DNA from: Methyloprofundus sedimenti
GTDB taxonomy: Bacteria > Pseudomonadota > Gammaproteobacteria > Methylococcales > Methylomonadaceae
Reading direction: 5' to 3'
Assembly (NCBI RefSeq): GCF_002072955.1
Contig: NZ_LPUF01000002.1
Location: 310,001-374,000 of the forward strand
DNA: 64,000 bases
This document shows positions 1 to 64,000 of the stretch, piece by piece. Made by a program: the position numbers and the translations under genes. Numbering within the stretch: position 1 is the stretch's first letter; every line of letters starts with the position of its first letter. A model generated the notes under the pieces. That model was not told where the DNA came from and made no database searches. It was given only the letters and a program-made list of their open reading frames with translations.

Positions 1-788
1 TATCGCCTAGTCGTTTAACAGCCTGGCTAGCTGAAAAGCAGATTACCAGCTGGTACACCGTACCTTCTTTATTAAGCTTTATGGCTCTTAAAGGTGCTTT
101 AGATACCACGCCAGTACCTAGTCTGAAACGCATTCTGTTTGCCGGTGAAGTTTTCCCCACGCAACACTTAATCAAACTGGCAAACTTACTTCCAGAAACC
201 GAACTGTATAATTTGTACGGTCCAACGGAAACTAATGTGTGTTGCTATTGGCAGGTGGATCGACAGCGTTTAAATATCGAACATACTATTCCTATTGGAC
301 TAGCTGCCTGCAATGCAAAGCTGATGATAGATGCTAACACCGGCGAATTGCAGGTCAACAGTCTGAATAATTTTTCAGGCTACTGGCAACATGGCAATCT
401 CCAGGTGCTCAGCCCTTCGACTTATGCAACTGGCGATAAAGTTTCACTCAATCAGTATGGTGAATACGACTATCACGGGCGACTGGACTGCATGTTAAAA
501 TGCTCTGGTTATCGCGTTGAACCGGCTGAAATTGAACAGTGCATTAATCAACTAGAGCTTATTGAAAGCTGCGCGGTGATTGGCATTAAAGACTCAGCCA
601 GCGGACAACGCCCTGCAGCAGTTGTGGTCTTAATAGCAGGCGCCTCTCTGGCAGAAGCAATAAAACCTTTACGCCAGTTGCTCGCACCTTATATGCAACC
701 GTGTAAATTTATAGTGGTGGATAGTTTACCCGTACTATCTAATGGCAAAACAGATTATCAGGCGATACAAGACTTATTTGATCAATAG
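1..788 (+). CDS. Amino-acid adenylation protein, 5'-truncated (prolyl-carrier-protein ligase-like)
   Basis: The reading frame is open from base 3, so the start lies outside the window; about 262 C-terminal residues are visible. Clear adenylation-domain core motifs are present: a WYTVPSLL segment, the A5 motif LYGPTE, the A7 motif ATGD, the A8 motif GRLDCMLKCSGYRVEPAEIE and the A10 lysine motif NGKTD at the end. These belong to enzymes that activate an amino acid as its AMP ester and load it onto a carrier protein. The style and the following dehydrogenase resemble the PltF/PigI/Bmp4 prolyl-carrier-protein ligases, but the specificity pocket is mostly outside the window, so proline as substrate is inferred from context. 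No carrier protein is visible next to it. It could equally activate another amino acid. Confidence 0.8.
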   Translation, partial: SPSRLTAWLAEKQITSWYTVPSLLSFMALKGALDTTPVPSLKRILFAGEVFPTQHLIKLANLLPETELYNLYGPTETNVCCYWQVDRQRLNIEHTIPIGLAACNAKLMIDANTGELQVNSLNNFSGYWQHGNLQVLSPSTYATGDKVSLNQYGEYDYHGRLDCMLKCSGYRVEPAEIEQCINQLELIESCAVIGIKDSASGQRPAAVVVLIAGASLAEAIKPLRQLLAPYMQPCKFIVVDSLPVLSNGKTDYQAIQDLFDQ

Positions 789-822
789 CTGATCTAACCG
801 CTCTACCTGGAAAATAAACCTT

Positions 823-1917
823 ATGATTGAATATCAGCAACTTCCCCCTGGTGGCGACCTTAACGCCTCCAGACTTCGCCTGCGATATTGTGCTCAGCAA
901 GGGCTATTCAGACATGCTGTTGCCACCGAATTCAATGGATACGGCGATGGTTTTCAAGAGCTGGTTAAAACACATTTAAGCCTGGGCAGGTACTGCCAGG
1001 ATACAGGTTTAATTTTATCCCTAAATGCGCATATTTGGGGCTTAATCTTCCCGTTAATACTTTATGGTAGCGAAACACAAAAACAATTGTGGCTGCCCGC
1101 CTTATTATCGGGAGATATGATTGCTGGCCATGCAATTACCGAACCTCAAGCCGGCTCTGATGTTAATGCGCTTACAACATCAGCAGTCACAACAGAATCC
1201 GGTTTCATTTTAAACGGTCATAAACGTTTCATCACCAATACACCGATTGCTGATGCATTGCTGATTTACGCTAAACTAGAAGGCAAGCTCTCTGCATTTT
1301 TAGTTAGAAAAACGGACATCGGCGCTGATTTCAGCGATCAACCTAGCGTAACTGGCTGTGCCAGCGCCACGATGGGCGATATTATCCTGCAAAACTGTTT
1401 TATATCCTTAGACCGCCATTTAGGAAAAACAGGCGCTGGCGGCATGATGATACAAAACGCTCTGGAATTGGAAAGAGCGTTCATTTTTGCCGGGATTATC
1501 GGCATCATGCAATGGCAGTTAGCACAAGTTGTACAATTCAGCCGCAAGCGACAAAGCAATGGCGTACATTTAGGCGCGAATCAAGCGATCAGCCATAAAA
1601 TTGCAGATATGCAATGCCGCCTGGATTCCTGCTTATTATGGGTGAATGAGTGTGCACGCTTAAAAGATACGGGTAAACGTATCAGCCTGGCCAGTGCGCA
1701 AACTAAATTAATCGCCAGTGAAGCTTTTTTACAATCAAGCCTGGATGCCGTGCAAATATTAGGGGCGACCGGTTTACTCAAAGAAAGTAAAATGACAGGC
1801 TTGGTTCAGGATGCCATGGCTAGTCGTTTATTTTCCGGTTCTTCGGAAATACAGAAGAATATCATTGCGGCATTAATTGGCACTGGAACGGGATTTAAGA
1901 ATCAAGTACGAAAATAA
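823..1917 (+). CDS. Acyl-CoA dehydrogenase family flavoenzyme (prolyl-PCP dehydrogenase-like)
   Basis: A 364-residue acyl-CoA dehydrogenase fold protein. Visible signatures are AITEPQAGSDV (flavin-contacting, about residues 104-114), the FILNGHKRFITN strand, and a C-terminal FSGSSEIQKNIIA motif. Family members are FAD enzymes oxidising acyl-CoA or carrier-bound acyl groups in the cytoplasm. It follows the adenylation gene by 34 bases on the same strand, the arrangement of the PltF-PltE, PigI-PigA and Bmp4-Bmp3 pairs, in which the second enzyme converts prolyl-S-carrier to pyrrolyl-2-carboxyl-S-carrier. That specific role is inferred from the pairing and from halogenase genes downstream. An ordinary acyl-CoA or acyl-ACP dehydrogenase in polyene synthesis is the alternative. 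The N-terminus is slightly short compared with the family, with ATG at 823. Confidence 0.75.
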   Translation: MIEYQQLPPGGDLNASRLRLRYCAQQGLFRHAVATEFNGYGDGFQELVKTHLSLGRYCQDTGLILSLNAHIWGLIFPLILYGSETQKQLWLPALLSGDMIAGHAITEPQAGSDVNALTTSAVTTESGFILNGHKRFITNTPIADALLIYAKLEGKLSAFLVRKTDIGADFSDQPSVTGCASATMGDIILQNCFISLDRHLGKTGAGGMMIQNALELERAFIFAGIIGIMQWQLAQVVQFSRKRQSNGVHLGANQAISHKIADMQCRLDSCLLWVNECARLKDTGKRISLASAQTKLIASEAFLQSSLDAVQILGATGLLKESKMTGLVQDAMASRLFSGSSEIQKNIIAALIGTGTGFKNQVRK

Positions 1918-1942
1918 ACTATGCTATTGCTTAGTCAAAGCT

Positions 1943-1967
1943 TATAATTGTACATAATTTATGTACA
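1943..1967 (+). promoter_or_regulatory. Promoter and palindromic operator of the toxin-antitoxin operon
   Basis: A perfect -10 hexamer TATAAT (1943-1948) is followed directly by the near-perfect palindrome TGTACATAATTTATGTACA (1949-1967), 15 bases before the antitoxin ATG. The position over the probable transcription start fits autorepression by the Phd-family antitoxin, which is the usual control of such operons. No convincing -35 box is visible. Confidence 0.55.
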
Positions 1968-1982
1968 CAAAGGACTTCCGTT

Positions 1983-2222
1983 ATGCTACAGGTTAAAATC
2001 ACTGATTTAAGAGCTCATCTGCCTGATTTTTTGAAGAAAGTTAGTAATGGCGAACAAATTCAAATTACCAGCCATGGAAAAACTATTGCTAGAATTATTC
2101 CAGAAATTGACCAAGTAGATGCAGCAAAAAAAAGGCTGGATGCACTGCGCGGCACCATGATAGTTGGAGACATTCTGCAGCCATTAGACAACGAGTGGAG
2201 TGCCGATGCTGACAATTTGTGA
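1983..2222 (+). CDS. Type II antitoxin, Phd/YefM family
   Basis: A 79-residue protein with the Phd/YefM N-terminal DNA-binding fold, including the segments VKITDLRAHLPDFLKKVSNG and ITSHGKTIARIIP. The C-terminal third (LQPLDNEWSADADNL) is the acidic flexible tail that normally blocks the toxin. An AAGGA ribosome site lies before ATG 1983. The gene overlaps the PIN toxin gene by about 20 bases, the usual coupled arrangement. It should neutralise the downstream RNase and repress its own promoter at the palindrome just upstream. Confidence 0.9.
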   Translation: MLQVKITDLRAHLPDFLKKVSNGEQIQITSHGKTIARIIPEIDQVDAAKKRLDALRGTMIVGDILQPLDNEWSADADNL

Positions 2223-2601
2223 CACCCATGTTTTGATTTTTTGGCAAGATGCACCCAATCGCTTATCTTCAAAAGCAACGCAAGCAATAGAAAATTCATT
2301 AGCAACAAAGTCCCTGGCATGTTCCGATATTTCTTTTTGGGAGATAGCCATGTTATTCAAAGCAGGTCGCTTAAGAAATGATGTTCCTGCTGAGCAATAT
2401 ATGAATGACATTATCCTGGCTATGACACTCAATGTGCTGCCAGTGACACCTCAAATTGCTACCTTGTCACAACAAGGTTTATTTATCCATAAAGATCCCG
2501 CTGACCGATTAATCGCATCAACTGCAATCGTTAATAACGCGCCTTTAATATCTGCTGATACAAAGTTACAGAATATTGATGCCTTAAGCATTATTTGGTA
2601 A
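2206..2601 (+). CDS. Type II toxin, PIN-domain ribonuclease (VapC-like)
   Basis: A protein of about 131 residues with a PIN domain. The first acidic residue is in the N-terminal TICDTHVLIFW, a second in CSDISFWEIAML (E), and a third in the C-terminal HKDPADRLIASTAI, whose D-x-x-D pattern completes the metal site. PIN toxins cleave RNA, often tRNA or rRNA, when the antitoxin is degraded. Two in-frame ATGs exist (2200 and 2206); the second gives the common MLTICDTHVL N-terminus and is preferred. The pair appears intact. Confidence 0.9.
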   Translation: MLTICDTHVLIFWQDAPNRLSSKATQAIENSLATKSLACSDISFWEIAMLFKAGRLRNDVPAEQYMNDIILAMTLNVLPVTPQIATLSQQGLFIHKDPADRLIASTAIVNNAPLISADTKLQNIDALSIIW

Positions 2602-2648
2602 TAATACTGCCTATTTCAAACGCTATAAAGTCCGTGTTCCAGTTTTAA

Positions 2649-2686
2649 TGTAGCCCTGTATGGAGCTTGCGGAATACAGGGCTACA
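2649..2686. repeat. REP-type palindrome (TGTAGCCCTG class)
   Basis: An imperfect inverted repeat whose arms read TGTAGCCCTGTAT and ATACAGGGCTACA, separated by a short loop with a GGAGCTTGCGG core. This is the form of repetitive extragenic palindromes widespread in Gammaproteobacteria. It lies between the toxin gene and the downstream methyltransferase gene. Its sequence differs from the repeats at 33.8, 47.6 and 49.6 kb, so it represents another REP class. Confidence 0.6.
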
Positions 2687-2716
2687 ACTCCTATACAACA
2701 CACTCAAGGAAAAATA

Positions 2717-3193
2717 ATGTTTCTACGCGCTCTTTTAGCTTTTTTAATGGTTCCAGTTGTTGTTGCTGGATTTGTTCCTTTTATGCTCGCCGCCTATGAC
2801 CCGTACAAAGCGAATGGAAACTATGCCGGCTTGCTGCTTCTAGGCATTGGCCTGTTCATTCTTGTGTGGTGTGTACGCGATTTTTATGTCTCTGGAAAAG
2901 GCACCCTGGCACCCTGGGATCCCCCTAAGAATCTTGTTACAACTGGATTATATCGACATGTAAGAAACCCCATGTATGTCGGCGTTTTATTGATTCTTTC
3001 CGGTTGGGCGATTATCACAGCATCACCCATTGTTTCAGGGTTTTCGCTGTTTATGTTTACAGCCTTTTACGTCAGAGTGAGACTTCATGAAGAACCCTGG
3101 GCGGAGAGAACTTTTGCTGACCAATGGCTGGATTATAAAAATAATGTACCTCGATGGATACCACAACTTAAAGGCTATTACCCTGACAAGTAA
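2717..3193 (+). CDS. Isoprenylcysteine carboxyl methyltransferase / phospholipid methyltransferase family protein
   Basis: An integral membrane protein of about 158 residues with four or five hydrophobic segments. It carries the family signature NLVTTGLYRHVRNPMYVGVLL (the RHPMY-like SAM-binding motif) and a C-terminal HEEPWAERTFADQWLDYKNNVPRWIP stretch typical of bacterial ICMT/PEMT-like methyltransferases. The start is taken at ATG 2717 because AAGGA precedes it; a longer frame from 2660 would begin inside the REP palindrome. The bacterial substrate is usually unknown, with small lipids or hydrophobic thiols or acids as possibilities. Its place beside the halogenase block makes methylation of a pathway intermediate conceivable, but nothing in the sequence proves this. 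Confidence 0.75.
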   Translation: MFLRALLAFLMVPVVVAGFVPFMLAAYDPYKANGNYAGLLLLGIGLFILVWCVRDFYVSGKGTLAPWDPPKNLVTTGLYRHVRNPMYVGVLLILSGWAIITASPIVSGFSLFMFTAFYVRVRLHEEPWAERTFADQWLDYKNNVPRWIPQLKGYYPDK

Positions 3194-3194
3194 T

Positions 3195-4517
3195 TTAAAA
3201 ATGTAGCTCTTCTATAACGCCACGCTTTTGCTGTTCAAACTGCTCCGAAAATTGTTCCCAGACACCTGCTTCTCGCGCGAGTTGTTTAAAATTTTCCGAG
3301 CGGTTAGTCATTTCAGAGGCTACCAGCATTAATTCTAATTCCAGCGTAGGCATTGACTTCATTAACGATTTAACCAAATCACGGTGCACACCATTACAAC
3401 CAAAATCACCTAATGACAATGCCCTGGAAAAGCTATAAAACTGCTGCATACGGTTTTCACATAAAGCGGCAAAACGCACTCTTTTTTTAGTATTTTTTAA
3501 TCCTTCCATAATAGCTAAAGTGGCAACCGCTGCATTATAAAAAGCATTCTGTACGCCATGCGAAAAAATGGGGTCCACAAACCCTGCGGCATCACCGATG
3601 CAATAATAGTTCTCACGGCAGGTCTGACTTGCATAATAGGAATAATCAGGACGGTACTGTAAAGAATTTTCAATAAACCCGGCATCGCTTAATAAATCTT
3701 TTAAATAAGGTATCCGGGCGCAACTCTGTTTAAAATACGCTTCGCGCTGGACCTTATTCATACCCGCTAATTTATCAGTATGCACAATCAAACCGACACT
3801 GGTTTTCTCCCGTAAAATAATATGCCACAGCCAGCCATCATCATGAGACATCACAAAAGTCACAGGCGCCACCGTCTTTAATTCTGCATTAGAATGACTT
3901 TGACGATCCACGCCTACGTAACGTGAATTTTTGAAATAACCCCATAGCGACAAGAAATTCATTGCCGAACTAATTGTTTGCCGTGTTTCTAACTGGTGTG
4001 CCAATAAGGAACTATGTCCACTGGCATCAACAACATACTGACACTGTATGCTTCCTTCCAGATTAGGGGTTCCGCGCGTATCAGTATATGCAACAACAGG
4101 TTCAGGACCCGATAAATCAACTTTTTTGACCACGACCTGATTAAAAACCTGTGCCCCCTGCTCCTCAGAATACGCCAGTAAGAGTTGATCAAAAATATCG
4201 CGTTCTATATGTAAACCCGGACGTTTGTAACCGTAGTCGGAAAACAAAATCTGATGAATCTTGTCATTCCAGACGGTAATACCGCCGGCTTTACTGATGA
4301 AACCTTGCTGCTGAATTTTTTCTGAAACACCAAGTTGATCAGTAAATTTCCAGAAATGAGGAATTAAACTTTCTCCTACCTGATTGCGCGGAAATTCTGC
4401 ACGTTCAAGTAATACTACATCCACGCCTTTTTTTGCCAGATGTGTTGCTGCACTACTCCCTGCAGGGCCGCCGCCGATAATGAGTACGGTGCATTTTGGG
4501 GGGATTGTTTGTTGCAT
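3195..4517 (-). CDS. Flavin-dependent halogenase-like oxidoreductase (FDH1)
   Basis: A 440-residue protein. It has the GGGPAGS dinucleotide fold near residue 15, the ER end of the second strand, GESLIP at about 49-54, and a lysine (K76) in FISKAGG aligned with the catalytic lysine that carries the halenium in flavin-dependent halogenases. The halogenase motif WxWxIP appears degenerated as WLWHII. A GDAAGFVDPIFSHGV flavin motif follows. Established members use FADH2, O2 and halide to chlorinate or brominate carrier-bound or free aromatics. The missing proline leaves activity uncertain, and an oxidoreductase of the geranylgeranyl-reductase-like group is the alternative. It is the last gene of the minus-strand block running from the ketosynthase. 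Confidence 0.75.
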   Translation of the reverse strand: MQQTIPPKCTVLIIGGGPAGSSAATHLAKKGVDVVLLERAEFPRNQVGESLIPHFWKFTDQLGVSEKIQQQGFISKAGGITVWNDKIHQILFSDYGYKRPGLHIERDIFDQLLLAYSEEQGAQVFNQVVVKKVDLSGPEPVVAYTDTRGTPNLEGSIQCQYVVDASGHSSLLAHQLETRQTISSAMNFLSLWGYFKNSRYVGVDRQSHSNAELKTVAPVTFVMSHDDGWLWHIILREKTSVGLIVHTDKLAGMNKVQREAYFKQSCARIPYLKDLLSDAGFIENSLQYRPDYSYYASQTCRENYYCIGDAAGFVDPIFSHGVQNAFYNAAVATLAIMEGLKNTKKRVRFAALCENRMQQFYSFSRALSLGDFGCNGVHRDLVKSLMKSMPTLELELMLVASEMTNRSENFKQLAREAGVWEQFSEQFEQQKRGVIEELHF

Positions 4518-4544
4518 TTTAATGTTAATTCCTCATTAGAAAGC

Positions 4545-5099
4545 TTACATATCACCTAAAGTGGCACCGTCTACAGGATTCTTTAGCCACTCAGCAATAT
4601 CGCTACCTAAAGCTTTGGTACAACGCCCCAATAATGCACAAGTGCCTTTGTAGGCTCCCATAAAACCACCCATAGAACCACGATTCGCAGTAAATGAAAG
4701 CGTTTCCTTCCCTTTTCTTAGTAAAGTACCTTTGACTGTAACCCACTGGCCACCACGACCAGCCCAGACATTCTTGTTATATTTTGGCAGATCAACAATT
4801 TCGATTTCCAGAAAATCAGCTGAGTTAGATCTTTGCGCATCCAGATCTATTCCAGCATATTGATCTTGGGCATAACTTTGTATAAAACCAGGCAGCTTGG
4901 TTAATAATTGGCATTCATTACGTACCGCCTCCCTGACCTCCAGGTCTTTTGCAAATACCACTGGGGCGATTTTTAAAACCCCCGTCCCCGAATAACTTAC
5001 AGTATCTTTGCCGATACTCGGGCTATCGTTTGACTTGTTACTTGCACATGCAACAAGGAATAAAATTAACAACATAGGCAATAGTTTAAAAAATTTCAT
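4545..5099 (-). CDS. DUF3313-like lipoprotein
   Basis: A 184-residue protein with a lipoprotein signal peptide ending in the lipobox LVAC (Cys about residue 18), so it is likely anchored in the outer membrane facing the periplasm. The remainder resembles the DUF3313 family: a mixed alpha/beta protein with KIAPVVFAKDLEVREAV near the start and a glycine-rich SMGGFMGAYKG segment near the end. No enzymatic motif is seen. It lies between two halogenase-like genes with the same orientation, 27 bases upstream of FDH1, suggesting a role in trafficking or anchoring of the pathway product. That role is inference from position only. Confidence 0.7.
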   Translation of the reverse strand: MKFFKLLPMLLILFLVACASNKSNDSPSIGKDTVSYSGTGVLKIAPVVFAKDLEVREAVRNECQLLTKLPGFIQSYAQDQYAGIDLDAQRSNSADFLEIEIVDLPKYNKNVWAGRGGQWVTVKGTLLRKGKETLSFTANRGSMGGFMGAYKGTCALLGRCTKALGSDIAEWLKNPVDGATLGDM

Positions 5100-5130
5100 A
5101 CGCGTCTCCTGAAGATAAAATATTATCCTG

Positions 5131-5165
5131 AAAGACTGCCAGCCTCTGAATGGCTGACAGTCTTT
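5131..5165. repeat. Strong intercistronic hairpin
   Basis: Arms AAAGACTGCCAGCC and GGCTGACAGTCTTT can pair over 14 bases with one mismatch around a 7-base loop. It sits between the stop of the 5196-5759 lipoprotein gene and the start of the DUF3313 gene. No uridine run follows on the minus-strand transcript, so it is more likely an RNA-stabilising or attenuating hairpin than a classical terminator. Confidence 0.5.
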
Positions 5166-5195
5166 CGGCTTAACATGATGGCATTGCTAATTAAC

Positions 5196-5759
5196 TTATT
5201 TCTGAATACCTGTCACTTTATCGTGCTCAAAAACCACAATAAAGGTTTGAAAACGATTGCTCCAGTATGTCCAGGAATCCGACTCCAGCGAAGGTGTTCT
5301 GATAGCAGGCGGGTAACCGATAGCGACCTGGACAGCCAGTTTACTCATTCCTACGTTAACAGTTCCCTGCTGGATATTTTTCTGTTCCAGTGCGCTAAAC
5401 TGAGATAAATTTACTTTTGTTTTAGCGAATAATTTGGCAAAAGCCTGATCAACATTCTCACTGGTATGTCTGGAAACATTTTCTATTAATAAATCTTGAT
5501 TGGCGGCAATGAGCTTAACCTTAATTGACTTTGGCGTTACGTCCAGTAACTCTACTTCTGTATTAACAGCTAATAAAGTACCACGCCGATAATTGGTAGT
5601 ACGGTATTTGCCTTTTTCATATTGCATCGTCACCTGAGTGTAAAATTTATCTCCTAACTGCGCACCCTCTGGTAGTTGCACTGGCTCTGGAGACATAAGC
5701 TGACAAGCTGTTAAACTAAAAAGTAGACACAGCATCATTACTTGTATTAAGCGTTGCAT
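5196..5759 (-). CDS. Lipoprotein of unknown function, BamE/SmpA-like C-terminus
   Basis: A 187-residue protein with signal peptide and lipobox LTAC (Cys about residue 19). The C-terminal half carries GTVNVGMSKLAVQVAIGYPP followed by a tyrosine/tryptophan-rich strand (WTYWSNRFQTFIVVFEHDKV). This resembles the small BamE/OmlA fold, in which a conserved 'v..GMs..qV....G.P' turn precedes beta strands. The N-terminal half is not recognised. As an outer-membrane-facing lipoprotein placed between FDH2 and the DUF3313 gene, it may assist envelope delivery of the product. The similarity is by eye and the function is unproven. Confidence 0.65.
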   Translation of the reverse strand: MQRLIQVMMLCLLFSLTACQLMSPEPVQLPEGAQLGDKFYTQVTMQYEKGKYRTTNYRRGTLLAVNTEVELLDVTPKSIKVKLIAANQDLLIENVSRHTSENVDQAFAKLFAKTKVNLSQFSALEQKNIQQGTVNVGMSKLAVQVAIGYPPAIRTPSLESDSWTYWSNRFQTFIVVFEHDKVTGIQK

Positions 5760-5866
5760 AATAAACTCCTTAAATTAAAACAGTTACAGTGTAACCATTC
5801 AGAATGCAGTTGAGTATGGCTTGAGTCCGCATAACTCAAGTCTACTCCCCCAAAGAAACAATAAAC

Positions 5867-7066
5867 TTACGAAGCTATAATCTTGCTCCTGCCACGTAGT
5901 AATCCTTGCTGAAATACATTATCCTCGCGCCATAAATCACCTGCCAGAATCGCGGCAATGTCTTTTCTTATACGCACATGCCGATCCTGTTCAAAAAACA
6001 AATTTTGCATGATACCAGAACAATAAAATCGCTCTATCATTAAATACATGGTTTTGAACCCAACCTGATAAGACTCATCTCCACTGATCTGTATTTCTGG
6101 ATCGGCCTCATTACTTGCCAGCAAAGCTTCATGCAATTGATCTGCGACCAACTCAGCGGTTTTCACCGCGAATAAAAATCCTGAGGAAAACACAGGATCA
6201 AGAAAACCTGCAGCATCACCGCAACAAGCAAAGCGCTGTCCAAAACGCTGCTTATTCAGATAACTAAAGTCCGCCTCCATACGCAGCTCAGATAGTACTT
6301 CTGCCCCCGCCAATAGGCTATTCATGCGCGGCGAAGCATTAATATAATGTTCAAATAATGCCTCCTGCTTTAAGCCGACAGGCGCTGTTTTTTGCACCAC
6401 CAACCCGACACTCAAACGACCATCCATTAAAGGTATGCCCCATATCCAGCCTATTTCAGAAAGAAATATTTGTACATTACCCTGTGCAAAGAGCTTTTCA
6501 GCGTCAGGAGAGCTTGCCAGCTTATAGTGCTTATACAAGGCAAATTTACCCAAATGATTTATTTTATTGATACTACTTAATTTTTTACCCATTAAGGCAT
6601 TACGACCAGTAGCATCAATAAAATAGCGTCCCCGATACTGCGCTTTATCAGTACCAACCTGCACTTCAAGCGCCATACATTGCACGCTAATGACTTGTTC
6701 TTGCTGATGTGCCACAACGCCATGCTTAATAGCATTATCCAACAACTTTTTATCAAATACCGAACGCTCTATTTGAAACGTACGATAAATGCCTTCAAAA
6801 GAAAAAAAAGTACTGCGCCCAGTCGCTTCATCAATAAATTCTGCACCGCCTTTTCTTAAATTGCCCTGGCTCCAGTCTATTCCTAACCTGTTCATAACCG
6901 GTTCAATCATTGGCAGCATAGACTCACCAATATGAAAACGCGGGAGCAGATCGCGTTCAAGCAGTAAAACACTATGCCCATATTGTGCTAGTAATGTAGC
7001 TGCCGTTGTACCCGCAGGACCTGCTCCGGCAATAATGACATCATAATTCTTTACGTCCAATTTCAA
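5867..7066 (-). CDS. Flavin-dependent halogenase-like oxidoreductase (FDH2)
   Basis: A 399-residue flavoprotein with all landmarks of the PltA/Bmp2-like halogenases. These are GAGPAGT (residues 14-20), FHIGESMLP (about 45-52), a lysine at residue 72 in RKGGAEF, the intact halogenase motif WIWGIP, and GDAAGFLDPVFSSG. The KGGAEF context matches the lysine position used by pyrrole and phenol halogenases acting on carrier-bound substrates. It lies downstream of the ketosynthase and chain length factor genes on the same strand, after a gap of 150 bases. Expected role: cytoplasmic halogenation of the aromatic starter or growing polyene, needing a separate flavin reductase, none of which is visible here. 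Confidence 0.82.
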   Translation of the reverse strand: MKLDVKNYDVIIAGAGPAGTTAATLLAQYGHSVLLLERDLLPRFHIGESMLPMIEPVMNRLGIDWSQGNLRKGGAEFIDEATGRSTFFSFEGIYRTFQIERSVFDKKLLDNAIKHGVVAHQQEQVISVQCMALEVQVGTDKAQYRGRYFIDATGRNALMGKKLSSINKINHLGKFALYKHYKLASSPDAEKLFAQGNVQIFLSEIGWIWGIPLMDGRLSVGLVVQKTAPVGLKQEALFEHYINASPRMNSLLAGAEVLSELRMEADFSYLNKQRFGQRFACCGDAAGFLDPVFSSGFLFAVKTAELVADQLHEALLASNEADPEIQISGDESYQVGFKTMYLMIERFYCSGIMQNLFFEQDRHVRIRKDIAAILAGDLWREDNVFQQGLLRGRSKIIAS

Positions 7067-7216
7067 TCTCTCTTAACTCTGAGCTGTACCTTGTTCTCTT
7101 TGCGTAATAAGGTAAAGTAAGGAGTGCGGGCTTTATAGCCTGCACATGCAATAACAATGTAAACTAACGCCTACGCCCCGTGTTAATTCAATTATCATCC
7201 CGTATAAGCGAGAAAA

Positions 7217-7966
7217 TCAGCTTTTAAACTGGCACGCCCAGACAGGTGCTTTAATATTTAACGGCACTAAACCCACCTGCTTGTGCTGCACTGCCAGCAA
7301 CAAAGGAATGACTGCCGCGGCTGGTGCAGTCTCTGCCAGCTTAAGCCATTCCGCCTGCATATCTTGCTTATACTGTTGCGCAACCTGGGGCATAGTAATC
7401 GCACCTATTGCTTGCTCAGCCTCTGAACTCAAGACAAAAGCACAGGCAAACGCCGTTTGCCCGATAGGGGGTGCCAGATATTGTGGCCATAGTTCATCAT
7501 AACAGACCAACAATCGCTCACCTTTCCCTTGTTGCAATTGCGCCCATACCTCGATCAAGCCCATTGCAAAAGTATCATCAGCTGCAGCAATCGCTGTAGT
7601 AGGTGCCTGGCATTTATTTAAAATCCCCCAATAACCGGCCGTAGTATTATGTACGGAATTATGAAACTGAGTTGGAGAAAGTAGCTCGTTATCATCGGGC
7701 AGTAAACGACAAAGTGCATCAGTTACCTGTATTTCGCCCCCTAATGAGGCAAAAACCGACGCAAGGTTTTGTGGATCAGTATTCGCCTGCAAACACGCTA
7801 ATTTTGCTGCAGTAATAGCCATCCGCGTGGTCATGCTTGTGCGTCTGCGTATTCCGGCCGGAATAAAGCTATTATCTATATCGCTACCAGGCAAATTGAA
7901 ATGGCTGAGTAGTTCTCTATCCGGGCAACACACAACTGCAGATTTAATAAATAACTGTTTCATCAT
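7217..7966 (-). CDS. Beta-ketoacyl synthase-like chain length factor (ApeC-like)
   Basis: A 249-residue ketosynthase-like protein, much shorter than a full ketosynthase and without the active-site cysteine. The segment LSPTQFHNSVHNTTAGYWGI is characteristic of the short chain-length-factor partners in aryl polyene clusters (ApeC type). It starts four bases inside the end of the ketosynthase gene, showing translational coupling. In characterised aryl polyene systems this subunit forms a heterodimer with the ketosynthase ApeO and helps set the number of elongation cycles. The frame and length look intact. Confidence 0.85.
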   Translation of the reverse strand: MMKQLFIKSAVVCCPDRELLSHFNLPGSDIDNSFIPAGIRRRTSMTTRMAITAAKLACLQANTDPQNLASVFASLGGEIQVTDALCRLLPDDNELLSPTQFHNSVHNTTAGYWGILNKCQAPTTAIAAADDTFAMGLIEVWAQLQQGKGERLLVCYDELWPQYLAPPIGQTAFACAFVLSSEAEQAIGAITMPQVAQQYKQDMQAEWLKLAETAPAAAVIPLLLAVQHKQVGLVPLNIKAPVWACQFKS

Positions 7967-9171
7967 AGCGATACAACTACACTGGCATTATTGCCGCCAA
8001 AACCAAAAGAATTACTCATCGCAATTTGCAATGTCTGCGCATGTAATGGCGCCTGGATGACCTGACACTGGCAGTCATCATCAAGTTCCCGTAAACCCTG
8101 AGTACCGGGAATAAACTGTTGCTGTAATGCTATTAAAGCAATTATTGTTTCTAAGGCACCCGCTGCACCCAACGTATGCCCGGTAAGACCTTTGGTTCCG
8201 CTACATGCCAGCCTGTCTGCAAAAACACTGAACACCGCACGGCTTTCCACGCTGTCATTTATTTTTGTTCCTGTAGCGTGTAAATTCAAATAATCAATGT
8301 TGTCAGCTGTTAAACCTGCCAGCTGTAAGGCATTATTCATTGCCAGGGCAGCGCCCTTTCCTTCCGGATGCGGGGTACTCATATGATGGGCATCCGAAGA
8401 CTCACCCACAGACAGTACTTTCATCGCATCGCGATTATCAGCATGCACTGTTTCTAGCACTAACAGGCCAGCGGCTTCACCAATACTGATCCCTTTCCGG
8501 TCTCTATCCATAGGGGTACAGGGCTGGTTTGAAACTAATTCCAGACTGCGGAAACCACGCAAAGTTAAGCGACATAAGGTATCAACACCGCCGACTATGA
8601 CCGCGTCACAAAGCCCGCCATTAATTAAACGCTGTCCAGCAGCAATCGCTTTAGCACCTGATGAGCAGGCGGTGGAAATAGCATAACAAATACCCGTTAA
8701 GCCTAATTCCAGTTGTACAAATCGTGCCGTTGCCTGGTAAGCATGTTCAGTTACAAAATGAAAATCATCCGGCATTTTACCCGTGTCCAACAAAATTCCA
8801 TAAGCCGCTTCTGTTTCATAAAGCCCCGAGGTGCTGGTGCCAATAATAACTCCGATTCGATGCGCGCCATATTTTTCTTTCGCCACTTCGACAGCATCAC
8901 GACCCCCCCCTTGTTTGTCATTTAAAGCGGTTAAAGCAACTCGTGCATTGCGGCAATTATATTCTGCTAATTGATCACGAATGTCCAATAATGGCTGTTT
9001 GATTTCTCCTACATAAGCAGGAAACGGGATATTAAATAAAGATAATGGCTCCAGTCTGGACTGATTCTCTGCCAGGCATTGGTATAAAGCTTTATTGCCC
9101 ATACCACAGGCACTTAAAGCCGAATAGGCTGTTATTGCCACGGGGGCGATATAAGCGTGATTATTGTCCAT
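7963..9171 (-). CDS. Beta-ketoacyl-ACP synthase (FabF/ApeO-like)
   Basis: A 402-residue condensing enzyme with the complete catalytic triad: Cys in AISTACSSGAKA, His in NLHATGTKINDS and His in GLTGHTLGAAGALE. C-terminal SNSFGFGGNNASVV is the usual glycine-rich end. Such enzymes extend carrier-bound acyl chains with malonyl units in the cytoplasm. Overlap with the chain length factor gene and its similarity to aryl-polyene ketosynthases indicate the elongating enzyme of the polyene pathway whose other steps are encoded at 29.8-47.6 kb. It is the first gene of the minus-strand block; its promoter should lie in 9172-9333. Confidence 0.9.
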   Translation of the reverse strand: MDNNHAYIAPVAITAYSALSACGMGNKALYQCLAENQSRLEPLSLFNIPFPAYVGEIKQPLLDIRDQLAEYNCRNARVALTALNDKQGGGRDAVEVAKEKYGAHRIGVIIGTSTSGLYETEAAYGILLDTGKMPDDFHFVTEHAYQATARFVQLELGLTGICYAISTACSSGAKAIAAGQRLINGGLCDAVIVGGVDTLCRLTLRGFRSLELVSNQPCTPMDRDRKGISIGEAAGLLVLETVHADNRDAMKVLSVGESSDAHHMSTPHPEGKGAALAMNNALQLAGLTADNIDYLNLHATGTKINDSVESRAVFSVFADRLACSGTKGLTGHTLGAAGALETIIALIALQQQFIPGTQGLRELDDDCQCQVIQAPLHAQTLQIAMSNSFGFGGNNASVVVSL

Positions 9172-9333
9172 AAAATACAGTAGCGTAGTAGCTTGGAGTG
9201 AGGTACGAACCCTAACAGTTTATAGTTGCAAAGCGGTATAAATTTCAGGAGAAGGTGTTTTCGTTGAATCGGGGGTTGGTTTTTTAGGGTTTTGGCATAT
9301 TGTGTTGTATTGGGATTCGTATTTCACCGCAAC

Positions 9334-9945
9334 CTACCGAGCTTTAAACCAATTTGACATGTGAAAAATAACTTCGGGAATTGGCACCGCATCAACTGAC
9401 TCATGTCCATCTTCTTCGATTACTTTTTCATATAAATATGTTTGGAAGTCATTAAATTTATACCAAACTTTTCTACCACTTGCTCCAGCATGTAACTCTT
9501 CCGTAACCAACCAGTCTCTGACCGCTGTAATAATTTTTATAGGTTCATCATCATGATTTTTTATATCAGACCCAGATAAGTCAGACAATGCTTTCTGATA
9601 CCTATACCTTTCTTTTTCAAGAATGAGTATTTTCTTTTTCTTCCATATTCCACCTTTGAATTTTTGGCAACCATAATCAACACCTAATTCAAATGGCATA
9701 TTCATTCTGTAATGTTCATTCTCACTAGTAGAAACTATTCTTGACAAATCATGTATTCCAAGCTTTGATTCTTCGATTAGATTTACAATTTTATCAATTC
9801 TACTTTCACCTGAATTTGCACTTTCTAGTGCCAGTTTTGGCATATAATTAAAATATTTTATAGTAAATACTATAGAAATGAGTAATTGCCGGAAGTCATC
9901 ATCAAATGGACAATTTACAAAAATGTTTTTTTCAAACTCCTCCAC
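9334..9945 (-). CDS. Uncharacterised 'NCPFD' protein with TIR/deoxyribosyltransferase-like pattern
   Basis: A 203-residue soluble protein starting at a GTG codon, three bases after the stop of the upstream DUF2188 gene and hence probably coupled. It begins with the strand NIFVNCPFDDDF. A helix-strand unit ESKLGIHDLSRI and an NMPFELGVDYG motif follow, then KKKILILEKERYRYQKALSDLSG. The order of a first beta strand, an 'I.D.S' strand and a conserved glutamate in 'ELG' recalls TIR domains and nucleoside deoxyribosyltransferases, where that glutamate is catalytic. Proteins of this layout are common but uncharacterised. An NAD- or nucleotide-cleaving effector is a reasonable hypothesis, not a demonstration. 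The gene is AT-rich compared with its neighbours, suggesting acquisition. Confidence 0.6.
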   Translation of the reverse strand: MEEFEKNIFVNCPFDDDFRQLLISIVFTIKYFNYMPKLALESANSGESRIDKIVNLIEESKLGIHDLSRIVSTSENEHYRMNMPFELGVDYGCQKFKGGIWKKKKILILEKERYRYQKALSDLSGSDIKNHDDEPIKIITAVRDWLVTEELHAGASGRKVWYKFNDFQTYLYEKVIEEDGHESVDAVPIPEVIFHMSNWFKAR

Positions 9946-9948
9946 TAA

Positions 9949-10182
9949 CTACTTCTTATCTTTTGAGGTAAAAGAATCATTTCCATAACTATCTTTTTCG
10001 CGAATCTTTCCATCTTTACCATGAATATAAAATTCTGCATGTTGATTTTTGGCTACATTACGCCCCCAAACTATAGCTTCATTTTGCGTATCAAAATGCT
10101 TAGAGGCTCTTGATGCTCCTCCCTTTTTCACAGACCAGCCACCATCTGCATCTTTTACAACATGTTGCGAAATTGTTTCCAT
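9949..10182 (-). CDS. DUF2188 domain protein
   Basis: A 77-residue protein carrying the small DUF2188 beta-alpha-beta fold. Seen are DADGGWSVKKGGASRASKHFDTQ, the helix EAIVWGRNVAKN and the strand AEFYIHGKDGKIREKDSYG. DUF2188 proteins have no established function. It is the first gene of a two-gene unit with the TIR-like protein downstream. Such a small partner could be an inhibitor, sensor or chaperone of the effector. That is inferred only from the coupling. Confidence 0.75.
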   Translation of the reverse strand: METISQHVVKDADGGWSVKKGGASRASKHFDTQNEAIVWGRNVAKNQHAEFYIHGKDGKIREKDSYGNDSFTSKDKK

Positions 10183-10302
10183 AATTTTTCTCTCTTAAAA
10201 ATAACAATTAAATTAACCAATCAACTTTACCTTAGTTACTTTGCACATAACAGACTTAAGTTCTACATTTTGGCTTTTCAGCTATTTTCCCCTTTAATTT
10301 TT

Positions 10303-11004
10303 TTACTCGGATGTGTTGGATATAATAAACCTATTTTTTTCATTACTTCTTACTGTAATTTCTTTTCTCATCAACCCACCTTGCCTATTTGTATGAATAC
10401 TATAGTAATAGCCAATACGGATGATTTCTGGAACATCCCATCCTACAGTTGTTTCAATAACCCATTCTCCATTTTGAATATTAGAAAATTCAAAGTTTCC
10501 AGTTGCATCGCATTGAGTAGATTTTTCCATGAAGGATGATTCATCGTTTATTTCTACTTCAGGTGAACCATTACGTTTTGCTAAAAAATAGAGATTATTT
10601 GGGTACATAATAACTGTGTTTCCTGCACAGGTGACCACACCGCCACCTCTCTGCCTCAAAAAAGCTTGACCAGTAACGGTATTTGAACCTTGTGTATAAT
10701 CTTCTTTAGAAAACCTCAGCTTCTTATATGGTGGGAAACCTGGTTGACAGTTATAGTACCTTCCAAAACTCACTTCATCATATGTTTCAATACTTATAGT
10801 ATTAGCATCTACCTTTGTTGCCCGTTTCTTAAACCATATTTCGCAGTTAGAATCCACACTTTTGCACACTTCCATTTTTCCTTGCAATACACATGGTTGA
10901 TTAACTACGGATGGCTCTATTTTTACTGTTTGCCACCCAGGATAGCATCCCTGAAGAAGTGGGTAGCTAAAGGATAATAATGCAAGAAAAATCTTTTTTT
11001 TCAT
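10303..11004 (-). CDS. Putative lipoprotein of unknown function
   Basis: A protein of about 233 residues. The start is taken at ATG 11004, which yields a typical signal peptide (MKKKIFLALLSFSYPL) and a lipobox-like LLQGC; an upstream frame extension from 11052 has no such logic. The mature part is rich in Cys, Tyr and Asn with no recognised domain. Cysteines recur as QPCVL, EVCKS, SNCEIW, YNCQPG, VTCAG and TQCDA, suggesting disulfides in the periplasm or outer membrane. It is in an AT-rich accessory patch and not obviously linked to neighbours. Confidence 0.55.
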   Translation of the reverse strand: MKKKIFLALLSFSYPLLQGCYPGWQTVKIEPSVVNQPCVLQGKMEVCKSVDSNCEIWFKKRATKVDANTISIETYDEVSFGRYYNCQPGFPPYKKLRFSKEDYTQGSNTVTGQAFLRQRGGGVVTCAGNTVIMYPNNLYFLAKRNGSPEVEINDESSFMEKSTQCDATGNFEFSNIQNGEWVIETTVGWDVPEIIRIGYYYSIHTNRQGGLMRKEITVRSNEKNRFIISNTSE

Positions 11005-11111
11005 AAGTTTTTTGGGACAAATAAAGATAATAAAATAGTAAGAACTAAACACATAATTGATTGTATAGAGTTGTTTTTAATCCCCTAGTAATATGAGAAC
11101 CAAGAAAAAAT

Positions 11112-11375
11112 TCATTTTTTATCTGGAAAAATAACGGAATTACAAAAATGATCAGATAATTCATCAGCAGACTCGTCAAAATTATCCCATATTTCTACCT
11201 TTACTTTCCAGCTTCCACCTAGTTTTCGAGGTGATGGACTTTCTTTAAATACAAAAAGAATAGCGACTGGATTGTCGGTCTTGCCAATAATAATAGGTTC
11301 ATTAGTTTCTTGAACTATTTTTATTAACTGAGATAGACTTACTTTTGCATCAGAAATATTAGTGCGTGGATTCAA
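11112..11375 (-). CDS. Orphan antitoxin, Phd/YefM-like
   Basis: An 87-residue protein with the Phd/YefM-type DNA-binding segment VSLSQLIKIVQETNEPIIIG followed by NPVAILFVF. The middle GGSWKVKVEIWDNFDESADEL is like the tail of VapB-type antitoxins that precede PIN toxins. The last dozen residues (CNSVIFPDKK) do not fit and may reflect a frameshift or replaced end. No toxin gene follows; the next gene downstream is the lipoprotein. It is therefore an orphan or decaying antitoxin. Confidence 0.55.
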   Translation of the reverse strand: MNPRTNISDAKVSLSQLIKIVQETNEPIIIGKTDNPVAILFVFKESPSPRKLGGSWKVKVEIWDNFDESADELSDHFCNSVIFPDKK

Positions 11376-11418
11376 GTCACAAGTGCAAAATAACAGTTAA
11401 TGCAGACATAGCCTTTTA

Positions 11419-12861
11419 TTAAAATAATTTTGCACGACTATTATCATGCATATTCCCAAGCGATTTGAACGCTGCTAACGCTCTTAGCCTTGACTGCTTA
11501 AGTTCGACAATCGGCGCTGGATAATCTCTACCTAACAGAATTCCGGCAGCCTGCAAAATCCTATCCGGCGCTTCCCACGGATTAAACAGATATTTATCCG
11601 GTAGTTTTATTAATTCCGGTACATACTGACGTGTATATTGACCCTGAGCATCAAATTTTTGACCTTGTAAGACCGGATTAAAAATACGAAAATAAGGTGC
11701 AGCATCAGCTCCGCAACCAGCTACCCATTGCCAGCTGGCGCTATTATTCGCCAGGTCGGCATCCACCAGGCTATCCCAAAACCAGCGCTCTCCCGCTTGC
11801 CAGGGCTGGAGCAGGTTTTTCACTAAAAATGAACCGACGATCATACGCACTCGATTATGCATATAACCGGTTTGCCACAATTCACGCATGCCTGCATCAA
11901 CAATTGGAATACCGGTCTGGCCTTGTTGCCAGGCGATTAAGTGCGTAGTGTTTTCCTGCCAGGGAAAAGCATCAAATTTACTTTGCAGATTTTTTTCCGC
12001 TAAATCAGGGTGATGATACAACAGGTTATAGGAAAACTCGCGCCAACCCAGTTCGCTACGGAAATGCTCACTATTATCATCTTGTTGCCTGAATTCGAGT
12101 GCATGCCATGCCTGATATGGCGATAATTCGCCAAAATGCAGATAAGGCGATAAACGTGAGACAAAATGTTGCGCCGGGAAGTTTCGGCCTACTTTATAAT
12201 CATTAAGACCGGAATCCAGAAATTGCTGCAAAGTTTGCCTCGCGCCCTGTTCGCCACTCTGCCACGTTGCCATTAAGGGTTGATCCCACGGTATTTTAGG
12301 TAATAACATCAGGCTCTCTATGGATTGCCCGGTATTTTCATTTACCACAAAGTCAATAGTTTCTGGTTGTGCAAGTGGTGTACGCGGAAATCTGGTGTTC
12401 AGGCAACCCTTGCGATAAAAAGGCGTGAACATCCGGTAAGGCGTGCCATCAGGCTTCAGAACATCCCACGGCTCCCAAAGCAACGATCCGTTAAAACTGT
12501 GTACAGCAATACCTTGCGCACTTAAGCTATGCTTGATGTGTGAGTCACGTTGAATACGCCATGGCTCATAGCAGCGATTCCAGTGTACTGCATTTGCCGA
12601 GTATGTCTTGACCAGTTCCAGCAAGATGGCCTCTGCATGACCGGAATAAATCTGCAATTTGTTTGCTAATGATGCATTTAAAGCCTTTAGCGAGTGGTGT
12701 AACCAGCAGCGACTGGCTGCGCCCATTTGGTAAATGCCAGCAGACTCGTCATCCAGTATGTACACGGGCAACACTTTGCCTTGCTGCACTGCGGCATATA
12801 ACGCTGGATTGTCTTGTAAACGTAAGTCCTGACGGAACCAGTGGATAATCGTTTTGCTCAT
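11419..12861 (-). CDS. phrB: Deoxyribodipyrimidine photolyase (CPD class I)
   Basis: A 480-residue photolyase. It has the N-terminal antenna-binding domain (TIIHWFRQDLRLQDNPAL), a central FAD-binding region with WREFSYNLLYHHP, MRELWQTGYMHNRVRM, and the hallmark DADLANNSASWQWVAGCGAD with the following PYFRIFNP. It repairs cyclobutane pyrimidine dimers using blue or near-UV light. The start at ATG 12861 is chosen because the photolyase domain begins there; a frame extending to 13044 would overlap the next gene and adds no domain. Several genes at 11-29 kb are typical companions of light-stress regulons, so light induction is plausible. Confidence 0.95.
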   Translation of the reverse strand: MSKTIIHWFRQDLRLQDNPALYAAVQQGKVLPVYILDDESAGIYQMGAASRCWLHHSLKALNASLANKLQIYSGHAEAILLELVKTYSANAVHWNRCYEPWRIQRDSHIKHSLSAQGIAVHSFNGSLLWEPWDVLKPDGTPYRMFTPFYRKGCLNTRFPRTPLAQPETIDFVVNENTGQSIESLMLLPKIPWDQPLMATWQSGEQGARQTLQQFLDSGLNDYKVGRNFPAQHFVSRLSPYLHFGELSPYQAWHALEFRQQDDNSEHFRSELGWREFSYNLLYHHPDLAEKNLQSKFDAFPWQENTTHLIAWQQGQTGIPIVDAGMRELWQTGYMHNRVRMIVGSFLVKNLLQPWQAGERWFWDSLVDADLANNSASWQWVAGCGADAAPYFRIFNPVLQGQKFDAQGQYTRQYVPELIKLPDKYLFNPWEAPDRILQAAGILLGRDYPAPIVELKQSRLRALAAFKSLGNMHDNSRAKLF

Positions 12862-12952
12862 GAGCAATACTTGCTTAATATTGACAAAAATAAGCGCATA
12901 ATCTGAGGGGTCTGAGAGCAAGTCAATGTAAAAGCTATCATCTTTATTCCGT

Positions 12953-13432
12953 TTATTTGATACAACGTTGACACGCTGTCTTATGTGAAAAAAGCTGCCC
13001 CAGTTTGTGCCGATGTTTTGCAAATACCTGATACAGATAATCAAATAATGGTTGTAATACAGGCCAGGCAGTCGGTACTATTAACCAGCCTAAACCAACT
13101 GCACTATAGAGCTCGCGAAACACCGGCATGCCTTTTATCAGTTCTCCGGAAACTTTCAGTCCATGAATCTCAGCCATCAGCTCAGCATGGCTTAACTGAA
13201 AGTTCTCGGGTTTAAAACTCGCTGCATTGATATCCTGAAATGCCAGCTTGCCCTGTTTATTCATACGCATTAAGCCCCTGACTTCTTGTATGCAGATCGG
13301 ACAGGCACCATCATAAAACAAAATAAAGTCCGGCTTTTTCTGCGGCTTACTATAGCGGCTATCCAGCTTGTCGTCAGATGTCATTCGTTTTACTCTTTGA
13401 AAAGCGGTTGTTTCAGCATCAATATTACCCAT
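12953..13432 (-). CDS. DCC-family thiol-disulfide oxidoreductase-like protein (DUF393)
   Basis: A 159-residue protein with the DUF393 signature FILFYDGACPICIQEVRGLM, in which the two cysteines of CPIC form the putative redox pair. A later MPVFRELYSAVGLGWLIVPT segment is also family typical. Its biochemical role is not established. It lies just upstream of the photolyase gene on the same strand, a common association in light-stress gene sets. The N-terminal 28 residues are charged and precede the domain, so an internal start is possible. Confidence 0.8.
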   Translation of the reverse strand: MGNIDAETTAFQRVKRMTSDDKLDSRYSKPQKKPDFILFYDGACPICIQEVRGLMRMNKQGKLAFQDINAASFKPENFQLSHAELMAEIHGLKVSGELIKGMPVFRELYSAVGLGWLIVPTAWPVLQPLFDYLYQVFAKHRHKLGQLFSHKTACQRCIK

Positions 13433-13511
13433 TGTTTAATATGCCAGGATTGAGATTTACTTTCATGCCTGGCAATACAGGAGAAATGCAAATCATTAGC
13501 AGAAAACCCTG

Positions 13512-14138
13512 TCAGATTGCTGGCTCTATTTCAATATATATTTCATTACGGCGCAGAAACGGTAAAGTCCAGGGTGGATCATAAGCAGCAGAACGATAAG
13601 GGGAAACCTGATGGTATGCGTTGCTGATCAACCAAACTTTTAGTTGTGCAGCTTTTTCAACCATCGTTTGTTCCGATAGGCTGCCAGAATATTGCAACAC
13701 GGCAACTGTTTTTTCAGGCAGTTGTTTAATCAAAACAGCTGGGTCAGTGGGTTCTGGTGCATTTGATAATGTGTACTCTGGTGGCAGTACAAATGCCATT
13801 ACCCAGGATGAATCCGTTTTTTCCTGGATAACAGGTGTCGTCATACTAATCGTTTCAGATTGTGGCTCTTGTATAACGGGGGTAGTCATATCCAGCTTGA
13901 GCTTTTGCTTGTTATCACCAAAAATATATCCAGCAAGTCGCTGAAAACCTTGATTGCTTGCCTGCTTATAATCGGCGTTTACTTTAGTCTCAGCAATAAT
14001 CAGCGGCGGATAATGCCTGATTTCAATCGAGTCATATTTTTTAAGCACCTGATAGTCAGGCTCTGCTGCTGTGCGTATACCAAAAACGGTGCAACCCGTT
14101 AGAAACATACTACTGATAAGCGTTATTAACTTTTTCAT
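13512..14138 (-). CDS. SOUL-family heme-binding protein, lipoprotein
   Basis: A 208-residue protein with a lipoprotein signal (lipobox LTGC, residues 13-16). It carries the SOUL domain: YQVLKKYDSIEIRHYPPLIIAET near the start, FQRLAGYIFGDNKQKLKLDMTTPVI and the repeated ISMTTPVI segment, then MAFVLPPEYTL. SOUL proteins bind heme or tetrapyrroles and are frequent neighbours of photolyase and oxidative-stress genes in bacteria. The precise function is unknown. Gene order on the minus strand fits one regulon with the downstream DCC and photolyase genes. Confidence 0.85.
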   Translation of the reverse strand: MKKLITLISSMFLTGCTVFGIRTAAEPDYQVLKKYDSIEIRHYPPLIIAETKVNADYKQASNQGFQRLAGYIFGDNKQKLKLDMTTPVIQEPQSETISMTTPVIQEKTDSSWVMAFVLPPEYTLSNAPEPTDPAVLIKQLPEKTVAVLQYSGSLSEQTMVEKAAQLKVWLISNAYHQVSPYRSAAYDPPWTLPFLRRNEIYIEIEPAI

Positions 14139-14371
14139 TGTTCAATCTCCTGAAATGACTGTAGCGATTATATTTTCCGGTAAAAGCAGCCACAGTGTAT
14201 CGGGAATTATCTTACCTTGAACATTTGCTGATAACGGTCACAGTCACTGCTCCTTATGCACAACCAGGTTAACATGCGCGCTGGCGGCCCTTTTATATGG
14301 GCAATTTGCTCACGCCTCGCAGATAATCAGAAGTGACCTGTCGCATAGTGGAAAAACTGCGATAGGCCGCT

Positions 14372-14482
14372 TTACTGCACAGGCGTTATTTGTTGCACTA
14401 CTTTTTTATCCATTTTCATGTCTTCACAGCCTGAAATCGCCAGGACTAAAATAAGACCTGAGATATATAGTATTTTGAGCAT
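14372..14482 (-). CDS. Very small lipoprotein (36 residues)
   Basis: A short frame starting at ATG 14482 with AAGGA eight bases upstream. The peptide begins MLKILYISGLILVLAISGC, a clear hydrophobic signal followed by a lipobox (ISGC), and ends after 17 more polar residues (EDMKMDKKVVQQITPVQ). The good ribosome site and lipobox argue for a real gene of the entericidin-like size class. Function is unknown; it sits between the epimerase and SOUL genes on the same strand. Confidence 0.6.
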   Translation of the reverse strand: MLKILYISGLILVLAISGCEDMKMDKKVVQQITPVQ

Positions 14483-14534
14483 AATATTTCCTTAATCTAA
14501 ATAAATTTAATGGGTGATAAACAACAATAATAAA

Positions 14535-15431
14535 CTACTTCAAAATATCATTTAAGGCACGGCGTAAATGGCTGAACTGGAATTCAAAACCATGTTGTAC
14601 CAGACGCTCGGGTAATACCTTTTGGCTGCCTAAAACGAGCTCCGACATTTCGCCCAATAAGGTTTTTAACGCGAAGGCTGGCAAAGGCAGGCAAGCGGGT
14701 CTTTGTAAAACTTCAGCTAAGGTTTTACTAAATTCCAGATTAGTCACCGGGTTAATTGCCGTTGCATTGTAGACACCTTGCATACTGCTATCATTGATCA
14801 TGCTTTCGGCAATGGCAATCCAGTCTTGCAGATGAATCCAGGACATCCATTGCCGGCCGCTACCAATGCGCCCACCCAGGCCGAGCTTGAAAGGCAATAG
14901 CATCCGTTGCAATAAACCACCGTCTTTGCCTAATACCAGACCAGTACGCATTAAACAAACGCGTACATCATATTGCTGTGCCTGCAAGGCGGTTTGCTCC
15001 CAGTCAGCGCATAATTGCTGAGAAAAATCAGCAACACTGTGACTTTGTTCAGTCAGTTCAGTGTCACCCTGGTCACCATAAACCCCAATTGCTGAACCAC
15101 TGATCAATAGCTGTGGCTTTTGCTGCATAGTGGCAATCCTGTCAATTAATTGCTGGGTTAATTGAATGCGGCTGTCGCGAATAATAGTTTTCTGCGCTGC
15201 TGTCCAGCGTTTATCAAAGATCGAAGCGCCAGCGAGATTGATGATAATATCGAAATGATCACTGGCAGTTAGCGCATGTAAATCGCTTAGCGGGGTAACA
15301 CTATCGGCAAATAGCCTGGCAACTTTGTCTGCATTTCTACTCAGCACAGTAATCTGGTGCTTTTGGGGCAGTAATGTTTTTATCAAAGCACTGCCTATAA
15401 ATCCAGTGCCGCCTGTTATCAGTATTTTCAT
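14535..15431 (-). CDS. TIGR01777-family NAD-dependent epimerase
   Basis: A protein of about 298 residues: an extended short-chain dehydrogenase with the N-terminal MKILITGGTGFIGSALIKTL nucleotide fold, INLAGASIFDKRW, the LISGSAIGVYG catalytic region and the C-terminal domain of the YfcH/TIGR01777 group. Start ATG 15431 places the Rossmann motif at the N-terminus. Enzymatic substrate is unknown. Homologues recur in ChrR/sigma-E-type and light-stress regulons with photolyase and Cfa-like genes, which agrees with this neighbourhood. Confidence 0.9.
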   Translation of the reverse strand: MKILITGGTGFIGSALIKTLLPQKHQITVLSRNADKVARLFADSVTPLSDLHALTASDHFDIIINLAGASIFDKRWTAAQKTIIRDSRIQLTQQLIDRIATMQQKPQLLISGSAIGVYGDQGDTELTEQSHSVADFSQQLCADWEQTALQAQQYDVRVCLMRTGLVLGKDGGLLQRMLLPFKLGLGGRIGSGRQWMSWIHLQDWIAIAESMINDSSMQGVYNATAINPVTNLEFSKTLAEVLQRPACLPLPAFALKTLLGEMSELVLGSQKVLPERLVQHGFEFQFSHLRRALNDILK

Positions 15432-15537
15432 CTCAGAACCTCTATTAATATAGCGCATAGGGCGGTTGCCTTATACGGAAAAGCGAGAAACTACGTTATT
15501 TGCTGTTGCAGATCATCAAGCTATGCCCAGGTTGCGA

Positions 15538-16098
15538 TTATATCCTCTCCGGGGTTAATAAGGCGGCTTTTAAATTTTCCGAAAAAGCGTCTTTACCAAA
15601 CCAGATATTAAGATAAGCGAGACCAATTTCAGGGTCGTTGATGGTTGCCAGTTGCGCTCCATTCAATGCCAAAGTCAAACCTTCTTTTGGATGGTAACTT
15701 AAATCATAGTAATCGCCATCTTTGACGGGTTGATAAGCCTGATTGAATTGCTCTATTGTTGCTTGCCAGACATCATATTTGCGGCCTAAATTTAATTTTA
15801 AATATTCCACTGCCGCTTCCTGAAAAGCGTTCGCAGGGATCGAGCGTTCGTAGACAAAGCGTAATCTTTTCGGCTCAGGGGATAAGACATTATTCAACTG
15901 CTCACAGGCATTGAGATACAATGCCGCATACCCCACATGAATGATCATAAACGCTTTTAATTCGCCCTGGCTACAGCGTTTTAACTGCATTTTATTTGCC
16001 ATCAGCTTAGGCGGGAGGCTTTCATTAGCAAAAACTGAAATACTGCTTTGGCATATTAATAAGCCAGTGATAATTAATGTAAGCGATTTTTTACCCAT
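15538..16098 (-). CDS. Chalcone isomerase-like periplasmic protein
   Basis: A 186-residue protein with a Sec signal peptide (cleavage near VFANES). The mature part has CSQGELKAFMIIHVGYAALYLNAC, RLRFVYERSIPANAFQEAA and GLAYLNIWFGKDAFSENLK, matching the bacterial chalcone-isomerase-like family. Bacterial members are thought to bind fatty-acid-like ligands rather than isomerise flavonoids. It overlaps the end of the NTF2-like gene, so the two are co-translated in a minus-strand operon divergent from the desaturase operon. Confidence 0.8.
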   Translation of the reverse strand: MGKKSLTLIITGLLICQSSISVFANESLPPKLMANKMQLKRCSQGELKAFMIIHVGYAALYLNACEQLNNVLSPEPKRLRFVYERSIPANAFQEAAVEYLKLNLGRKYDVWQATIEQFNQAYQPVKDGDYYDLSYHPKEGLTLALNGAQLATINDPEIGLAYLNIWFGKDAFSENLKAALLTPERI

Positions 16099-16613
16099 AA
16101 GATGAGTCCTCCTATAACAGGGATATGTTGAAAAAAACCATTTGTACTGTCCCAGTAATCCTGATGCAATATTATTTTGCCCTCTTCATTAAAACGTAAA
16201 TGGCTGATACCTATAGAGTTTACATTGCTGTGCTTACCCATAATGGTAAACTCCGTTTGCATTTTCCATTGCACAAAGACATCCTCGTCTTTTGAAAATA
16301 CTTGAATTACCTCCAAGCTCATAGATTCGACTTCTTGCTGGGTTTGCTCAAGATATTTGATCAGTTCTTCACGATTATCAATCGTAACCAGCGTGTCATT
16401 AAAGTATAAAGATTCTGCATAGGTTTTAGTCACCTGGTTAGCGACATGGTTATGATTTAAATGATTATAAAGATCAGCAAAGTTTGCTACGCGGGGGTCC
16501 ATTTCGGTCTCCTGTTCAGTCGCGATCAAATCCAGATATTTATTTATAGTGCTGCTCTTGTTAGAACTGCAAGCAGTGATAAACAAGAATACAACAATTA
16601 ACATTACTCGCAT
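16074..16613 (-). CDS. NTF2/SnoaL-like lipoprotein
   Basis: A 179-residue protein with lipoprotein signal and lipobox ITAC (Cys about residue 15). The remaining part is a cone-shaped NTF2/SnoaL-like fold: VANFADLYNHLNHN helix, ESLYFNDTLVTIDNREELIKYLEQ, FVQWKMQTEFTI and GISHLRFNEEGKIILHQDYWDSTNG. Members are commonly found beside TIGR01777, Cfa-like and DUF1365 genes. First gene of a minus-strand operon sharing the 16614-16744 regulatory region with the desaturase operon. Confidence 0.8.
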   Translation of the reverse strand: MRVMLIVVFLFITACSSNKSSTINKYLDLIATEQETEMDPRVANFADLYNHLNHNHVANQVTKTYAESLYFNDTLVTIDNREELIKYLEQTQQEVESMSLEVIQVFSKDEDVFVQWKMQTEFTIMGKHSNVNSIGISHLRFNEEGKIILHQDYWDSTNGFFQHIPVIGGLILWVKNRLH

Positions 16614-16653
16614 GGTCTTAACTCCTTTGTTTGGAGTTTATTATTCAGGATAG

Positions 16654-16707
16654 CGTGTGAACATCGCGTGAACATTTATTTATTTATCGTTCACATGATG
16701 TTCACGC
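16654..16707. promoter_or_regulatory. Double operator of 11-base tandem repeats in the divergent promoter region
   Basis: On the plus strand GTGAACATCGCGTGAACAT (16657-16675) contains the unit GTGAACAT repeated with an 11-base period. On the opposite strand of 16689-16707 the same pattern appears (GCGTGAACATCATGTGAAC), again with an 11-base period, so two tandem pairs face each other. Direct repeats with an 11-base period are typical of OmpR/PhoB-type response regulator sites. The element lies midway between the divergent NTF2-like and desaturase operons. An orphan histidine kinase ends the latter operon. Confidence 0.6.
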
Positions 16708-16762
16708 TCAATAACTTAAACTGCAACTCAAATGTTCCATCAGGATGACAGAGGTACTATAT

Positions 16763-17710
16763 ATGAATAGCGAGACAGCAGATAAATCCAGAAAAAACAC
16801 TTTACTGCAGTGGTTTGACAGCAGCAAAGAGGCGGGTAGTTACGCTAATATTGATGCGATAGACTGGATGCGAGTCATTCCTTTTATTCTTATGCACTTG
16901 GCCTGTTTACTGGTTTTTGTTGTCGGCTGGAGTCCTGTTGCCTTATGGGTTGCCTTGGCTTCTTATTTATTACGCATGTTTGCCATTACCGCTTTTTATC
17001 ATCGTTATTTTTCGCATAAAGCCTTTAAAACCAGCCGCGTATGTCAATTTATCTTTGGTGTCCTCGGTGCAGCAGCGACACAAAGGGGCCCTGTCTGGTG
17101 GGCAGCTAATCACCGTTACCATCACCGCTATTCGGATACCGATAAAGATACACATAGTCCGCGACACGGATTTATATGGAGTCATATGGGCTGGTTTCTG
17201 ACTCTGAAACACTTTAATACTAAAACACAGTGTGTGCGTGATTTACAGAAATATCCCGAGTTACACTGGCTGGATCGTTTCGATGTAGTGGTGCCGGTTA
17301 TTTATGGGATTAGCATGTGGTGCCTGGGGGCATGGCTGGAAGATTATTACCCGCAGTTGCATACCAATGGCTGGCAGTTATTCATCTGGGGCTACATTAT
17401 TTCTACTGTTGTCTTGATTCATTGCACTTTGATGATTAACTCCCTGGCACATATCTACGGCAGTCAGCGCTTTGACACCGGCGATGACAGTCGTAACAAT
17501 AGCTTGCTGGCATTAATTTCTCTGGGCGAAGGCTGGCATAACAATCATCATCATTATCCGGTATCTGCAAAACAGGGCTTTTACTGGTGGGAAATTGATA
17601 TTAGTTATTATTTATTACGCTTAATGGCGTTGCTGGGTCTGATTTGGGATTTAAAGGAAGTCCCTGCTCACCGACTAACAAGTAAACGTTTACCAGAGAA
17701 TAAAATATGA
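16763..17710 (+). CDS. Acyl-CoA/acyl-lipid desaturase (delta-9 stearoyl desaturase family)
   Basis: A membrane di-iron desaturase of about 315 residues. The three histidine boxes are visible: HRYFSH, HRYHH and GEGWHNNHHHYP, between pairs of hydrophobic segments. The enzyme introduces a cis double bond into fatty acyl chains at the inner membrane. ATG 16763 is preferred because GAGG precedes it; an in-frame ATG at 16745 has no proper spacing. It is the first gene of a packed plus-strand operon whose later products (Cfa-type methyltransferases, flavin oxidase) act on unsaturated acyl chains, so it may supply their substrate. Confidence 0.9.
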   Translation: MNSETADKSRKNTLLQWFDSSKEAGSYANIDAIDWMRVIPFILMHLACLLVFVVGWSPVALWVALASYLLRMFAITAFYHRYFSHKAFKTSRVCQFIFGVLGAAATQRGPVWWAANHRYHHRYSDTDKDTHSPRHGFIWSHMGWFLTLKHFNTKTQCVRDLQKYPELHWLDRFDVVVPVIYGISMWCLGAWLEDYYPQLHTNGWQLFIWGYIISTVVLIHCTLMINSLAHIYGSQRFDTGDDSRNNSLLALISLGEGWHNNHHHYPVSAKQGFYWWEIDISYYLLRLMALLGLIWDLKEVPAHRLTSKRLPENKI

Positions 17711-18951
17711 AAATTGCAATCGTAGGTAGTGGTATATCCGGTCTCTATGCGGCATATTATCTAAGTAAACAACATGATGTAACCTTGTATGAGGCCAATG
17801 CTTATCTAGGCGGTCATACTGACACGCATCACTTAATGTTAAACGATCGCAGCTATGCGGTGGATACCGGATTTATTGTTTTTAACGAACATAATTATCT
17901 GAACTTCTGCCGTTTTATTAAGCAACTGGGCGTAGATTCGCAGGCGACTGATATGACTTTCAGTGTCAGCGACAAGATAAGTGGCCTGGAATATAATGCG
18001 ACGACCCTGGATAAGTTATTTTGCCAGCGCAAGAATTTACTCAGCCCACGATTTTATCGCATGGTCTGGGATATTATTCGATTTTATAAACAAGCCCCTG
18101 CGCTTTTGCACAGCGAAGATGATCAGCAAACCATCGGCGCCTATCTGCATAGCCATCATTATAGCCAGACCTTTATTGACGACCACATATTGCCTATGGC
18201 ATGTGCTTTGTGGTCCGGACCAGCGCATATTTTGCAACAGTTTCCGGCCCGCTATCTAGTCGCTTTTTTAAATAATCATCAAATGCTGCAGGTTGATGAG
18301 CGCCCGCAGTGGCGCACGATTAAAGGTGGGTCAGATAGTTATGTGCAGGCGTTTAGCAAACATTTCAAAGGACAGGTGCGTTTGCATACACCGGTAGAAA
18401 TTATCAGTCGCAGCAAAAACAGTGTCAGTATCAGCACGGCAAAAGACCATAAAAGCTATGATCAAGTCATTATGGCGTGTCATAGCGATCAGGCTTTAGC
18501 TTTATTATCTGACCCGACGCCAGCAGAAATGCAAATATTAGGTGCAATCACCTATCAGGATAATCAAGTTGCCCTGCATACCGATGCACGGCTATTGCCC
18601 AAACACCCTAAAGCCTGGGCCAGCTGGAATGCATTGAAGCTGGATCAACAACATAGCCAATGTACGGTGAGTTATTATATGAACCTGTTGCAAGATATTG
18701 ATTGCCCGGAGCCGTTAATTGTCACTTTAAATTGTAATGACAAGATCGATCCACAAACAATTCTTGTAAAGCGCAATTACCATCACCCCGTGTATACCCC
18801 TCAAAGTCTGGCGGCACAGAAGCGGCGGCATGAAATTAACGGTCACAACCGGACTTATTATGTCGGTGCATACTGGGGATGGGGATTTCATGAAGATGGC
18901 GCCAAGAGTGCACAGGATGTAGTTGACAGTATACTCGCTGATTATGACTAA
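17707..18951 (+). CDS. FAD-dependent amine-oxidase-family oxidoreductase
   Basis: A 414-residue flavoprotein with N-terminal KIAIVGSGISGLYAAYYLSK and the linked YEANAYLGGHTDTH motif of the amine oxidase/phytoene desaturase superfamily. The region LPMACALWSGP and the C-terminal GAYWGWGFHEDGAKSA are typical of the COG2907 group. It starts with ATGA overlap of the desaturase stop. The group is found with DUF1365 and Cfa-like genes, and related gene sets take part in synthesis of modified (cyclopropane or furan) fatty acids. A role as an acyl-chain oxidase is therefore likely but not shown. Confidence 0.85.
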   Translation: MKIAIVGSGISGLYAAYYLSKQHDVTLYEANAYLGGHTDTHHLMLNDRSYAVDTGFIVFNEHNYLNFCRFIKQLGVDSQATDMTFSVSDKISGLEYNATTLDKLFCQRKNLLSPRFYRMVWDIIRFYKQAPALLHSEDDQQTIGAYLHSHHYSQTFIDDHILPMACALWSGPAHILQQFPARYLVAFLNNHQMLQVDERPQWRTIKGGSDSYVQAFSKHFKGQVRLHTPVEIISRSKNSVSISTAKDHKSYDQVIMACHSDQALALLSDPTPAEMQILGAITYQDNQVALHTDARLLPKHPKAWASWNALKLDQQHSQCTVSYYMNLLQDIDCPEPLIVTLNCNDKIDPQTILVKRNYHHPVYTPQSLAAQKRRHEINGHNRTYYVGAYWGWGFHEDGAKSAQDVVDSILADYD

Positions 18952-19702
18952 CTTACACAGCCGTTTACTGGTCGGTACGGTGCGCCACCGCCGCTTTAGT
19001 CCAAAAAAGCATAATTTTTGCTATCCGCTATTTATGAGTCTGATTGACCTGGATGAGCTGGATCAAGTAATTGCCACCAGCCGATGGTGGTCAAAAGAAC
19101 GCTTTAATCTGGTCAGTTTTTATCGGCGTGATTATATAGGTAAGCCGGGGCAGACTATCAAGTTTGCTGTGCATGAAAAAATCAAACAGCAGACCGGTAA
19201 GGATTTTAGCGGGCGCATTTGCTTATTAACTAATTTACGCTACCTGGGGTTTGGTTTTAATTCAGTCAGTTTTTATCTGTGCTATGCAAGCGGGGCTAAT
19301 AATCCTGACTATATACTCTCCGAAATCACCAACACACCATGGAATGAACGTCACTGTTATGTACTGGACTGTCTTGCTGCGCCTAATAAACAGGGTAAAT
19401 ATGCTTTTCGCTTTACTAAACAATTTCATGTTTCGCCTTTTATGCCGATGAATATTGAATATTTCTGGCACTTTAATCTGCAGCATGAGTCAACCACCGT
19501 GCACATGACACTGTTACAAGACCAGCAACGTTGTTTTGATGCCACACTGCAATTACAAAGTGTCGCTATTAACCCGCAGACTTTACGCGCTATACCGTTA
19601 CACTTTCCCTTTATGACCTTGAGCGTAGTCTTTGGTATTTACTGGCAGGCTTTGCGTTTGTGGCTTAAGCGCTTGCCTGTATTTGACCACCCCGCAAACT
19701 AA
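18944..19702 (+). CDS. DUF1365 family protein
   Basis: A protein of about 252 residues of the DUF1365 family: N-terminal HSRLLVGTVRHRRFSPKKH, FCYPLFMSLIDLDEL, then RICLLTNLRYLGFGFNSVSFYLCY and FHVSPFMPMN. The start at ATG 18944 overlaps the stop of the preceding FAD oxidase, indicating coupled translation; an earlier ATG at 18923 is possible. Function unknown, but it is a near-constant partner of the COG2907 flavoprotein and Cfa-like methyltransferases, probably acting on the same lipid. Confidence 0.88.
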   Translation: MTNLHSRLLVGTVRHRRFSPKKHNFCYPLFMSLIDLDELDQVIATSRWWSKERFNLVSFYRRDYIGKPGQTIKFAVHEKIKQQTGKDFSGRICLLTNLRYLGFGFNSVSFYLCYASGANNPDYILSEITNTPWNERHCYVLDCLAAPNKQGKYAFRFTKQFHVSPFMPMNIEYFWHFNLQHESTTVHMTLLQDQQRCFDATLQLQSVAINPQTLRAIPLHFPFMTLSVVFGIYWQALRLWLKRLPVFDHPAN

Positions 19703-19720
19703 CTAATACGAGGAATCAAT

Positions 19721-20983
19721 ATGAATGCATCAGTAGAACCGTTAACAAAACCTGCCAGCCGACTGGATTTATTCTTGCGACGCTCCTTGCTGGAAAAGCT
19801 GACAAAAATTGAACATGTTCGTTTAAGTATTAATGACCCGATTGGTTATTACGAATTTGGTTCGGATTTAGCAAGCGATCTTAGCGCGAGTATCGTGGTC
19901 ACCGATCTGGCATTTTATCGTAAATTAGCCTTGGGTGGCTCTATTGGTGCCGCCGAAGCCTATATGGATAAACTCTGGACGGCAAATGATTTAACTAAAG
20001 TAATTCAGATCATGGTGCGTAACCGTGATTTGCTGGACAGTATAGAGGGTGGCTTTGCCACTCTGGCGAACAAGATGCTGACTTTCTGGCATGAAAAAAA
20101 TCAGAATACCACAACCGGTAGCCGGAAAAATATCGCGGCACATTATGATTTAGGTAATGATTTTTTTGCTTTATTTCTTGATCAACATGGCATGTATTCA
20201 GCAGGTACTTTTTATAGCCCGGATATGACGCTGGAAGACGCCTCTACAGCAAAACTGGAACGTATCTGTCAAAAACTGGATTTACAGTCAAGCGATCATC
20301 TTATTGAAATAGGTACCGGCTGGGGTGGTTTTGCTGCTTACGCCGCTAAAAATTACGCTTGTAAGATCACCACCACGACCATTTCTGTGGAACAGTTTAA
20401 TGCCGCCCAGCAACGTATGTTAAGGGAAGGTGTTGCTGATAAGGTCACCGTCATCATGCAGGATTATCGCGAGTTACAAGGTCAGTATGACAAGCTGGTG
20501 TCGATAGAAATGATTGAGGCCGTTGGTCAGCAATTTTTAGATACTTATATGCATAAGTGCGCCAGCCTTTTAAAACCGCAGGGACTGGCTTTGATTCAGG
20601 CGATTACCATCGAAGATCATCGTTATCAGCAAGCCTTGAACAGCGTCGATTTTATTCAACGCTATATATTTCCTGGCAGTTTTATACCGTCAGTCAGCGC
20701 CATTGTTAACAGCAGCGCCACTCAAAGTGATATGCGTTTGCTTAATCTGGAAGATCAAGGTGCGAGTTATGCACTGACCTTAAATCATTGGCGTCAGCGT
20801 TTTATGAGCCGTCTTAAAACAGTCAGGCAACAAGACTATAGCGAAGAATTTATTCGCATGTGGGAGTTTTACCTGTGTTATTGCGAAGGTGGATTTCTGG
20901 AAAAATCGACCTCCAGTGTGCAGTTGATGTTTGCCAAACCAGGCAACCGACGTAAGCAGTGGTTACCCCATAATGCAGCGTAA
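19721..20983 (+). CDS. Cyclopropane-fatty-acyl-phospholipid synthase family methyltransferase (first copy)
   Basis: A 420-residue SAM-dependent methyltransferase. NIAAHYDLGNDFFALFLD and MYSAGTFYSP are the Cfa signatures, the SAM-binding glycine loop is LIEIGTGWGGFAAYAA (about residues 192-207), and VSIEMIEAVGQQF and EFYLCYCEGGF follow. Such enzymes add a methylene or methyl group to the double bond of unsaturated phospholipid acyl chains. GAGG precedes ATG 19721. The gene lies within an operon for acyl-chain modification with a second, shorter paralogue three genes downstream. One of the two may be a methyltransferase that makes methyl-branched unsaturated chains rather than cyclopropanes. 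Confidence 0.92.
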   Translation: MNASVEPLTKPASRLDLFLRRSLLEKLTKIEHVRLSINDPIGYYEFGSDLASDLSASIVVTDLAFYRKLALGGSIGAAEAYMDKLWTANDLTKVIQIMVRNRDLLDSIEGGFATLANKMLTFWHEKNQNTTTGSRKNIAAHYDLGNDFFALFLDQHGMYSAGTFYSPDMTLEDASTAKLERICQKLDLQSSDHLIEIGTGWGGFAAYAAKNYACKITTTTISVEQFNAAQQRMLREGVADKVTVIMQDYRELQGQYDKLVSIEMIEAVGQQFLDTYMHKCASLLKPQGLALIQAITIEDHRYQQALNSVDFIQRYIFPGSFIPSVSAIVNSSATQSDMRLLNLEDQGASYALTLNHWRQRFMSRLKTVRQQDYSEEFIRMWEFYLCYCEGGFLEKSTSSVQLMFAKPGNRRKQWLPHNAA

Positions 20984-21500
20984 AAATTTAATCAACCTGC
21001 TCTGGCTGCAGGGCTTGTGGTTTGTGGCCGTGATTGGTGCGGCATCAGGCCTTGTCTGGCCTGCATTTGTGATGCTTAATGCTTTTATCGTTTGGCAACT
21101 ACACCCGGCAAATCATATACAAGGCGATTTTCCCCTGGTGTTAGTCGCTTTATTGATCGGTTTTATATTAGATAGTAGCTGGATAAGCTTAGGCCTGATT
21201 CAGTTTTCAAGCCCCAATACGATTAACAACCTGGCACCTTTGTGGATACTTTTATTATGGGTGGGGCTGGCATTGACGCTTAATCATTCATTAGCCTGGT
21301 TACAGCATAGACTTGGGCTTGCGGCAGTATGCAGCGCAATTAGCAGTCCACTTTCTTATTTAGGTGCTGAGCGTTTGGGTGCATTACAGTTTAACGATCA
21401 TTTCTGGTCAGGTTTTTTCTGTATTGCAACAAGCTGGGCGATAGTCGTGCCGTTTTTATTGTGGCTGGCGCGTAATTTACGCAGCTCAAATGCAATGTAG
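20973..21500 (+). CDS. DUF2878 membrane protein
   Basis: A protein of about 175 residues with five or six hydrophobic segments (LLWLQGLWFVAVIGAAS, FPLVLVALLIGFILDSSW, LWILLLWVGLALTLNHSLAW and others), matching the small inner-membrane DUF2878 family. Start ATG 20973 overlaps the end of the Cfa-like gene; a frame extension to 20931 would lie wholly inside that gene. Function unknown; it is a regular member of the same modified-fatty-acid gene set. Confidence 0.85.
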   Translation: MQRKNLINLLWLQGLWFVAVIGAASGLVWPAFVMLNAFIVWQLHPANHIQGDFPLVLVALLIGFILDSSWISLGLIQFSSPNTINNLAPLWILLLWVGLALTLNHSLAWLQHRLGLAAVCSAISSPLSYLGAERLGALQFNDHFWSGFFCIATSWAIVVPFLLWLARNLRSSNAM

Positions 21501-21541
21501 TTGCTTAGCTTTTGACTTCAAGATCCTAAGGAGATGTTTTA

Positions 21542-22318
21542 ATGACTGAATTAATCATCGTAGCCATGCTTGCCAGCCTTGCTATGTTTATCGCCTGGCT
21601 TTGGCAGCAACACACTAAAAACGCAGGTATTGTCGATGTCATCTGGGCATTCGGCATGATGCTCGCAGGGCCTTATTATGCTTTTACAGGCTCAGCTCCC
21701 TCAGGATTACAATCCGTTTTGGCCGCGCTAACGTTTGCCTGGTTTTTACGTTTAGGTTGGCATTTGCTAAAACGCTTTAAAGTAGAACAGGAAGATGGGC
21801 GCTATCAAACCCTGCGTAAAACACTGGGCAATTATTCAGGTCCTGGATTTTTTGTGTTCTTTCAAGTGCAAGCCGGATTTATCTGGGGATTATCCCTGCC
21901 TTTCTGGGCTGTTGCGCAAAATACAACGCCTAATACCTTAGCCATCAGTAGTGGCTTATTGCTCGCGTTAATTGCTCTGTGGGGAGAAAGTAGGGCCGAT
22001 CAACAACTCGCCGAATTTAGAACGCAACTGGAAAATAGAGGACATACTTGTCGCCAGGGCTGGTGGCGCTATTCACGTCATCCCAATTACTTTTTTGAAT
22101 GGCTGCACTGGTTTGTTTATCCCTTGCTGGGCTGGGGCAGCGAATATCAGTTGCAGCTTTGCCTAGCACCGCTGGTTATGTTTGCTTTTTTATATTTTTT
22201 GACCGGCATTCCTTATACCGAACGCCAGGCTTTATTAAGTCGTGGTGAGGATTACCGCCATTATCAACAAACAACATCCGCATTTTTTCCGTGGCCACCA
22301 CGCAATAAACAAGATTGA
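21542..22318 (+). CDS. DUF1295 / steroid 5-alpha-reductase-like membrane protein
   Basis: A 258-residue polytopic membrane protein. Signature pieces are NAGIVDVIWAFGMM near the N-terminus, RLGWHLLKRFKVEQEDGRYQ, and the C-terminal GWWRYSRHPNYFFEWLHWFVYPLLG, which carries the RHPNYFxE motif of DUF1295/steroid reductase-like enzymes that bind NADPH or SAM-like cofactors. GGAG precedes ATG 21542. In similar clusters this gene accompanies Cfa-type methyltransferases. Reduction or methyl transfer on a lipid is plausible, substrate unknown. Confidence 0.88.
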   Translation: MTELIIVAMLASLAMFIAWLWQQHTKNAGIVDVIWAFGMMLAGPYYAFTGSAPSGLQSVLAALTFAWFLRLGWHLLKRFKVEQEDGRYQTLRKTLGNYSGPGFFVFFQVQAGFIWGLSLPFWAVAQNTTPNTLAISSGLLLALIALWGESRADQQLAEFRTQLENRGHTCRQGWWRYSRHPNYFFEWLHWFVYPLLGWGSEYQLQLCLAPLVMFAFLYFLTGIPYTERQALLSRGEDYRHYQQTTSAFFPWPPRNKQD

Positions 22319-22330
22319 AGGAGATAGATC

Positions 22331-23359
22331 ATGCAACTGATTACGCTTGCAGAACAGCAAAAATTACCCGATTATTTTATTCGTTTAGGCATACGACAAT
22401 TATTAAAAGTGCGTTTGCGTGATGAATTTGATCGGGATGTTGAACGGCAGAGTGAGCGTTATCGCACCTTGCTTGATGAGCTGCGTGAGAGCCCCATTGC
22501 CATTGCAACCGCTGCTGCCAATGAGCAGCATTATGAAGTGCCGGCCGGTTTTTTTCGCCTGGCTTTAGGTGAACACCTGAAGTATTCTTCCTGTTACTGG
22601 GATGAGTACACCGAAAATCTGAATCAGGCTGAAGCAAAAATGCTGGCATTGTATCTGCAAAGAGCTGAATTAAACGATAATCAGGACATTCTGGAATTAG
22701 GTTGCGGCTGGGGTTCATTGACCTTATTTATGGCTAAAAATCTGCCAAATAGCCGTATTACTGCCGTGTCTAATTCGCATTCGCAGCGCGATTACATTAT
22801 GCAACAAGCTCAGGAACGAGGGCTTGGCAATATCGAAGTGATCACCTGTGATGTTAATCAGCTGGAACTGAACCGCGAATTTGACCGCATCGTCTCTATC
22901 GAAATGTTTGAACATATGCGTAATTATGCGCATCTTCTGAGCCGGATAGGCCACTGGCTGAGACCGCAAGGTAAATTATTTGTGCATTTATTCTGTCATC
23001 GCTATCTCGCTTACCCGTTTGAAACCGAAGGCGATGATAATTGGATGGGGCGTTACTTCTTTACTGGTGGATTGATGCCCGCGCGTGATACCTTATTGCA
23101 TTTCCAGCAGCATTTAAAGATAGAATGCCAATGGGACTTATCCGGCGTACACTACCAAAAAACCGCCGAAGCCTGGTTACAAAATACTGACCAGCATCAA
23201 CAGGCAATAATAGCGCTATTTAGTGAACGCTATGGTCCGAGGGAGGCGAAATTATGGCTGCAACGCTGGCGTATTTTCTTTATGTCCTGCGCCGAACTAT
23301 TTGGCTATCACCAGGGCAATGAATGGCTGGTGGCACATTACCGTTTTCGCAAGGCTTAA
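22331..23359 (+). CDS. Cyclopropane-fatty-acyl synthase family methyltransferase (second copy)
   Basis: A 342-residue SAM-dependent methyltransferase with the SAM loop ILELGCGWGSLTLFMAK, FDRIVSIEMFEHMRNYAHL, LFVHLFCHRYLAYPF and a C-terminal WRIFFMSCAELFGYHQGNEW block. It lacks the N-terminal Cfa lipid-binding region of the first copy and belongs to the shorter Cfa-like paralogue group. A strong GAAGGAG site precedes ATG 22331 with only 12 bases from the DUF1295 stop. It probably methylates unsaturated acyl chains; division of labour with the first copy is unknown. Confidence 0.9.
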   Translation: MQLITLAEQQKLPDYFIRLGIRQLLKVRLRDEFDRDVERQSERYRTLLDELRESPIAIATAAANEQHYEVPAGFFRLALGEHLKYSSCYWDEYTENLNQAEAKMLALYLQRAELNDNQDILELGCGWGSLTLFMAKNLPNSRITAVSNSHSQRDYIMQQAQERGLGNIEVITCDVNQLELNREFDRIVSIEMFEHMRNYAHLLSRIGHWLRPQGKLFVHLFCHRYLAYPFETEGDDNWMGRYFFTGGLMPARDTLLHFQQHLKIECQWDLSGVHYQKTAEAWLQNTDQHQQAIIALFSERYGPREAKLWLQRWRIFFMSCAELFGYHQGNEWLVAHYRFRKA

Positions 23360-23364
23360 TCACA

Positions 23365-24657
23365 ATGAGTAAGAATGGGTTGCAGTACAAACTGATCAAG
23401 GTATTTTTATTGCAAATTATTCTGATCAGCGCTGCCACGCTGTTTGGCGTATTTGCTGCGGCAAAAGTCGTCGAGGATGTGTTGTTACAATCGGCCCTGG
23501 AAGGTGAAGCCGCTTATTTCTGGAAGCTATATCAACATGACACGGATTATCCCAGACCGAATACGTTGAATATGACTGGGTATCTGGCTGTCGGTGCTGA
23601 TTTTTCCGAAGTGCCTGAGGCATTGCGCCATCTACAACCGGGTTATACACGTGTCGATTTTGCAGGTCGCCAGCCTATCGTTTATGTGGAAGATTTAAAC
23701 GCTGCTCGCCTGTTTCTGGTTTTTGATGAAGAACAAGTAGCCAATCTGGCTTTTTATTTTGGCATTGTGCCTTTAAGCCTGGTGTTGATACTGATTTATT
23801 TATTTGCCTGGCTCGCCTACCGACAAACGCATCAGGCGATCTCTCCAATCATCAAGTTAGCTCGTCAGGTGGAACAGTTTAATTTTCGGGAACAAAGTCT
23901 TGATAAACTTGACCTGACTAGTCTGCCTGAATCTGCCGACAGTGAAGTGCTTACTCTGATTGATGCGCTGATTCATTTTACCCAAAAAATAGATGCTTTT
24001 ATTGAACGTGAGCGCAATTTTACCCGCGATGCCAGCCATGAGTTGCGCACTCCATTGGCGGTGATCAAAAGTTCTCTGGCCTTATTAGAAAAACGTACAG
24101 ATTTTCTGCCGAATGAAAATAAGGCAGTGGTTTTAATAGCGCGGACAGTGCGTGACATGGAAAGCCTGATTGAGACTTTATTACTTTTAGCACGCGAGGA
24201 ATCTTCTCCCTTACCGGAAGAAAATATTATCGTTAATGATCTGCTGAAAACATTAATTGAACAACTGCAACGCACTATCAATAAGCCACAGATACAGATC
24301 ATTATTGAGGAAAATCAATTGCTCGTTATCAAAGCACCGGAAAAAGTACTGAGTATTTTACTGACCAATATCTTGAAGAATGCCTTTAGTTACACTGAAA
24401 AAGGACAGATTCTGATTAGCATTGACACGCTTCAGCTCAATATCTGTGATAGTGGGGTCGGCATTCCCGCGGATAAGCTGCAAAAAGTTTTTGATTCATT
24501 TTATCGGGTCAGCTGCGATAACAAGGGACATGGATTAGGTCTGGCAATAGTCAAGCGTTTGTGTGATCGTTTTGGCTGGTCTCTGAAAGTACATAGCAAA
24601 CTCAATGAAGGTACCTGTGTGAGTGTCATCTTTAGTGGAAACAGGAAGAATTCTTAA
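23365..24657 (+). CDS. Sensor histidine kinase (orphan)
   Basis: A 430-residue membrane kinase. A first transmembrane helix lies near residues 12-32, followed by a periplasmic region of about 100 residues with a YLAVGADFSEVPEALRHL segment, a second helix (VLILIYLFAWLAY) and a HisKA domain with the phospho-accepting histidine in DASHELRTPLAV. The ATPase domain shows NILKNAFSY, DSGVGIP and GHGLGLAIVK. ATG 23365 gives the natural N-terminus right after the Cfa-like stop. It sits at the end of the lipid operon without a response regulator in the window, although the operon promoter carries 11-base tandem repeats of the type bound by OmpR-like regulators. Confidence 0.92.
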   Translation: MSKNGLQYKLIKVFLLQIILISAATLFGVFAAAKVVEDVLLQSALEGEAAYFWKLYQHDTDYPRPNTLNMTGYLAVGADFSEVPEALRHLQPGYTRVDFAGRQPIVYVEDLNAARLFLVFDEEQVANLAFYFGIVPLSLVLILIYLFAWLAYRQTHQAISPIIKLARQVEQFNFREQSLDKLDLTSLPESADSEVLTLIDALIHFTQKIDAFIERERNFTRDASHELRTPLAVIKSSLALLEKRTDFLPNENKAVVLIARTVRDMESLIETLLLLAREESSPLPEENIIVNDLLKTLIEQLQRTINKPQIQIIIEENQLLVIKAPEKVLSILLTNILKNAFSYTEKGQILISIDTLQLNICDSGVGIPADKLQKVFDSFYRVSCDNKGHGLGLAIVKRLCDRFGWSLKVHSKLNEGTCVSVIFSGNRKNS

Positions 24658-24830
24658 CTGGATGACATCTGATCAGGCTTATATTGCGATGAATATTTGA
24701 AACACCTCAAACCACTGATTTATAAAAATTATTTTCAAAAAAACAGGTGCAAAGCGATTAGACTGAAGAAACTTTAATAATTATAAAAATAAATGCCTGG
24801 GATTAAAACACCCATTATGAGGAAGTTAAA

Positions 24831-25706
24831 ATGATACGTATTGTCTATACCAGTACTGCAGTTAAAGATTTAAAAACCGAAGATTTGCTGCAAATTTTAA
24901 AGTCTTGCCGGAAAAATAATAGCGCTAACGATATAACCGGCATTCTACTTTACTCCAAGCGCACTTTTTTTCAGGCGTTAGAGGGAGAAGAAGAACAGCT
25001 TATAGCGTTATTTGAAAAGATAAAAAAAGATCCTCGACACAAAGACGTCACCCTGATTGAAAAAAAAACTATCAGTGAGAGAGAATTTCCTTATTGGAAC
25101 ATGGGCTTTCAAAAACTCGATCAGATGGATTTTAAAAACCTTGAAGGCATAGATGAATTTTCCGAAGAGGATTTTAATCCAGCCGGCTTTTTAGCCCATA
25201 AAGCCATTATTTCACCCTTAATCAAAATGCTGAAAGGTAAGTTGATCGATCAGGTCAAAGAGGTCTCACATGAAGAATTGCCGATAAAACATGATGATCC
25301 TTTTATCAGTATGTTGCACCGCACAATTCGAGTCGCAGTAAAATTTATGGCTCTGCTGATGGTCGGGGTGATTATTATCGGAGTTCTGGATGTCATGCAT
25401 GTGATTTATGAAAAAGTGATTTCACCTCCCTTTTTGTTCCTGTCTATTAATGACCTTTTAGCAACCTTTGGTGCCTTTCTTGCCGTGCTGATTGCAATTG
25501 AAATATTTATCAATATTACACTTTATATACGCAGTGATGTGATACCGGTAAAACTGGTGGTAGCAACTGCTTTAATGGCTATATCCCGAAAAGTTATTGT
25601 TTTTGACTTTAAACAGCTTGAGCCTGAATATATCGCAGCAACATCGCTGGTTGTATTGGCTTTAGGCGTGACGTATTGGCTTATTGACAAAAAAGATTTG
25701 CCATAA
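24831..25706 (+). CDS. BLUF blue-light sensor fused to a PsiE-like membrane domain
   Basis: A 291-residue two-domain protein. Residues 1-95 form a BLUF domain: tyrosine 6 in IVYTS, the NDITGILLYSKRTFFQALEG core with glutamine 48, and the FPYWNMGF strand. Tyr and Gln around the flavin perform the blue-light photocycle in this family. After a charged linker, residues 160-290 contain four hydrophobic helices (LLMVGVIIIGVLDVMHVIYE through LVVLALGVTYWLID) with DVIPVKLVVATALMAISRKVIV, matching PsiE-type phosphate-starvation-inducible membrane proteins. A light signal is thus probably passed to the membrane. AGGAAG precedes ATG 24831. Transcribed as a single gene. Confidence 0.85.
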   Translation: MIRIVYTSTAVKDLKTEDLLQILKSCRKNNSANDITGILLYSKRTFFQALEGEEEQLIALFEKIKKDPRHKDVTLIEKKTISEREFPYWNMGFQKLDQMDFKNLEGIDEFSEEDFNPAGFLAHKAIISPLIKMLKGKLIDQVKEVSHEELPIKHDDPFISMLHRTIRVAVKFMALLMVGVIIIGVLDVMHVIYEKVISPPFLFLSINDLLATFGAFLAVLIAIEIFINITLYIRSDVIPVKLVVATALMAISRKVIVFDFKQLEPEYIAATSLVVLALGVTYWLIDKKDLP

Positions 25707-25836
25707 TACTGCAGGCTCGATGCAGACTAACATCCTATTATCGTGTTAGCGCATCAAACTTTCAAGTGTTCTTAAGTCCATATTCTTTTATGAGCATACA
25801 AAATAATTTATTAACATTACATTTCAAAAGGTTCTT

Positions 25837-26790
25837 ATGATTGATGATCAACATAAAATAAAAGTAGGTATTAGCAGTTGCCTGTTAGGTAATGAAGTCC
25901 GTTATGATGGCGGGCATAAGAGTAATGACTATATTCGGAAAACCTTATGTCAGTATTTCGAATTCAAGCCTTTTTGCCCTGAACTGGAAAGCGGTATGGG
26001 TGTTCCCCGCCCCCCTATTCAACTAAGACACACGGAGCAAGGTATCCGTTGTGTAGGTATCAAAGATCATAAGCTGGACGTCACCGAACAATTGCAATCG
26101 TGCAATCATATGCAGGATCACTGGTTGAAAGATTTGTATGGTTATATATTAAAAAAAGACTCTCCTAGTTGTGGTATGGAGAGGGTTAAAGTCTACCGAA
26201 ATGAATATCCGGATCGTAGTGGCACAGGTATATTTGCGCAATACCTTAAAGATCACTATCCCTTATTGCCGATAGAAGAGGAAGGACGCTTAGGCGATGC
26301 CAAGTTACGTGAAAATTTTATTCAACGTGTGTATGTTTATTATCGCTGGAAACAGTTCAGCCTGGAAACAGTAACTCCAAACCGGCTACAGGTCTTTCAC
26401 TCACAGCATAAGTTGATTGCCATGAGTCATGAGCAAAATATGGCCAAAAGTTTAGGGCAGCTGGTAGCCAGTGCCAATAAACAAAATATTGGAGATGTTA
26501 CGCAAAATTATATACTTTGGTTGATGCGCTGCCTGAAAATTACTGCTACTCGAGGTAATCATGTCAACACCCTGCAACATATTCAGGGTTATCTGAAAAA
26601 AACACTGGAAACTGATGATAAAGCTGAATTGATAGAAACAATTGAACGTTATCGCTTGGGGCAATTGCCACTGATTGTACCTATTACCTTACTACGCCAT
26701 CATTTTCGTAAACAGCCGGATCCGTTTATTGACCAATCCTATTATATGAATCCTTATCCGCAAGAGTTAGCAGTATTAAATGATATTTAG
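25837..26790 (+). CDS. DUF523 and DUF1722 domain protein (YbgA-like)
   Basis: A 317-residue protein. The N-terminal DUF523 half shows KVGISSCLLGNEVRYDGGHK, FCPELESGMGVPRPPIQL and KKDSPSCGMERVKVY, with conserved cysteines suggesting a metal or cluster site. The C-terminal DUF1722 half starts around NFIQRVYVYYRWK and includes FHSQHKLIAMSHEQ. The two-domain architecture is classically found beside photolyase genes, and recent work on the family suggests a tRNA or thiouracil-related activity for DUF523; I treat function as unresolved. It strengthens the light-stress theme of this region. Confidence 0.88.
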   Translation: MIDDQHKIKVGISSCLLGNEVRYDGGHKSNDYIRKTLCQYFEFKPFCPELESGMGVPRPPIQLRHTEQGIRCVGIKDHKLDVTEQLQSCNHMQDHWLKDLYGYILKKDSPSCGMERVKVYRNEYPDRSGTGIFAQYLKDHYPLLPIEEEGRLGDAKLRENFIQRVYVYYRWKQFSLETVTPNRLQVFHSQHKLIAMSHEQNMAKSLGQLVASANKQNIGDVTQNYILWLMRCLKITATRGNHVNTLQHIQGYLKKTLETDDKAELIETIERYRLGQLPLIVPITLLRHHFRKQPDPFIDQSYYMNPYPQELAVLNDI

Positions 26791-26825
26791 TTATTCAATT
26801 TAAATCACATAGCGAGTATTCAGTA

Positions 26826-27380
26826 ATGATAAAAATGTTAAAAAATGAATTTGATTCAAGAACAGAAACATTAACCCACTATCCACACATTAATGAAATA
26901 TTCTTTATGACACTTATAGTGCTTTGTTTTATCGGGGATTTACTAGGAGATGTTTCTGGCCGGGGCGCTATTTTTTACTGGATATTTATGGTGCCTGTTT
27001 TTTTCCTAATCACGCTGGTTAAAGAAAAAGCCAGGGAGTTGAAAACAGGGCGGATTATAGAAGACTTTATGCGCACCAGTTTTTTATACTGGCTAAGTGC
27101 ATTGATCTCCATCTTACTGGTCATGTTTCTCTGGCATGCAGACGCCTTAAATGCTGTATCAGCATCACTTGCAAGCCATGTGATAGTTGCTCAAACCATG
27201 TTTTTGCTGGGTACAATAGCTGGCGTGCGCTTTTATCTTATCGGTCTTTTCCTGTTTTTAACAGCCGGTATAACAACACAATTTGAAGGCGTTTTTGGTT
27301 TTACGATTCTAATTGCTTTGCCCATTATTTTCTTTGGTTTTTACTATGACAAGCATAAATCGACAGCGACAGCGGTTTAG
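26826..27380 (+). CDS. Membrane protein of unknown function
   Basis: A 184-residue protein with about six hydrophobic segments: FFMTLIVLCFIGDLLGD, IFYWIFMVPVFFLITLV, FLYWLSALISILLVMFLW, VIVAQTMFLLGTIAGV, LIGLFLFLTAGITTQF and TILIALPIIFFGFYY. I do not recognise the family. A short polar N-terminus (DSRTETLTHYPHINE) precedes the first helix. It follows the DUF523 gene by 35 bases on the same strand and may be co-transcribed. Confidence 0.75.
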   Translation: MIKMLKNEFDSRTETLTHYPHINEIFFMTLIVLCFIGDLLGDVSGRGAIFYWIFMVPVFFLITLVKEKARELKTGRIIEDFMRTSFLYWLSALISILLVMFLWHADALNAVSASLASHVIVAQTMFLLGTIAGVRFYLIGLFLFLTAGITTQFEGVFGFTILIALPIIFFGFYYDKHKSTATAV

Positions 27381-27793
27381 CTAGTCTTAGTGCATGATAT
27401 TGAAGGATTTATTATTAACTGCTGGATTAATTTAATAATGGGTGGTTTCAACTCTGAAGTGCACTTCCAGTAATCAAGCTACTTCAGGTCCAGTATTATT
27501 AATAAATACAGTCGTTTGAATCACATATGTTGCAGATAAACAAATGCATTTCATAACTAATAGCTTGATAAAATTTTTCTTCACTAGCTTACTTCTACTG
27601 AATGAAATCGGGCTCAATAATGCTCTGACTATACAATGAATCTGGCTGCATTATCTCAATAATTTTTCTGTCAAAATATAATAAATTCCTTCCTTTATTT
27701 TCTTTGCTGAGTTAAGATTTTTTACTATTCAACTGAAATAAATTATTAATAAGCATTTGATTTATGTAATGATTATTCTGGAGCATTGGTTAT
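27381..27793. other. AT-rich intergenic stretch
   Basis: About 410 bases without a supportable gene on either strand. It is AT-rich, contains several short A/T runs, and no convincing terminator hairpin, repeat or RNA gene was recognised. It should hold the promoter of the SRPBCC gene, and GGAG at 27780-27783 is its ribosome site. Confidence 0.5.
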
Positions 27794-28279
27794 ATGTATC
27801 GGTTTGAATTGAGAAAATCGGTGACAGGCGATGCCGGTATCAAAATTGCGCAACCTATTAGCCGTGTTTTCGGTTATGTTGCTCTTGATTTTTTTGAAAA
27901 TTACCCGAAATGGGCTTTAGAAGTTATCGAATTTAAAGCCATCAACAGCAACCCCATGCAAGTAGGGGCACTAGCAAGGCAAACTCGAATTGAGCAAGGC
28001 CAGAAAGCGGAAACAACCTTTGAAGTCGAAGCACTACAAAACAATGAGTTACTGGTTTTAAGTGGGCTTTCTGCACCTTTTAAAAACAGCTATCATTTTC
28101 AGTCTGTCCATCATGATGAGGCCACATTATTAACTTTTTCTGTAGAAATCATGCAAATTGAAGTATATATGCGGCCTTTTATTAAATTGATAAGTGCCGC
28201 TATTGAAGAAGGCGCTCATAATACTGTGGAAAATATTAAAATGTTACTCGAAACTGAGGTAGCAACTGAAAGCAAGTAA
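27794..28279 (+). CDS. SRPBCC (START-like) family protein
   Basis: A 161-residue soluble protein with the helix-grip pattern of polyketide cyclase/START-like proteins: IKIAQPISRVFGYVALDFFENYPKWA (first strand and helix), alternating beta strands such as VGALARQTRI, KAETTFEVEAL, NSYHFQSV and LLTFSVEIMQI, and a long C-terminal helix ISAAIEEGAHNTVENIKMLLE. Such proteins bind hydrophobic ligands in a deep cavity. Ligand and role are unknown. It lies next to the LOV gene on the same strand. Confidence 0.75.
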   Translation: MYRFELRKSVTGDAGIKIAQPISRVFGYVALDFFENYPKWALEVIEFKAINSNPMQVGALARQTRIEQGQKAETTFEVEALQNNELLVLSGLSAPFKNSYHFQSVHHDEATLLTFSVEIMQIEVYMRPFIKLISAAIEEGAHNTVENIKMLLETEVATESK

Positions 28280-28363
28280 GATATATATGCTAATTTTCAA
28301 TAATAGCTCAATAATTTGATTTAAATAATAACGTATTTAGTTTCTACTCATTGGAGCACAAGT

Positions 28364-28810
28364 ATGACTTTTATTGCTGAAAAAGATCCCGGGCTTATTC
28401 CGCAAATTCTCTCTGTTATTTTGGATGAATGCGTTAATGGCGTTACCCTGGCGGACCCTGATGAGGAAGATATGCCCATCGTTTATGCAAATAAAGCATT
28501 TGAACACATGACCGGGTATAGCCAGGATGAAGTGATTGGTCGCAATTGTCGGTTTTTGCAAGGCGACGACCGACATCAGGAGGCAATAAATCAACTAACA
28601 GAAGCCCTTAAAGAAAAAAAAGAGCAGGTGGTTACCTTGCGTAATTATAAGAAAAATGGCGAATTATTTTATAACCGGCTGAAGATAACACCGTTGTTTG
28701 ATCGTAAGGGGCAGGTAATTTATTTTCTTGGCATACAATACGATGTCAGCGACCAGCTTAAAGCTGAGCAGGAAATTGATGCGCTTAATATCCGCCTGAA
28801 TCAGCAGTAA
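28364..28810 (+). CDS. Short LOV blue-light sensor protein
   Basis: A 148-residue single-domain protein. The PAS/LOV core shows PIVYANKAFEHMTGYSQDEVIGRNCRFLQG, in which cysteine 62 of GRNCRFLQG is the residue that forms the light-induced adduct with FMN. DDRHQEAI, RNYKKNGELFYNRLKITPL and IYFLGIQYDVS follow, the other conserved LOV strands. There is no effector domain, only a short helical C-terminus (QEIDALNIRLNQQ), as in the 'short LOV' proteins of Pseudomonas, which act by dimer rearrangement or protein binding. With the BLUF protein and photolyase it marks this region as light responsive. Confidence 0.93.
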   Translation: MTFIAEKDPGLIPQILSVILDECVNGVTLADPDEEDMPIVYANKAFEHMTGYSQDEVIGRNCRFLQGDDRHQEAINQLTEALKEKKEQVVTLRNYKKNGELFYNRLKITPLFDRKGQVIYFLGIQYDVSDQLKAEQEIDALNIRLNQQ

Positions 28811-28905
28811 AATAGCTGAGTTAATAAGCCAGGACTTATGACTCTTAATTTATTTCAGTTCATCACGGCATATCAATCAACTGCCTTATTTTTCAGCACT
28901 TATAA

Positions 28906-29769
28906 ATGCCAGCCATGAAAACTTCTGAATCTATATTGCAAGCAACTAACCCGAATATACAAAATAGCGAAGGACTATTCTTTAATGAGATTTTTTTGAT
29001 TATCGCCTTGATTAGTTTTGTTATTTTGTTATTTATGGAAGGATTTAAGCCTTACCGCCGTTTTGAGCATAAAGTGGCTAAAAATTCTATTGCAACCAAC
29101 ACTAGCGCTTTTCTCTTTAATAATCTCATTTTAACGGCACTAAGGGCTTTATCCTTGTTTTTTATTGCCCAACAGTTTGCTAATGTCGGTATTTTAAATA
29201 CCATGCAAAATGGCCCCGTAAAATGGTTGCTTACTTTTCTCTTATATGACCTGACTATTTATCTTTGGCATTTTGCAAGCCATAAATATGAATTTTTATG
29301 GCGTATTCATAAAATTCATCACAGCGATAAAGCCTTTAATGTAACAACTGGCTTTCGTTTCCATATATTCGATCTGTTTCTGGAAATTATTTTAAAATGC
29401 ATTTTTGTCATAGTGATAGGTGTCAATGCTTATTTAGTTCTTGCAATTGAGTTGCTTGAAATGTCATTTATCTTCTTTCATCACTCTAATTTATCATTTG
29501 CGCAAGAAAGCATTATTTCCCGGTTTATTATTACGTCATCACTACATCGCACCCATCATTCTACTCTACGTAGTGAGCATGATAGTAACTATGGCATTGT
29601 GTTGTCTATTTGGGATCAGTTATTTGGAACTCGGAAAGAAGTTGTTCCTAAAAAGATAGGCCTGGATCTTATAGAAGCAGAGAACTTGATTCAATTATTC
29701 TTTCTTGCATTTCTTACAGAAAAGCAAATGAAAAATCTATTGCATCTAATTCCTAGGGGGAAAAGATAA
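28906..29769 (+). CDS. Sterol desaturase / fatty acid hydroxylase superfamily membrane protein
   Basis: A 287-residue membrane enzyme of the di-iron hydroxylase superfamily. Histidine boxes are HFASH, HKIHH and HRTHH, with further FFHHSN, between hydrophobic segments (LFNNLILTALRALSLFFIA, LLTFLLYDLTIYLW). Family members hydroxylate or desaturate lipids, sterols or carotenoids with O2. The sterol-type name reflects the domain family only. It is the last plus-strand gene before the convergent polyene export operon, and it could modify either membrane lipids or the pigment. ATG 28906 or 28915 could be the start. Confidence 0.85.
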   Translation: MPAMKTSESILQATNPNIQNSEGLFFNEIFLIIALISFVILLFMEGFKPYRRFEHKVAKNSIATNTSAFLFNNLILTALRALSLFFIAQQFANVGILNTMQNGPVKWLLTFLLYDLTIYLWHFASHKYEFLWRIHKIHHSDKAFNVTTGFRFHIFDLFLEIILKCIFVIVIGVNAYLVLAIELLEMSFIFFHHSNLSFAQESIISRFIITSSLHRTHHSTLRSEHDSNYGIVLSIWDQLFGTRKEVVPKKIGLDLIEAENLIQLFFLAFLTEKQMKNLLHLIPRGKR

Positions 29770-29860
29770 GCAATGTGCTTGAATTGGATAGCACAGTTTT
29801 AATACTTGATTAATCAAGCCTGAATGTTTTTTTGCTAGATGATCACTGTGATTTAAGCAA

Positions 29861-32155
29861 CTACACTCTATCAGGTTTGATCAATATAGGGCACAATAAA
29901 AAGCCCAATATCACACCACAGCTTACCACTTTAGCCAAAGTCTGTAACATTGATGTCTGGGCAAGAATCAAACAGCCAAAGACCAACGCACTGGTCAGCA
30001 TGGATGCGGCCATCGCCTGATAAGTCATGGTCAAATGACCACTGCGGTTTTCCTGATAGAAAATACCATAATCAACACAGATTGCGACGGCTAATAAGAA
30101 CCCCACTAAGTGTAAAAAGCTAATAGCTTCCCCGGTCCATGCCCAAAGAGCTAAAATCATTAAGGCCGCTAAAAATGCTGGCGATAGCGTTTGCATGGTA
30201 AGCACCAGGCTTTTATAGCGTAACCATAACAATAATGTAATTAAAACCAATCCTGATAGTAAAGTGATTTCAGCACGATGCTGATAATCTATCGCCATAT
30301 GATTCAGCATATCGCGTTGACTAAAATACTGTACATGCTGTAAATCTGCCAGGGCGCGTTGTATGGCTTCCGGCTTATGTTCGCTAAGCCAGATAATTAA
30401 CAAAGTCCTGTGATCAGCAACAACAATTTGATTACTGATTAATTTAGCAATAGGTGATTGTAAAACCTGTTCCAACGTCAAGGTCTCGTTCTGCGTGTAA
30501 TCCAGTTCGCCTAAACGGCGTATTGACAGGCCATGAGCTTGCAAGGCACTCCGCCAGGATTTGCGCTGTTCTTCATTTAAAGAGTTTAATAATAACTTTT
30601 GGTTTACTAGCTGCTGTTGCGCGGATAAAAGCCAGGGGTAAAGCCCAAAATAATCGTCTAAATCTCCCGCTTTTTTTATGACATCCAGTCGCTGATAAAC
30701 CTGTTCGGCGTTTTGCAATGTCTGTTCAACTGTTTCACCACTGACTAGCACAAAACGTCCGGGCTCCACGCTGATGATACGTTCCCGAATTTTTTTATCG
30801 GTTAGCTTTAAATAATCCAGTTCTGGCGTTAATTGTTGTAAATCCTGCATCCATTGTAAACGGTCTAATTGCAAAGCTCCGATGACTGACAATAGCACCA
30901 CTCCAGCTAACAGGCCCAGTCGGTAACGCTGACAAAACATGGGCCAAAAAACAATAAATCGTGAGGGTTTAATATTTTTTGCTTCCCCGGTCATCAGTCG
31001 CGGAAATAAATAGCGGGTTAAAAACAGAGAGACAATAATTCCGGTTCCGGTGTATACAGCAACTTGTTGAAAGCCCGGATAACCTGACAACCCTAACGCA
31101 ACATACCCAATTAACGTAGTTAGCGCGCCCATTAACAAGCTGGGAAAAATCTTCTTTATCACCTTAATTCGCTGCGCCTGCTGTAATCCCTGCGCATGAA
31201 CCAAGGCGTGAATAGGATAGTCAATGCAAACGCCTATTAAGGTAGAGCCGATGGCAATAGTCATACCATGCACTGAACCAAAGATAAAGTTAGTCACTAA
31301 CACAGCAACAGACATTACCGTTATCAGTAAAGAAAACACCCAGAACAAAACTCGAAATGAACGAAAAATAAACAGAAATAACAGCATGAGAGCAAGTGAA
31401 GAGAAAATGCTTATAAATCTGACATCATCCTCAATCATGGTCTGAGTTGCTACAGCAAATAACGGGACACCGGTCATATCTAGCTGATAATGATAGCCCG
31501 TTGCTTCAGTGGCAAAAGAATCCTTAATCTGTTGCTGAATTTCTCGCTGTTCTGGTACATCCATGCCCGACATTTGTGTTTCCAATATAAAATTAGCGTA
31601 CTGTGAATGTCTGAATGTCTGGTTTTGTAACTGTGTTGCGAAGGTTTTAAATCCATTTAAAGATAAAAGCAAAGGGTCTTGTACTGCTATTTTTTTAATT
31701 AACTGTCCCTGCGGAGAGAGTAATGCTTGTTTTAAACCCGCAGCTCGTGCTAACAAAGCTGTCTCGGTGAATATTTCTGCTAAATCCTGCCCGGGATTTC
31801 GGCTATATAACTGCGCTCCATGTTTAGCATATACGCTGGACAAAGCCTCTAAAGCGCCTCTTTTTTCATCAGTTGTCCAGACATCAACTACGCCGGAAAT
31901 AGACTTTAAATATTTTAGCCAGAGCTCAATAAAGACGGCAGAAACTTGCTGCCCTTCTCCTGCATCAACCGAGAGAATATAGCGCCGGGATAATGCACCG
32001 GACTGTATTTCACTGGCCAATAAAATTTCTTCGGCATTATCACCCGCAATAACAAAAGCGGAAATGTCGGTCTTAAATTGGGTGGTAAAAACAGCCAGGC
32101 AAACCAGCAGTGGTATACACAGGAAAAAAGATAAGGAAACTAAAGCAGGACGCAC
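29861..32155 (-). CDS. MMPL/RND-family exporter (aryl polyene cluster type)
   Basis: A 764-residue inner membrane transporter built as two repeats. Each has an N-terminal helix, a large periplasmic loop and five clustered helices (for example ISIFSSLALMLLFLFIFRSF to FLTRYLFPRL, and ITLLSGLVLITLLLWLRY to the C-terminus). The segments GSTLIGVCIDYPIHALVHA and FLLAVAICVDYGIFYQ hold the charged residues in the fourth helix of each repeat that relay protons in this family. Such exporters are regular members of aryl polyene and xanthomonadin clusters and probably move the lipidated pigment towards the outer membrane. It is last in the long minus-strand operon, two bases after the LolA-like gene. Confidence 0.88.
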   Translation of the reverse strand: MRPALVSLSFFLCIPLLVCLAVFTTQFKTDISAFVIAGDNAEEILLASEIQSGALSRRYILSVDAGEGQQVSAVFIELWLKYLKSISGVVDVWTTDEKRGALEALSSVYAKHGAQLYSRNPGQDLAEIFTETALLARAAGLKQALLSPQGQLIKKIAVQDPLLLSLNGFKTFATQLQNQTFRHSQYANFILETQMSGMDVPEQREIQQQIKDSFATEATGYHYQLDMTGVPLFAVATQTMIEDDVRFISIFSSLALMLLFLFIFRSFRVLFWVFSLLITVMSVAVLVTNFIFGSVHGMTIAIGSTLIGVCIDYPIHALVHAQGLQQAQRIKVIKKIFPSLLMGALTTLIGYVALGLSGYPGFQQVAVYTGTGIIVSLFLTRYLFPRLMTGEAKNIKPSRFIVFWPMFCQRYRLGLLAGVVLLSVIGALQLDRLQWMQDLQQLTPELDYLKLTDKKIRERIISVEPGRFVLVSGETVEQTLQNAEQVYQRLDVIKKAGDLDDYFGLYPWLLSAQQQLVNQKLLLNSLNEEQRKSWRSALQAHGLSIRRLGELDYTQNETLTLEQVLQSPIAKLISNQIVVADHRTLLIIWLSEHKPEAIQRALADLQHVQYFSQRDMLNHMAIDYQHRAEITLLSGLVLITLLLWLRYKSLVLTMQTLSPAFLAALMILALWAWTGEAISFLHLVGFLLAVAICVDYGIFYQENRSGHLTMTYQAMAASMLTSALVFGCLILAQTSMLQTLAKVVSCGVILGFLLCPILIKPDRV

Positions 32156-32157
32156 GC

Positions 32158-32790
32158 TTAATGATTTTTGAGTGTCTGTAATAAATTCAGCAAATTATGC
32201 TGGATCTCTAATCCCTGTTGCGGCTGGCTTAAATCATACTGACTGCGATCACCATCAGGCAAAATAACTTCCATATTATTCGCCGCCTGTTCATTCAAAC
32301 CTTGCATAATAATTTTCAGTGGCGCTTCATCTTCAGCGTATTCTTTTGCCGTCATTTCTAACTTCCAGGATGACTTCGAGGTGATAAATTTCAGCAAATA
32401 CTGCTGGCGTAAAGAAACCAGATTACCCGTTAGCATCGCTTTAAATGCAACCAGGCTAGCCATCATCGGGTTGCTTTCATCTAACTGTAGTTGATGAAAG
32501 GTCTGAGTAACAGGTTTATAGTATGTCAACAAACGTCCCTCGGCAGCCATCATCTCAATCTCTGGTTTTAATTGCTGCTTAAGTAGGGTATTGGGACTTG
32601 CCGCGTATAAAAAGCCACTGCCTTGCCAATCCTCATCAAATAAGCCCATGTAGCGCGTTTCTTGATAGGCTATTTGCACAGCAAGTTCTGGTTTCATCCG
32701 CGCCATAACACTTTCAATAGTATCCTGAGCCAGGCAGTTTAAGCTAAGACTACTCAAAAACAAGAATAAATATATTTTCAAAATTCGCAT
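32158..32790 (-). CDS. LolA-like outer membrane lipoprotein carrier protein
   Basis: A 210-residue periplasmic protein with a Sec signal (cleavage near CLAQ) and a LolA-type half-barrel pattern: TIESVMARMKPELAVQIAYQETRYMGLFDEDWQGSGFLYAASPNTLLKQ, repeated antiparallel strands, and a C-terminal IMQGLNEQAANNMEVILPDGD. In aryl polyene clusters such proteins shuttle the lipid-linked pigment across the periplasm. The gene lies between the COG4648-like membrane protein and the MMPL exporter with almost no spacing, supporting one export module. Confidence 0.8.
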   Translation of the reverse strand: MRILKIYLFLFLSSLSLNCLAQDTIESVMARMKPELAVQIAYQETRYMGLFDEDWQGSGFLYAASPNTLLKQQLKPEIEMMAAEGRLLTYYKPVTQTFHQLQLDESNPMMASLVAFKAMLTGNLVSLRQQYLLKFITSKSSWKLEMTAKEYAEDEAPLKIIMQGLNEQAANNMEVILPDGDRSQYDLSQPQQGLEIQHNLLNLLQTLKNH

Positions 32791-33435
32791 TTAACTCGCC
32801 TGTACATCCAGCCAGATTTTTCGACCATTAACCAGCATAGCTTTGGCTGACTCTTTAATTCCTGGAATCTGATCTTCGGGTAGATCAATTCTGCGAAACA
32901 AGAAAAAGCGCCAGATATATTCTGCGACCATTAATAGCGCCGTTAACATAAAAATGAGCACTCCGGTAAAAATTGCCCACCACTCTACCGGCGCAAAAAA
33001 GGCTAATAAGATACAAGTCACGACATTAAAAGCAAAAAAACTGGTCCACATAATGGTTAAATGACGACAATAACGACTGAGAGCGGAAGGCATAACTGGA
33101 AACTCAAGTGATGCAAAGCGTTCAACCAGAGAGGGACCTTTACCCCTGAGTAATGTTTTACCAAAAAACAACATTAAACTGAGCTGAATGACAATGGGAA
33201 CAAGCTTTGCCATTACATCCTGATAAAAAATAGCACCGAAAAATAGAATGATGACAATACCTGTTTTTTGAATTCGCACGCGCTTTGAGCGTGCTTTTAC
33301 TGCCTGGTAGAAATATAGACTGGCTATTGCTGCAGGCGCAAACCAGACCACACCTTCCTTTACGCCCCTGTATACAAGATAGGGGTAAAGTAAAAAAATG
33401 ATACCGCTAATGATGCTACGTAGAATGGTTTGCAT
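32791..33435 (-). CDS. COG4648-like inner membrane protein (aryl polyene cluster)
   Basis: A protein of about 214 residues with six or more hydrophobic helices starting MQTILRSIISGIIFLLYPYLVYRG and including FGKTLLRGKGPSLVERFASL and SRYCRHLTIMWTSFFAFN. It resembles the COG4648 membrane proteins that accompany ACP and AMP ligase genes in aryl polyene clusters. Function is unknown, perhaps positioning of the acyltransferases at the membrane. ATG 33435 is preferred, because a longer frame from 33468 would begin inside the ACP gene. Confidence 0.78.
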   Translation of the reverse strand: MQTILRSIISGIIFLLYPYLVYRGVKEGVVWFAPAAIASLYFYQAVKARSKRVRIQKTGIVIILFFGAIFYQDVMAKLVPIVIQLSLMLFFGKTLLRGKGPSLVERFASLEFPVMPSALSRYCRHLTIMWTSFFAFNVVTCILLAFFAPVEWWAIFTGVLIFMLTALLMVAEYIWRFFLFRRIDLPEDQIPGIKESAKAMLVNGRKIWLDVQAS

Positions 33436-33442
33436 GGAAAAA

Positions 33443-33706
33443 TTATTTGCTTCTATTTTCCGTGACAAATTCAGCTAATGAATTTAATGAGGCAAAAATG
33501 TCTTGATTGCGATCATCTTCGGAGGTGATTTTAACGCCGTATTGCCGATCTAACAACACTGCTATTTCCAAGGCATCAATCGAATCCAAACCTAGACCCT
33601 CACCAAACAAGGGCTCATCGGCAGCAATGTCCTCTGCACTAACATCCTCTAAATGTAAACCTTCAATAAATAGTGTTTTTAATTCCGCAATCAATTCTTG
33701 AGACAT
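33443..33706 (-). CDS. Acyl carrier protein (first copy)
   Basis: An 87-residue acidic acyl carrier protein. The phosphopantetheine serine lies in GLGLDSIDALEIAVLL, and the rest is the usual four-helix pattern (ELIAELKTLFIEGLHLE, EDIAADEPLFGEGL, LNSLAEFVTENRSK). AAGGAAAAGC precedes ATG 33706. Likely the main carrier for polyene chain elongation or for the AMP ligases of the cluster. Confidence 0.93.
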   Translation of the reverse strand: MSQELIAELKTLFIEGLHLEDVSAEDIAADEPLFGEGLGLDSIDALEIAVLLDRQYGVKITSEDDRNQDIFASLNSLAEFVTENRSK

Positions 33707-33806
33707 GCTTTTCCTTACTTAAACCAAAACCAAATATGAGTATTTTAACTTATTTACTCTTCGGGTCACTGTTATTGACTTAATTTGTTTCGGCAAATAC
33801 CTCACC

Positions 33807-33875
33807 GTAGGGCGGACTTTAGTCCGCTGATGTAAACAAGCACCAAACAAGCGGACTAAAGTCTGCCCTGGCTAC
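33807..33875. repeat. REP pair (BIME-like), GTAGGGCGGACTTTAGTCCGC class
   Basis: Two palindromic units face each other. The left arm reads GTAGGGCGGACTTTAGTCCG, followed about 24 bases later by GCGGACTAAAGTCTGCCCTGGCTAC. Each unit folds into its own hairpin and the two can pair with each other. The right end overlaps the TAG stop codon of the glycosyltransferase gene. It separates the ACP-to-exporter part of the operon from the upstream biosynthetic genes. Related in design to the BIMEs at 47.6 and 49.6 kb but different in sequence. Confidence 0.7.
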
Positions 33876-34633
33876 TTCTTCAAAAACAACTTAGGCAGGC
33901 GCAGCAAAAATCCAGTAAATAAACGGATATGCATACCGATTAACAAGACATTATCGCGTCCATATCTAAACTGACTAACACCGCCATCTTCTTTTGCAAT
34001 ATAGCATACTGGGGTAGGAATATTTACTATAGGTACAGCGCGCCAGGCCATGCGTACTGCTATTTCAGGATCAAAATCAAATCGTCGAGCCCAAGCTGTA
34101 GAATGCATCACAGAAATTAAATCCTGAATAGGATAAACACGCATACCAAACAGTGAATCATGAATGCCCCAACCTAAAGTTTCTAAATTTGCCCACCAAT
34201 TAGAAATACGTCGCCCTTTAACGCGTATCATTGGGGCCGAATCATCGAACACTGGCTCACCTAAAATCATCGCATCAGGATTTTCGATAGACAACTGCAT
34301 AAATTGCTTAATATAATCCGCAGAATGCTGGTGATCGGCATCCATAGTTAATACATGCGAATAGCCTTGCTCTTGTGCTTGAGTAATGCCTGCTAATATC
34401 GCCGCCCCCTTACCGTGATTTTTTGCTAATTTAATCACCACAAAAGTATCACAATACTGCGCTTGCAATGGCTCCAATAAAGCTTCGCTACCATCATCAC
34501 TACCATCAATAATCACCCAGACAGGCAACCATTGTTGTAATGCTTCTGTTACAGTCACTTTTAACAACGCGCCGGTGTTATAACTTGGAATCATAAGCAC
34601 ATGGCTATTTGAAAGTATTTGTTTATCGTCCAT
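33872..34633 (-). CDS. Glycosyltransferase family 2 (polyene cluster type)
   Basis: A 253-residue GT-A glycosyltransferase: N-terminal VLMIPSYNTGALLKVTV, VWVIIDGSDDGSEALL (nucleotide-binding aspartates), NHGKGAAILAGITQAQEQG and the metal-binding MDADHQHSADYI. The architecture is dolichol-phosphate-mannosyltransferase-like without C-terminal helices. In aryl polyene clusters a GT2 adds sugar or assists head-group attachment. It overlaps the following PlsC gene by 11 bases. Its stop codon TAG is the terminal TAG of the REP pair at 33807-33875. Confidence 0.85.
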   Translation of the reverse strand: MDDKQILSNSHVLMIPSYNTGALLKVTVTEALQQWLPVWVIIDGSDDGSEALLEPLQAQYCDTFVVIKLAKNHGKGAAILAGITQAQEQGYSHVLTMDADHQHSADYIKQFMQLSIENPDAMILGEPVFDDSAPMIRVKGRRISNWWANLETLGWGIHDSLFGMRVYPIQDLISVMHSTAWARRFDFDPEIAVRMAWRAVPIVNIPTPVCYIAKEDGGVSQFRYGRDNVLLIGMHIRLFTGFLLRLPKLFLKK

Positions 34634-35402
34634 TTGAATCTACGGCTTGTCTACGGAGAGGATGAGGGCTAGCAAGTTCAGCTATATATATTTGCTCGAG
34701 GCGCTGGCTAAATGTTTGTGCAGTTTCATGTTTACCGAAAATCACCGGTTCACCAACAGTGATGGAAATTTTTAATGGAAATACGGGTTTACGATATAGA
34801 GGCCAGCCTTTTTCAAAAAAGCGGGTATTGCTACGTATAAACACCGGCACAACGGGAACCTTCGTGCGCTTTGCCAGCAAAGCAACTCCCCCTTTTAAAG
34901 GATTCAACCATTGTACTGCAGATTTAGTTCGAGTTCCTTCGGGAAACATCAGTAATTTTTCCCGTGTTTGTAAGCGTAATGCGGCTAATTTCAGCATCTT
35001 GCTGATCGAGTCATTAGGAATATAGCCTGCCAATCTGGCCCCTCCGCCCAGAAAAGGGTTTCTCAAAATAGCACCTTTCATAATACATACGACCTCAGGT
35101 ATTTGAGCAATAATAAAGACTGCATCCCACAAAGCCAAATGGTTTGGCGCAATAATAGCAGCCCCCTGTTGTCCGGCTAACGTTTTTAAATCGCTGTCCT
35201 CTAAAATGAGCAAACCGGTTATTTTCAAATACGCGATAAATAGCTGAAATACCTTTTGTAAAATAAATCGTCCGCACACCAGTGCATATCGCGGTGGTAA
35301 TAATAGCGTCAATATATTAGCTATTAAAGTAATCGACAACCCTGCGACAGCCCAATAAATAAAACCTGCGATTAATAATAGCCATTCCAATAAAGATTTC
35401 AT
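34623..35402 (-). CDS. PlsC-type lysophospholipid acyltransferase
   Basis: A 259-residue membrane-associated acyltransferase with the PlsC motifs: the catalytic HX4D in PNHLALWDAVF, FPEGTRTKSAVQWLNP (the glycerol-phosphate binding EGTR), and KVPVVPVFIRSN. An N-terminal hydrophobic segment (LLLIAGFIYWAVAGLSITLI) anchors it. It transfers an acyl chain, possibly the polyene acid, to a lipid hydroxyl. A second, LpxL-type acyltransferase is in the divergent operon (43906). Confidence 0.88.
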   Translation of the reverse strand: MKSLLEWLLLIAGFIYWAVAGLSITLIANILTLLLPPRYALVCGRFILQKVFQLFIAYLKITGLLILEDSDLKTLAGQQGAAIIAPNHLALWDAVFIIAQIPEVVCIMKGAILRNPFLGGGARLAGYIPNDSISKMLKLAALRLQTREKLLMFPEGTRTKSAVQWLNPLKGGVALLAKRTKVPVVPVFIRSNTRFFEKGWPLYRKPVFPLKISITVGEPVIFGKHETAQTFSQRLEQIYIAELASPHPLRRQAVDSNGR

Positions 35403-35414
35403 TTAACGGCATTC

Positions 35415-36434
35415 TTACTCAGTTTTACGCACATAAACAGCGCTCTTACTCATCCAAAACATTAAACTGGAGAAAACCATCAACAGAGTTACACTAAAAA
35501 TAACCAAGGTCATATCAAAAGAAAGTATCCATATAGAACTAAATAGTTCAATGCTAATCAAAAAAATTAACAAATAGCGAATTTGCAGATGATGCATACG
35601 GCTACAACAAAACGCGCCCAATGGTGCGCCGACCACAACCACAGGAACTGCCGCCAACCAATAGGCATGCACTTGTGCATTAATTCCATCCAGAACAATA
35701 AGGTGCAATAAAACACCTAGTAGCGAATTAATTGCCATTAAAACCACTGAAGTGGGTGTGGCAACACTTTCACAGACACGAAACAACAACACCAGAACCG
35801 AGAAGCAAATCATATCAATACCACTGCCTACCAAGCCAGAGATTACGCCACCCACCACTCCTGCCATTAATAGAATACCGGCTTCTTTGGTGTTTATCTC
35901 AGGCATTGCATTATTACTCAGACGAAACCCCGAGTTTAGAAAAGTCAGCGTAAGCGCCAAACTAACCGCCATCACGGTAAATAGCATCCTGATTACTTCG
36001 GGCGCTAATACAGGAGCTAATAAGAGGGCTCCGATTAGCATGCCAAATACTCCGCCTAAACTAACCCAGCCAATCACAGACCATAACACCTTAACCCGCA
36101 TCATCAAGATAGCAATAGAAGCTGCGACCATACCGACACTTTGAATCGCCAAAGAAAATACTTTTGCATCGCTAGCCGGAATATGTAGCACTTTAGTAAA
36201 CACCGGAAAGGCAATGGCTCCACCGCCCTCACTAGTTGCGCCAGCAATGATAGAGCCAAAGATCATAGTCACAGAGACTTGCCAATGATTGTAGATAACT
36301 GACCAGCTATCAGGATAGGTATAAAAGCCCCAAACAGACCAAACACTCAGAGCCAATAATATACTCATACCATATTTTCTTATCACTGCCATACTATTTA
36401 GCTTAAGCGAACCAGTCAGTTGCCTGGCATTCAT
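35415..36434 (-). CDS. TauE/SafE family permease
   Basis: A 339-residue membrane protein with about eight or nine helices in two repeats. Each repeat opens with a glycine-rich stretch, GSIIAGATSEGGGAIAFPVFTKVLHIPA and AGVVGGVISGLVGSGIDMICF, the hallmark of the TauE/SafE (sulfite exporter) family. Substrates in the family include sulfite, sulfonates and other small anions. It is embedded with overlaps in the biosynthetic operon between PlsC and the AMP ligase, which is unusual. Export or import of an anion used or made by the pathway is an untested guess. Confidence 0.85.
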   Translation of the reverse strand: MNARQLTGSLKLNSMAVIRKYGMSILLALSVWSVWGFYTYPDSWSVIYNHWQVSVTMIFGSIIAGATSEGGGAIAFPVFTKVLHIPASDAKVFSLAIQSVGMVAASIAILMMRVKVLWSVIGWVSLGGVFGMLIGALLLAPVLAPEVIRMLFTVMAVSLALTLTFLNSGFRLSNNAMPEINTKEAGILLMAGVVGGVISGLVGSGIDMICFSVLVLLFRVCESVATPTSVVLMAINSLLGVLLHLIVLDGINAQVHAYWLAAVPVVVVGAPLGAFCCSRMHHLQIRYLLIFLISIELFSSIWILSFDMTLVIFSVTLLMVFSSLMFWMSKSAVYVRKTE

Positions 36435-37876
36435 GAGGACCAGATCCGCTTAAGCTTACCGCTTTGAGTTTGTGCAATATGCTCAACCTGGCTTAATCGC
36501 TGAGGAACTTTATAGGTAGAAAGTTGAGAGCGACAAAAACGCAACACGTCCTCTACATCTAATTTTATGTTCTTGACCAAAACCACCTCAGCACAGACAA
36601 TCTCGCCCATCAACGGATGCACCTGACCATATACCCGAGAGCCTTCAATAGCTCTGTGCCGATCTAATACTGCCTCAATTTCTTCAGGAAATGCTTTATT
36701 ACCCGACACATTTATCATTGTTTTTTCTCGTCCACAAATAACAATCCTACCATCAACTTCACGCAGTGCAAGGTCTCCCGTCATAAACCAGCCATTAACC
36801 ATGACTTGCTCTGCTGTTTGCCAGGGCTTAAGGTAAGCATCAAACATACCGGACCCACGAATAGCCAAACGACCAACCTCGCCTTCAGCAACGGGCTCAT
36901 TATCATCATTCAATAATTCAACAGAAAATCCTGTCGCAGGAAAGCCGACACTTTGTGGATTTTTTTCCTTACCTAATAAGCTATCTAATAAAGGTAATCC
37001 TATTTCAATAATGCCATAAGCCTGAGTCACTTGCAGATTAAACCGCTGAGCAAAAGCTTCGGCAATATTGCCCGGCAATCCTGCGGAGGTCGAAATAGCA
37101 TACTTCAATGTTGGCATCTGCTTAGCTGATAAATCCGCTGCTAATAAACGAAAATGCATAGGCGAAGCATATAACAGTGTTGCATGATGCTGATTGGCAT
37201 CGTGAATAATCGTCTGCGCAAGTAAATCTTTACAAACGATCAGGCTCGCCCCTGAGCGAAGATAGACCAGCACTGTAACTAAAAAATGAAAGGCCATCGG
37301 CAGCACCCATAAAACAGCATCGTCTGGTGTTAAATTTAATGCCTTCGACGCTGCGTCTACACGCTGAATAATACTATTATGAGATAAAACAACACCTTTG
37401 CAGCTTCCTGTTGTCCCTGATGTATAACGAATAAATGCGGCATCACTTAAAGGTGTGACCGGCCCATCCTTGACCGGCTCAAGCCAGGCAAAACGTAAAT
37501 CCTGCCGGACAAACGAAATCATTGTCAGTTCATTGTCAACAGGCTGTACACCCGATTGATCATCGATTACGGCATGTAACTTTGTATCCTTAATAAGACA
37601 ATTCACCTCTGCGGCTTTCAATTGATGTGAAATAGGTAAAACAACCGCACCGCAGCCCATTCCCGCCAACATCATCGCAACAAAAGCACTACCATTGCGC
37701 CCCATGACGCCTAAGCCCTGCCCCTTAGTTAACCCTAAATGCAATAATTCTGCCTTGAGCAATTCCGTCTGTGCATATAGTTCGCCGTAACTCATATAGC
37801 CATCTTTTTCTATAATAGCAGGTCTATCCGGCCATGACAGCGCAGCGAATTCGAGTAATTGAGATATTGGAACCAT
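36431..37876 (-). CDS. AMP-dependent acyl synthetase/ligase
   Basis: A 481-residue adenylate-forming enzyme. The P-loop is YTSGTTGSCKGVVLSHN, with QAYGIIE (A5), MTGDLALREVDG (A7) and GREKTMINVSGNKAFPEEIE (A8), and the catalytic lysine near the C-terminus in QSGKLKR. It activates a carboxylic acid as acyl-AMP and transfers it to CoA or to a carrier protein. It begins at the stop of the FAD oxidoreductase gene and overlaps the permease gene by four bases. With the carrier protein at 40429 it may load the aromatic starter or an acyl side chain. Confidence 0.9.
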   Translation of the reverse strand: MVPISQLLEFAALSWPDRPAIIEKDGYMSYGELYAQTELLKAELLHLGLTKGQGLGVMGRNGSAFVAMMLAGMGCGAVVLPISHQLKAAEVNCLIKDTKLHAVIDDQSGVQPVDNELTMISFVRQDLRFAWLEPVKDGPVTPLSDAAFIRYTSGTTGSCKGVVLSHNSIIQRVDAASKALNLTPDDAVLWVLPMAFHFLVTVLVYLRSGASLIVCKDLLAQTIIHDANQHHATLLYASPMHFRLLAADLSAKQMPTLKYAISTSAGLPGNIAEAFAQRFNLQVTQAYGIIEIGLPLLDSLLGKEKNPQSVGFPATGFSVELLNDDNEPVAEGEVGRLAIRGSGMFDAYLKPWQTAEQVMVNGWFMTGDLALREVDGRIVICGREKTMINVSGNKAFPEEIEAVLDRHRAIEGSRVYGQVHPLMGEIVCAEVVLVKNIKLDVEDVLRFCRSQLSTYKVPQRLSQVEHIAQTQSGKLKRIWSS

Positions 37877-39120
37877 TAGCCCTCTGCCGTAAAAACCTGT
37901 TTCGCCTGAATCTTAGTGATTGCCTGTCGCCAGTCACCGCCATGAGCATATTCAGCAGCTAACATGCCAGCCGCATAACCGGTACTAAAACAGGTCCCAA
38001 TTACTCGTGCTGATGCAATAGCCCGTTCTGTCGCTGAAATTGCCCGACCTGCAAAAAACAAGTTATCTAAATACTTGGAAACCAGCATACCCGCGGAAAT
38101 CCAGTAACAATCACCTTCAGCAAAATAAATCATCTCAGGTGCTCTTTCTACGCCCCACAATTCAATTGGCCAGGCACCAATAGCTACTCCATCACCCGGC
38201 TTGGCACAGGCTAATATATCAGTTTCATCTAGTATTAGAATGCCCTTTGATCGTGACATAGTACGCACTCCGACTTCAGTTGCCATGGCACTGATTATTA
38301 AGTCTTTTAATTCTGGCTCATGGCAGCGTAAATAATCGACTATCTCGACACTACGCGAGCGAGCGTCGATCTCATATTGAGTCAAACACGCAACCGTTCC
38401 ATCAAACCGTTCTTGCATACCTAACTTCAATAAACCCACGCCATTTTTGACCGTCCCAGGAATAATCGATAAACGTTCGCATTGAGGTTCTAAATCTCCC
38501 CGCTGTATTCCTCGTTTAATCCATCGCAGCATATTTAAAGCCAGTACTCTTGGCTCCATTGGCGGTAAACCACAGACCTGAAATACAAATGCGCCTGATT
38601 GATACTGCGCTTGCTCTATTCGCCCTACATTAGCCAGCATGGATATATGTGCATTGCCACTACAGTCGATAAAAGCACTAGCGTCCAAATTAACATTGCC
38701 ACTCGCGGTTTGGAGATGTAACGCGACAATCTTCCCAGCACAAACATCTACTGCTGTGACATAGCTATGCAGCATTAGTTGCACACCCGCCTGCTGCAGT
38801 TGCAGTACTGCTTGCTGATGCAAAGCACTCGGCTGATAGGGCAAAAAATGCAGCCCCGCCGAAAACACAGCTGGCGTCGTATAACTTTTCTCTTGCACAC
38901 GCTCGGAAAATTCTCGCGCAAAGCCACGAACGGCATATCGTGCGGCAGATGAGCTACGATAAAAAAGCCCACAGATCGTACCCACCATAGCTGAGGTTGC
39001 TAAACCACCGACAAAACCAGCACGCTCAACTAAAACAACGTTAGCGCCAGATTCAGCGACGGCGATAGCGGCTGCAATGCCTGCAGCACCCGCACCTATG
39101 ACTGCGATATCACATTGCAT
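37876..39120 (-). CDS. FAD-dependent oxidoreductase (FAD_oxidored family)
   Basis: A protein of about 414 residues starting at ATG 39120 (frame extension to 39195 overlaps the upstream gene). N-terminal CDIAVIGAGAAGIAAAIAVAES and the ERAGFVGGLATSAMVGTICG region are characteristic of the PF12831 FAD-dependent oxidoreductases. The C-terminal FAGRAISATERAIASARVIGTCFSTGYAAG is the second flavin contact. Substrate unknown. It lacks the WxWxIP and GES motifs of the halogenase-like proteins and is a distinct kind of flavoenzyme in the operon; dehydrogenation of a ring or chain is plausible. Confidence 0.82.
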   Translation of the reverse strand: MQCDIAVIGAGAAGIAAAIAVAESGANVVLVERAGFVGGLATSAMVGTICGLFYRSSSAARYAVRGFAREFSERVQEKSYTTPAVFSAGLHFLPYQPSALHQQAVLQLQQAGVQLMLHSYVTAVDVCAGKIVALHLQTASGNVNLDASAFIDCSGNAHISMLANVGRIEQAQYQSGAFVFQVCGLPPMEPRVLALNMLRWIKRGIQRGDLEPQCERLSIIPGTVKNGVGLLKLGMQERFDGTVACLTQYEIDARSRSVEIVDYLRCHEPELKDLIISAMATEVGVRTMSRSKGILILDETDILACAKPGDGVAIGAWPIELWGVERAPEMIYFAEGDCYWISAGMLVSKYLDNLFFAGRAISATERAIASARVIGTCFSTGYAAGMLAAEYAHGGDWRQAITKIQAKQVFTAEG

Positions 39121-39124
39121 AAAA

Positions 39125-40432
39125 CTATTCGCTTGTTTCGCCCAATAAACCAAGCTGCAGCTGAACCAATAGCTGATCAACCTCATCCTGATCAAGTGCT
39201 GAATCCATATAGCCCATAGTCAACTGCAAAGCCCCATGAAAACGACTAAACACAAACGTCACTCCTGGCGGGTACATATTGGGCGGATAATGCAGGGCAC
39301 TTGCAACAGCACAGCCAAACAACCGGTCATACAGGTCTAATGAATCTCCCGTATCTGAATAATAGAAACTCGCCATTTGTCCTTTGGTCGGCGATGTTAA
39401 TTGCATACGATACAGCCAGCCAGGCACGCGCCGCAAAAAATCCATCATAACCAGATAGTGACCGGGATTGCCTGAACGCATCAAGTCTTTCATTTGTGCA
39501 ATTAATTCAGCTACACAGGTTTTTACATTAGCTAAAGCTGCTAGCGGGATACGATAAAAAAGAAAGGTCACTTGATTGCCCAAAACGGGACTATGCACTC
39601 CCCTCTTACGGCGATCTAAAGGAATGGGGATTAACATATCGCTGTCTAAAGGAGACTTTTTGCTTTGCACACTGGCAACGGCACAAGCCGTGGCCGCCAA
39701 ATAAAATGCACTGACTAAAAAGCCGGCGCCTTGCTGTCGCGCTCGCTCCACGATAAGTTGGCTCTGCACTTCAGTAAATGACAAAACTCGATAATGCACA
39801 TTCTGCATAGCCTTGCTTTTTTTTGTGAAGGAAATAAACGGCAATCTCGACACATCACACAAAAACTCTTTCATTTTCAGAGCAATGTCGGCACGCTCTC
39901 GCAAAGGCAACAAACTAGCTTGCTCGCTAGTAACCCAATCGACATCTTGTATAGCCTCTGAAGCACCTAAATGACGGATAAAAGTTTCTCCGCCATGAGC
40001 ATCCATTAATGCGTGATGCCAGCTAAAGATTAGTTGTGAGCCAGCACCGGAAACCTGTACTAAGCTTACTTTAAAGGCAGACTGATGTTCAATATTAAAA
40101 GGTTTTTTTAATAAGCTCTCCGGCAAAGATTCCTGTTCATCATGCTGGTACTGCTCTATTTCGGGTAATGCCAGACCCGCTTTAAAGACCCATTTAGCTA
40201 AGATAAATGGCCAGCCTTTTTGCAGGCGTAAACGACATATCCATTGATAGGCTGAATTTGCCGACAAATGTTTTTCTAAATCTTCATATTCCAGGCGCTC
40301 TTGTAAAGTCACGACAAAGGTACAAATATTTCGCTGCTCACTTAATTTCCACATAATGCGGTCAAGTTGCAACAAAAAAAAATCCGCACCATTCAACGTT
40401 ATGCTTTCAGGAAATGAGCGTGCTTGTTTCAT
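39125..40432 (-). CDS. Stand-alone condensation-domain-like acyltransferase
   Basis: A 435-residue protein with the fold pattern of NRPS condensation domains and related PapA/wax-ester acyltransferases. The active-site histidine motif appears as FSWHHALMDAHGGETF (HHxxxDA instead of HHxxxDG). An N-terminal region LDRIMWKLSEQRNICTFVV and the SPVLGNQVTFLFYRIPL latch-like segment also fit. It is followed, with four-base overlap, by a carrier protein upstream (40429-40701), so it may transfer a carrier-bound acyl group to an alcohol or amine acceptor. Its presence is unusual among known aryl polyene clusters. Confidence 0.75.
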   Translation of the reverse strand: MKQARSFPESITLNGADFFLLQLDRIMWKLSEQRNICTFVVTLQERLEYEDLEKHLSANSAYQWICRLRLQKGWPFILAKWVFKAGLALPEIEQYQHDEQESLPESLLKKPFNIEHQSAFKVSLVQVSGAGSQLIFSWHHALMDAHGGETFIRHLGASEAIQDVDWVTSEQASLLPLRERADIALKMKEFLCDVSRLPFISFTKKSKAMQNVHYRVLSFTEVQSQLIVERARQQGAGFLVSAFYLAATACAVASVQSKKSPLDSDMLIPIPLDRRKRGVHSPVLGNQVTFLFYRIPLAALANVKTCVAELIAQMKDLMRSGNPGHYLVMMDFLRRVPGWLYRMQLTSPTKGQMASFYYSDTGDSLDLYDRLFGCAVASALHYPPNMYPPGVTFVFSRFHGALQLTMGYMDSALDQDEVDQLLVQLQLGLLGETSE

Positions 40433-40701
40433 ATGGCAATGCTATTTAAACGCGCGACACAATAAGAACTTAAGGTACCAACACTGGTTATATTTTCAGG
40501 CGTTAGCGCTTCGGCTGGTAACTCCAGGCCAAACTGCCGTTCAATAAACAACACTAATTCCATTAAAGAAAAGGAGTCCACACCGATCTCTGATAACGCA
40601 GTATCAGAAGTCACTTCTATCTGTGGTGCTAATATATTATCGCGCAAAAAAACACATAACTGACTCGCAATCTCTTCAGCGCTAAACTTCACTACAATCA
40701 T
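40429..40701 (-). CDS. Acyl/peptidyl carrier protein (second copy)
   Basis: A 90-residue carrier protein with the phosphopantetheine serine in IGVDSFSLMELVLFIERQFG (DSF instead of DSL), followed by LPAEALTPENITSVGTLSSYC. The DSFS pattern resembles stand-alone carrier proteins of starter-loading modules. It overlaps the condensation-like gene by four bases and lies 35 bases after FDH3, suggesting that halogenase, carrier and acyltransferase act on one tethered intermediate. Confidence 0.9.
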   Translation of the reverse strand: MIVVKFSAEEIASQLCVFLRDNILAPQIEVTSDTALSEIGVDSFSLMELVLFIERQFGLELPAEALTPENITSVGTLSSYCVARLNSIAI

Positions 40702-40736
40702 TGTTTTTGTCCTTCAAATACAATTTAATTCGCACG

Positions 40737-41993
40737 TTAATTAATTTTATAAACATCCGGGTTTCTGTCTTTTAAGCCATATTTAACAAGAAATCGTAGT
40801 AACTTCAGGCTAAAGGGATTGCTTGCAGCCGCACCACTAAATATCCGGCTAACATGACTGCTCACCCACTTGTAAATTAGTCGGTTAAAGATATTATCTG
40901 GCATCATCATACCCACTTTAATACTGCTCATTAAACGCCCATTATAGTAATAATCGACTATTTCAAACCAGGCACTCAAATGCTGCTTAATGACAAGCTC
41001 ATAGTCAGACAAAGGCTTATTCTGAAGAATCGTATCAGCAAGTTTATTTGCGCTATCCATAGCGATCAGCATACCACTAGAAAAAACAGGATCTATAAAG
41101 CCACCTGAGTCACCTAGCATCACCCAATTACCAGCGCATAAACGCTCCGAAATAGACTGGTAATTATTAAATCGAATTACCGAGGTTAAACGCCGTACAT
41201 TAGGCGCTAACTTACGCAAAACCTGATCATTCTTTAATAAATTATCATACTGTTCTTCGGGCGTGTCCCCATGCTTTAAAGCATAACTTTCCGGCACGAC
41301 AAAACCTAAAGATACTTTACCAGGTAATGGAATGCGCCAGCACCAGCCTTGATCCATTCGGTCATTATGAACATAACCCGGATCAACCAGTTCTGTTTGA
41401 TCTACATGTGCAAATAAAGCAACATCTCGACGCGGCCCTTGCTGCATGGGAATATTCAGTAAGTGTCCCACTAAATTTACTCGACCCGCCGCATCAACAA
41501 TTAAATCGGGTTCGCTACCCTCCCAACACCCGGACGCCTCTTGCAGAGCTTCATCATCTAACTTAATGTATTCAGAATCCCCCACCTGATTGAGCACCAC
41601 TTTCCGGTTAACAAGTTTTGCACCTGCACGCAACGCAGCGTCTAGCAAGGTTGCATTAAACTTGTCTCTGGGCACATTATAAGAATAAGACGGCAAGTCG
41701 CCTGGTGTCTCGTCAAACCGAAACTCAAAGACTTCTTCCGCATTATAAGTAAAACAGGCGCCTGGTTTATACACACTATACGCGGCGACTTCCTGCTCAA
41801 CCTCTAGCGCTTGCAACAACGGAACAATCATCGGCACCAAAGACTCACCCACCAAAATCGGTGCCTGTTCTGGCGTTGCAAAAATAACAACATTATAACC
41901 TTCTTTACACAAGCGAATCGCCAATGTACTTGAAGCAGGCCCACCGCCTAAGATGGCAATATTTTTCTTTGCAGGCATAAATTCAATTCCCAT
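40737..41993 (-). CDS. Flavin-dependent halogenase-like oxidoreductase (FDH3)
   Basis: A protein of about 418 residues with NIAILGGGPASSTLAIRL, VGESLVPMIVPLLQAL, a lysine in SVYKPGACF at the catalytic-lysine position, the intact halogenase motif WCWRIP in DQGWCWRIPLPGK, and GDSGGFIDPVFSSGM. The start could be ATG 41993 or 41978; the latter has GGA at better spacing, while the frame to 42038 only adds a charged leader. It is the first gene of the long minus-strand operon. The adjacent carrier protein points to a carrier-tethered aromatic substrate, as for PltA and Bmp2. Halide preference is not readable from sequence. Confidence 0.82.
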   Translation of the reverse strand: MGIEFMPAKKNIAILGGGPASSTLAIRLCKEGYNVVIFATPEQAPILVGESLVPMIVPLLQALEVEQEVAAYSVYKPGACFTYNAEEVFEFRFDETPGDLPSYSYNVPRDKFNATLLDAALRAGAKLVNRKVVLNQVGDSEYIKLDDEALQEASGCWEGSEPDLIVDAAGRVNLVGHLLNIPMQQGPRRDVALFAHVDQTELVDPGYVHNDRMDQGWCWRIPLPGKVSLGFVVPESYALKHGDTPEEQYDNLLKNDQVLRKLAPNVRRLTSVIRFNNYQSISERLCAGNWVMLGDSGGFIDPVFSSGMLIAMDSANKLADTILQNKPLSDYELVIKQHLSAWFEIVDYYYNGRLMSSIKVGMMMPDNIFNRLIYKWVSSHVSRIFSGAAASNPFSLKLLRFLVKYGLKDRNPDVYKIN

Positions 41994-42281
41994 AACTTTT
42001 TTAAATTCTAAGATTCTATTTATTTTTTTTAAGTACACTCAATTCTCGGAATGTAGAGCAATGAAAAAAGATTTTGTGTATATAATCCAGCTATAAGATA
42101 TAGCTAAAAAGAGTGTATATTCGCATGAAATCAACATTGGCGAGGATGTTGCTATCAATAAGCAACGCCGAATTATAGACTGCCTCCCGATAAAAAAGAA
42201 GTTACGTTACTTGAATAAGAGCGCAACGAGCGGCTAAAATGGCCGTTATTCATCTACTTACTGATACGCCTCAGCATAACT

Positions 42282-43913
42282 TTGACCAGCAGAATCCCCG
42301 AGTACACTTCGCTATGCGAGATGCTCCAACACACCCTAAATAGTGCTTTTTGTGTTTACTCCAGAGATACTGTTATCAACCGCGCCGACTTGTTAGCTCA
42401 TGCAGTCGCTGTAAGTGAAAAATTACCCGCCAAAAGCTATGCAATCAATCTATGCCAGGATCGTTATCTTTTTATAGTCGCCTATCTGGCGGTTTGCCTG
42501 CGCCAACAAATATCACTGCTGCCAGCTAACCAAACCGCTAAAACCCTAGCCGGTTTAAGAGCAAGTTATCCTGATAGCTACACGCTAAGTGATAACAAGA
42601 CCGAAGCAGATTTTTATATCGCCTATGACTTATTAGAAAAAAGCACCAGGCCCTGCCCCCTGATTAATATTGACCGCCCCTTATCCATTTCGTTTACCTC
42701 CGGCAGCACAGGAAGGCCCAAAGCGATCATAAAAACATGGCGCGAATTTCAAAAATCAGCTGAACTGGCTTTGCAACGTTTTAAGTTGCAAAATCAACAA
42801 ATAACGCTGCTATCTACCGTTCCCATGCAACATATGTATGGCCTGGAAACCTCATTTTTCTGGGTGTTATTTTCCAGAATGACACTACATAATAGCCGTC
42901 CTTTTTATCCCGAAGATATACGCCAGACGCTCTCAGACCTGTCAGCAGAAAAAATTCTCGTTTCGACTCCAAGACACTTAAAAAGTTGCAGTCAAATACA
43001 AGGCCAGTGGAGTACTATTAAGTTTATTCTGTCTTCAACAGCACCTATGAACAAAGAACTCGCTCAACAAATAGAACAAAATCTACAGGCACCTCTATTT
43101 GAATTATTTGGCAGCACCGAAACGCTATCTTTTGCATCGCGTCAAACTAGCAAGGCTACACATTGGCAACCCTACGCTACTATCCAGCCAACACAGGACA
43201 ATGGTCAATTTGTTTTGCAAGGCGGACATATTATCAGGCCTCTCATATTAGATGATACTTTTGAGATTGACGATAAAGGCAACTTTAACATGCTTGGCCG
43301 CTCAGCAGATTTGATTAAAATTGCCGGTAAAAGAGCCTCATTAAACGATCTAAACCAACAGCTCACAAGTATTCCCGGCATTGAAGATGGGGTGTTCTTT
43401 GTTAGTAAAAATGAACGGCTTTCTGCTTTAGTGGTCAGCAAATTACCCAGGAAAACAATTATCAAGCATTTACGCCTGGCAATAGATGAAGTCTTTTTAC
43501 CGCGTGCCATCTACCCAGTTCCTGCCCTAATACGCAATACTATGGGTAAACTACTTAAAACAGAACTCGAGCGCCTGATACACACACAACAAATGCTAGC
43601 CACTAAACAGCACTATCGCATACCTGCCGCACACCCTTGCTTTGCCGGCCATTTTCCAGACAATCCAATTGTACCCGGTGTGATACTGCTAAATTACGTC
43701 CAACAACAGCTTTTAGCAGTTTTCCGCCATGATCGAATCTGCACATTAACCCAGGCCAAATTTTTACACCCCTTACTTCCTGATCAAGACTTTACCGTGT
43801 CTCTCACTCAATCATCAGCAAACAATATCAAATTCACCTGCACGCGGGATAAAGAAACGCTAGTTACTGGCACCTTTATTATTGCCGCCAAGGAGGAGAA
43901 TTCTCATGACTAA
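42282..43913 (+). CDS. AMP ligase fused to a hotdog dehydratase-like domain (ApeH-ApeI type)
   Basis: A 543-residue two-domain protein. Residues 1-440 are an adenylate-forming ligase (SFTSGSTGRPKAIIKTWRE P-loop, LFELFGSTET, GRSADLIKIAGKRAS). Residues 440-543 are a FabZ/thioesterase hotdog with HPCFAGHFPDNPIVPGVILL, containing the dehydratase-like histidine. In aryl polyene systems ApeH loads the aryl starter and ApeI dehydrates; here the functions seem joined. The frame begins with TTG 42282 without a clear ribosome site, and ATG 42321 is an alternative start. Divergent from FDH3; first gene of the plus-strand operon. Confidence 0.85.
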   Translation: MTSRIPEYTSLCEMLQHTLNSAFCVYSRDTVINRADLLAHAVAVSEKLPAKSYAINLCQDRYLFIVAYLAVCLRQQISLLPANQTAKTLAGLRASYPDSYTLSDNKTEADFYIAYDLLEKSTRPCPLINIDRPLSISFTSGSTGRPKAIIKTWREFQKSAELALQRFKLQNQQITLLSTVPMQHMYGLETSFFWVLFSRMTLHNSRPFYPEDIRQTLSDLSAEKILVSTPRHLKSCSQIQGQWSTIKFILSSTAPMNKELAQQIEQNLQAPLFELFGSTETLSFASRQTSKATHWQPYATIQPTQDNGQFVLQGGHIIRPLILDDTFEIDDKGNFNMLGRSADLIKIAGKRASLNDLNQQLTSIPGIEDGVFFVSKNERLSALVVSKLPRKTIIKHLRLAIDEVFLPRAIYPVPALIRNTMGKLLKTELERLIHTQQMLATKQHYRIPAAHPCFAGHFPDNPIVPGVILLNYVQQQLLAVFRHDRICTLTQAKFLHPLLPDQDFTVSLTQSSANNIKFTCTRDKETLVTGTFIIAAKEENSHD

Positions 43914-44811
43914 ACACTGGCAAGATAGTAAAGAGCGCAGCACTCCCCTCGCGCTAAAAGCGATACGCTGGATTGCTTTACATTTAGGCCGCCCTGCTGC
44001 GCGTGCGCTGCTTTACCCGATCACCGGCTACTATTTATTGTTCGCCAAACCTCAGCGCCAGGCCTCACTAGAATATCTAACACGCATATTAAAACGCAAA
44101 GCCACCTGGCTGGATAGCGCAAAACATATACACACGTTTGCCGCTACTATTCTTGATCGTGTTTATTTACTCACCGGTCAATTTGAAAAACTAGATATTA
44201 CTTTCCCCGCTGAAAACGTCCCCCGAACATATAGTAAAAATGGGGTCGGCTGCTTATTACTAGGCAGTCATATCGGCAGCTTTGAAGTGTTACGCAGTTA
44301 TGCAGTGAGCAATTCTCCCTTGCCCATTAAAATTTTGATGTATGAACATCAATCCCCGATGATCGTGCAAGTACTTAACGCACTCAATTCAGACGTAGCC
44401 AATACACTGATCACCCTGGATGGCTCACCCAGCGGACTGTTAAAAGTAAAAGAAGCTATCGATAGCGGCACAACCGTTGGCTTATTAGGTGACCGCATTT
44501 TGGGTGAAGGCACAGAAAAAACCGTTATCTGCACACTGCTAGGCGAACCCGTTAGAATGTCCACTGCGCCTATTCTTATGGCATCTGCTTTAAAAGTGCC
44601 GCTGATTGTATTTTTCGGCATCTACTTAGGTGGCAATCGCTATAAAATTCACTTTGAATTACTTGCCGAAGAAGTTATTTTGCATCGCAAAACCAGACAA
44701 CAAGATATACAGGCCTATACGCAGAAATACGTCGATATACTAGAAAAACAAATGCTGGAAACACCTTATAACTGGTTTAATTTTTATGATTATTGGCAAA
44801 AAGATGAATGA
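43906..44811 (+). CDS. LpxL/HtrB-type lysophospholipid acyltransferase
   Basis: A protein of about 301 residues of the lipid A acyltransferase-like family: LYPITGYYLLFAKPQRQASLEYL, the catalytic HX4E motif in LLGSHIGSFEVLRSYAV, and GLLGDRILGEGTEK. A textbook AAGGAGGAG site precedes ATG 43906, which overlaps the stop of the ligase-hotdog gene. Such acyltransferases are part of aryl polyene and xanthomonadin clusters, where they are thought to attach the polyene acid to a glycolipid head at the inner membrane. Confidence 0.9.
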   Translation: MTKHWQDSKERSTPLALKAIRWIALHLGRPAARALLYPITGYYLLFAKPQRQASLEYLTRILKRKATWLDSAKHIHTFAATILDRVYLLTGQFEKLDITFPAENVPRTYSKNGVGCLLLGSHIGSFEVLRSYAVSNSPLPIKILMYEHQSPMIVQVLNALNSDVANTLITLDGSPSGLLKVKEAIDSGTTVGLLGDRILGEGTEKTVICTLLGEPVRMSTAPILMASALKVPLIVFFGIYLGGNRYKIHFELLAEEVILHRKTRQQDIQAYTQKYVDILEKQMLETPYNWFNFYDYWQKDE

Positions 44812-45037
44812 CTTTTTAGAGATATGAGACACTAAAAGTGAAGTTGTGTGACACTTTGTAAAATGTTTGATAAAAAATATCCTATATGCGCATATATTGT
44901 TGAAACAGGACATTCCATGCTTTTGGGTAAACCAATAGAAGGAGACGCATTATTCGCGATCGATGCGCTTCATATTTTACCTTTATGAACGAAAAACGCC
45001 TTATAACGAGTTTAATTTATATTATTATTGCACAACA

Positions 45038-45472
45038 ATGAACGATAAAGTTTTAAACCAAACACAGTTCGCACACCTGATTCCTCATGCAGGTTCAATG
45101 ATGTTAATTGATCAAGTGGATTCATGGAGTGATAAACAAATTAATTGTTCAACTCAATCACATTTAGCGAGTGATAACCCGTTACGCTTAAATAATAGCT
45201 TATCAGCAATGCATCTGATCGAATATGGTGCGCAGTCTATGGCAATACACGGAGGCCTGCTATCAGGTCAATCTTCACCCGGATTTTTGGCGGCTGTGCG
45301 GGGTGCGCATTTTCATATTGATAACCTGGATACCATTACCAGCTCACTGCATATAGAAGCCTGCGCAGAGCTAAAAATCGAAAACGGGGCCGTCTATGCG
45401 TTTCGCATTATCGATAGCCATAATGTGTTACTGCTTGATGCCCGAGCAACTGTTATTCATACCCAAGCATGA
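45038..45472 (+). CDS. 3-hydroxyacyl-ACP dehydratase-like hotdog protein (ApeP-like)
   Basis: A protein of about 144 residues starting at ATG 45038; a longer frame from 44963 adds an implausible leader. HLIPHAGSMMLIDQVDSW is the FabZ-like active-site helix region with the catalytic histidine, and NSLSAMHLIEYGAQSMAIHGG carries the acidic partner (glutamate in HLIEYGAQ). SPGFLAAVRGAHFHIDNL is a typical hotdog strand. This matches the ApeP-type dehydratase that forms the conjugated double bonds. It overlaps the reductase gene by four bases. Confidence 0.87.
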   Translation: MNDKVLNQTQFAHLIPHAGSMMLIDQVDSWSDKQINCSTQSHLASDNPLRLNNSLSAMHLIEYGAQSMAIHGGLLSGQSSPGFLAAVRGAHFHIDNLDTITSSLHIEACAELKIENGAVYAFRIIDSHNVLLLDARATVIHTQA

Positions 45473-46188
45473 AAAAAGCACTGATTACTGGCGGTAGTGG
45501 CGATATTGGTTCTGCTATTTGCACTCGCCTCGCACAAGATAATATCCATGTTATTGTGCATAGCAACCACAACTTCGACAAAGCACAACAGGTTGTCGAC
45601 AGCATCAAACGACAAGGCGGTTCAGCAGAAGCTGTCGCATTTGATGTGTGCGATGTACAAGCGTGCGAAGAGGCCGTTAAACAACTCTCTGCATCTGGCT
45701 TGATTCAAATCATTATCAATAATGCCGGCATACATCGTGATGCGCCTTTAGTGGGTATGAGCAGAAAAAACTGGAGTGATGTCATTGATGTCTCTTTGCA
45801 TGGTTTTTACAATGTCACTCAGCCTTTACTAATGCCGATGATCCAAAGCCGCTGGGGACGTATTATCAATATGTCATCGGTTGCTGGTGTGATGGGCAAT
45901 CGCGGACAATGCAATTATTCCGCAGCAAAAGCCGCCTTAAACGGCGCGACAAAATCACTCGCCCAGGAGCTCGCCTCGCGCAAAATCACTGTGAATGCCA
46001 TTGCCCCAGGGATTATTCAAGGCAGCATGACCGAAAACAGTTTTGATGCCCAGGCTATTAAAAATATCGTGCCTATGAAACGCGCAGGTAAACCCGAAGA
46101 AGTTGCCGCCCTCGCCGCCTTTCTATGTTCTGATGATGCCAGCTATATCTCCGGACAAATCATCAATATCAATGGTGCGATGGCGTAA
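45469..46188 (+). CDS. 3-oxoacyl-ACP reductase (FabG/ApeQ-like)
   Basis: A 239-residue classical short-chain dehydrogenase with ALITGGSGDIGSAIC (NADPH-binding glycines), NNAGIHRD, INMSSVAGVMG with the catalytic serine, and NYSAAKAALNG with the YxxxK pair. NAIAPGIIQGSM and the C-terminal YISGQIININGAMA are FabG-like. It reduces the 3-keto group between condensation and dehydration in polyene synthesis (ApeQ role). ATGA overlap with the dehydratase gene shows coupling. Confidence 0.92.
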   Translation: MKKALITGGSGDIGSAICTRLAQDNIHVIVHSNHNFDKAQQVVDSIKRQGGSAEAVAFDVCDVQACEEAVKQLSASGLIQIIINNAGIHRDAPLVGMSRKNWSDVIDVSLHGFYNVTQPLLMPMIQSRWGRIINMSSVAGVMGNRGQCNYSAAKAALNGATKSLAQELASRKITVNAIAPGIIQGSMTENSFDAQAIKNIVPMKRAGKPEEVAALAAFLCSDDASYISGQIININGAMA

Positions 46189-46282
46189 TAGCCGCAACTG
46201 TCACTCTATGCTTTGAACAGAAATCTACCCAACCGAACACAGGTTCCCGATAAATACAACAAGGAAATGACAGGGTATTTAT

Positions 46283-47614
46283 ATGGAAAGGAATAATAAT
46301 ACAATAATGAATAACACTCAACAAAACCACTACGAAGCATTAGTCATCGGCGGGGGACCTGCAGGAACAACCATTGCCAGCTTACTCGCTGACAAAGGGC
46401 ATGCGATATGTTTGCTGGAAAAGGCACATCACCCGCGTTTTCATATTGGCGAATCCTTATTGCCGATGAATTTGCCCATTTTAGAAAAACTTGGTGTGCT
46501 CGAACAAATCGACGCTATTGGTATGAAAAAATACGCAGCTGAATTCAACTCTCTCGAAACTTCTCTAGCCAGGGATACGTTCTATTTTGCTAAAGCGGCA
46601 AACAAAAACCACCCTTTTGCATATCAGGTCAGGCGTTCTGAGTTTGATGAGATCTTATTTAGAAATTGCCAAAAAAAAGGGGTCACCGCTCTCGAAGGAA
46701 TGACCGTAACAGACATAGATCTGGATAGTTCACTTAAAAAGATTAAAGCAACCGATGCTCAAGGCAAACTGCATGAATTTACAGCTGGTTATCTGATTGA
46801 CGCTTCAGGACGTGATACCGTTCTGGCGCAACAACTGAACAGCAAACAAAAAAATCCAAAACATAAAATGGCTGCTATTTATGGACATTTCCGTAATGTT
46901 GCACGCAGAACGGGTAAAGATGAAGGCAATATCAGTATTTACTGGTTTCAACATGGCTGGATATGGCTGATTCCGCTAAAAGATGGCCTGATGAGTATTG
47001 GTTGTGTTTGTTGGCCTGCGTATTTAAAAACTCGCCAAACATCCTTAGACCTTTTTTTACATCAAACCTTAGAGTGTGTACCTGAAATAAGATTGCGCAT
47101 GCAAGGTGCTCTACTTGATGGTGAAGCTCAGGCAACAGGCAATTATTCTTATCAATCCAGCATCATGTCAGGCAGTGGTTTTTTATTGATTGGCGATGCC
47201 TATGCTTTTGTAGACCCGGTTTTTTCCAGTGGCGTTTATTTAGCAATGCAAAGCGCCTCTAACGGAGCAGAGCTGGTGGATCAGCTGCTCAAAAAAAGCC
47301 CTCAAGGCAAACAACTAACAACCCGGTTTGAAGATTCTGTAGCAGAAGAAATCAATGCCTTTTGCTGGTTTATTTATCGTTTTAATAGCCCGGCTTTACA
47401 CAAGTTATTAATGTCATCTGATGAGGCCAGCCAGCACCCTGTTAAACAAAAGTTGAAATCAGCCGTTATCTCCGTTTTAGCTGGAGATGCTTATAATGCG
47501 CAGATTAAACTGCCCTTACTGGCGTTTAAATTGCTTTATTTCATTAATAAACTCAACCAATATAAACAAAATCGCGCATTTACTCTATTTAAAAAACAGC
47601 AAATGGGGGAGTAG
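46283..47614 (+). CDS. Flavin-dependent halogenase-like oxidoreductase (FDH4)
   Basis: A 443-residue flavoprotein with ALVIGGGPAGTTIASLLAD, FHIGESLLPMNLPILEKLGV, the twin lysines 82-83 in GMKKYAAEF at the catalytic position, the full halogenase motif WIWLIP in HGWIWLIPLKDG, and GDAYAFVDPVFSSGVYLA. This is the closest of the five to the well-known pyrrole/phenol carrier-dependent halogenases by these motifs. It is the last gene of the plus-strand operon after the ketoreductase. Its last codons GGG GAG TAG lie in the BIME beginning at 47606, so the gene end was shaped by the repeat. Confidence 0.85.
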   Translation: MERNNNTIMNNTQQNHYEALVIGGGPAGTTIASLLADKGHAICLLEKAHHPRFHIGESLLPMNLPILEKLGVLEQIDAIGMKKYAAEFNSLETSLARDTFYFAKAANKNHPFAYQVRRSEFDEILFRNCQKKGVTALEGMTVTDIDLDSSLKKIKATDAQGKLHEFTAGYLIDASGRDTVLAQQLNSKQKNPKHKMAAIYGHFRNVARRTGKDEGNISIYWFQHGWIWLIPLKDGLMSIGCVCWPAYLKTRQTSLDLFLHQTLECVPEIRLRMQGALLDGEAQATGNYSYQSSIMSGSGFLLIGDAYAFVDPVFSSGVYLAMQSASNGAELVDQLLKKSPQGKQLTTRFEDSVAEEINAFCWFIYRFNSPALHKLLMSSDEASQHPVKQKLKSAVISVLAGDAYNAQIKLPLLAFKLLYFINKLNQYKQNRAFTLFKKQQMGE

Positions 47615-47681
47615 GCTTTAGCCTACACGAGTCGTTATCTTTTTAAATGTGCCAATACGTGTAGGCTATAGTCTACTCCCC
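47606..47681. repeat. BIME (paired REP), GGGGAGTAGGCT class, copy 1
   Basis: Outer arms read GGGGAGTAGGCTTTAGCCTA and, inverted at the other end, TAGGCTATAGTCTACTCCCC. Each arm is itself palindromic around GGCTTTAGCC. The central ACGAGTCGTTATCTTTTTAA is shared with copy 2 at 49623-49697. The two copies flank a RAYT gene in direct orientation, the classical REP-RAYT arrangement. The left edge provides the stop codon of FDH4 and the right edge contributes the stop codon of the RAYT gene. Confidence 0.85.
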
Positions 47682-47882
47682 TAACTTTCGTAAATACCAT
47701 AAAAGCGTTGCTGTGCATCTTTTAAATCAGCCTTAACTGCATTGTTTCTTATATAGTTATAAGTGAGTACAAAATGTCGCTCATCGCGGATTACTTTATC
47801 AAAATAATCTCTTTCCCATAGTTTTCCATGCCTTGCCAGATATTTATTTACCAATAATGCTGATCCGCCCTTTATTCTTTTC

Positions 47883-49284
47883 GGCTCTTCCCGACTTCGC
47901 GGGGTAGTCACTATATGTAGTATATTGCTATTTGATTATTTAGGTGCAGGCTGGGTATGATAGCCATCTTTTTAGACGGCAAACTTTAAATAAATGAACC
48001 CGATATTGTTACAAATTCCTTTGGATTTACCCGATGTGCAAATAGAGGCATTTGATACTGAGTCTAAAAAAGGAATTATTATTAAAGTCCAAAGTACATG
48101 CAAAGGCACAACTTGTCGGCAATGCCATCAGCCTATCGATAAGTTTTATGGCTATGGCAAAGAAATTACGTTACGCCATTTACCGATCTTTGAACAGTCC
48201 GTCTGGATTAAGATCAAACCGAAGCGTTACCAATGCCCTTATTGTGATCAAGGCCCGACAACCACTCAGCGCTGTAGTTGGTATGATCAAAAAAGCCCAC
48301 ATACTAAAGCCTATGAACAGTGGATATTGCGCGACCTAATCAATAGCACAATAACCGACATCAGTATCAAACGTGGCATTAATGAAGCGGCTGTTGAAGG
48401 CATTATTAATCGTTATATTCGTCAAGAAGTGGATTGGGAGACAATAAAAAGCCTGCCATTACTTGGACTTGATGAGATTGCGTTAAAAAAAGGACATAAA
48501 GATTTTGTTGTTATCATTTCAGGGATCAATGAAGGCGGAGAAAAATGCATTTTGGCCGTATTGCCAAATCGCAAAAAGGAAACAGTAAAAATATTTCTAC
48601 AAAGCATTCCCGTGGAAATTAAAAGAACAATACAACGTGCCTGCGTTGATATGTATGACGGCTACAGTAATGCAGTGTATGAGGAACTTTATGGCGTTGA
48701 GGTTGTGGTTGATCGATTCCATGTGACCAAAAGCTATCGAGCCTGTGCAGACAACGCAAGAATAAAAGAGATGAAAACACTGAAAAAGACGCTTTCTAGT
48801 GAGGATTATGCCCAACTGAAAGGCGTGATGTGGTTATTCCGAAAATCACTCTGGGACTTGAATGAAGAGCAACAAATTAAATTAATACAACTCTTTAATT
48901 ATGCGCCAGAGCTTAAGCAAATTTATATTTATCGGGAAGCATTGACGGGTATTTTTAACCGACCTTTAAGTAAAAGTCAGGCAGAAGCTGAGCTAAATTC
49001 ATGGGTCGAGCAGGTTAGAAATCTGAAGTTGGACTGTTTCAACTCATTTATAGTGACCTTACAAAACTGGCAGCATGAAATCACTAATTATTTTCTTCGC
49101 CGTGAAACCAGTGGTTTTGTAGAAGGACTGAATAACAAAATTAAGGTGATCAAAAGACGTTGCTATGGCATTTATGATATAGGGCGTTTATTTCAGCATA
49201 TTTGGCTTGATGTCGAAGGCCGACGTTTATTCGGATATGCTTAACACTATATGTTGTGGTCACCCCGCGAAATCGGGAAGAGCC
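47883..49284 (+). mobile_element. ISL3-family insertion sequence, complete
   Basis: A 1402-base element. Terminal inverted repeats begin GGCTCTTCCCGA at both ends and continue TTCGCGGGGT with one mismatch over 23 bases (47883-47905 and 49262-49284). It is flanked by a perfect 8-base target duplication TTCTTTTC at 47875-47882 and 49285-49292. Insertion was into the RAYT gene. The perfect duplication and intact transposase frame suggest a recent event. Confidence 0.95.
47994..49244 (+). CDS. ISL3-family transposase
   Basis: A 416-residue transposase with an N-terminal zinc finger (CKGTTCRQCHQ and YQCPYCDQG). A DDE catalytic core follows, its acidic residues lying in LLGLDEIALKKGHKDFVVII, CVDMYDGYSNAV and the C-terminal TSGFVEGLNNKIKVIKRRCYG glutamate. 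This is the IS204/IS1001/IS1096/IS1165 group. The frame is intact from ATG 47994 and ends 40 bases before the right inverted repeat. Confidence 0.95.
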   Translation: MNPILLQIPLDLPDVQIEAFDTESKKGIIIKVQSTCKGTTCRQCHQPIDKFYGYGKEITLRHLPIFEQSVWIKIKPKRYQCPYCDQGPTTTQRCSWYDQKSPHTKAYEQWILRDLINSTITDISIKRGINEAAVEGIINRYIRQEVDWETIKSLPLLGLDEIALKKGHKDFVVIISGINEGGEKCILAVLPNRKKETVKIFLQSIPVEIKRTIQRACVDMYDGYSNAVYEELYGVEVVVDRFHVTKSYRACADNARIKEMKTLKKTLSSEDYAQLKGVMWLFRKSLWDLNEEQQIKLIQLFNYAPELKQIYIYREALTGIFNRPLSKSQAEAELNSWVEQVRNLKLDCFNSFIVTLQNWQHEITNYFLRRETSGFVEGLNNKIKVIKRRCYGIYDIGRLFQHIWLDVEGRRLFGYA

Positions 49285-49622
49285 TTCTTTTCATTATTTC
49301 TTTCAGTTGTTGGTTTTTCTGAAACAACAAATGTATATGATTTGGCATAATACTGTATGCAATTAACCTATAAAATTCAGGATCTAACTGTTTTAGGTGA
49401 CTAAAAATAATATTAATCGCATCACCATTTAGATAACAACCTTTATTTGATTGATCACAGTAGCTATCAATGTTCATTTGTTTTTACGAGATGCTTAAAT
49501 CGGGTGTTTGATTAACTCGATGTAAATAATCATCAACACTATCATGCGTACGAAAAGTAACGAACTGAATAACATTTAACTTATTATAGTGATTTAAAAC
49601 CTTTTTATTCATGCATACCTTT

Positions 49623-49697
49623 GGGGAATAGCTTTAGCCTGCACGAGTCGTTATCTTTTTAAATGTGTCTATACGTTTAGGCTAAAGCCTACTCCCC
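49623..49697. repeat. BIME (paired REP), GGGGAGTAGGCT class, copy 2
   Basis: The second copy reads GGGGAATAGCTTTAGCCTGC at its left and TAGGCTAAAGCCTACTCCCC at its right, with the same central ACGAGTCGTTATCTTTTTAA as copy 1 and in the same orientation. Left-arm differences (GGAATAG) show some decay. The right end overlaps the end of FDH5, whose last codons GGG GAG TAG are the repeat itself. Confidence 0.85.
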
Positions 49698-51284
49698 GAA
49701 TGCAGCAAAAATATCCTGCAAATGCTTAGTGCTAACCTCCTGCATTTCAGGCGCATGCTTTTTTAATTCAGGAAATGACCGCGTTGCTTCAGTTGTAATT
49801 TCATTTGCCAGCTGCTTAATAAATGCCATGTTCTTATTCAGCTGTTGCTGCAATTCTGCATCACTCTGCTGCTTATGCAAATCCTTATTCAGTTGCTGTA
49901 TAAACTCGATCCGACTGTAATTCAAAAAAATGTCACTCATATCCTGTGTCGATAAATCTGTCTCGGCCCAGTGACGGAATAGACCTTGCATTTGGGAATT
50001 CAGCTGATATATCTGCTGCAGGGTGATTGATGCAGATTGCATAAACTCCAGGTCAGTTAATTTATTGCTGAAAAATAATAACGCGATCCCGCTCCAATAA
50101 AGAGTGAAGTCCCAGATAACTTTTATTGTCATCACCCTGGCATTCCCCATAATAGGATATTGATCTGCATAAACAGGACCGAATGCTATAAACATGATAC
50201 GAAATAGTTTCTCATACGTCTCTGTTGCTAAAGTAATGTCTTCTCCCGCATACTGTTTAACAATCAGTTCAGTAATAAAACTGTTATTCATGGCAATAAA
50301 ATCACTACCTGGCGAGTAAAATGGATCAAGAAAAACACCAGCATCACCCGTAATGGCCCAGCCATCCGCTGAAAACATTTTTTTGCAATTATATGAATAA
50401 TGTTTCAAGGTGAGAAAATCCTGCAACTGATCCAAATGCTGATCAATAATCGCGGCAAATTGAGGTTCATGTTTTTCCAGCCACACTATTGCTCGCTCAA
50501 AGGTATTGAATTCAGCATAAGGGTGAATATTAGGGTCTGCCACAATACCTATGCTGGTTGCACCTGATGAGAGAGGAATAATCCAGACCCAGTAGCCTTT
50601 GCCTAGTAAGTGATTGGTACTCAACCACCGGGGTTCTTTTACCCGATCTTGCCATTGTTGTTCGGACGTCCACTCATCCACCTTGATCACATGATTGATT
50701 CTAAACCAGGAGGCATTAACATCATGATATGCAGGTTTTGCAAGTTTCAATTTTCTCTTCAACACGCCCATGCGCCCGCTTGCATCGATCAACCATTTGC
50801 TGTGAACGGAGCTTTCCTGCCCATTCTGTAAAAGCGTAATTTGATGATTATATTTACCTACAGAAATATCTTTTATTTTACAGCTATCCTGAAAATCAAT
50901 ACCCAGAGAGAGACATCGCTTGATTAATGCATTCTCAAATCGTCCTCTATCTATTTGATAGCTTTTTGAGAATGGATAAATACTCGGCCCAAGCTCAATG
51001 CGCTTTGCAATATCCTGATTATCCCGATAGCTATAAAAAAATCGTAAGCCTAATTTAGGCAGTTCATTTTCCAGCTCAGCCTTCAATCTCAAAATTTCTT
51101 CAAAGTAATAACTGGCTATTTCTACCGAAGATTCACCTACTTTATGCGCTGCTTCGGGCATAGGGTAAGTTGCCTTTTCTACAACCAGGATGCTGATATT
51201 ATTGATTTTTCGCCTAAGCTGAATTGCCAATGTTAATCCAGACAATCCACCGCCCATAATAAGGACATCATACGCTTTAAGCAT
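49689..51284 (-). CDS. Flavin-dependent halogenase-like oxidoreductase, long form (FDH5)
   Basis: A 531-residue protein, longer than the other four. It has VLIMGGGLSGLTLAIQL, KVGESSVEIASYYFEEIL, lysine 77 in ELPKLGLRFF at the catalytic-lysine position, the motif WVWIIP in GYWVWIIPLSSG, and GDAGVFLDPFYSPGSDFIA, followed by a helical C-terminal extension of about 150 residues. The GESSVEI form belongs to a separate branch of the tryptophan-halogenase-like superfamily whose chemistry is largely unknown. It lies upstream of BIME copy 2 and downstream of the CrtI-like gene, same strand. Confidence 0.75.
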   Translation of the reverse strand: MLKAYDVLIMGGGLSGLTLAIQLRRKINNISILVVEKATYPMPEAAHKVGESSVEIASYYFEEILRLKAELENELPKLGLRFFYSYRDNQDIAKRIELGPSIYPFSKSYQIDRGRFENALIKRCLSLGIDFQDSCKIKDISVGKYNHQITLLQNGQESSVHSKWLIDASGRMGVLKRKLKLAKPAYHDVNASWFRINHVIKVDEWTSEQQWQDRVKEPRWLSTNHLLGKGYWVWIIPLSSGATSIGIVADPNIHPYAEFNTFERAIVWLEKHEPQFAAIIDQHLDQLQDFLTLKHYSYNCKKMFSADGWAITGDAGVFLDPFYSPGSDFIAMNNSFITELIVKQYAGEDITLATETYEKLFRIMFIAFGPVYADQYPIMGNARVMTIKVIWDFTLYWSGIALLFFSNKLTDLEFMQSASITLQQIYQLNSQMQGLFRHWAETDLSTQDMSDIFLNYSRIEFIQQLNKDLHKQQSDAELQQQLNKNMAFIKQLANEITTEATRSFPELKKHAPEMQEVSTKHLQDIFAAFGE

Positions 51285-51458
51285 TATTGTTCTCCGATAC
51301 GAAGGTATCTCTGATATACGTGATTGGGAAAGCGGGCCTTAGACTGACTTTATCGCTATTAAAAAATATCTAAGCTTAGTTTAGATCGTACTAAATACGT
51401 ATTAGTATAATCAGTTTGCTCAAAGTATTATATCAATCCAGCCTGATTTTATGCACTA

Positions 51459-52985
51459 CTAACAATAAGAAGTACACAAATCCCATAATTCATTTTGCTT
51501 ACTCAAACCTAAAACTTTCTGAGCAGTTTGGACACCCGAATAACTTACCCCATATACCCCACCACCCGGTGTCGTCCAATGCCCTACAAAGTATAGCCCG
51601 TCTACCGGCGCTTTATTCGCAATTTGATTTACGCCTACCTGCTTTGGCGTCGCAGCCCAACCATATGCAGCGCCTTTATGATTCAGGGTATAGCGTTGCA
51701 TGGTTGTTGGTGAGCCAGATTCCAGAAATAAAATATGTGTTTTTAAGCCGGGGATTTTTGACTCTGCAAAATCCAGCATTTTTTCCATATAGTCGGCTTT
51801 AGCTTGTTTCCAGTCCATAGTCTGGTCAAAATTGGCTAATGCAGTCAGCATCACCAGATGTTCTCCTGTCGGAGCAAGGCTATTATCAACCAGAGTAGGA
51901 ACAGTTATACTTAACCAGGAAATCTTACCCTGCAGAGTATTATCATAATTAACTGCATGGTTTACTTCATCGTAATAAAAGGCCTCATGATGCGCTCCTG
52001 CCTGAACAAGATCCAGGTCAGTGGCAATATAGACAACAAAAATTGAACAGGACACTTCCATGCGCTGTAACCGAGACAGGTAACGTTTGGGGAAATGCTC
52101 TTCACCTACCAGCTGATATACAGTTTGTAACATATCAGCATTAGCAATCACAGTCTCGGCATGAATGACTTCTCCCGAAACTAACAGTACGCCTTGAACC
52201 TTATTATCACAAATATGTATTTTCTTTACTTTATTCTTGAAGTAAATCTCCCCTCCGGCCTGTTTTAATCCAGTTACCAGACTATCAGCGAACCCCTGAA
52301 ACCCGCCTTTACAGTAGTAGGCGCCGTCTGAAACATAGCCCATCAGCATGCTTGCCCAATAAACAAACGATACTTTTTCAGGAGGTAAACCTAAATACGG
52401 CCACAGAGCCGCAAAAATACATTTTAGTTGAGGATCTTTGATGTAGTCTCCCCAGACATCGGCGAGAGTACAACGGCGATATTTAAATAATAAATCTAAT
52501 TCAGCATACAGGTTATTGATACTTTCCGATGCCATAACATCATCACATTTGGCAACTTGCTCAGCCAACTGCAAACATAAGGATAATAACTCCGTCAAAC
52601 CTTGCCGTTCATCAGGAAATAGGTCACCTAATTGTTGCGCAATGCCGGTAATAGACGAAGGCAGTTCAACTTCGATACCTGCTACCGAAACAAAAGCAAA
52701 GGGATTAACTGCAATAAACTCTAACTGCTCATACTGATCTATAGCCTGGAGTACTTTACGGATAATTTGCCCCCCGTCAAAGCCTTCCAGCCCACAACCA
52801 CTAGTCAGATGTACGCCAGCATCAAATGAATATTTTTTACGCTTAAAGCCATGTACATAACCTCCAGAACGATCATGCTGCTCTAACAACAGAACTTTTT
52901 GTCCTGATTTTGCTAACAAAGCCGCTGCTGTTAAGCCACCTATGCCACTACCAATAACAACAACATCAACTTTTTTTTGCTGCAT
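51459..52985 (-). CDS. CrtI/CRTISO-like FAD-dependent desaturase or isomerase
   Basis: A 508-residue flavoprotein with VDVVVIGSGIGGLTAAALLAK, LLEQHDRSGGYVHGFKRKKYSFDAGVHLTSG (the second flavin-binding strand) and the C-terminal VDGLYFVGHWTTPGGGVYGVSYSG. This matches phytoene desaturase, carotenoid isomerase and retinol saturase-like enzymes. No carotenoid synthase (CrtB/CrtE) is in the window. Given the position next to FDH5 and the polyene cluster, oxidation or isomerisation of the conjugated chain is plausible; a carotenoid role with genes elsewhere remains possible. Confidence 0.85.
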   Translation of the reverse strand: MQQKKVDVVVIGSGIGGLTAAALLAKSGQKVLLLEQHDRSGGYVHGFKRKKYSFDAGVHLTSGCGLEGFDGGQIIRKVLQAIDQYEQLEFIAVNPFAFVSVAGIEVELPSSITGIAQQLGDLFPDERQGLTELLSLCLQLAEQVAKCDDVMASESINNLYAELDLLFKYRRCTLADVWGDYIKDPQLKCIFAALWPYLGLPPEKVSFVYWASMLMGYVSDGAYYCKGGFQGFADSLVTGLKQAGGEIYFKNKVKKIHICDNKVQGVLLVSGEVIHAETVIANADMLQTVYQLVGEEHFPKRYLSRLQRMEVSCSIFVVYIATDLDLVQAGAHHEAFYYDEVNHAVNYDNTLQGKISWLSITVPTLVDNSLAPTGEHLVMLTALANFDQTMDWKQAKADYMEKMLDFAESKIPGLKTHILFLESGSPTTMQRYTLNHKGAAYGWAATPKQVGVNQIANKAPVDGLYFVGHWTTPGGGVYGVSYSGVQTAQKVLGLSKQNELWDLCTSYC

Positions 52986-53124
52986 GTATTTCTAATACCC
53001 TAAGCATTTAATATTGACCGTATGGAGTTTATTGTATGTGTACGAAAATCGTAGTTAATGCACCAGGCCCCCTATTATTCAAAGAGGGCCTGCCACAAAT
53101 TAAGCAGTATGCTTTTTTACCTGG

Positions 53125-53553
53125 TTAAAGCTTCTCGATATTTAAAGACCCAAGAGACCAACCTATATCATAGCCCTTACCCTTTCCAGATAATGTTCTA
53201 GTCTGCGAGCCTTTTGGAGCCCAGCGACCTTCAACAGATTTAATAAACCCTGCGTCACCATCCATCATAAAAGAGCTACCATAAATATCGCCTATATTTC
53301 TTACTCCGCGAATTTTACCTTTACCGTCAGTTACTTCATAGGCACCAAAGGTAAATCCACCTGCTTTCAAACTCAATTTCACTTTTGCAGTTTTACCACT
53401 TGGACAGCTAACAGTCCCTGTTCCATTATATGTTTTATAAAAAGCAGCCCAACCTTTCAGAGTATATTTTAGATCACAATCTTCAGCATGTGCAGCAGAA
53501 AAAGACATCAAGAAAAGTGAACTTACAGCCAGGCCTAAAATTTTTGTGCGCAT
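53125..53553 (-). CDS. Small secreted protein, paralogue 1
   Basis: A protein of about 142 residues with Sec signal peptide (cleavage near AHAED). The mature protein is a Gly/Lys-rich beta-strand sequence with two cysteines: CDLKYTLKGWAAFYKTYNGTGTVSCPSG, AGGFTFGAYEVTDGKGKIRG and IGDIYGSSFMMDGDAGF. I do not recognise the family; it looks like a compact periplasmic beta-barrel or sandwich. ATG 53553 has GGGGA upstream at proper spacing; an ATG 12 bases further upstream (53565) lacks one. It is a tandem paralogue of the next gene. Confidence 0.65.
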   Translation of the reverse strand: MRTKILGLAVSSLFLMSFSAAHAEDCDLKYTLKGWAAFYKTYNGTGTVSCPSGKTAKVKLSLKAGGFTFGAYEVTDGKGKIRGVRNIGDIYGSSFMMDGDAGFIKSVEGRWAPKGSQTRTLSGKGKGYDIGWSLGSLNIEKL

Positions 53554-53589
53554 AATTTTCCCCATTTTTATTATAAAAATTGATTATAC

Positions 53590-54018
53590 CTAAGGCTTGA
53601 TAGTTAAGCCACTAAAGGCAAAACCTAGGTTATAGCCGCCACCGACACCTGCCCCGCCGCCTGCAATATATCCTTTAAATAAGGCACGCGCTTCTGCTGC
53701 ACGAGCGAAACCTGCATGTAAATCTATTGAAAAATAGGTGCCATAAATATCCTTTATACTCTTGATCCCGGTAAGTTTACCTTTGGCATTGTCAATATCT
53801 CCCACACCAAAAGTTATTCCACCACCATGCAGGACCAAAGAAACCCGAGCACTCTGCCCATTTGTACAACTGACAACGCCGGTCCCCTTATACGCTTTAT
53901 AAAAAAAAGACCAGCCGGTTAAGTTATATTTTATCGAGCAACTTTTGCTTGCAGCCCAGGATGATAAAGGCATCAACAAAAATAGACTTACTAATACCCT
54001 TAAAATTATATGTTTCAT
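53590..54018 (-). CDS. Small secreted protein, paralogue 2
   Basis: A protein of about 142 residues with signal peptide (cleavage near SWAAS). It shares with its neighbour the pattern CSIKYNLTGWSFFYKAYKGTGVVSC, GGGITFGVGDIDNAKGKLTG and IKDIYGTYFSIDLHAGFARAAEAR, then a glycine-rich GGGAGVGGGYNLGFAFSG stretch. The tandem duplication 36 bases apart indicates a recent or functional gene pair. Function unknown; ATG 54018 is chosen for its AAAGG site. Confidence 0.65.
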   Translation of the reverse strand: MKHIILRVLVSLFLLMPLSSWAASKSCSIKYNLTGWSFFYKAYKGTGVVSCTNGQSARVSLVLHGGGITFGVGDIDNAKGKLTGIKSIKDIYGTYFSIDLHAGFARAAEARALFKGYIAGGGAGVGGGYNLGFAFSGLTIKP

Positions 54019-54030
54019 TATGCCTTTCAA

Positions 54031-54471
54031 TTTTAGCCAATCAATCGATTAATTATACTGCGATTAATAAGTTCAAAAATAACATTCAACCTTAAAATGA
54101 TCACTCAGACCCAAAAAAGCGACCAACCTTAATTTAAATAATATATTTATAAAAGAACTAAAGAGCTGAACAGAAGTTTCAATGGTCTGGTTTGATATTT
54201 ATAAAAACTCAAACAGGAATATGCATAGTACCTGCCCGTATATCGTTGATATTCAAAGTCCGTTAATTTTAGAGTTGGCAACAAAAAATGTTTTTCCATC
54301 AGGTAAGTTGAAAGTTGATTATCCACAACATTTCACATACAACCATTTAAAACGGCATTTTAAGCAGGTGCTGTTGTCATATTCTGTTATTCGGCCACCA
54401 GAGCGATTTTCTTGCAGTGCAATCACCGCTTTTTTAAAACCGCTCCAGAGGCCGCCTGAATTTTTTGCTGC
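54031..54471. other. AT-rich intergenic stretch
   Basis: About 440 bases between the secreted-protein pair and the DUF389 gene. A plus-strand open frame from 54182 crosses into the DUF389 gene and shows no domain, signal or ribosome site, so I regard it as spurious. No clear hairpin, RNA gene or repeat was recognised. The promoter of the secreted-protein pair should lie near 54019-54150. Confidence 0.5.
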
Positions 54472-56379
54472 CTATTGCACCAACCTGAGTGAAACATCTA
54501 ATATCACCGGCTCATTCAATTGCGTTTGGATAGCATCCCTTAATGCCGCAATATCGCTCGCCAGGACAAGCTGCGAGCTGTGTAACTGCCCGAAAATTTT
54601 AATTTTATCATCCAAAGGTACTGCAGAGACTTCCGTTAACGATAATGTTTTACCGTTAACTTCATAAGTATTGGTGCTGATATTTTTTTCTATGCGGCTA
54701 TAAAGCCCAGTATTAACTAAGGTCTGATACAGAGGGATACTGATTAAAATTACCAAAATGATAGAAAAACCGAGCCCTCGGTTTACTTTAATCGCTGGTG
54801 CAAAACCTAAACAGAGGAAAGTAAAAGTGCCGGCCAGAGTAATGCCGACCAGATTGGTTAAAAACAGTAGGCCTGCACCGCTGATTATGCTCCAGTCAAA
54901 CCAGCCTATGCCCACACCCATAACGCAAGCGGGTGGAACCAATGCCACTGCTACGGCCACTCCCGGTAAGCTTTTTTGGATATTTTCTCGGGCATGCGCA
55001 TAGGCTGCTGCAATACCTGAAACTACAGCTACGCCTAAATCAAGTAAATTGGGTTGTAAGCGACTTAATATCTCATTCGTTGCCTGTTCGTAAGGTAAAA
55101 GGAAAGTGGTAACCGCTGCCACGAACAAGGTTATGCCAGTCCCTAAACCCAGGACTTGTAAAGAGGCAATTAAGAGTTTGTCATCATTACGTAAAATACT
55201 CATGGACATGGATACCAAAGGCCCCATCAAGGGAGCCAATATCATCGCACCGATAACAACAGGGGTATTATTGAGGAACAAGCCAAAGGTAGCCAGCATG
55301 GTACTCAACATTATAAGCAACACAAAGGGTACAGAAAAACAGGCATAGCCCTTTAACACTAGCAATGTTTCCTTGAAATCGTCGTCCTGGGCAATAGAAA
55401 ATAAAGGGAGTCGCTGTTTGAGTGACAGCAAATGTTCTTTTCTTTGCGGTAAGGTATCAGTAATGACAATTTCCTTTCCAGGGTTACTTGATGGGGCGGC
55501 TATAAATGCTTCCCCAACCTTTACCGTAATCGCATTGTGAATAACGCTAAATTGTAATTTCTCGGCGCTACGCTCCTGGCTATCTATGTAATACCGGATG
55601 GGCTCGTCACTTTCCAGCAGCAACCCCGTCGTTTCGATATATCCGAGGGATTTTGATGGACTCGGATTAGGCGAAATGGCCGTCAGGACAAAACTTATAT
55701 AATCCATAACCGAAGAAGGCGCAACTAAAGCAGCTGATAAGGTGCCGTCCGAATGCGCTATTGTCATGTTAGCATAGTGTTTGGCCATGGACTCTATGTC
55801 GTTTTCAATAACCACGGCACCAATCAGAGCGGTCTTTATTTTGGTGCCCTTTTGGGTTGTTATGACAACTGTCTTTGGTTTTAAACGAAATAACGCCATT
55901 AAGTCGGCTGGTACAGCCTTTAAACGCTGCCAAATAAGCGCCTGATTATCCGCCATATGCCGTAATTCAATTAAAGGAACATCACCAAACGTTACCAGCC
56001 AGGTAACAACTTCATCATTGCATAAAAGCAAATCGAGTTTCGTACCACCTTTAGTATCTAAGGCAATAGGCATAGCATCTTCCATTTTTACAGGTATCCG
56101 ATATAAACGACAGACCTTTGATTTTGGATGTACAGGAAGTAAGCCCAGTTTAAAATGATGTTGATAAGCTGACTCTAATAAAATACCCAGATCCGAACTT
56201 TCCAGCAAAGCTATCACATACGGATTTTTAGCTAAATAACCGGACGCATTAGCAACAAAATCGGCTAACTCCACAGCTTCTAATGTTGCGCCAAGATGCT
56301 CAGCGCAATCTTGTGCATGTGCTATTAAATGTTTTTGTTCAGGCTTATGGACTAACCAGGCTGTCTCGATGTTTGACAT
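54472..56379 (-). CDS. DUF389 membrane protein with lipid-kinase-like N-terminus
   Basis: A 635-residue protein. Residues 330-530 hold the DUF389 membrane domain with helices FSVPFVLLIMLSTMLATFGL, TPVVIGAMILAPLMGPLVSM, LGTGITLFVAAVTTFLL and ALVPPACVMGVGIGW. The N-terminal 300 residues recall diacylglycerol-kinase/YegS folds (VVIENDIESMAKHYANMTIAHSDGTLSAALVAPS and a YIDSQERSAEKLQF beta segment). A short C-terminal periplasmic or cytoplasmic domain follows. Function unknown. It is not clearly connected to neighbours. Confidence 0.82.
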   Translation of the reverse strand: MSNIETAWLVHKPEQKHLIAHAQDCAEHLGATLEAVELADFVANASGYLAKNPYVIALLESSDLGILLESAYQHHFKLGLLPVHPKSKVCRLYRIPVKMEDAMPIALDTKGGTKLDLLLCNDEVVTWLVTFGDVPLIELRHMADNQALIWQRLKAVPADLMALFRLKPKTVVITTQKGTKIKTALIGAVVIENDIESMAKHYANMTIAHSDGTLSAALVAPSSVMDYISFVLTAISPNPSPSKSLGYIETTGLLLESDEPIRYYIDSQERSAEKLQFSVIHNAITVKVGEAFIAAPSSNPGKEIVITDTLPQRKEHLLSLKQRLPLFSIAQDDDFKETLLVLKGYACFSVPFVLLIMLSTMLATFGLFLNNTPVVIGAMILAPLMGPLVSMSMSILRNDDKLLIASLQVLGLGTGITLFVAAVTTFLLPYEQATNEILSRLQPNLLDLGVAVVSGIAAAYAHARENIQKSLPGVAVAVALVPPACVMGVGIGWFDWSIISGAGLLFLTNLVGITLAGTFTFLCLGFAPAIKVNRGLGFSIILVILISIPLYQTLVNTGLYSRIEKNISTNTYEVNGKTLSLTEVSAVPLDDKIKIFGQLHSSQLVLASDIAALRDAIQTQLNEPVILDVSLRLVQ

Positions 56380-56760
56380 GTTTTTATTCTCCTCTAATAA
56401 ACTAACTGTGGGGGGAGTCCCTACTTTTGCGAAAGCTCATTTTGGACATTCTTGCCCACAACGCTGAAAAAGCTTAATGAGACTAATTAAAAACTGCGTT
56501 GCCCAGATTCGCCCTGCACTCACTTATAAAAACCCTAAATGGGTTTTTATTTAGGAGCCTCAAATAGCTTGACGCGATATCGAAAATCCTTTTATTTTCT
56601 CTACGCAAAAAGGCGCTCCGAGATAACACCCGGCCGTATATCTATACTTCGCTTAGGCTACGCTGCCAGAATTTTCAGAAAGAAAGAGAGGATTAGTAAC
56701 GCCAGCAAAGCATAGTCAACAACTCATAAAAAAGGGGCATTTAAAATGCCCCTTTTTTAT
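56380..56760. other. Intergenic region with hairpins
   Basis: About 380 bases without a supportable gene. It contains a hairpin with arms AAAAACCC and GGGTTTTT around 56527-56550, and the strong terminator recorded separately at 56729-56759. The remainder shows no recognised RNA gene, IS end or repeat. Confidence 0.5.
56729..56759. terminator. Rho-independent terminator, probably bidirectional
   Basis: The stem GGGGCAT/ATGCCCC is preceded by a run of A and followed by a run of T (AAAAAGGGGCATTTAAAA on one side, GCCCCTTTTTT on the other). It lies immediately after the cupin gene stop on the minus strand. The A-run and T-run on both sides allow function in either direction. Confidence 0.85.
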
Positions 56761-57036
56761 TTAATCGTAGCTGTAATGCTTACGCAGTGTTTTAGTGACT
56801 GCCCACATACTGCTTAACCCAACCGGGAAAATAACATAATCCCCTGGAACGATAGTAACAGGCTCTTTATCGTCCGGGGTGACAACAATCTCACCTTCAA
56901 GAATGTAGGCTTTTTCTGTTTCATCAAAATCCAGTCTAAACTCAGAAACAGGACAATCCCAAATTTCCCAATCTGAAACGCCTAATTCTTTAAGACGCTC
57001 TTCACTCGGATTGTGTTCAACAATAATATCTGGCAT
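56761..57036 (-). CDS. Cupin domain protein (DUF861 type)
   Basis: A 91-residue single-domain cupin. ELGVSDWEIWDCPVSEFRLDF is followed by EKAYILEGEIVVTPDD and EPVTIVPGDYVIFPVGLSSMWAVTKTLRKHYSY, the two conserved cupin strands of the small DUF861/COG3450 group. Metal-binding histidines are largely absent, so a catalytic role is uncertain. It follows ispA on the same strand and ends at the terminator. Confidence 0.85.
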   Translation of the reverse strand: MPDIIVEHNPSEERLKELGVSDWEIWDCPVSEFRLDFDETEKAYILEGEIVVTPDDKEPVTIVPGDYVIFPVGLSSMWAVTKTLRKHYSYD

Positions 57037-57102
57037 AACTCGTCTAACTCACTATAAGTAATTAAAAAATATCCAGTAAAAACTGGAAAAAATACACAAC
57101 GA

Positions 57103-57999
57103 CTAATGATCGCGCTGAATAATATACAGCGATAAGTCACGCAATAAATCAGCCTCTGCACCGAATCCCGACAGACTTTCAACTGCTTGTTCATGCAGAT
57201 CCTGTGCTTTTTGCTTTGCACCGGCTAATCCTAATAAGGCCGGATAAGTAGGCTTATCATTATCCTGATCTTTACCTTGTGTTTTACCTAGCGTAGCAGT
57301 ATCACTTTCTTCATCTAAAATATCATCTTTAACCTGAAAAGACAGCCCGATACATTTAGCATAATGATCTAATTTATTGGCCGTGGCTGGATCCAGATCA
57401 GGCCTGGATAAAGTCGCTAACTGCACACTCACGCGAATAAGCGCACCTGTTTTATGTATATGCATGTTTTCCAATTCAGGCAACGTCAGCTTTTTCCCTA
57501 CTGATTCCAGATCAATTGCCTGCCCGCCTACCATTCCTAAAGAACCGCTCGCTTTGGCCAATGCACTCACCATTTGTATGCGTGACTCGGCACTTGCATT
57601 CATGCTGCTGTCAAGCGCCAGAATCTGAAACGCCAGAGTTTGCAAAGCATCTCCGGCTAATATTGCAGTTGCTTCATCAAAGGCTATATGTGAAGTCGCT
57701 TTACCTCGACGCAAATCATCATTATCCATTGCAGGTAAATCATCATGAATAAGTGAATAAACATGAATCATCTCTACTGCACAGGCTGGACCATCTAATA
57801 TGTCAGGTGCAAGTCCTAATGCCTTACCTGCACTATAAGTCAACATGGGGCGCATTCTTTTGCCGCCGTCTAAAGTACTGTAACGCATTGCATCATGAAG
57901 TCTTTTAGGCAAAATTGTATTTGCAGGCAAACGCAAATCCAAAGCTTTTTCTACTCGTTCCTGGCTAGAAACTAAATATTCTTTCAAGGCGTTACTCAT
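57103..57999 (-). CDS. ispA: Farnesyl diphosphate synthase (geranyltranstransferase)
   Basis: A 298-residue polyprenyl synthase. The first aspartate-rich motif is in [17 protein letters not shown], the second in [10 protein letters not shown], with [11 protein letters not shown] and VGGQAIDLE between. The enzyme condenses DMAPP and IPP to farnesyl diphosphate in the cytoplasm. It overlaps xseB by eight bases, the conserved xseB-ispA order of Gammaproteobacteria; dxs, which often follows, is absent here and replaced by the cupin gene. Confidence 0.95.
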
Positions 58000-58225
58000 C
58001 GTTAAATGACTCCAATGTTTGTTGACCGTTTTTTTCTAATAAGATTTGCACTTTTTGCTCGGCTTCCTGCAAGGCTTTTTGGCAAGTACGGGTTAAATTG
58101 ACACCCTGTTCAAATGACTTTAAAGACTCTTCCAAAGAAATATCACCCTGCTCTAATTGCTCAACAATCTCTTCTAATCCTTTGAGAGAATCTTCAAATA
58201 AGGTGGCGCTTTTCTTTCTAGGCAT
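57992..58225 (-). CDS. xseB: Exodeoxyribonuclease VII small subunit
   Basis: A 77-residue helical protein with the XseB pattern [47 protein letters not shown]. It forms exonuclease VII with XseA (not in the window), degrading single-stranded DNA. Overlaps ispA, divergent from parE with a short intergenic promoter region. Confidence 0.95.
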
Positions 58226-58301
58226 GTCGATAAAAATAATTTAATGATAGGATAGATTAATCGACTTATTATATATGAAAAACATCCGAGTAATTAACTA
58301 G

Positions 58302-60197
<1,896 letters not shown>

Positions 60198-60372
60198 AAC
60201 CATTCAGGGGCTGAACCAAAAGATGACTCGTTTAGGTTTAGTCCCGCTTAAATACAACAGCGAGTAGCTTATTTTTGGTCTGGACATTGATAACGATTAA
60301 CCTTCCCTTTTCAGGGGTGTTACAGTTATTATATGAATTCGGGACTCATTAAAAAGAAATTTTCCGTATTTC

Positions 60373-60804
60373 TTAATTTGTTGTGTATAGCCACGGGTTC
60401 ACTAGGTTTAAATCTTCCAAAAAATCAAAGTCAGAGGTATTGCGCGTAGCCAGCAATGCAGAATTTTGTACTGCAATCGCTGCAATTTGAGTATCTTCAA
60501 CACTCATTGGGCGGCCTTGTTCTGTTGTAAAGGCAATAATTTTGCATAATGGCTTGCGGTTTCGCCATCAAAGGGTAGGTAAACAACGATTTGTAAGGCT
60601 CGTAAAAATCAGTTCAGCTACTTGAAATAAAGCTTGTTTGCGTTTGCCATTATCTAAAATAGCAATTCCCATATCAATTTCGGCTTTAACGATAGCTGGA
60701 AGAAATAGTTCATGGCTAAACTGTTCATCTAGCCATTCAATAACTGCCGAATTTGGTTTTGGTCGCATCAATTCTGAAATGATATTAGTGTCTAATAATA
60801 TCAT
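60373..60804 (-). pseudogene. PIN-domain toxin (VapC/FitB-like), frameshifted
   Basis: The intact first part reads MILLDTNIISELMRPKPNSAVIEWL and ...LPAIVKAEIDMGIAIL, the PIN start and second acidic residue. It runs out of frame near 60568. The expected C-terminal part (GRPMSVEDTQIAAIAVQNSALLATRNTSDFDFL) exists in another frame down to a TAA at 60373, and the joining stretch appears to need two shifts. The toxin is therefore inactive, while its antitoxin gene remains open. Confidence 0.8.
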
Positions 60805-61055
60805 TTGATATTTTCAAAATCAGATGCGTTTCGAGGGAGTGAACGAGTTGGTAATTCTAACTCTATGCCATCGGTTATTTCCATAATTTGTTCATGCAAA
60901 CGGCTACCTAAGTTTTTTTGTTTATCCATCGGAAAGAGCGCTTTCTTAAGAATGCGGTAAACCTCTTCTTCTGTGGAACAATTATGTTGTTTAGCTTTGA
61001 TTTGTAATTGCTTTTCCATAGCATCATCAAGATTATGAACAGTAAGGGTAGTCAT
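60801..61055 (-). CDS. Antitoxin, ribbon-helix-helix FitA/VapB-like
   Basis: An 84-residue protein with an N-terminal ribbon-helix-helix pattern (TLTVHNLDDAMEKQLQIKAKQHNCSTEEEVYRILKKAL) and a C-terminal tail ending in LPRNASDFENIK that would bind the toxin. It overlaps the toxin start by four bases. With its toxin frameshifted, it is an antitoxin remnant that may still bind DNA. Confidence 0.85.
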   Translation of the reverse strand: MTTLTVHNLDDAMEKQLQIKAKQHNCSTEEEVYRILKKALFPMDKQKNLGSRLHEQIMEITDGIELELPTRSLPRNASDFENIK

Positions 61056-61161
61056 GCGGTAACCTCTATACTATATTTAGTAATTGATTTTTAGGGGTAT
61101 TAACCTGTTAACTTGATCAAGGGTAACCGTCGATTCTTACCACCTAGACAAGCTACTCCAC

Positions 61162-62715
61162 TTACTTTAAAGGCTTAACTTTTTCAATCAAGTTCCAGGG
61201 TAGAAACTGATCTAACGCCTCTGGTTCATAATGCCTACCAAGCTTGGGTAGCTCAGTAAGTAAATACTTCAGATAATCAAAAGGCTCCAGATTATTGGCA
61301 ACCGCTGTTTGCACCAGGCTGTATAGCAGTGCACTGGCATTTGCTCCACGAGGTGTTTGATTAAACAACCAGTTTTTACGCCCAATCACAAACGGTTTGA
61401 TACGACGTTCAGCTGCATTATTATCAATGTGTATATTTCCGTCATCAATATAGCGAATCAGGCTACTCCACTGGTTAAGGGTGTAACGAATGGCTTTACC
61501 TATCGTGCTGTCTTTTGCTGTCCTGGTAACATGGTCATCGCACCACTGCTTTAAGTCATCCAGCAAAGGTTTACTTTTTTCCTGACGTAACAAATAACGC
61601 TGCTCTATTGTCAGATCTTTAAATTGTTTTTCAAACGCATAAAGACGAGTGAACTTGCGTAATGCCGTTTGAGCCATGCCCATTTTATTTTTGCGGCTCG
61701 CTTTGGGAAGTGCTTTCAGTGCTTCATCGAATTTACGACGCGCATGCGCCATACAACCGACGAGGAGACAGTCATCTGATGCAAGGGCGTGATAGCCGGC
61801 ATAGCCATCCACTTGCAAGTGGCCTGAAAAGCCCTGTAAAAAGCTCGCCGCATGTGCACCCGCCCGGGTTGCCTGATACTCATACAAAACAATTGGGCAT
61901 TCAGCTTCATGACCACCACTTTGATAGAGCCACATATAGGATTTTGATTTCGTCTCTCGTCCATCCTGAATAACATTCAAAGTTGTTTCGTCAGCCTGGA
62001 GAATTTTCTGCAGGATCAGTAATTCATGCAGTCGATCATAAAAGGGGGCAAGCAATTCAGCGGACTTCAATACCCAGATTGATAACGTTGCACGCGAAAG
62101 GTCGATACTTAAGCGCTTGAAAATCGTTTCCTGGCGATAGAGTGGCAAGCTATCCATAAACTTGGCTACAATAATGTAGGCTAGTAAGCTGGCCGAAGCA
62201 AAACTGCGTGGAATGGGCTGTGCCGGTTTAGGCGCATTAATAATGCCATTTTCGCAGGCACGACAGGCATACTTTACCTGCACATGCTCAATCAGCTTGA
62301 TTTGAGCAGGAATGATTTCTAACTGCTCTGACGTGTCTTCGCCAGCCTCATGCAAGGCATGACCACAGTCACACACACGTTCTGCTTCAGGTAATTCATA
62401 GCGAACGACTTCTCGCGGGAGATGTCTGGAGAGCGGTTTACGACCTGGCTTTTTGCGTTGATAGCTAACCGTTTCTTCAAGATCAGTCTCCTCTTGCTTT
62501 AAGGCGTCAAGAATCGATTCCGCTTCATTAAACAACTCCATTTGGTCAGGACACTTTTCACTGGATGCTCCAAAGCGCTGGTGTTGAAACAAACGAAACT
62601 GCTCCTCATACCACGTCAGTTTTTCCTGTAATTGATCTACTGTCGACTGATAGTCCAGCACCATTTTTTGCAGTGCATTCGTCTCATCTGGCAGTGTCTC
62701 AGGAAGTGAGTTCAT
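61162..62715 (-). CDS. IS66-family transposase (TnpC-type)
   Basis: A 517-residue transposase with the IS66 N-terminal leucine-rich helix (LQKMVLDYQSTVDQLQEKLTWYEEQFRLFQHQRFGASSEK), the zinc-binding CDCGHALHEAGE and YACRACEN segments, and the DDE core with ADETTLNV, LQVDGYAGYHAL and the glutamate in NAAERRIKPFVIGRKNWLF. No tnpA or tnpB partner or terminal repeat is visible in the flanks, so the element may be partial. It seems intact as a gene. Confidence 0.93.
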   Translation of the reverse strand: MNSLPETLPDETNALQKMVLDYQSTVDQLQEKLTWYEEQFRLFQHQRFGASSEKCPDQMELFNEAESILDALKQEETDLEETVSYQRKKPGRKPLSRHLPREVVRYELPEAERVCDCGHALHEAGEDTSEQLEIIPAQIKLIEHVQVKYACRACENGIINAPKPAQPIPRSFASASLLAYIIVAKFMDSLPLYRQETIFKRLSIDLSRATLSIWVLKSAELLAPFYDRLHELLILQKILQADETTLNVIQDGRETKSKSYMWLYQSGGHEAECPIVLYEYQATRAGAHAASFLQGFSGHLQVDGYAGYHALASDDCLLVGCMAHARRKFDEALKALPKASRKNKMGMAQTALRKFTRLYAFEKQFKDLTIEQRYLLRQEKSKPLLDDLKQWCDDHVTRTAKDSTIGKAIRYTLNQWSSLIRYIDDGNIHIDNNAAERRIKPFVIGRKNWLFNQTPRGANASALLYSLVQTAVANNLEPFDYLKYLLTELPKLGRHYEPEALDQFLPWNLIEKVKPLK

Positions 62716-62739
62716 GGTGATTATTATAGTAACTTCTCA

Positions 62740-64000
62740 TTATCCACTGGCAGCGGCCGCACGAATGACTTCCGATAACGGAGGAATCCCTTCTAACTTC
62801 AGTAAGCGACTTTTTAAATAACCCCAAAATGACATGCCGTGCTTTCGGCAGGTCTTCTTGAGACTGGCAAAAGTATCACGGGCTTTCCGCCCTGCATCAC
62901 TTCGTGTACTCCCGCTGATTTTTCGTTTCTTGACGTAATCCCTTATATCCCGTTCGCTTAAATTGTTATGAAGTGGGAGGTAGAGTTTGTCGAGTACACG
63001 GAGGAGTTCATGTTGATTTTTCCCCATTCGCCCGAGGGCCTGGTTAAGCGTTTCGTAACAGGTTTTGGTACTGCATAGGATTTGAAAGCGCTGCCTGATA
63101 CTGCTCGCCTGTTCGGTAACAGGATTAAGTTTATAAGCTTTCAGGTCATGGTAAATCGACCAAAGCTGGTCGCGTGCGTCATCTACTGCCTTGGTATGGC
63201 TGTCATTTAAAGGAATCAGGCGATTAATCACTCGTTCGGCATGGATCCAGCACAAGGCATGATCAAAGACGTTAAACTGCCCTGCATCATCACTGATAAT
63301 TGAAAAGTCAGAGGAAATGCCTTGGTCTAGCAGCCCTCCCATCAAAGCACCTTCCGTGACTATTTTTCTGTGCCGAGGTTTAACGATGCCTTGCTGATCC
63401 AGCCATTCGCACCAGTCAGGTGCCGTGTTAATGCAGACACTGATATTTTCCAGTGTCGCCAAGATTACAACAGACAGCTTATTTTGTGCCATGTATTCAA
63501 TGGCACCTGTGTTCAATGTATAAAGCGTTGTTTTGCCTTGTGATAGACAGTTTAAAAAATTGATTCTGCTTTTACTTTCTGTACTACTGAACCAGGCAAA
63601 AAAATCATTGCCAATATGTGTGCAATAGCCATTTTGCCCTTTATGCCGTGCGCCAGTATCATCTGTATGAATATATTTAGAAACGGATAATCCCGTCTTC
63701 AGTAATTCATCTTTTTCGGCATGAAAGTCGTCCAGATCTTCTGTTAGTATATAACTGAGCTTACCGCTCGAAATATCGACGCCTAAATCACGAATTTGTT
63801 CCAGTAGTAATGGCTGTGTGACATGTTGGTGATGGTATTGATAGAGAATAAAGGCAATAAGGCTTTTACCAAAGCTACCTCCCTGAATGTCTTCGGGAAG
63901 CTGACCTAAAATCGTAAGACCCTCTGGCGTTATATATTCTGCTAAACGATAACGAATGTTATGAGTTTGAAAGGTAATATCCTGAATAACACGATCCTGA
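62740..64000 (-). CDS. IS66-like transposase, 5' part beyond the window
   Basis: The frame is open from the stop at 62740 to the window end, about 420 visible residues; a TTG at 63516 is only an internal codon. Upstream of it lie HTDDTGARHKGQNGYCTHIG, the first catalytic aspartate region, and NDFFAWFSST. Downstream are ISDDAGQFNVFDHALCWIHAERVINRL and the C-terminal LSERDIRDYVKKRKISGSTRSDAGRKARDTF. These are features of a divergent IS66-like DDE transposase. It lies 24 bases upstream of the TnpC gene on the same strand. Confidence 0.85.
   Translation of the reverse strand, partial: QDRVIQDITFQTHNIRYRLAEYITPEGLTILGQLPEDIQGGSFGKSLIAFILYQYHHQHVTQPLLLEQIRDLGVDISSGKLSYILTEDLDDFHAEKDELLKTGLSVSKYIHTDDTGARHKGQNGYCTHIGNDFFAWFSSTESKSRINFLNCLSQGKTTLYTLNTGAIEYMAQNKLSVVILATLENISVCINTAPDWCEWLDQQGIVKPRHRKIVTEGALMGGLLDQGISSDFSIISDDAGQFNVFDHALCWIHAERVINRLIPLNDSHTKAVDDARDQLWSIYHDLKAYKLNPVTEQASSIRQRFQILCSTKTCYETLNQALGRMGKNQHELLRVLDKLYLPLHNNLSERDIRDYVKKRKISGSTRSDAGRKARDTFASLKKTCRKHGMSFWGYLKSRLLKLEGIPPLSEVIRAAAASG

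Follow-up and report, generated by a model that had tools for sequence, protein, structure and literature searches.

A 64,000-nt stretch of the genome of a Methyloprofundus-group methanotroph (the window) carries a type II polyketide cluster of the aryl-polyene (xanthomonadin/APE) class, which we read, with somewhat better than even confidence, as equipped with two plug-in acyl-unit cassettes, one of them making a (halo)pyrrole. The evidence consists of gene content, motifs, linkage, co-distribution among genomes and the predicted fold of one cassette protein (Clike0); proline specificity, pyrrole formation and halogenation are predicted from knowledge of the families. The data point to a pigment bearing a pyrrole, more than simply to an over-halogenated known pigment. 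The Methyloprofundus group includes mussel symbionts, and the host is probably a methane-eating bacterium of marine origin.

All the genes named in the initial annotation of this DNA, which had proposed a split aryl-polyene/xanthomonadin-type cluster with five halogenase-type flavoenzymes, were found in the window by open reading frame and profile searches (Table 1). Starter-type genes at and before base 1 of the window, which alter the predicted product, had been missed.

Table 1. Features of the window, with the profile or positional basis of each name
Feature	Position	Strand	Basis
proA, stand-alone adenylation enzyme, predicted L-proline:carrier ligase (3' part)	1..788	+	PF00501/PF13193
proDH, prolyl-carrier-protein dehydrogenase type, candidate pyrrole-forming	823..1917	+	NCBIfam PigA/RedW best two models
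PEMT/ICMT-type membrane methyltransferase	2660..3193	+	PF04191, 57.3 bits
FDH1, halogenase-like	3195..4517	-	PF04820, 114.4 bits
LP1, lipoprotein-like	4545..5099	-	synteny; no Pfam match
LP2, lipoprotein-like	5196..5759	-	no Pfam match; cluster-conserved, orthologues at 11 relatives' loci
FDH2, halogenase-like	5867..7066	-	PF04820, 83.6 bits
CLF, ApeC-like half-size chain length factor	7217..7966	-	PF13723, 118.6 bits
KS, ApeO-like ketosynthase	7963..9171	-	NCBIfam PRK09185, 469 bits (cut-off 407)
MMPL/RND-type exporter, ApeM-like	29861..32155	-	PF03176, 44.5 bits
LolA-like chaperone, ApeL-like	32158..32790	-	PF03548, 16.6 bits, below cut-off; synteny
COG4648-like membrane protein, ApeG-like	32791..33468	-	position and synteny; no Pfam match
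ACP1, polyene carrier protein	33443..33706	-	PRK09184, 106 bits (cut-off 70)
GT2 glycosyltransferase	33872..34633	-	PF00535
PlsC-type acyltransferase	34623..35402	-	PF01553
TauE/SafE-type permease	35415..36434	-	PF01925; synteny, recurs near FDH1 or polyene genes
AMPlig, adenylating ligase	36431..37876	-	PF00501, 206 bits
FADox, flavoprotein	37876..39195	-	PF12831, 236 bits
Clike, condensation-superfamily protein	39125..40432	-	PF00668, 26.4 bits, below cut-off 30.6
ACP2, carrier	40429..40701	-	PF00550
FDH3, halogenase-like	40737..42038	-	PF04820, 95.8 bits
AMPhot, starter-type ligase-hotdog fusion, ApeH/ApeI-like	42282..43913	+	PF00501, above cut-off
LpxL-type acyltransferase	43882..44811	+	PF03279
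DH, hotdog-type dehydratase, ApeP-like	44963..45472	+	position beside KR in relatives; no Pfam match
KR, ketoreductase, ApeQ-like	45469..46188	+	PF00106/PF13561; YSAAK motif
FDH4, halogenase-like, xanthomonadin-cluster type	46283..47614	+	PF04820, 102.8 bits
FDH5, halogenase-like	49689..51284	-	PF04820, 53 bits
CrtI/carotenoid-isomerase-like flavoprotein	51459..52985	-	PF01593; TIGR02730, 197 bits, below cut-off

The aryl-polyene/xanthomonadin assignment is borne out. KS is paired with a half-size CLF, as in aryl polyene clusters, the two frames sharing 4 bases, and the APE-type set of ACP, starter ligase, KR, DH and exporter is present in full, as are the remaining genes listed. The names of the DH, COG4648-like and LolA-like proteins rest on position, because the first two have no Pfam match and the third scores below cut-off; the hotdog part of AMPhot gave a FabA-like match of 19.8 bits, under the cut-off of 23. 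Division of the cluster into two parts is not its natural state. KS directly follows MMPL in G009, and the two genes abut in other relatives too; the 20.7 kb separating them in the window are thus not shared by relatives.

Proline is converted to a pyrrole-2-carboxyl-carrier by an adenylation enzyme, a prolyl-carrier dehydrogenase and a carrier, a known route. The proA gene is cut by the left edge of the window, and measured in full (L011:17349-18788) corresponds to window positions -651..788. Its pocket reads DLFYLALVCK in the window and in 9 of 14 orthologues, DLFY[IV]AFVCK in the remaining 5, and is assigned to the proline type by the reference code; the best PDB matches include L-prolyl-carrier ligases. 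PigA and RedW score proDH at 281.6 and 268 bits, the curated cut-offs (500 and 650) being both higher, and no close paralogue was found in the same genome. ACP3, a dedicated carrier (L011:5882-6133; PF00550, 43.7 bits; LDSMG), and the condensation-fold protein Clike0 stand 12 kb upstream of proA/proDH; ACP3 adjoins the pyrrole cassette in relatives. The HxxxDxxG motif marks Clike0 of this genome and 13 of 14 others (the G012 protein fails the pattern). The predicted model of Clike0 has a condensation-domain fold, and the fold nearest to it in a structure search is annotated as dehydratase, not acyltransferase.

The four genes occur in identical order at 23 relatives' loci, often beside polyene KS/half-CLF genes, and a PEMT/ICMT-type methyltransferase is often found near them (orthologues at 8 relatives' loci). 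No proA orthologue lies near proDH in G025, G042 and G073. In Methylomonas sp. LW13 and M. methanica NCIMB 11130 the carrier, the condensation-fold protein, proA, KS, CLF and FDH2 reside in one stretch. Among the best-ranked, mostly non-subscription papers searched, none described an aryl polyene of bacterial origin whose pyrrole stems from proline.

The five halogenase-like proteins, scattered between 3.2 and 51.3 kb, all match PF04820 above the Pfam cut-off. Alignment confirmed that all keep the lysine of the CmlS/PltA column, along with FxxPxxSxG, and that four (FDH2 to FDH5) keep WxWxIP exactly, as initially described. The exception is FDH1, which reads WLWHII; the Pro is lost in 10 of 14 FDH1 rows and kept in 4. 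WxWxIP is absent or varied in some true halogenases (motif set defined in PMC8407142). Local duplication as the origin of FDH1-5 was rejected, pairwise identities being 16-29%; the proteins form separate, ancient families and no single expansion. In a tree including PltA/Mpy16 and xanthomonadin-type homologues, with reductase families left out and a long-branch warning, no FDH groups specifically with the PltA/Mpy16 pyrrole halogenases.

In presence profiles of 151 genomes, where kinship was handled by genus collapse alone, FDH1 tracks proDH (43 of 45 FDH1 genomes, and 10 of the 11 lacking the CLF type studied here), and FDH2 tracks CLF (38/38). Ten proDH genomes have no FDH1, and four of these (G054, G076, G111, G126) carry proA. 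The tie between FDH1 and pyrrole is not strict: G018 has KS/CLF, FDH1 and FDH2, with proDH absent from the genome and proA absent from the 60 kb read. LP1 is a frequent neighbour of FDH1, found at 5 of 7 unlinked FDH1 loci. K72, W207, W209, I211 and P212 of FDH2 are invariant in 16 aligned sequences. Scanning named genomes for FDH2 gave at least 80 loci, the best 80 of which were used; further relatives exist.

FDH3 belongs to a second cassette, parallel to the pyrrole one and complete (five genes) in 9 relatives. At identity >= 59%, FDH3 was found in 14 of 151 genomes, its own included. Clike carries HHALMDAHG, conserved as HxxxDxxG in the window and in 11/11 others, and is homologous to Clike0 across 400 columns (hhalign, 99.9%). 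No informative solved relative of FADox emerged from the solved-structure search, which gave N-terminal Rossmann matches alone. At the right flank, FDH4 is 39-53% identical to homologues in xanthomonadin/aryl-polyene-type clusters of other bacteria and shares one clade with such homologues in the tree, and FDH5 is 41-43% identical to homologues in clusters of this type at two Lysobacteraceae loci. FDH4/FDH5 lie ~370 kb away from the remaining cluster in the relative G009. The CrtI/carotenoid-isomerase-like gene recurs beside such clusters in relatives.

The APE clusters of E. coli, Acinetobacter and Xenorhabdus similarly feature KS and half-size CLF (PMC8358021), ACPs, starter ligase, KR and dehydratases, as well as acyltransferases, glycosyltransferase, COG4648, LolA-like and RND/MMPL proteins (apeA-apeR gene table in PMC8253772). 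In contrast to the present locus, with two acyl cassettes and five FDHs, the E. coli gene table of PMC8253772 shows neither a proline cassette nor a halogenase, and has no condensation-fold protein. Xanthomonadin (Xanthomonas, Lysobacter) and arcuflavin (Azoarcus) clusters share the KS/half-CLF pair, ligase, KR and DH; the xanthomonadin KS has an essential half-CLF partner, ORF16 (PMC3691225). Lysobacteraceae xanthomonadin-type loci carry FDH4-type and sometimes FDH5-type flavoenzymes, as here. The xanthomonadin/arcuflavin starter is 3-hydroxybenzoic acid from XanB2, and the cluster descriptions name one halogenase gene each, whereas three further FDH families and a pyrrole route are found here. 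Five halogenases in one cluster are not a unique case, a pyrrolomycin-type cluster with five having been reported (PMC12670696). Prolyl-carrier pyrrole pathways (pyoluteorin, prodigiosin, tetrabromopyrrole, marinopyrrole) feature a stand-alone prolyl A domain, an acyl-CoA-dehydrogenase-type oxidase, a carrier and a FAD halogenase, all with predicted counterparts here, the pyrrole being halogenated while carrier-bound (PMC8407142). The locus differs from them by the aryl-polyene type II PKS downstream, the condensation-fold protein in the cassette, and an FDH1 outside the PltA/Mpy16 clade. Pyrrole is joined to polyene in natural products of ciliates, the keronopsins; fungal polyenylpyrroles (auxarconjugatin) are described as joining the two as well, in other producers.

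According to the proposed scheme, AMPhot would load an aryl acid onto ACP1 as starter, KS/CLF, KR and dehydratases would build the polyene, and acyltransferases, GT2, LolA-like and MMPL proteins would attach and export it. In the first cassette, proA would adenylate L-proline and load it onto ACP3, proDH would oxidise the bound proline to pyrrole-2-carboxyl-ACP3, FDH1 may halogenate this unit, and Clike0 would transfer the unit onto the polyene product, where it serves either as a cap (ester or amide) or as an alternative starter. The second (AMPlig, ACP2, FADox, Clike, FDH3) may handle another, unnamed acid likewise. FDH2 would work with the polyene synthase, and FDH4 and FDH5 are candidate xanthomonadin-type ring halogenases. 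Simple replacement of the aryl starter by pyrrole was dropped, AMPhot being matched (E <= 1e-60) in 36 of 38 genomes with proDH and CLF. The exceptions are G061, a 75% complete genome, and G121; the contig of the latter stops in the CrtI gene, which AMPhot adjoins in G121's kin. Retention of AMPhot argues for pyrrole as a cap or second starter, and does not settle which. A cap is our guess, because a dedicated starter ligase exists and neither cassette lacks a condensation-fold protein of its own.

The initial annotation took the number of flavoenzymes to mean that five halogenases act jointly on one aryl polyene, yielding a poly-halogenated xanthomonadin-like lipid without pyrrole. The association of five FDHs with a polyene cluster stands, and the motifs kept by these proteins fit such a product, as does the known presence of bromine in xanthomonadins and of a halogenase in the clusters of Xanthomonas (PMC3691225). 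The step from five genes to a poly-halogenated chain is not supported, FDH1-5 being separate lineages which track different modules; a proline-to-pyrrole cassette is present at the window edge, and the co-occurrence proposed as a check, examined as five FDHs with proDH and CLF, was observed in just 3 of 151 genomes. We regard this product as very unlikely. Slightly less so, and still quite unlikely, is a pyrrole cassette that makes a separate small molecule and is a mere neighbour of the polyene genes. In its favour, 15 of 53 proDH genomes lack the CLF type studied here, and in G033 and G137 the sequence retrieved around the whole cassette contains no genes for a polyene synthase. However, the cassette adjoins another aryl-polyene-type ketosynthase in G027, G053, G059 and G075, compact joint pyrrole-polyene blocks occur (~14 kb in G121), and FDH1, the cassette's profile partner, sits with MMPL-LolA-COG4648 exporter genes in G027 and G019.

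Halogenating activity is itself a prediction, and FDH1-5 are candidate halogenases. The pyrrole-polyene link may be right and most FDHs be flavin oxidoreductases/monooxygenases, the product having little or no halogen; we hold this to be rather unlikely. All FDHs score far under the CmlS halogenase equivalog cut-off (900 bits), FDH1 has lost the WxWxIP Pro, the top NCBIfam model for FDH3 is the monooxygenase QhpG, and 3nix, a solved 'flavoprotein/dehydrogenase', is a close relative. A predicted halogenase in an aryl-polyene-type cluster is no guarantee of a halogenated product, because arcuflavin has the formula C41H52O4 despite the 'arcA halogenase' listed for its cluster (PMC3949708). Against this, the solved structures ranking highest as relatives of FDH1-FDH4 bear the name halogenase, and Lys and FxxPxxSxG are kept in 84/85 and 85/85 aligned FDH rows, while three FAD oxidoreductases (four rows) picked from the same genome with the GG-reductase model, distant and loosely aligned, lack all three motifs.

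Aryl polyene clusters are reportedly dominant in Methylococcaceae and have been interpreted as photoprotective pigments, in a paper whose main text contains neither 'pyrrole' nor 'halogen' (PMC11964084). If many of them include a pyrrole unit made from proline, the chemistry assigned to them has been wrong. The pyrrole-polyene link is directly testable, because the cultured Methylomonas sp. LW13 and M. methanica NCIMB 11130 carry the genes together, and the profiles give FDH1 and FDH2 testable partners. More tentatively, methanotrophs, including deep-sea Bathymodiolus symbionts, may make halogenated pyrrole-bearing aryl polyene lipids by interchangeable activate/oxidise/halogenate/transfer cassettes that decorate one polyene line, a separate carrier and condensation-fold protein belonging to each. 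Such cassettes would serve as parts attaching aromatic acyl units to polyenes.

A predicted route from proline to pyrrole lies at and before the left edge of the window, encoded by four genes that the initial annotation had missed: ACP3 (carrier), Clike0 (condensation-fold protein), proA and proDH. The genes that it did name were all found where it had placed them. The stand-alone adenylation enzyme proA (479 residues) contributes its tail as the window's first open frame (81-788). Its specificity pocket, read at the positions of the phenylalanine domain, is DLFYLALVCK in the window and in 9 of 14 orthologues, and DLFYIAFVCK or DLFYVAFVCK in the remaining 5; the code of the proline-activating RedM/PltF is DLLYLALVCK. 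Compared with solved structures, the proA profile has L-proline--carrier ligases among its best relatives; a gramicidin synthase subunit, which has two domains of this type, and another peptide synthetase rank above them. The two top NCBIfam models of proDH, PigA (281.6 bits) and RedW (268 bits), describe prolyl-PCP dehydrogenases, and both scores stay under the curated cut-offs. No close proDH paralogue was found in the window's genome (4.29 Mb, 6 contigs), where the next match has 31% identity and 38 bits. The closest fold of Clike0 is that of AzeD, named a dehydratase. In this genome, where the window occupies positions 310001-374000 of contig C2, the cassette is interrupted, about 10 kb separating Clike0 from proA.

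Features of the window and of L011, the stretch spanning its left edge (window positions unless marked L011)
Feature	Position	Remarks
ACP3	L011:5882-6133	carrier protein, 83 residues, ~12 kb upstream
Clike0	L011:6130-7461	443 residues, no Pfam match, ~12 kb upstream
proA	L011:17349-18788	start 652 bases before window base 1
proDH	823-1917	acyl-CoA-dehydrogenase type, directly after proA
FDH1	3195-4517	PF04820
FDH2	5867-7066	PF04820
Stress-type island	9334-29769	between KS and MMPL; photolyase (11419), SOUL, DUF1731 epimerase, chalcone-isomerase-like, fatty acid desaturase, amine oxidase, DUF1365, CMAS (19721), second CMAS (22331, by reading), DUF1295, histidine kinase, BLUF-PsiE (24831), PAS protein with LOV-like NCRFLQ motif (28364)
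TauE/SafE-type permease	35415-36434	
FDH3	40737-42038	PF04820
FDH4	46283-47614	PF04820
Repeat, copy 1	47615-47684	70 bases
ISL3-family element	47883-49284	transposase 47994-49244
Repeat, copy 2	49631-49700	70 bases
FDH5	49689-51284	PF04820
CrtI/carotenoid-isomerase-like flavoprotein	51459-52985	
Two similar small exported proteins	53125-54030	beside the CrtI-like gene

The order carrier-Clike0-proA-proDH, within a few kb, is found in 23 of the relatives' loci read. The clearest joint cluster (G121) packs carrier, Clike0, proA, proDH, FDH1, FDH2, the chain length factor CLF, its ketosynthase KS, MMPL, LolA, COG4648, ACP1 and LP2 into about 14 kb. At thresholds of E <= 1e-60 for proDH and E <= 1e-40 for CLF, 38 of 151 genomes carry both genes, 19 on one contig within 25 kb and 19 on separate contigs; among those with <=10 contigs the genes lie together in 7 of 8, the exception being G112. 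Fifteen genomes have proDH and lack a CLF of the window's type, and the surroundings of proDH were read in 10 of them (all except G002, G003, G039, G081 and G099). The cassette adjoins another aryl-polyene-type ketosynthase in G027, G053, G059 and G075, and occurs without polyene synthase genes in the stretches fetched from G033 and G137. G019 has proA and proDH, with merely a 26% match to a ketoreductase (KR) nearby, and proDH lacks a nearby proA orthologue in G025, G042 and G073.

The named relatives were supplied by a single scan of genome contigs with the FDH2 profile, in which the best 80 loci were kept and more relatives exist. The matches listed include MAGs of Methyloprofundus (a marine genus, to whose group we assign the window), the methanotrophic endosymbiont of Bathymodiolus puteoserpentis, Methylomonas (lenta, LW13, methanica, SURF-2), MAGs labelled Methylobacter, Mariprofundus/Mariprofundaceae, Thiohalobacter, Chromatiales and Methylothermaceae, and then more distant bacteria. 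The loci of Methylomonas sp. LW13 and M. methanica, both laboratory strains in culture, contain ACP3, Clike0, proA, KS, CLF and FDH2. Genes in the order proDH-proA-Clike0-carrier adjoin KR and FDH2 in a MAG labelled Mariprofundaceae (L131), which additionally has KS/CLF, and in one labelled Mariprofundus (L126). Provided that these bins are clean, the gene content of the two loci suggests transfer between distant proteobacteria.

Gene presence was compared pairwise over the 151 genomes by Fisher tests, kinship being handled solely by collapse to genus. FDH2 is accompanied by CLF in all 38 genomes carrying it, and 3 genomes have CLF without FDH2; FDH1 is accompanied by proDH in 43 of 45. Collapsed to genera, the figures are 14/14 for FDH2-CLF and 15/16 for FDH1-proDH. 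In the 110 genomes devoid of this CLF, proDH is present in 10 of 11 with FDH1 versus 5 of 99 without it (Fisher 6.7e-10), and in closed genomes of this set FDH1 and proDH are widely separated, for example by ~837 kb (G027), 106 kb (G059) and 203 kb (G137). LP1, a lipoprotein-like neighbour, lies beside FDH1 in 5 of the 7 unlinked FDH1 loci read. In G027 and G019 the unlinked FDH1 adjoins MMPL-LolA-COG4648-TauE, and therefore is still with polyene export genes there. Exceptions are G018 (KS, CLF, FDH1 and FDH2 present, proDH absent), G085 (77% complete; FDH1 without proDH) and 10 genomes with proDH and no FDH1. Associations of FDH3, FDH4 and FDH5 with proDH and CLF are weaker (Fisher 1e-2 to 5e-6). 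Co-occurrence of all five FDHs with KS/CLF was proposed as a check in the initial annotation; the full set accompanies proDH and CLF in 3 of 151 genomes (G000, the window's own, G009 and G013).

All five flavoenzymes are PF04820 proteins above the Pfam cut-off. An alignment of 85 rows (80 FDH-type proteins from window and relatives, 5 chains from solved halogenase structures) has the catalytic Lys in 84, the sole other row being a poorly aligned FDH3 (G109) whose N terminus starts late, and FxxPxxSxG in 85. WxWxIP is found in 75; the 10 misses are all FDH1 rows, 4 further FDH1 rows retaining the motif. The earlier count of Lys in five and exact WxWxIP in four agrees with the alignment, the odd one being FDH1 (WLWHII). 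Four control rows, three different FAD oxidoreductases picked from the window's genome with the GG-reductase model, have none of the three motifs. These motifs serve to pick halogenases, and WxWxIP is absent from some true ones, as PMC8407142 describes.

FDH1, FDH2, FDH3 and FDH5 rows form one clade each in the tree, PltA and Mpy16 a separate one, some joins being flagged as long-branch. FDH4-labelled rows are split: the window's FDH4 groups with homologues from Lysobacteraceae, Caballeronia, Acetobacteraceae and Thiobacillaceae clusters, a "WYWLIP" group (five genomes) is next to FDH3, and one further row stands apart. In those four taxa FDH4-type genes (39-53%) adjoin KS, CLF, KR or other aryl-polyene-type genes; FDH5-type genes (41-43%) were found at two named Lysobacteraceae loci. 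FDH4 and FDH5 are 40 bases apart in G009, ~370 kb from the other cluster genes. Between them in the window lies an ISL3-family element with 39-base inverted ends (82%), flanked on either side by a palindrome-containing repeat (two copies, 90%).

The island between KS and MMPL is of light/photo-oxidative stress type, and we take it to resemble the ChrR singlet-oxygen regulon. It was not found at the other polyene loci searched, weak kinase matches aside; in G109, however, its amine oxidase, BLUF, LOV and 25837 (presumably YbgA-like) genes have homologues at a distance of ~6-17 kb from the FDH3 cassette. The TauE/SafE-type permease, which possibly handles anions next to halogenases, recurs by FDH1 or polyene genes in G027, G019, G137, G094 and G100. 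The CrtI-like flavoprotein, a possible polyene isomerase or desaturase, is a recurrent neighbour of such clusters in several families. It is adjoined by the small exported proteins; in G009 and G013, homologues of the one at 53125 lie close to FDH5/CrtI.

A literature search, with subscription papers mostly outside its coverage, listed no aryl polyene from bacteria that bears a pyrrole made from proline, and the words pyrrole and halogen are absent from the main text of two recent methanotroph surveys reporting aryl polyene clusters (PMC11964084, PMC12810054). Conversion of proline to pyrrole on a carrier and carrier-bound halogenation are established in other systems (PMC8407142). The cluster product is likely halogenated; this is not certain, because arcuflavin is described as halogen-free although its cluster has arcA (PMC3949708). 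The pyrrole would either cap the polyene, be attached to it as its second acyl group, or serve as an alternative starter. Condensation-fold proteins usually make esters or amides, other chemistry being possible. Since AMPhot, a starter-type ligase, is present in 36 of the 38 genomes with proDH and CLF, and each cassette, that of the pyrrole and that of FDH3, has a condensation-fold protein, we lean, at a nearly even balance, towards a pyrrole that would cap the polyene or form its second acyl group.
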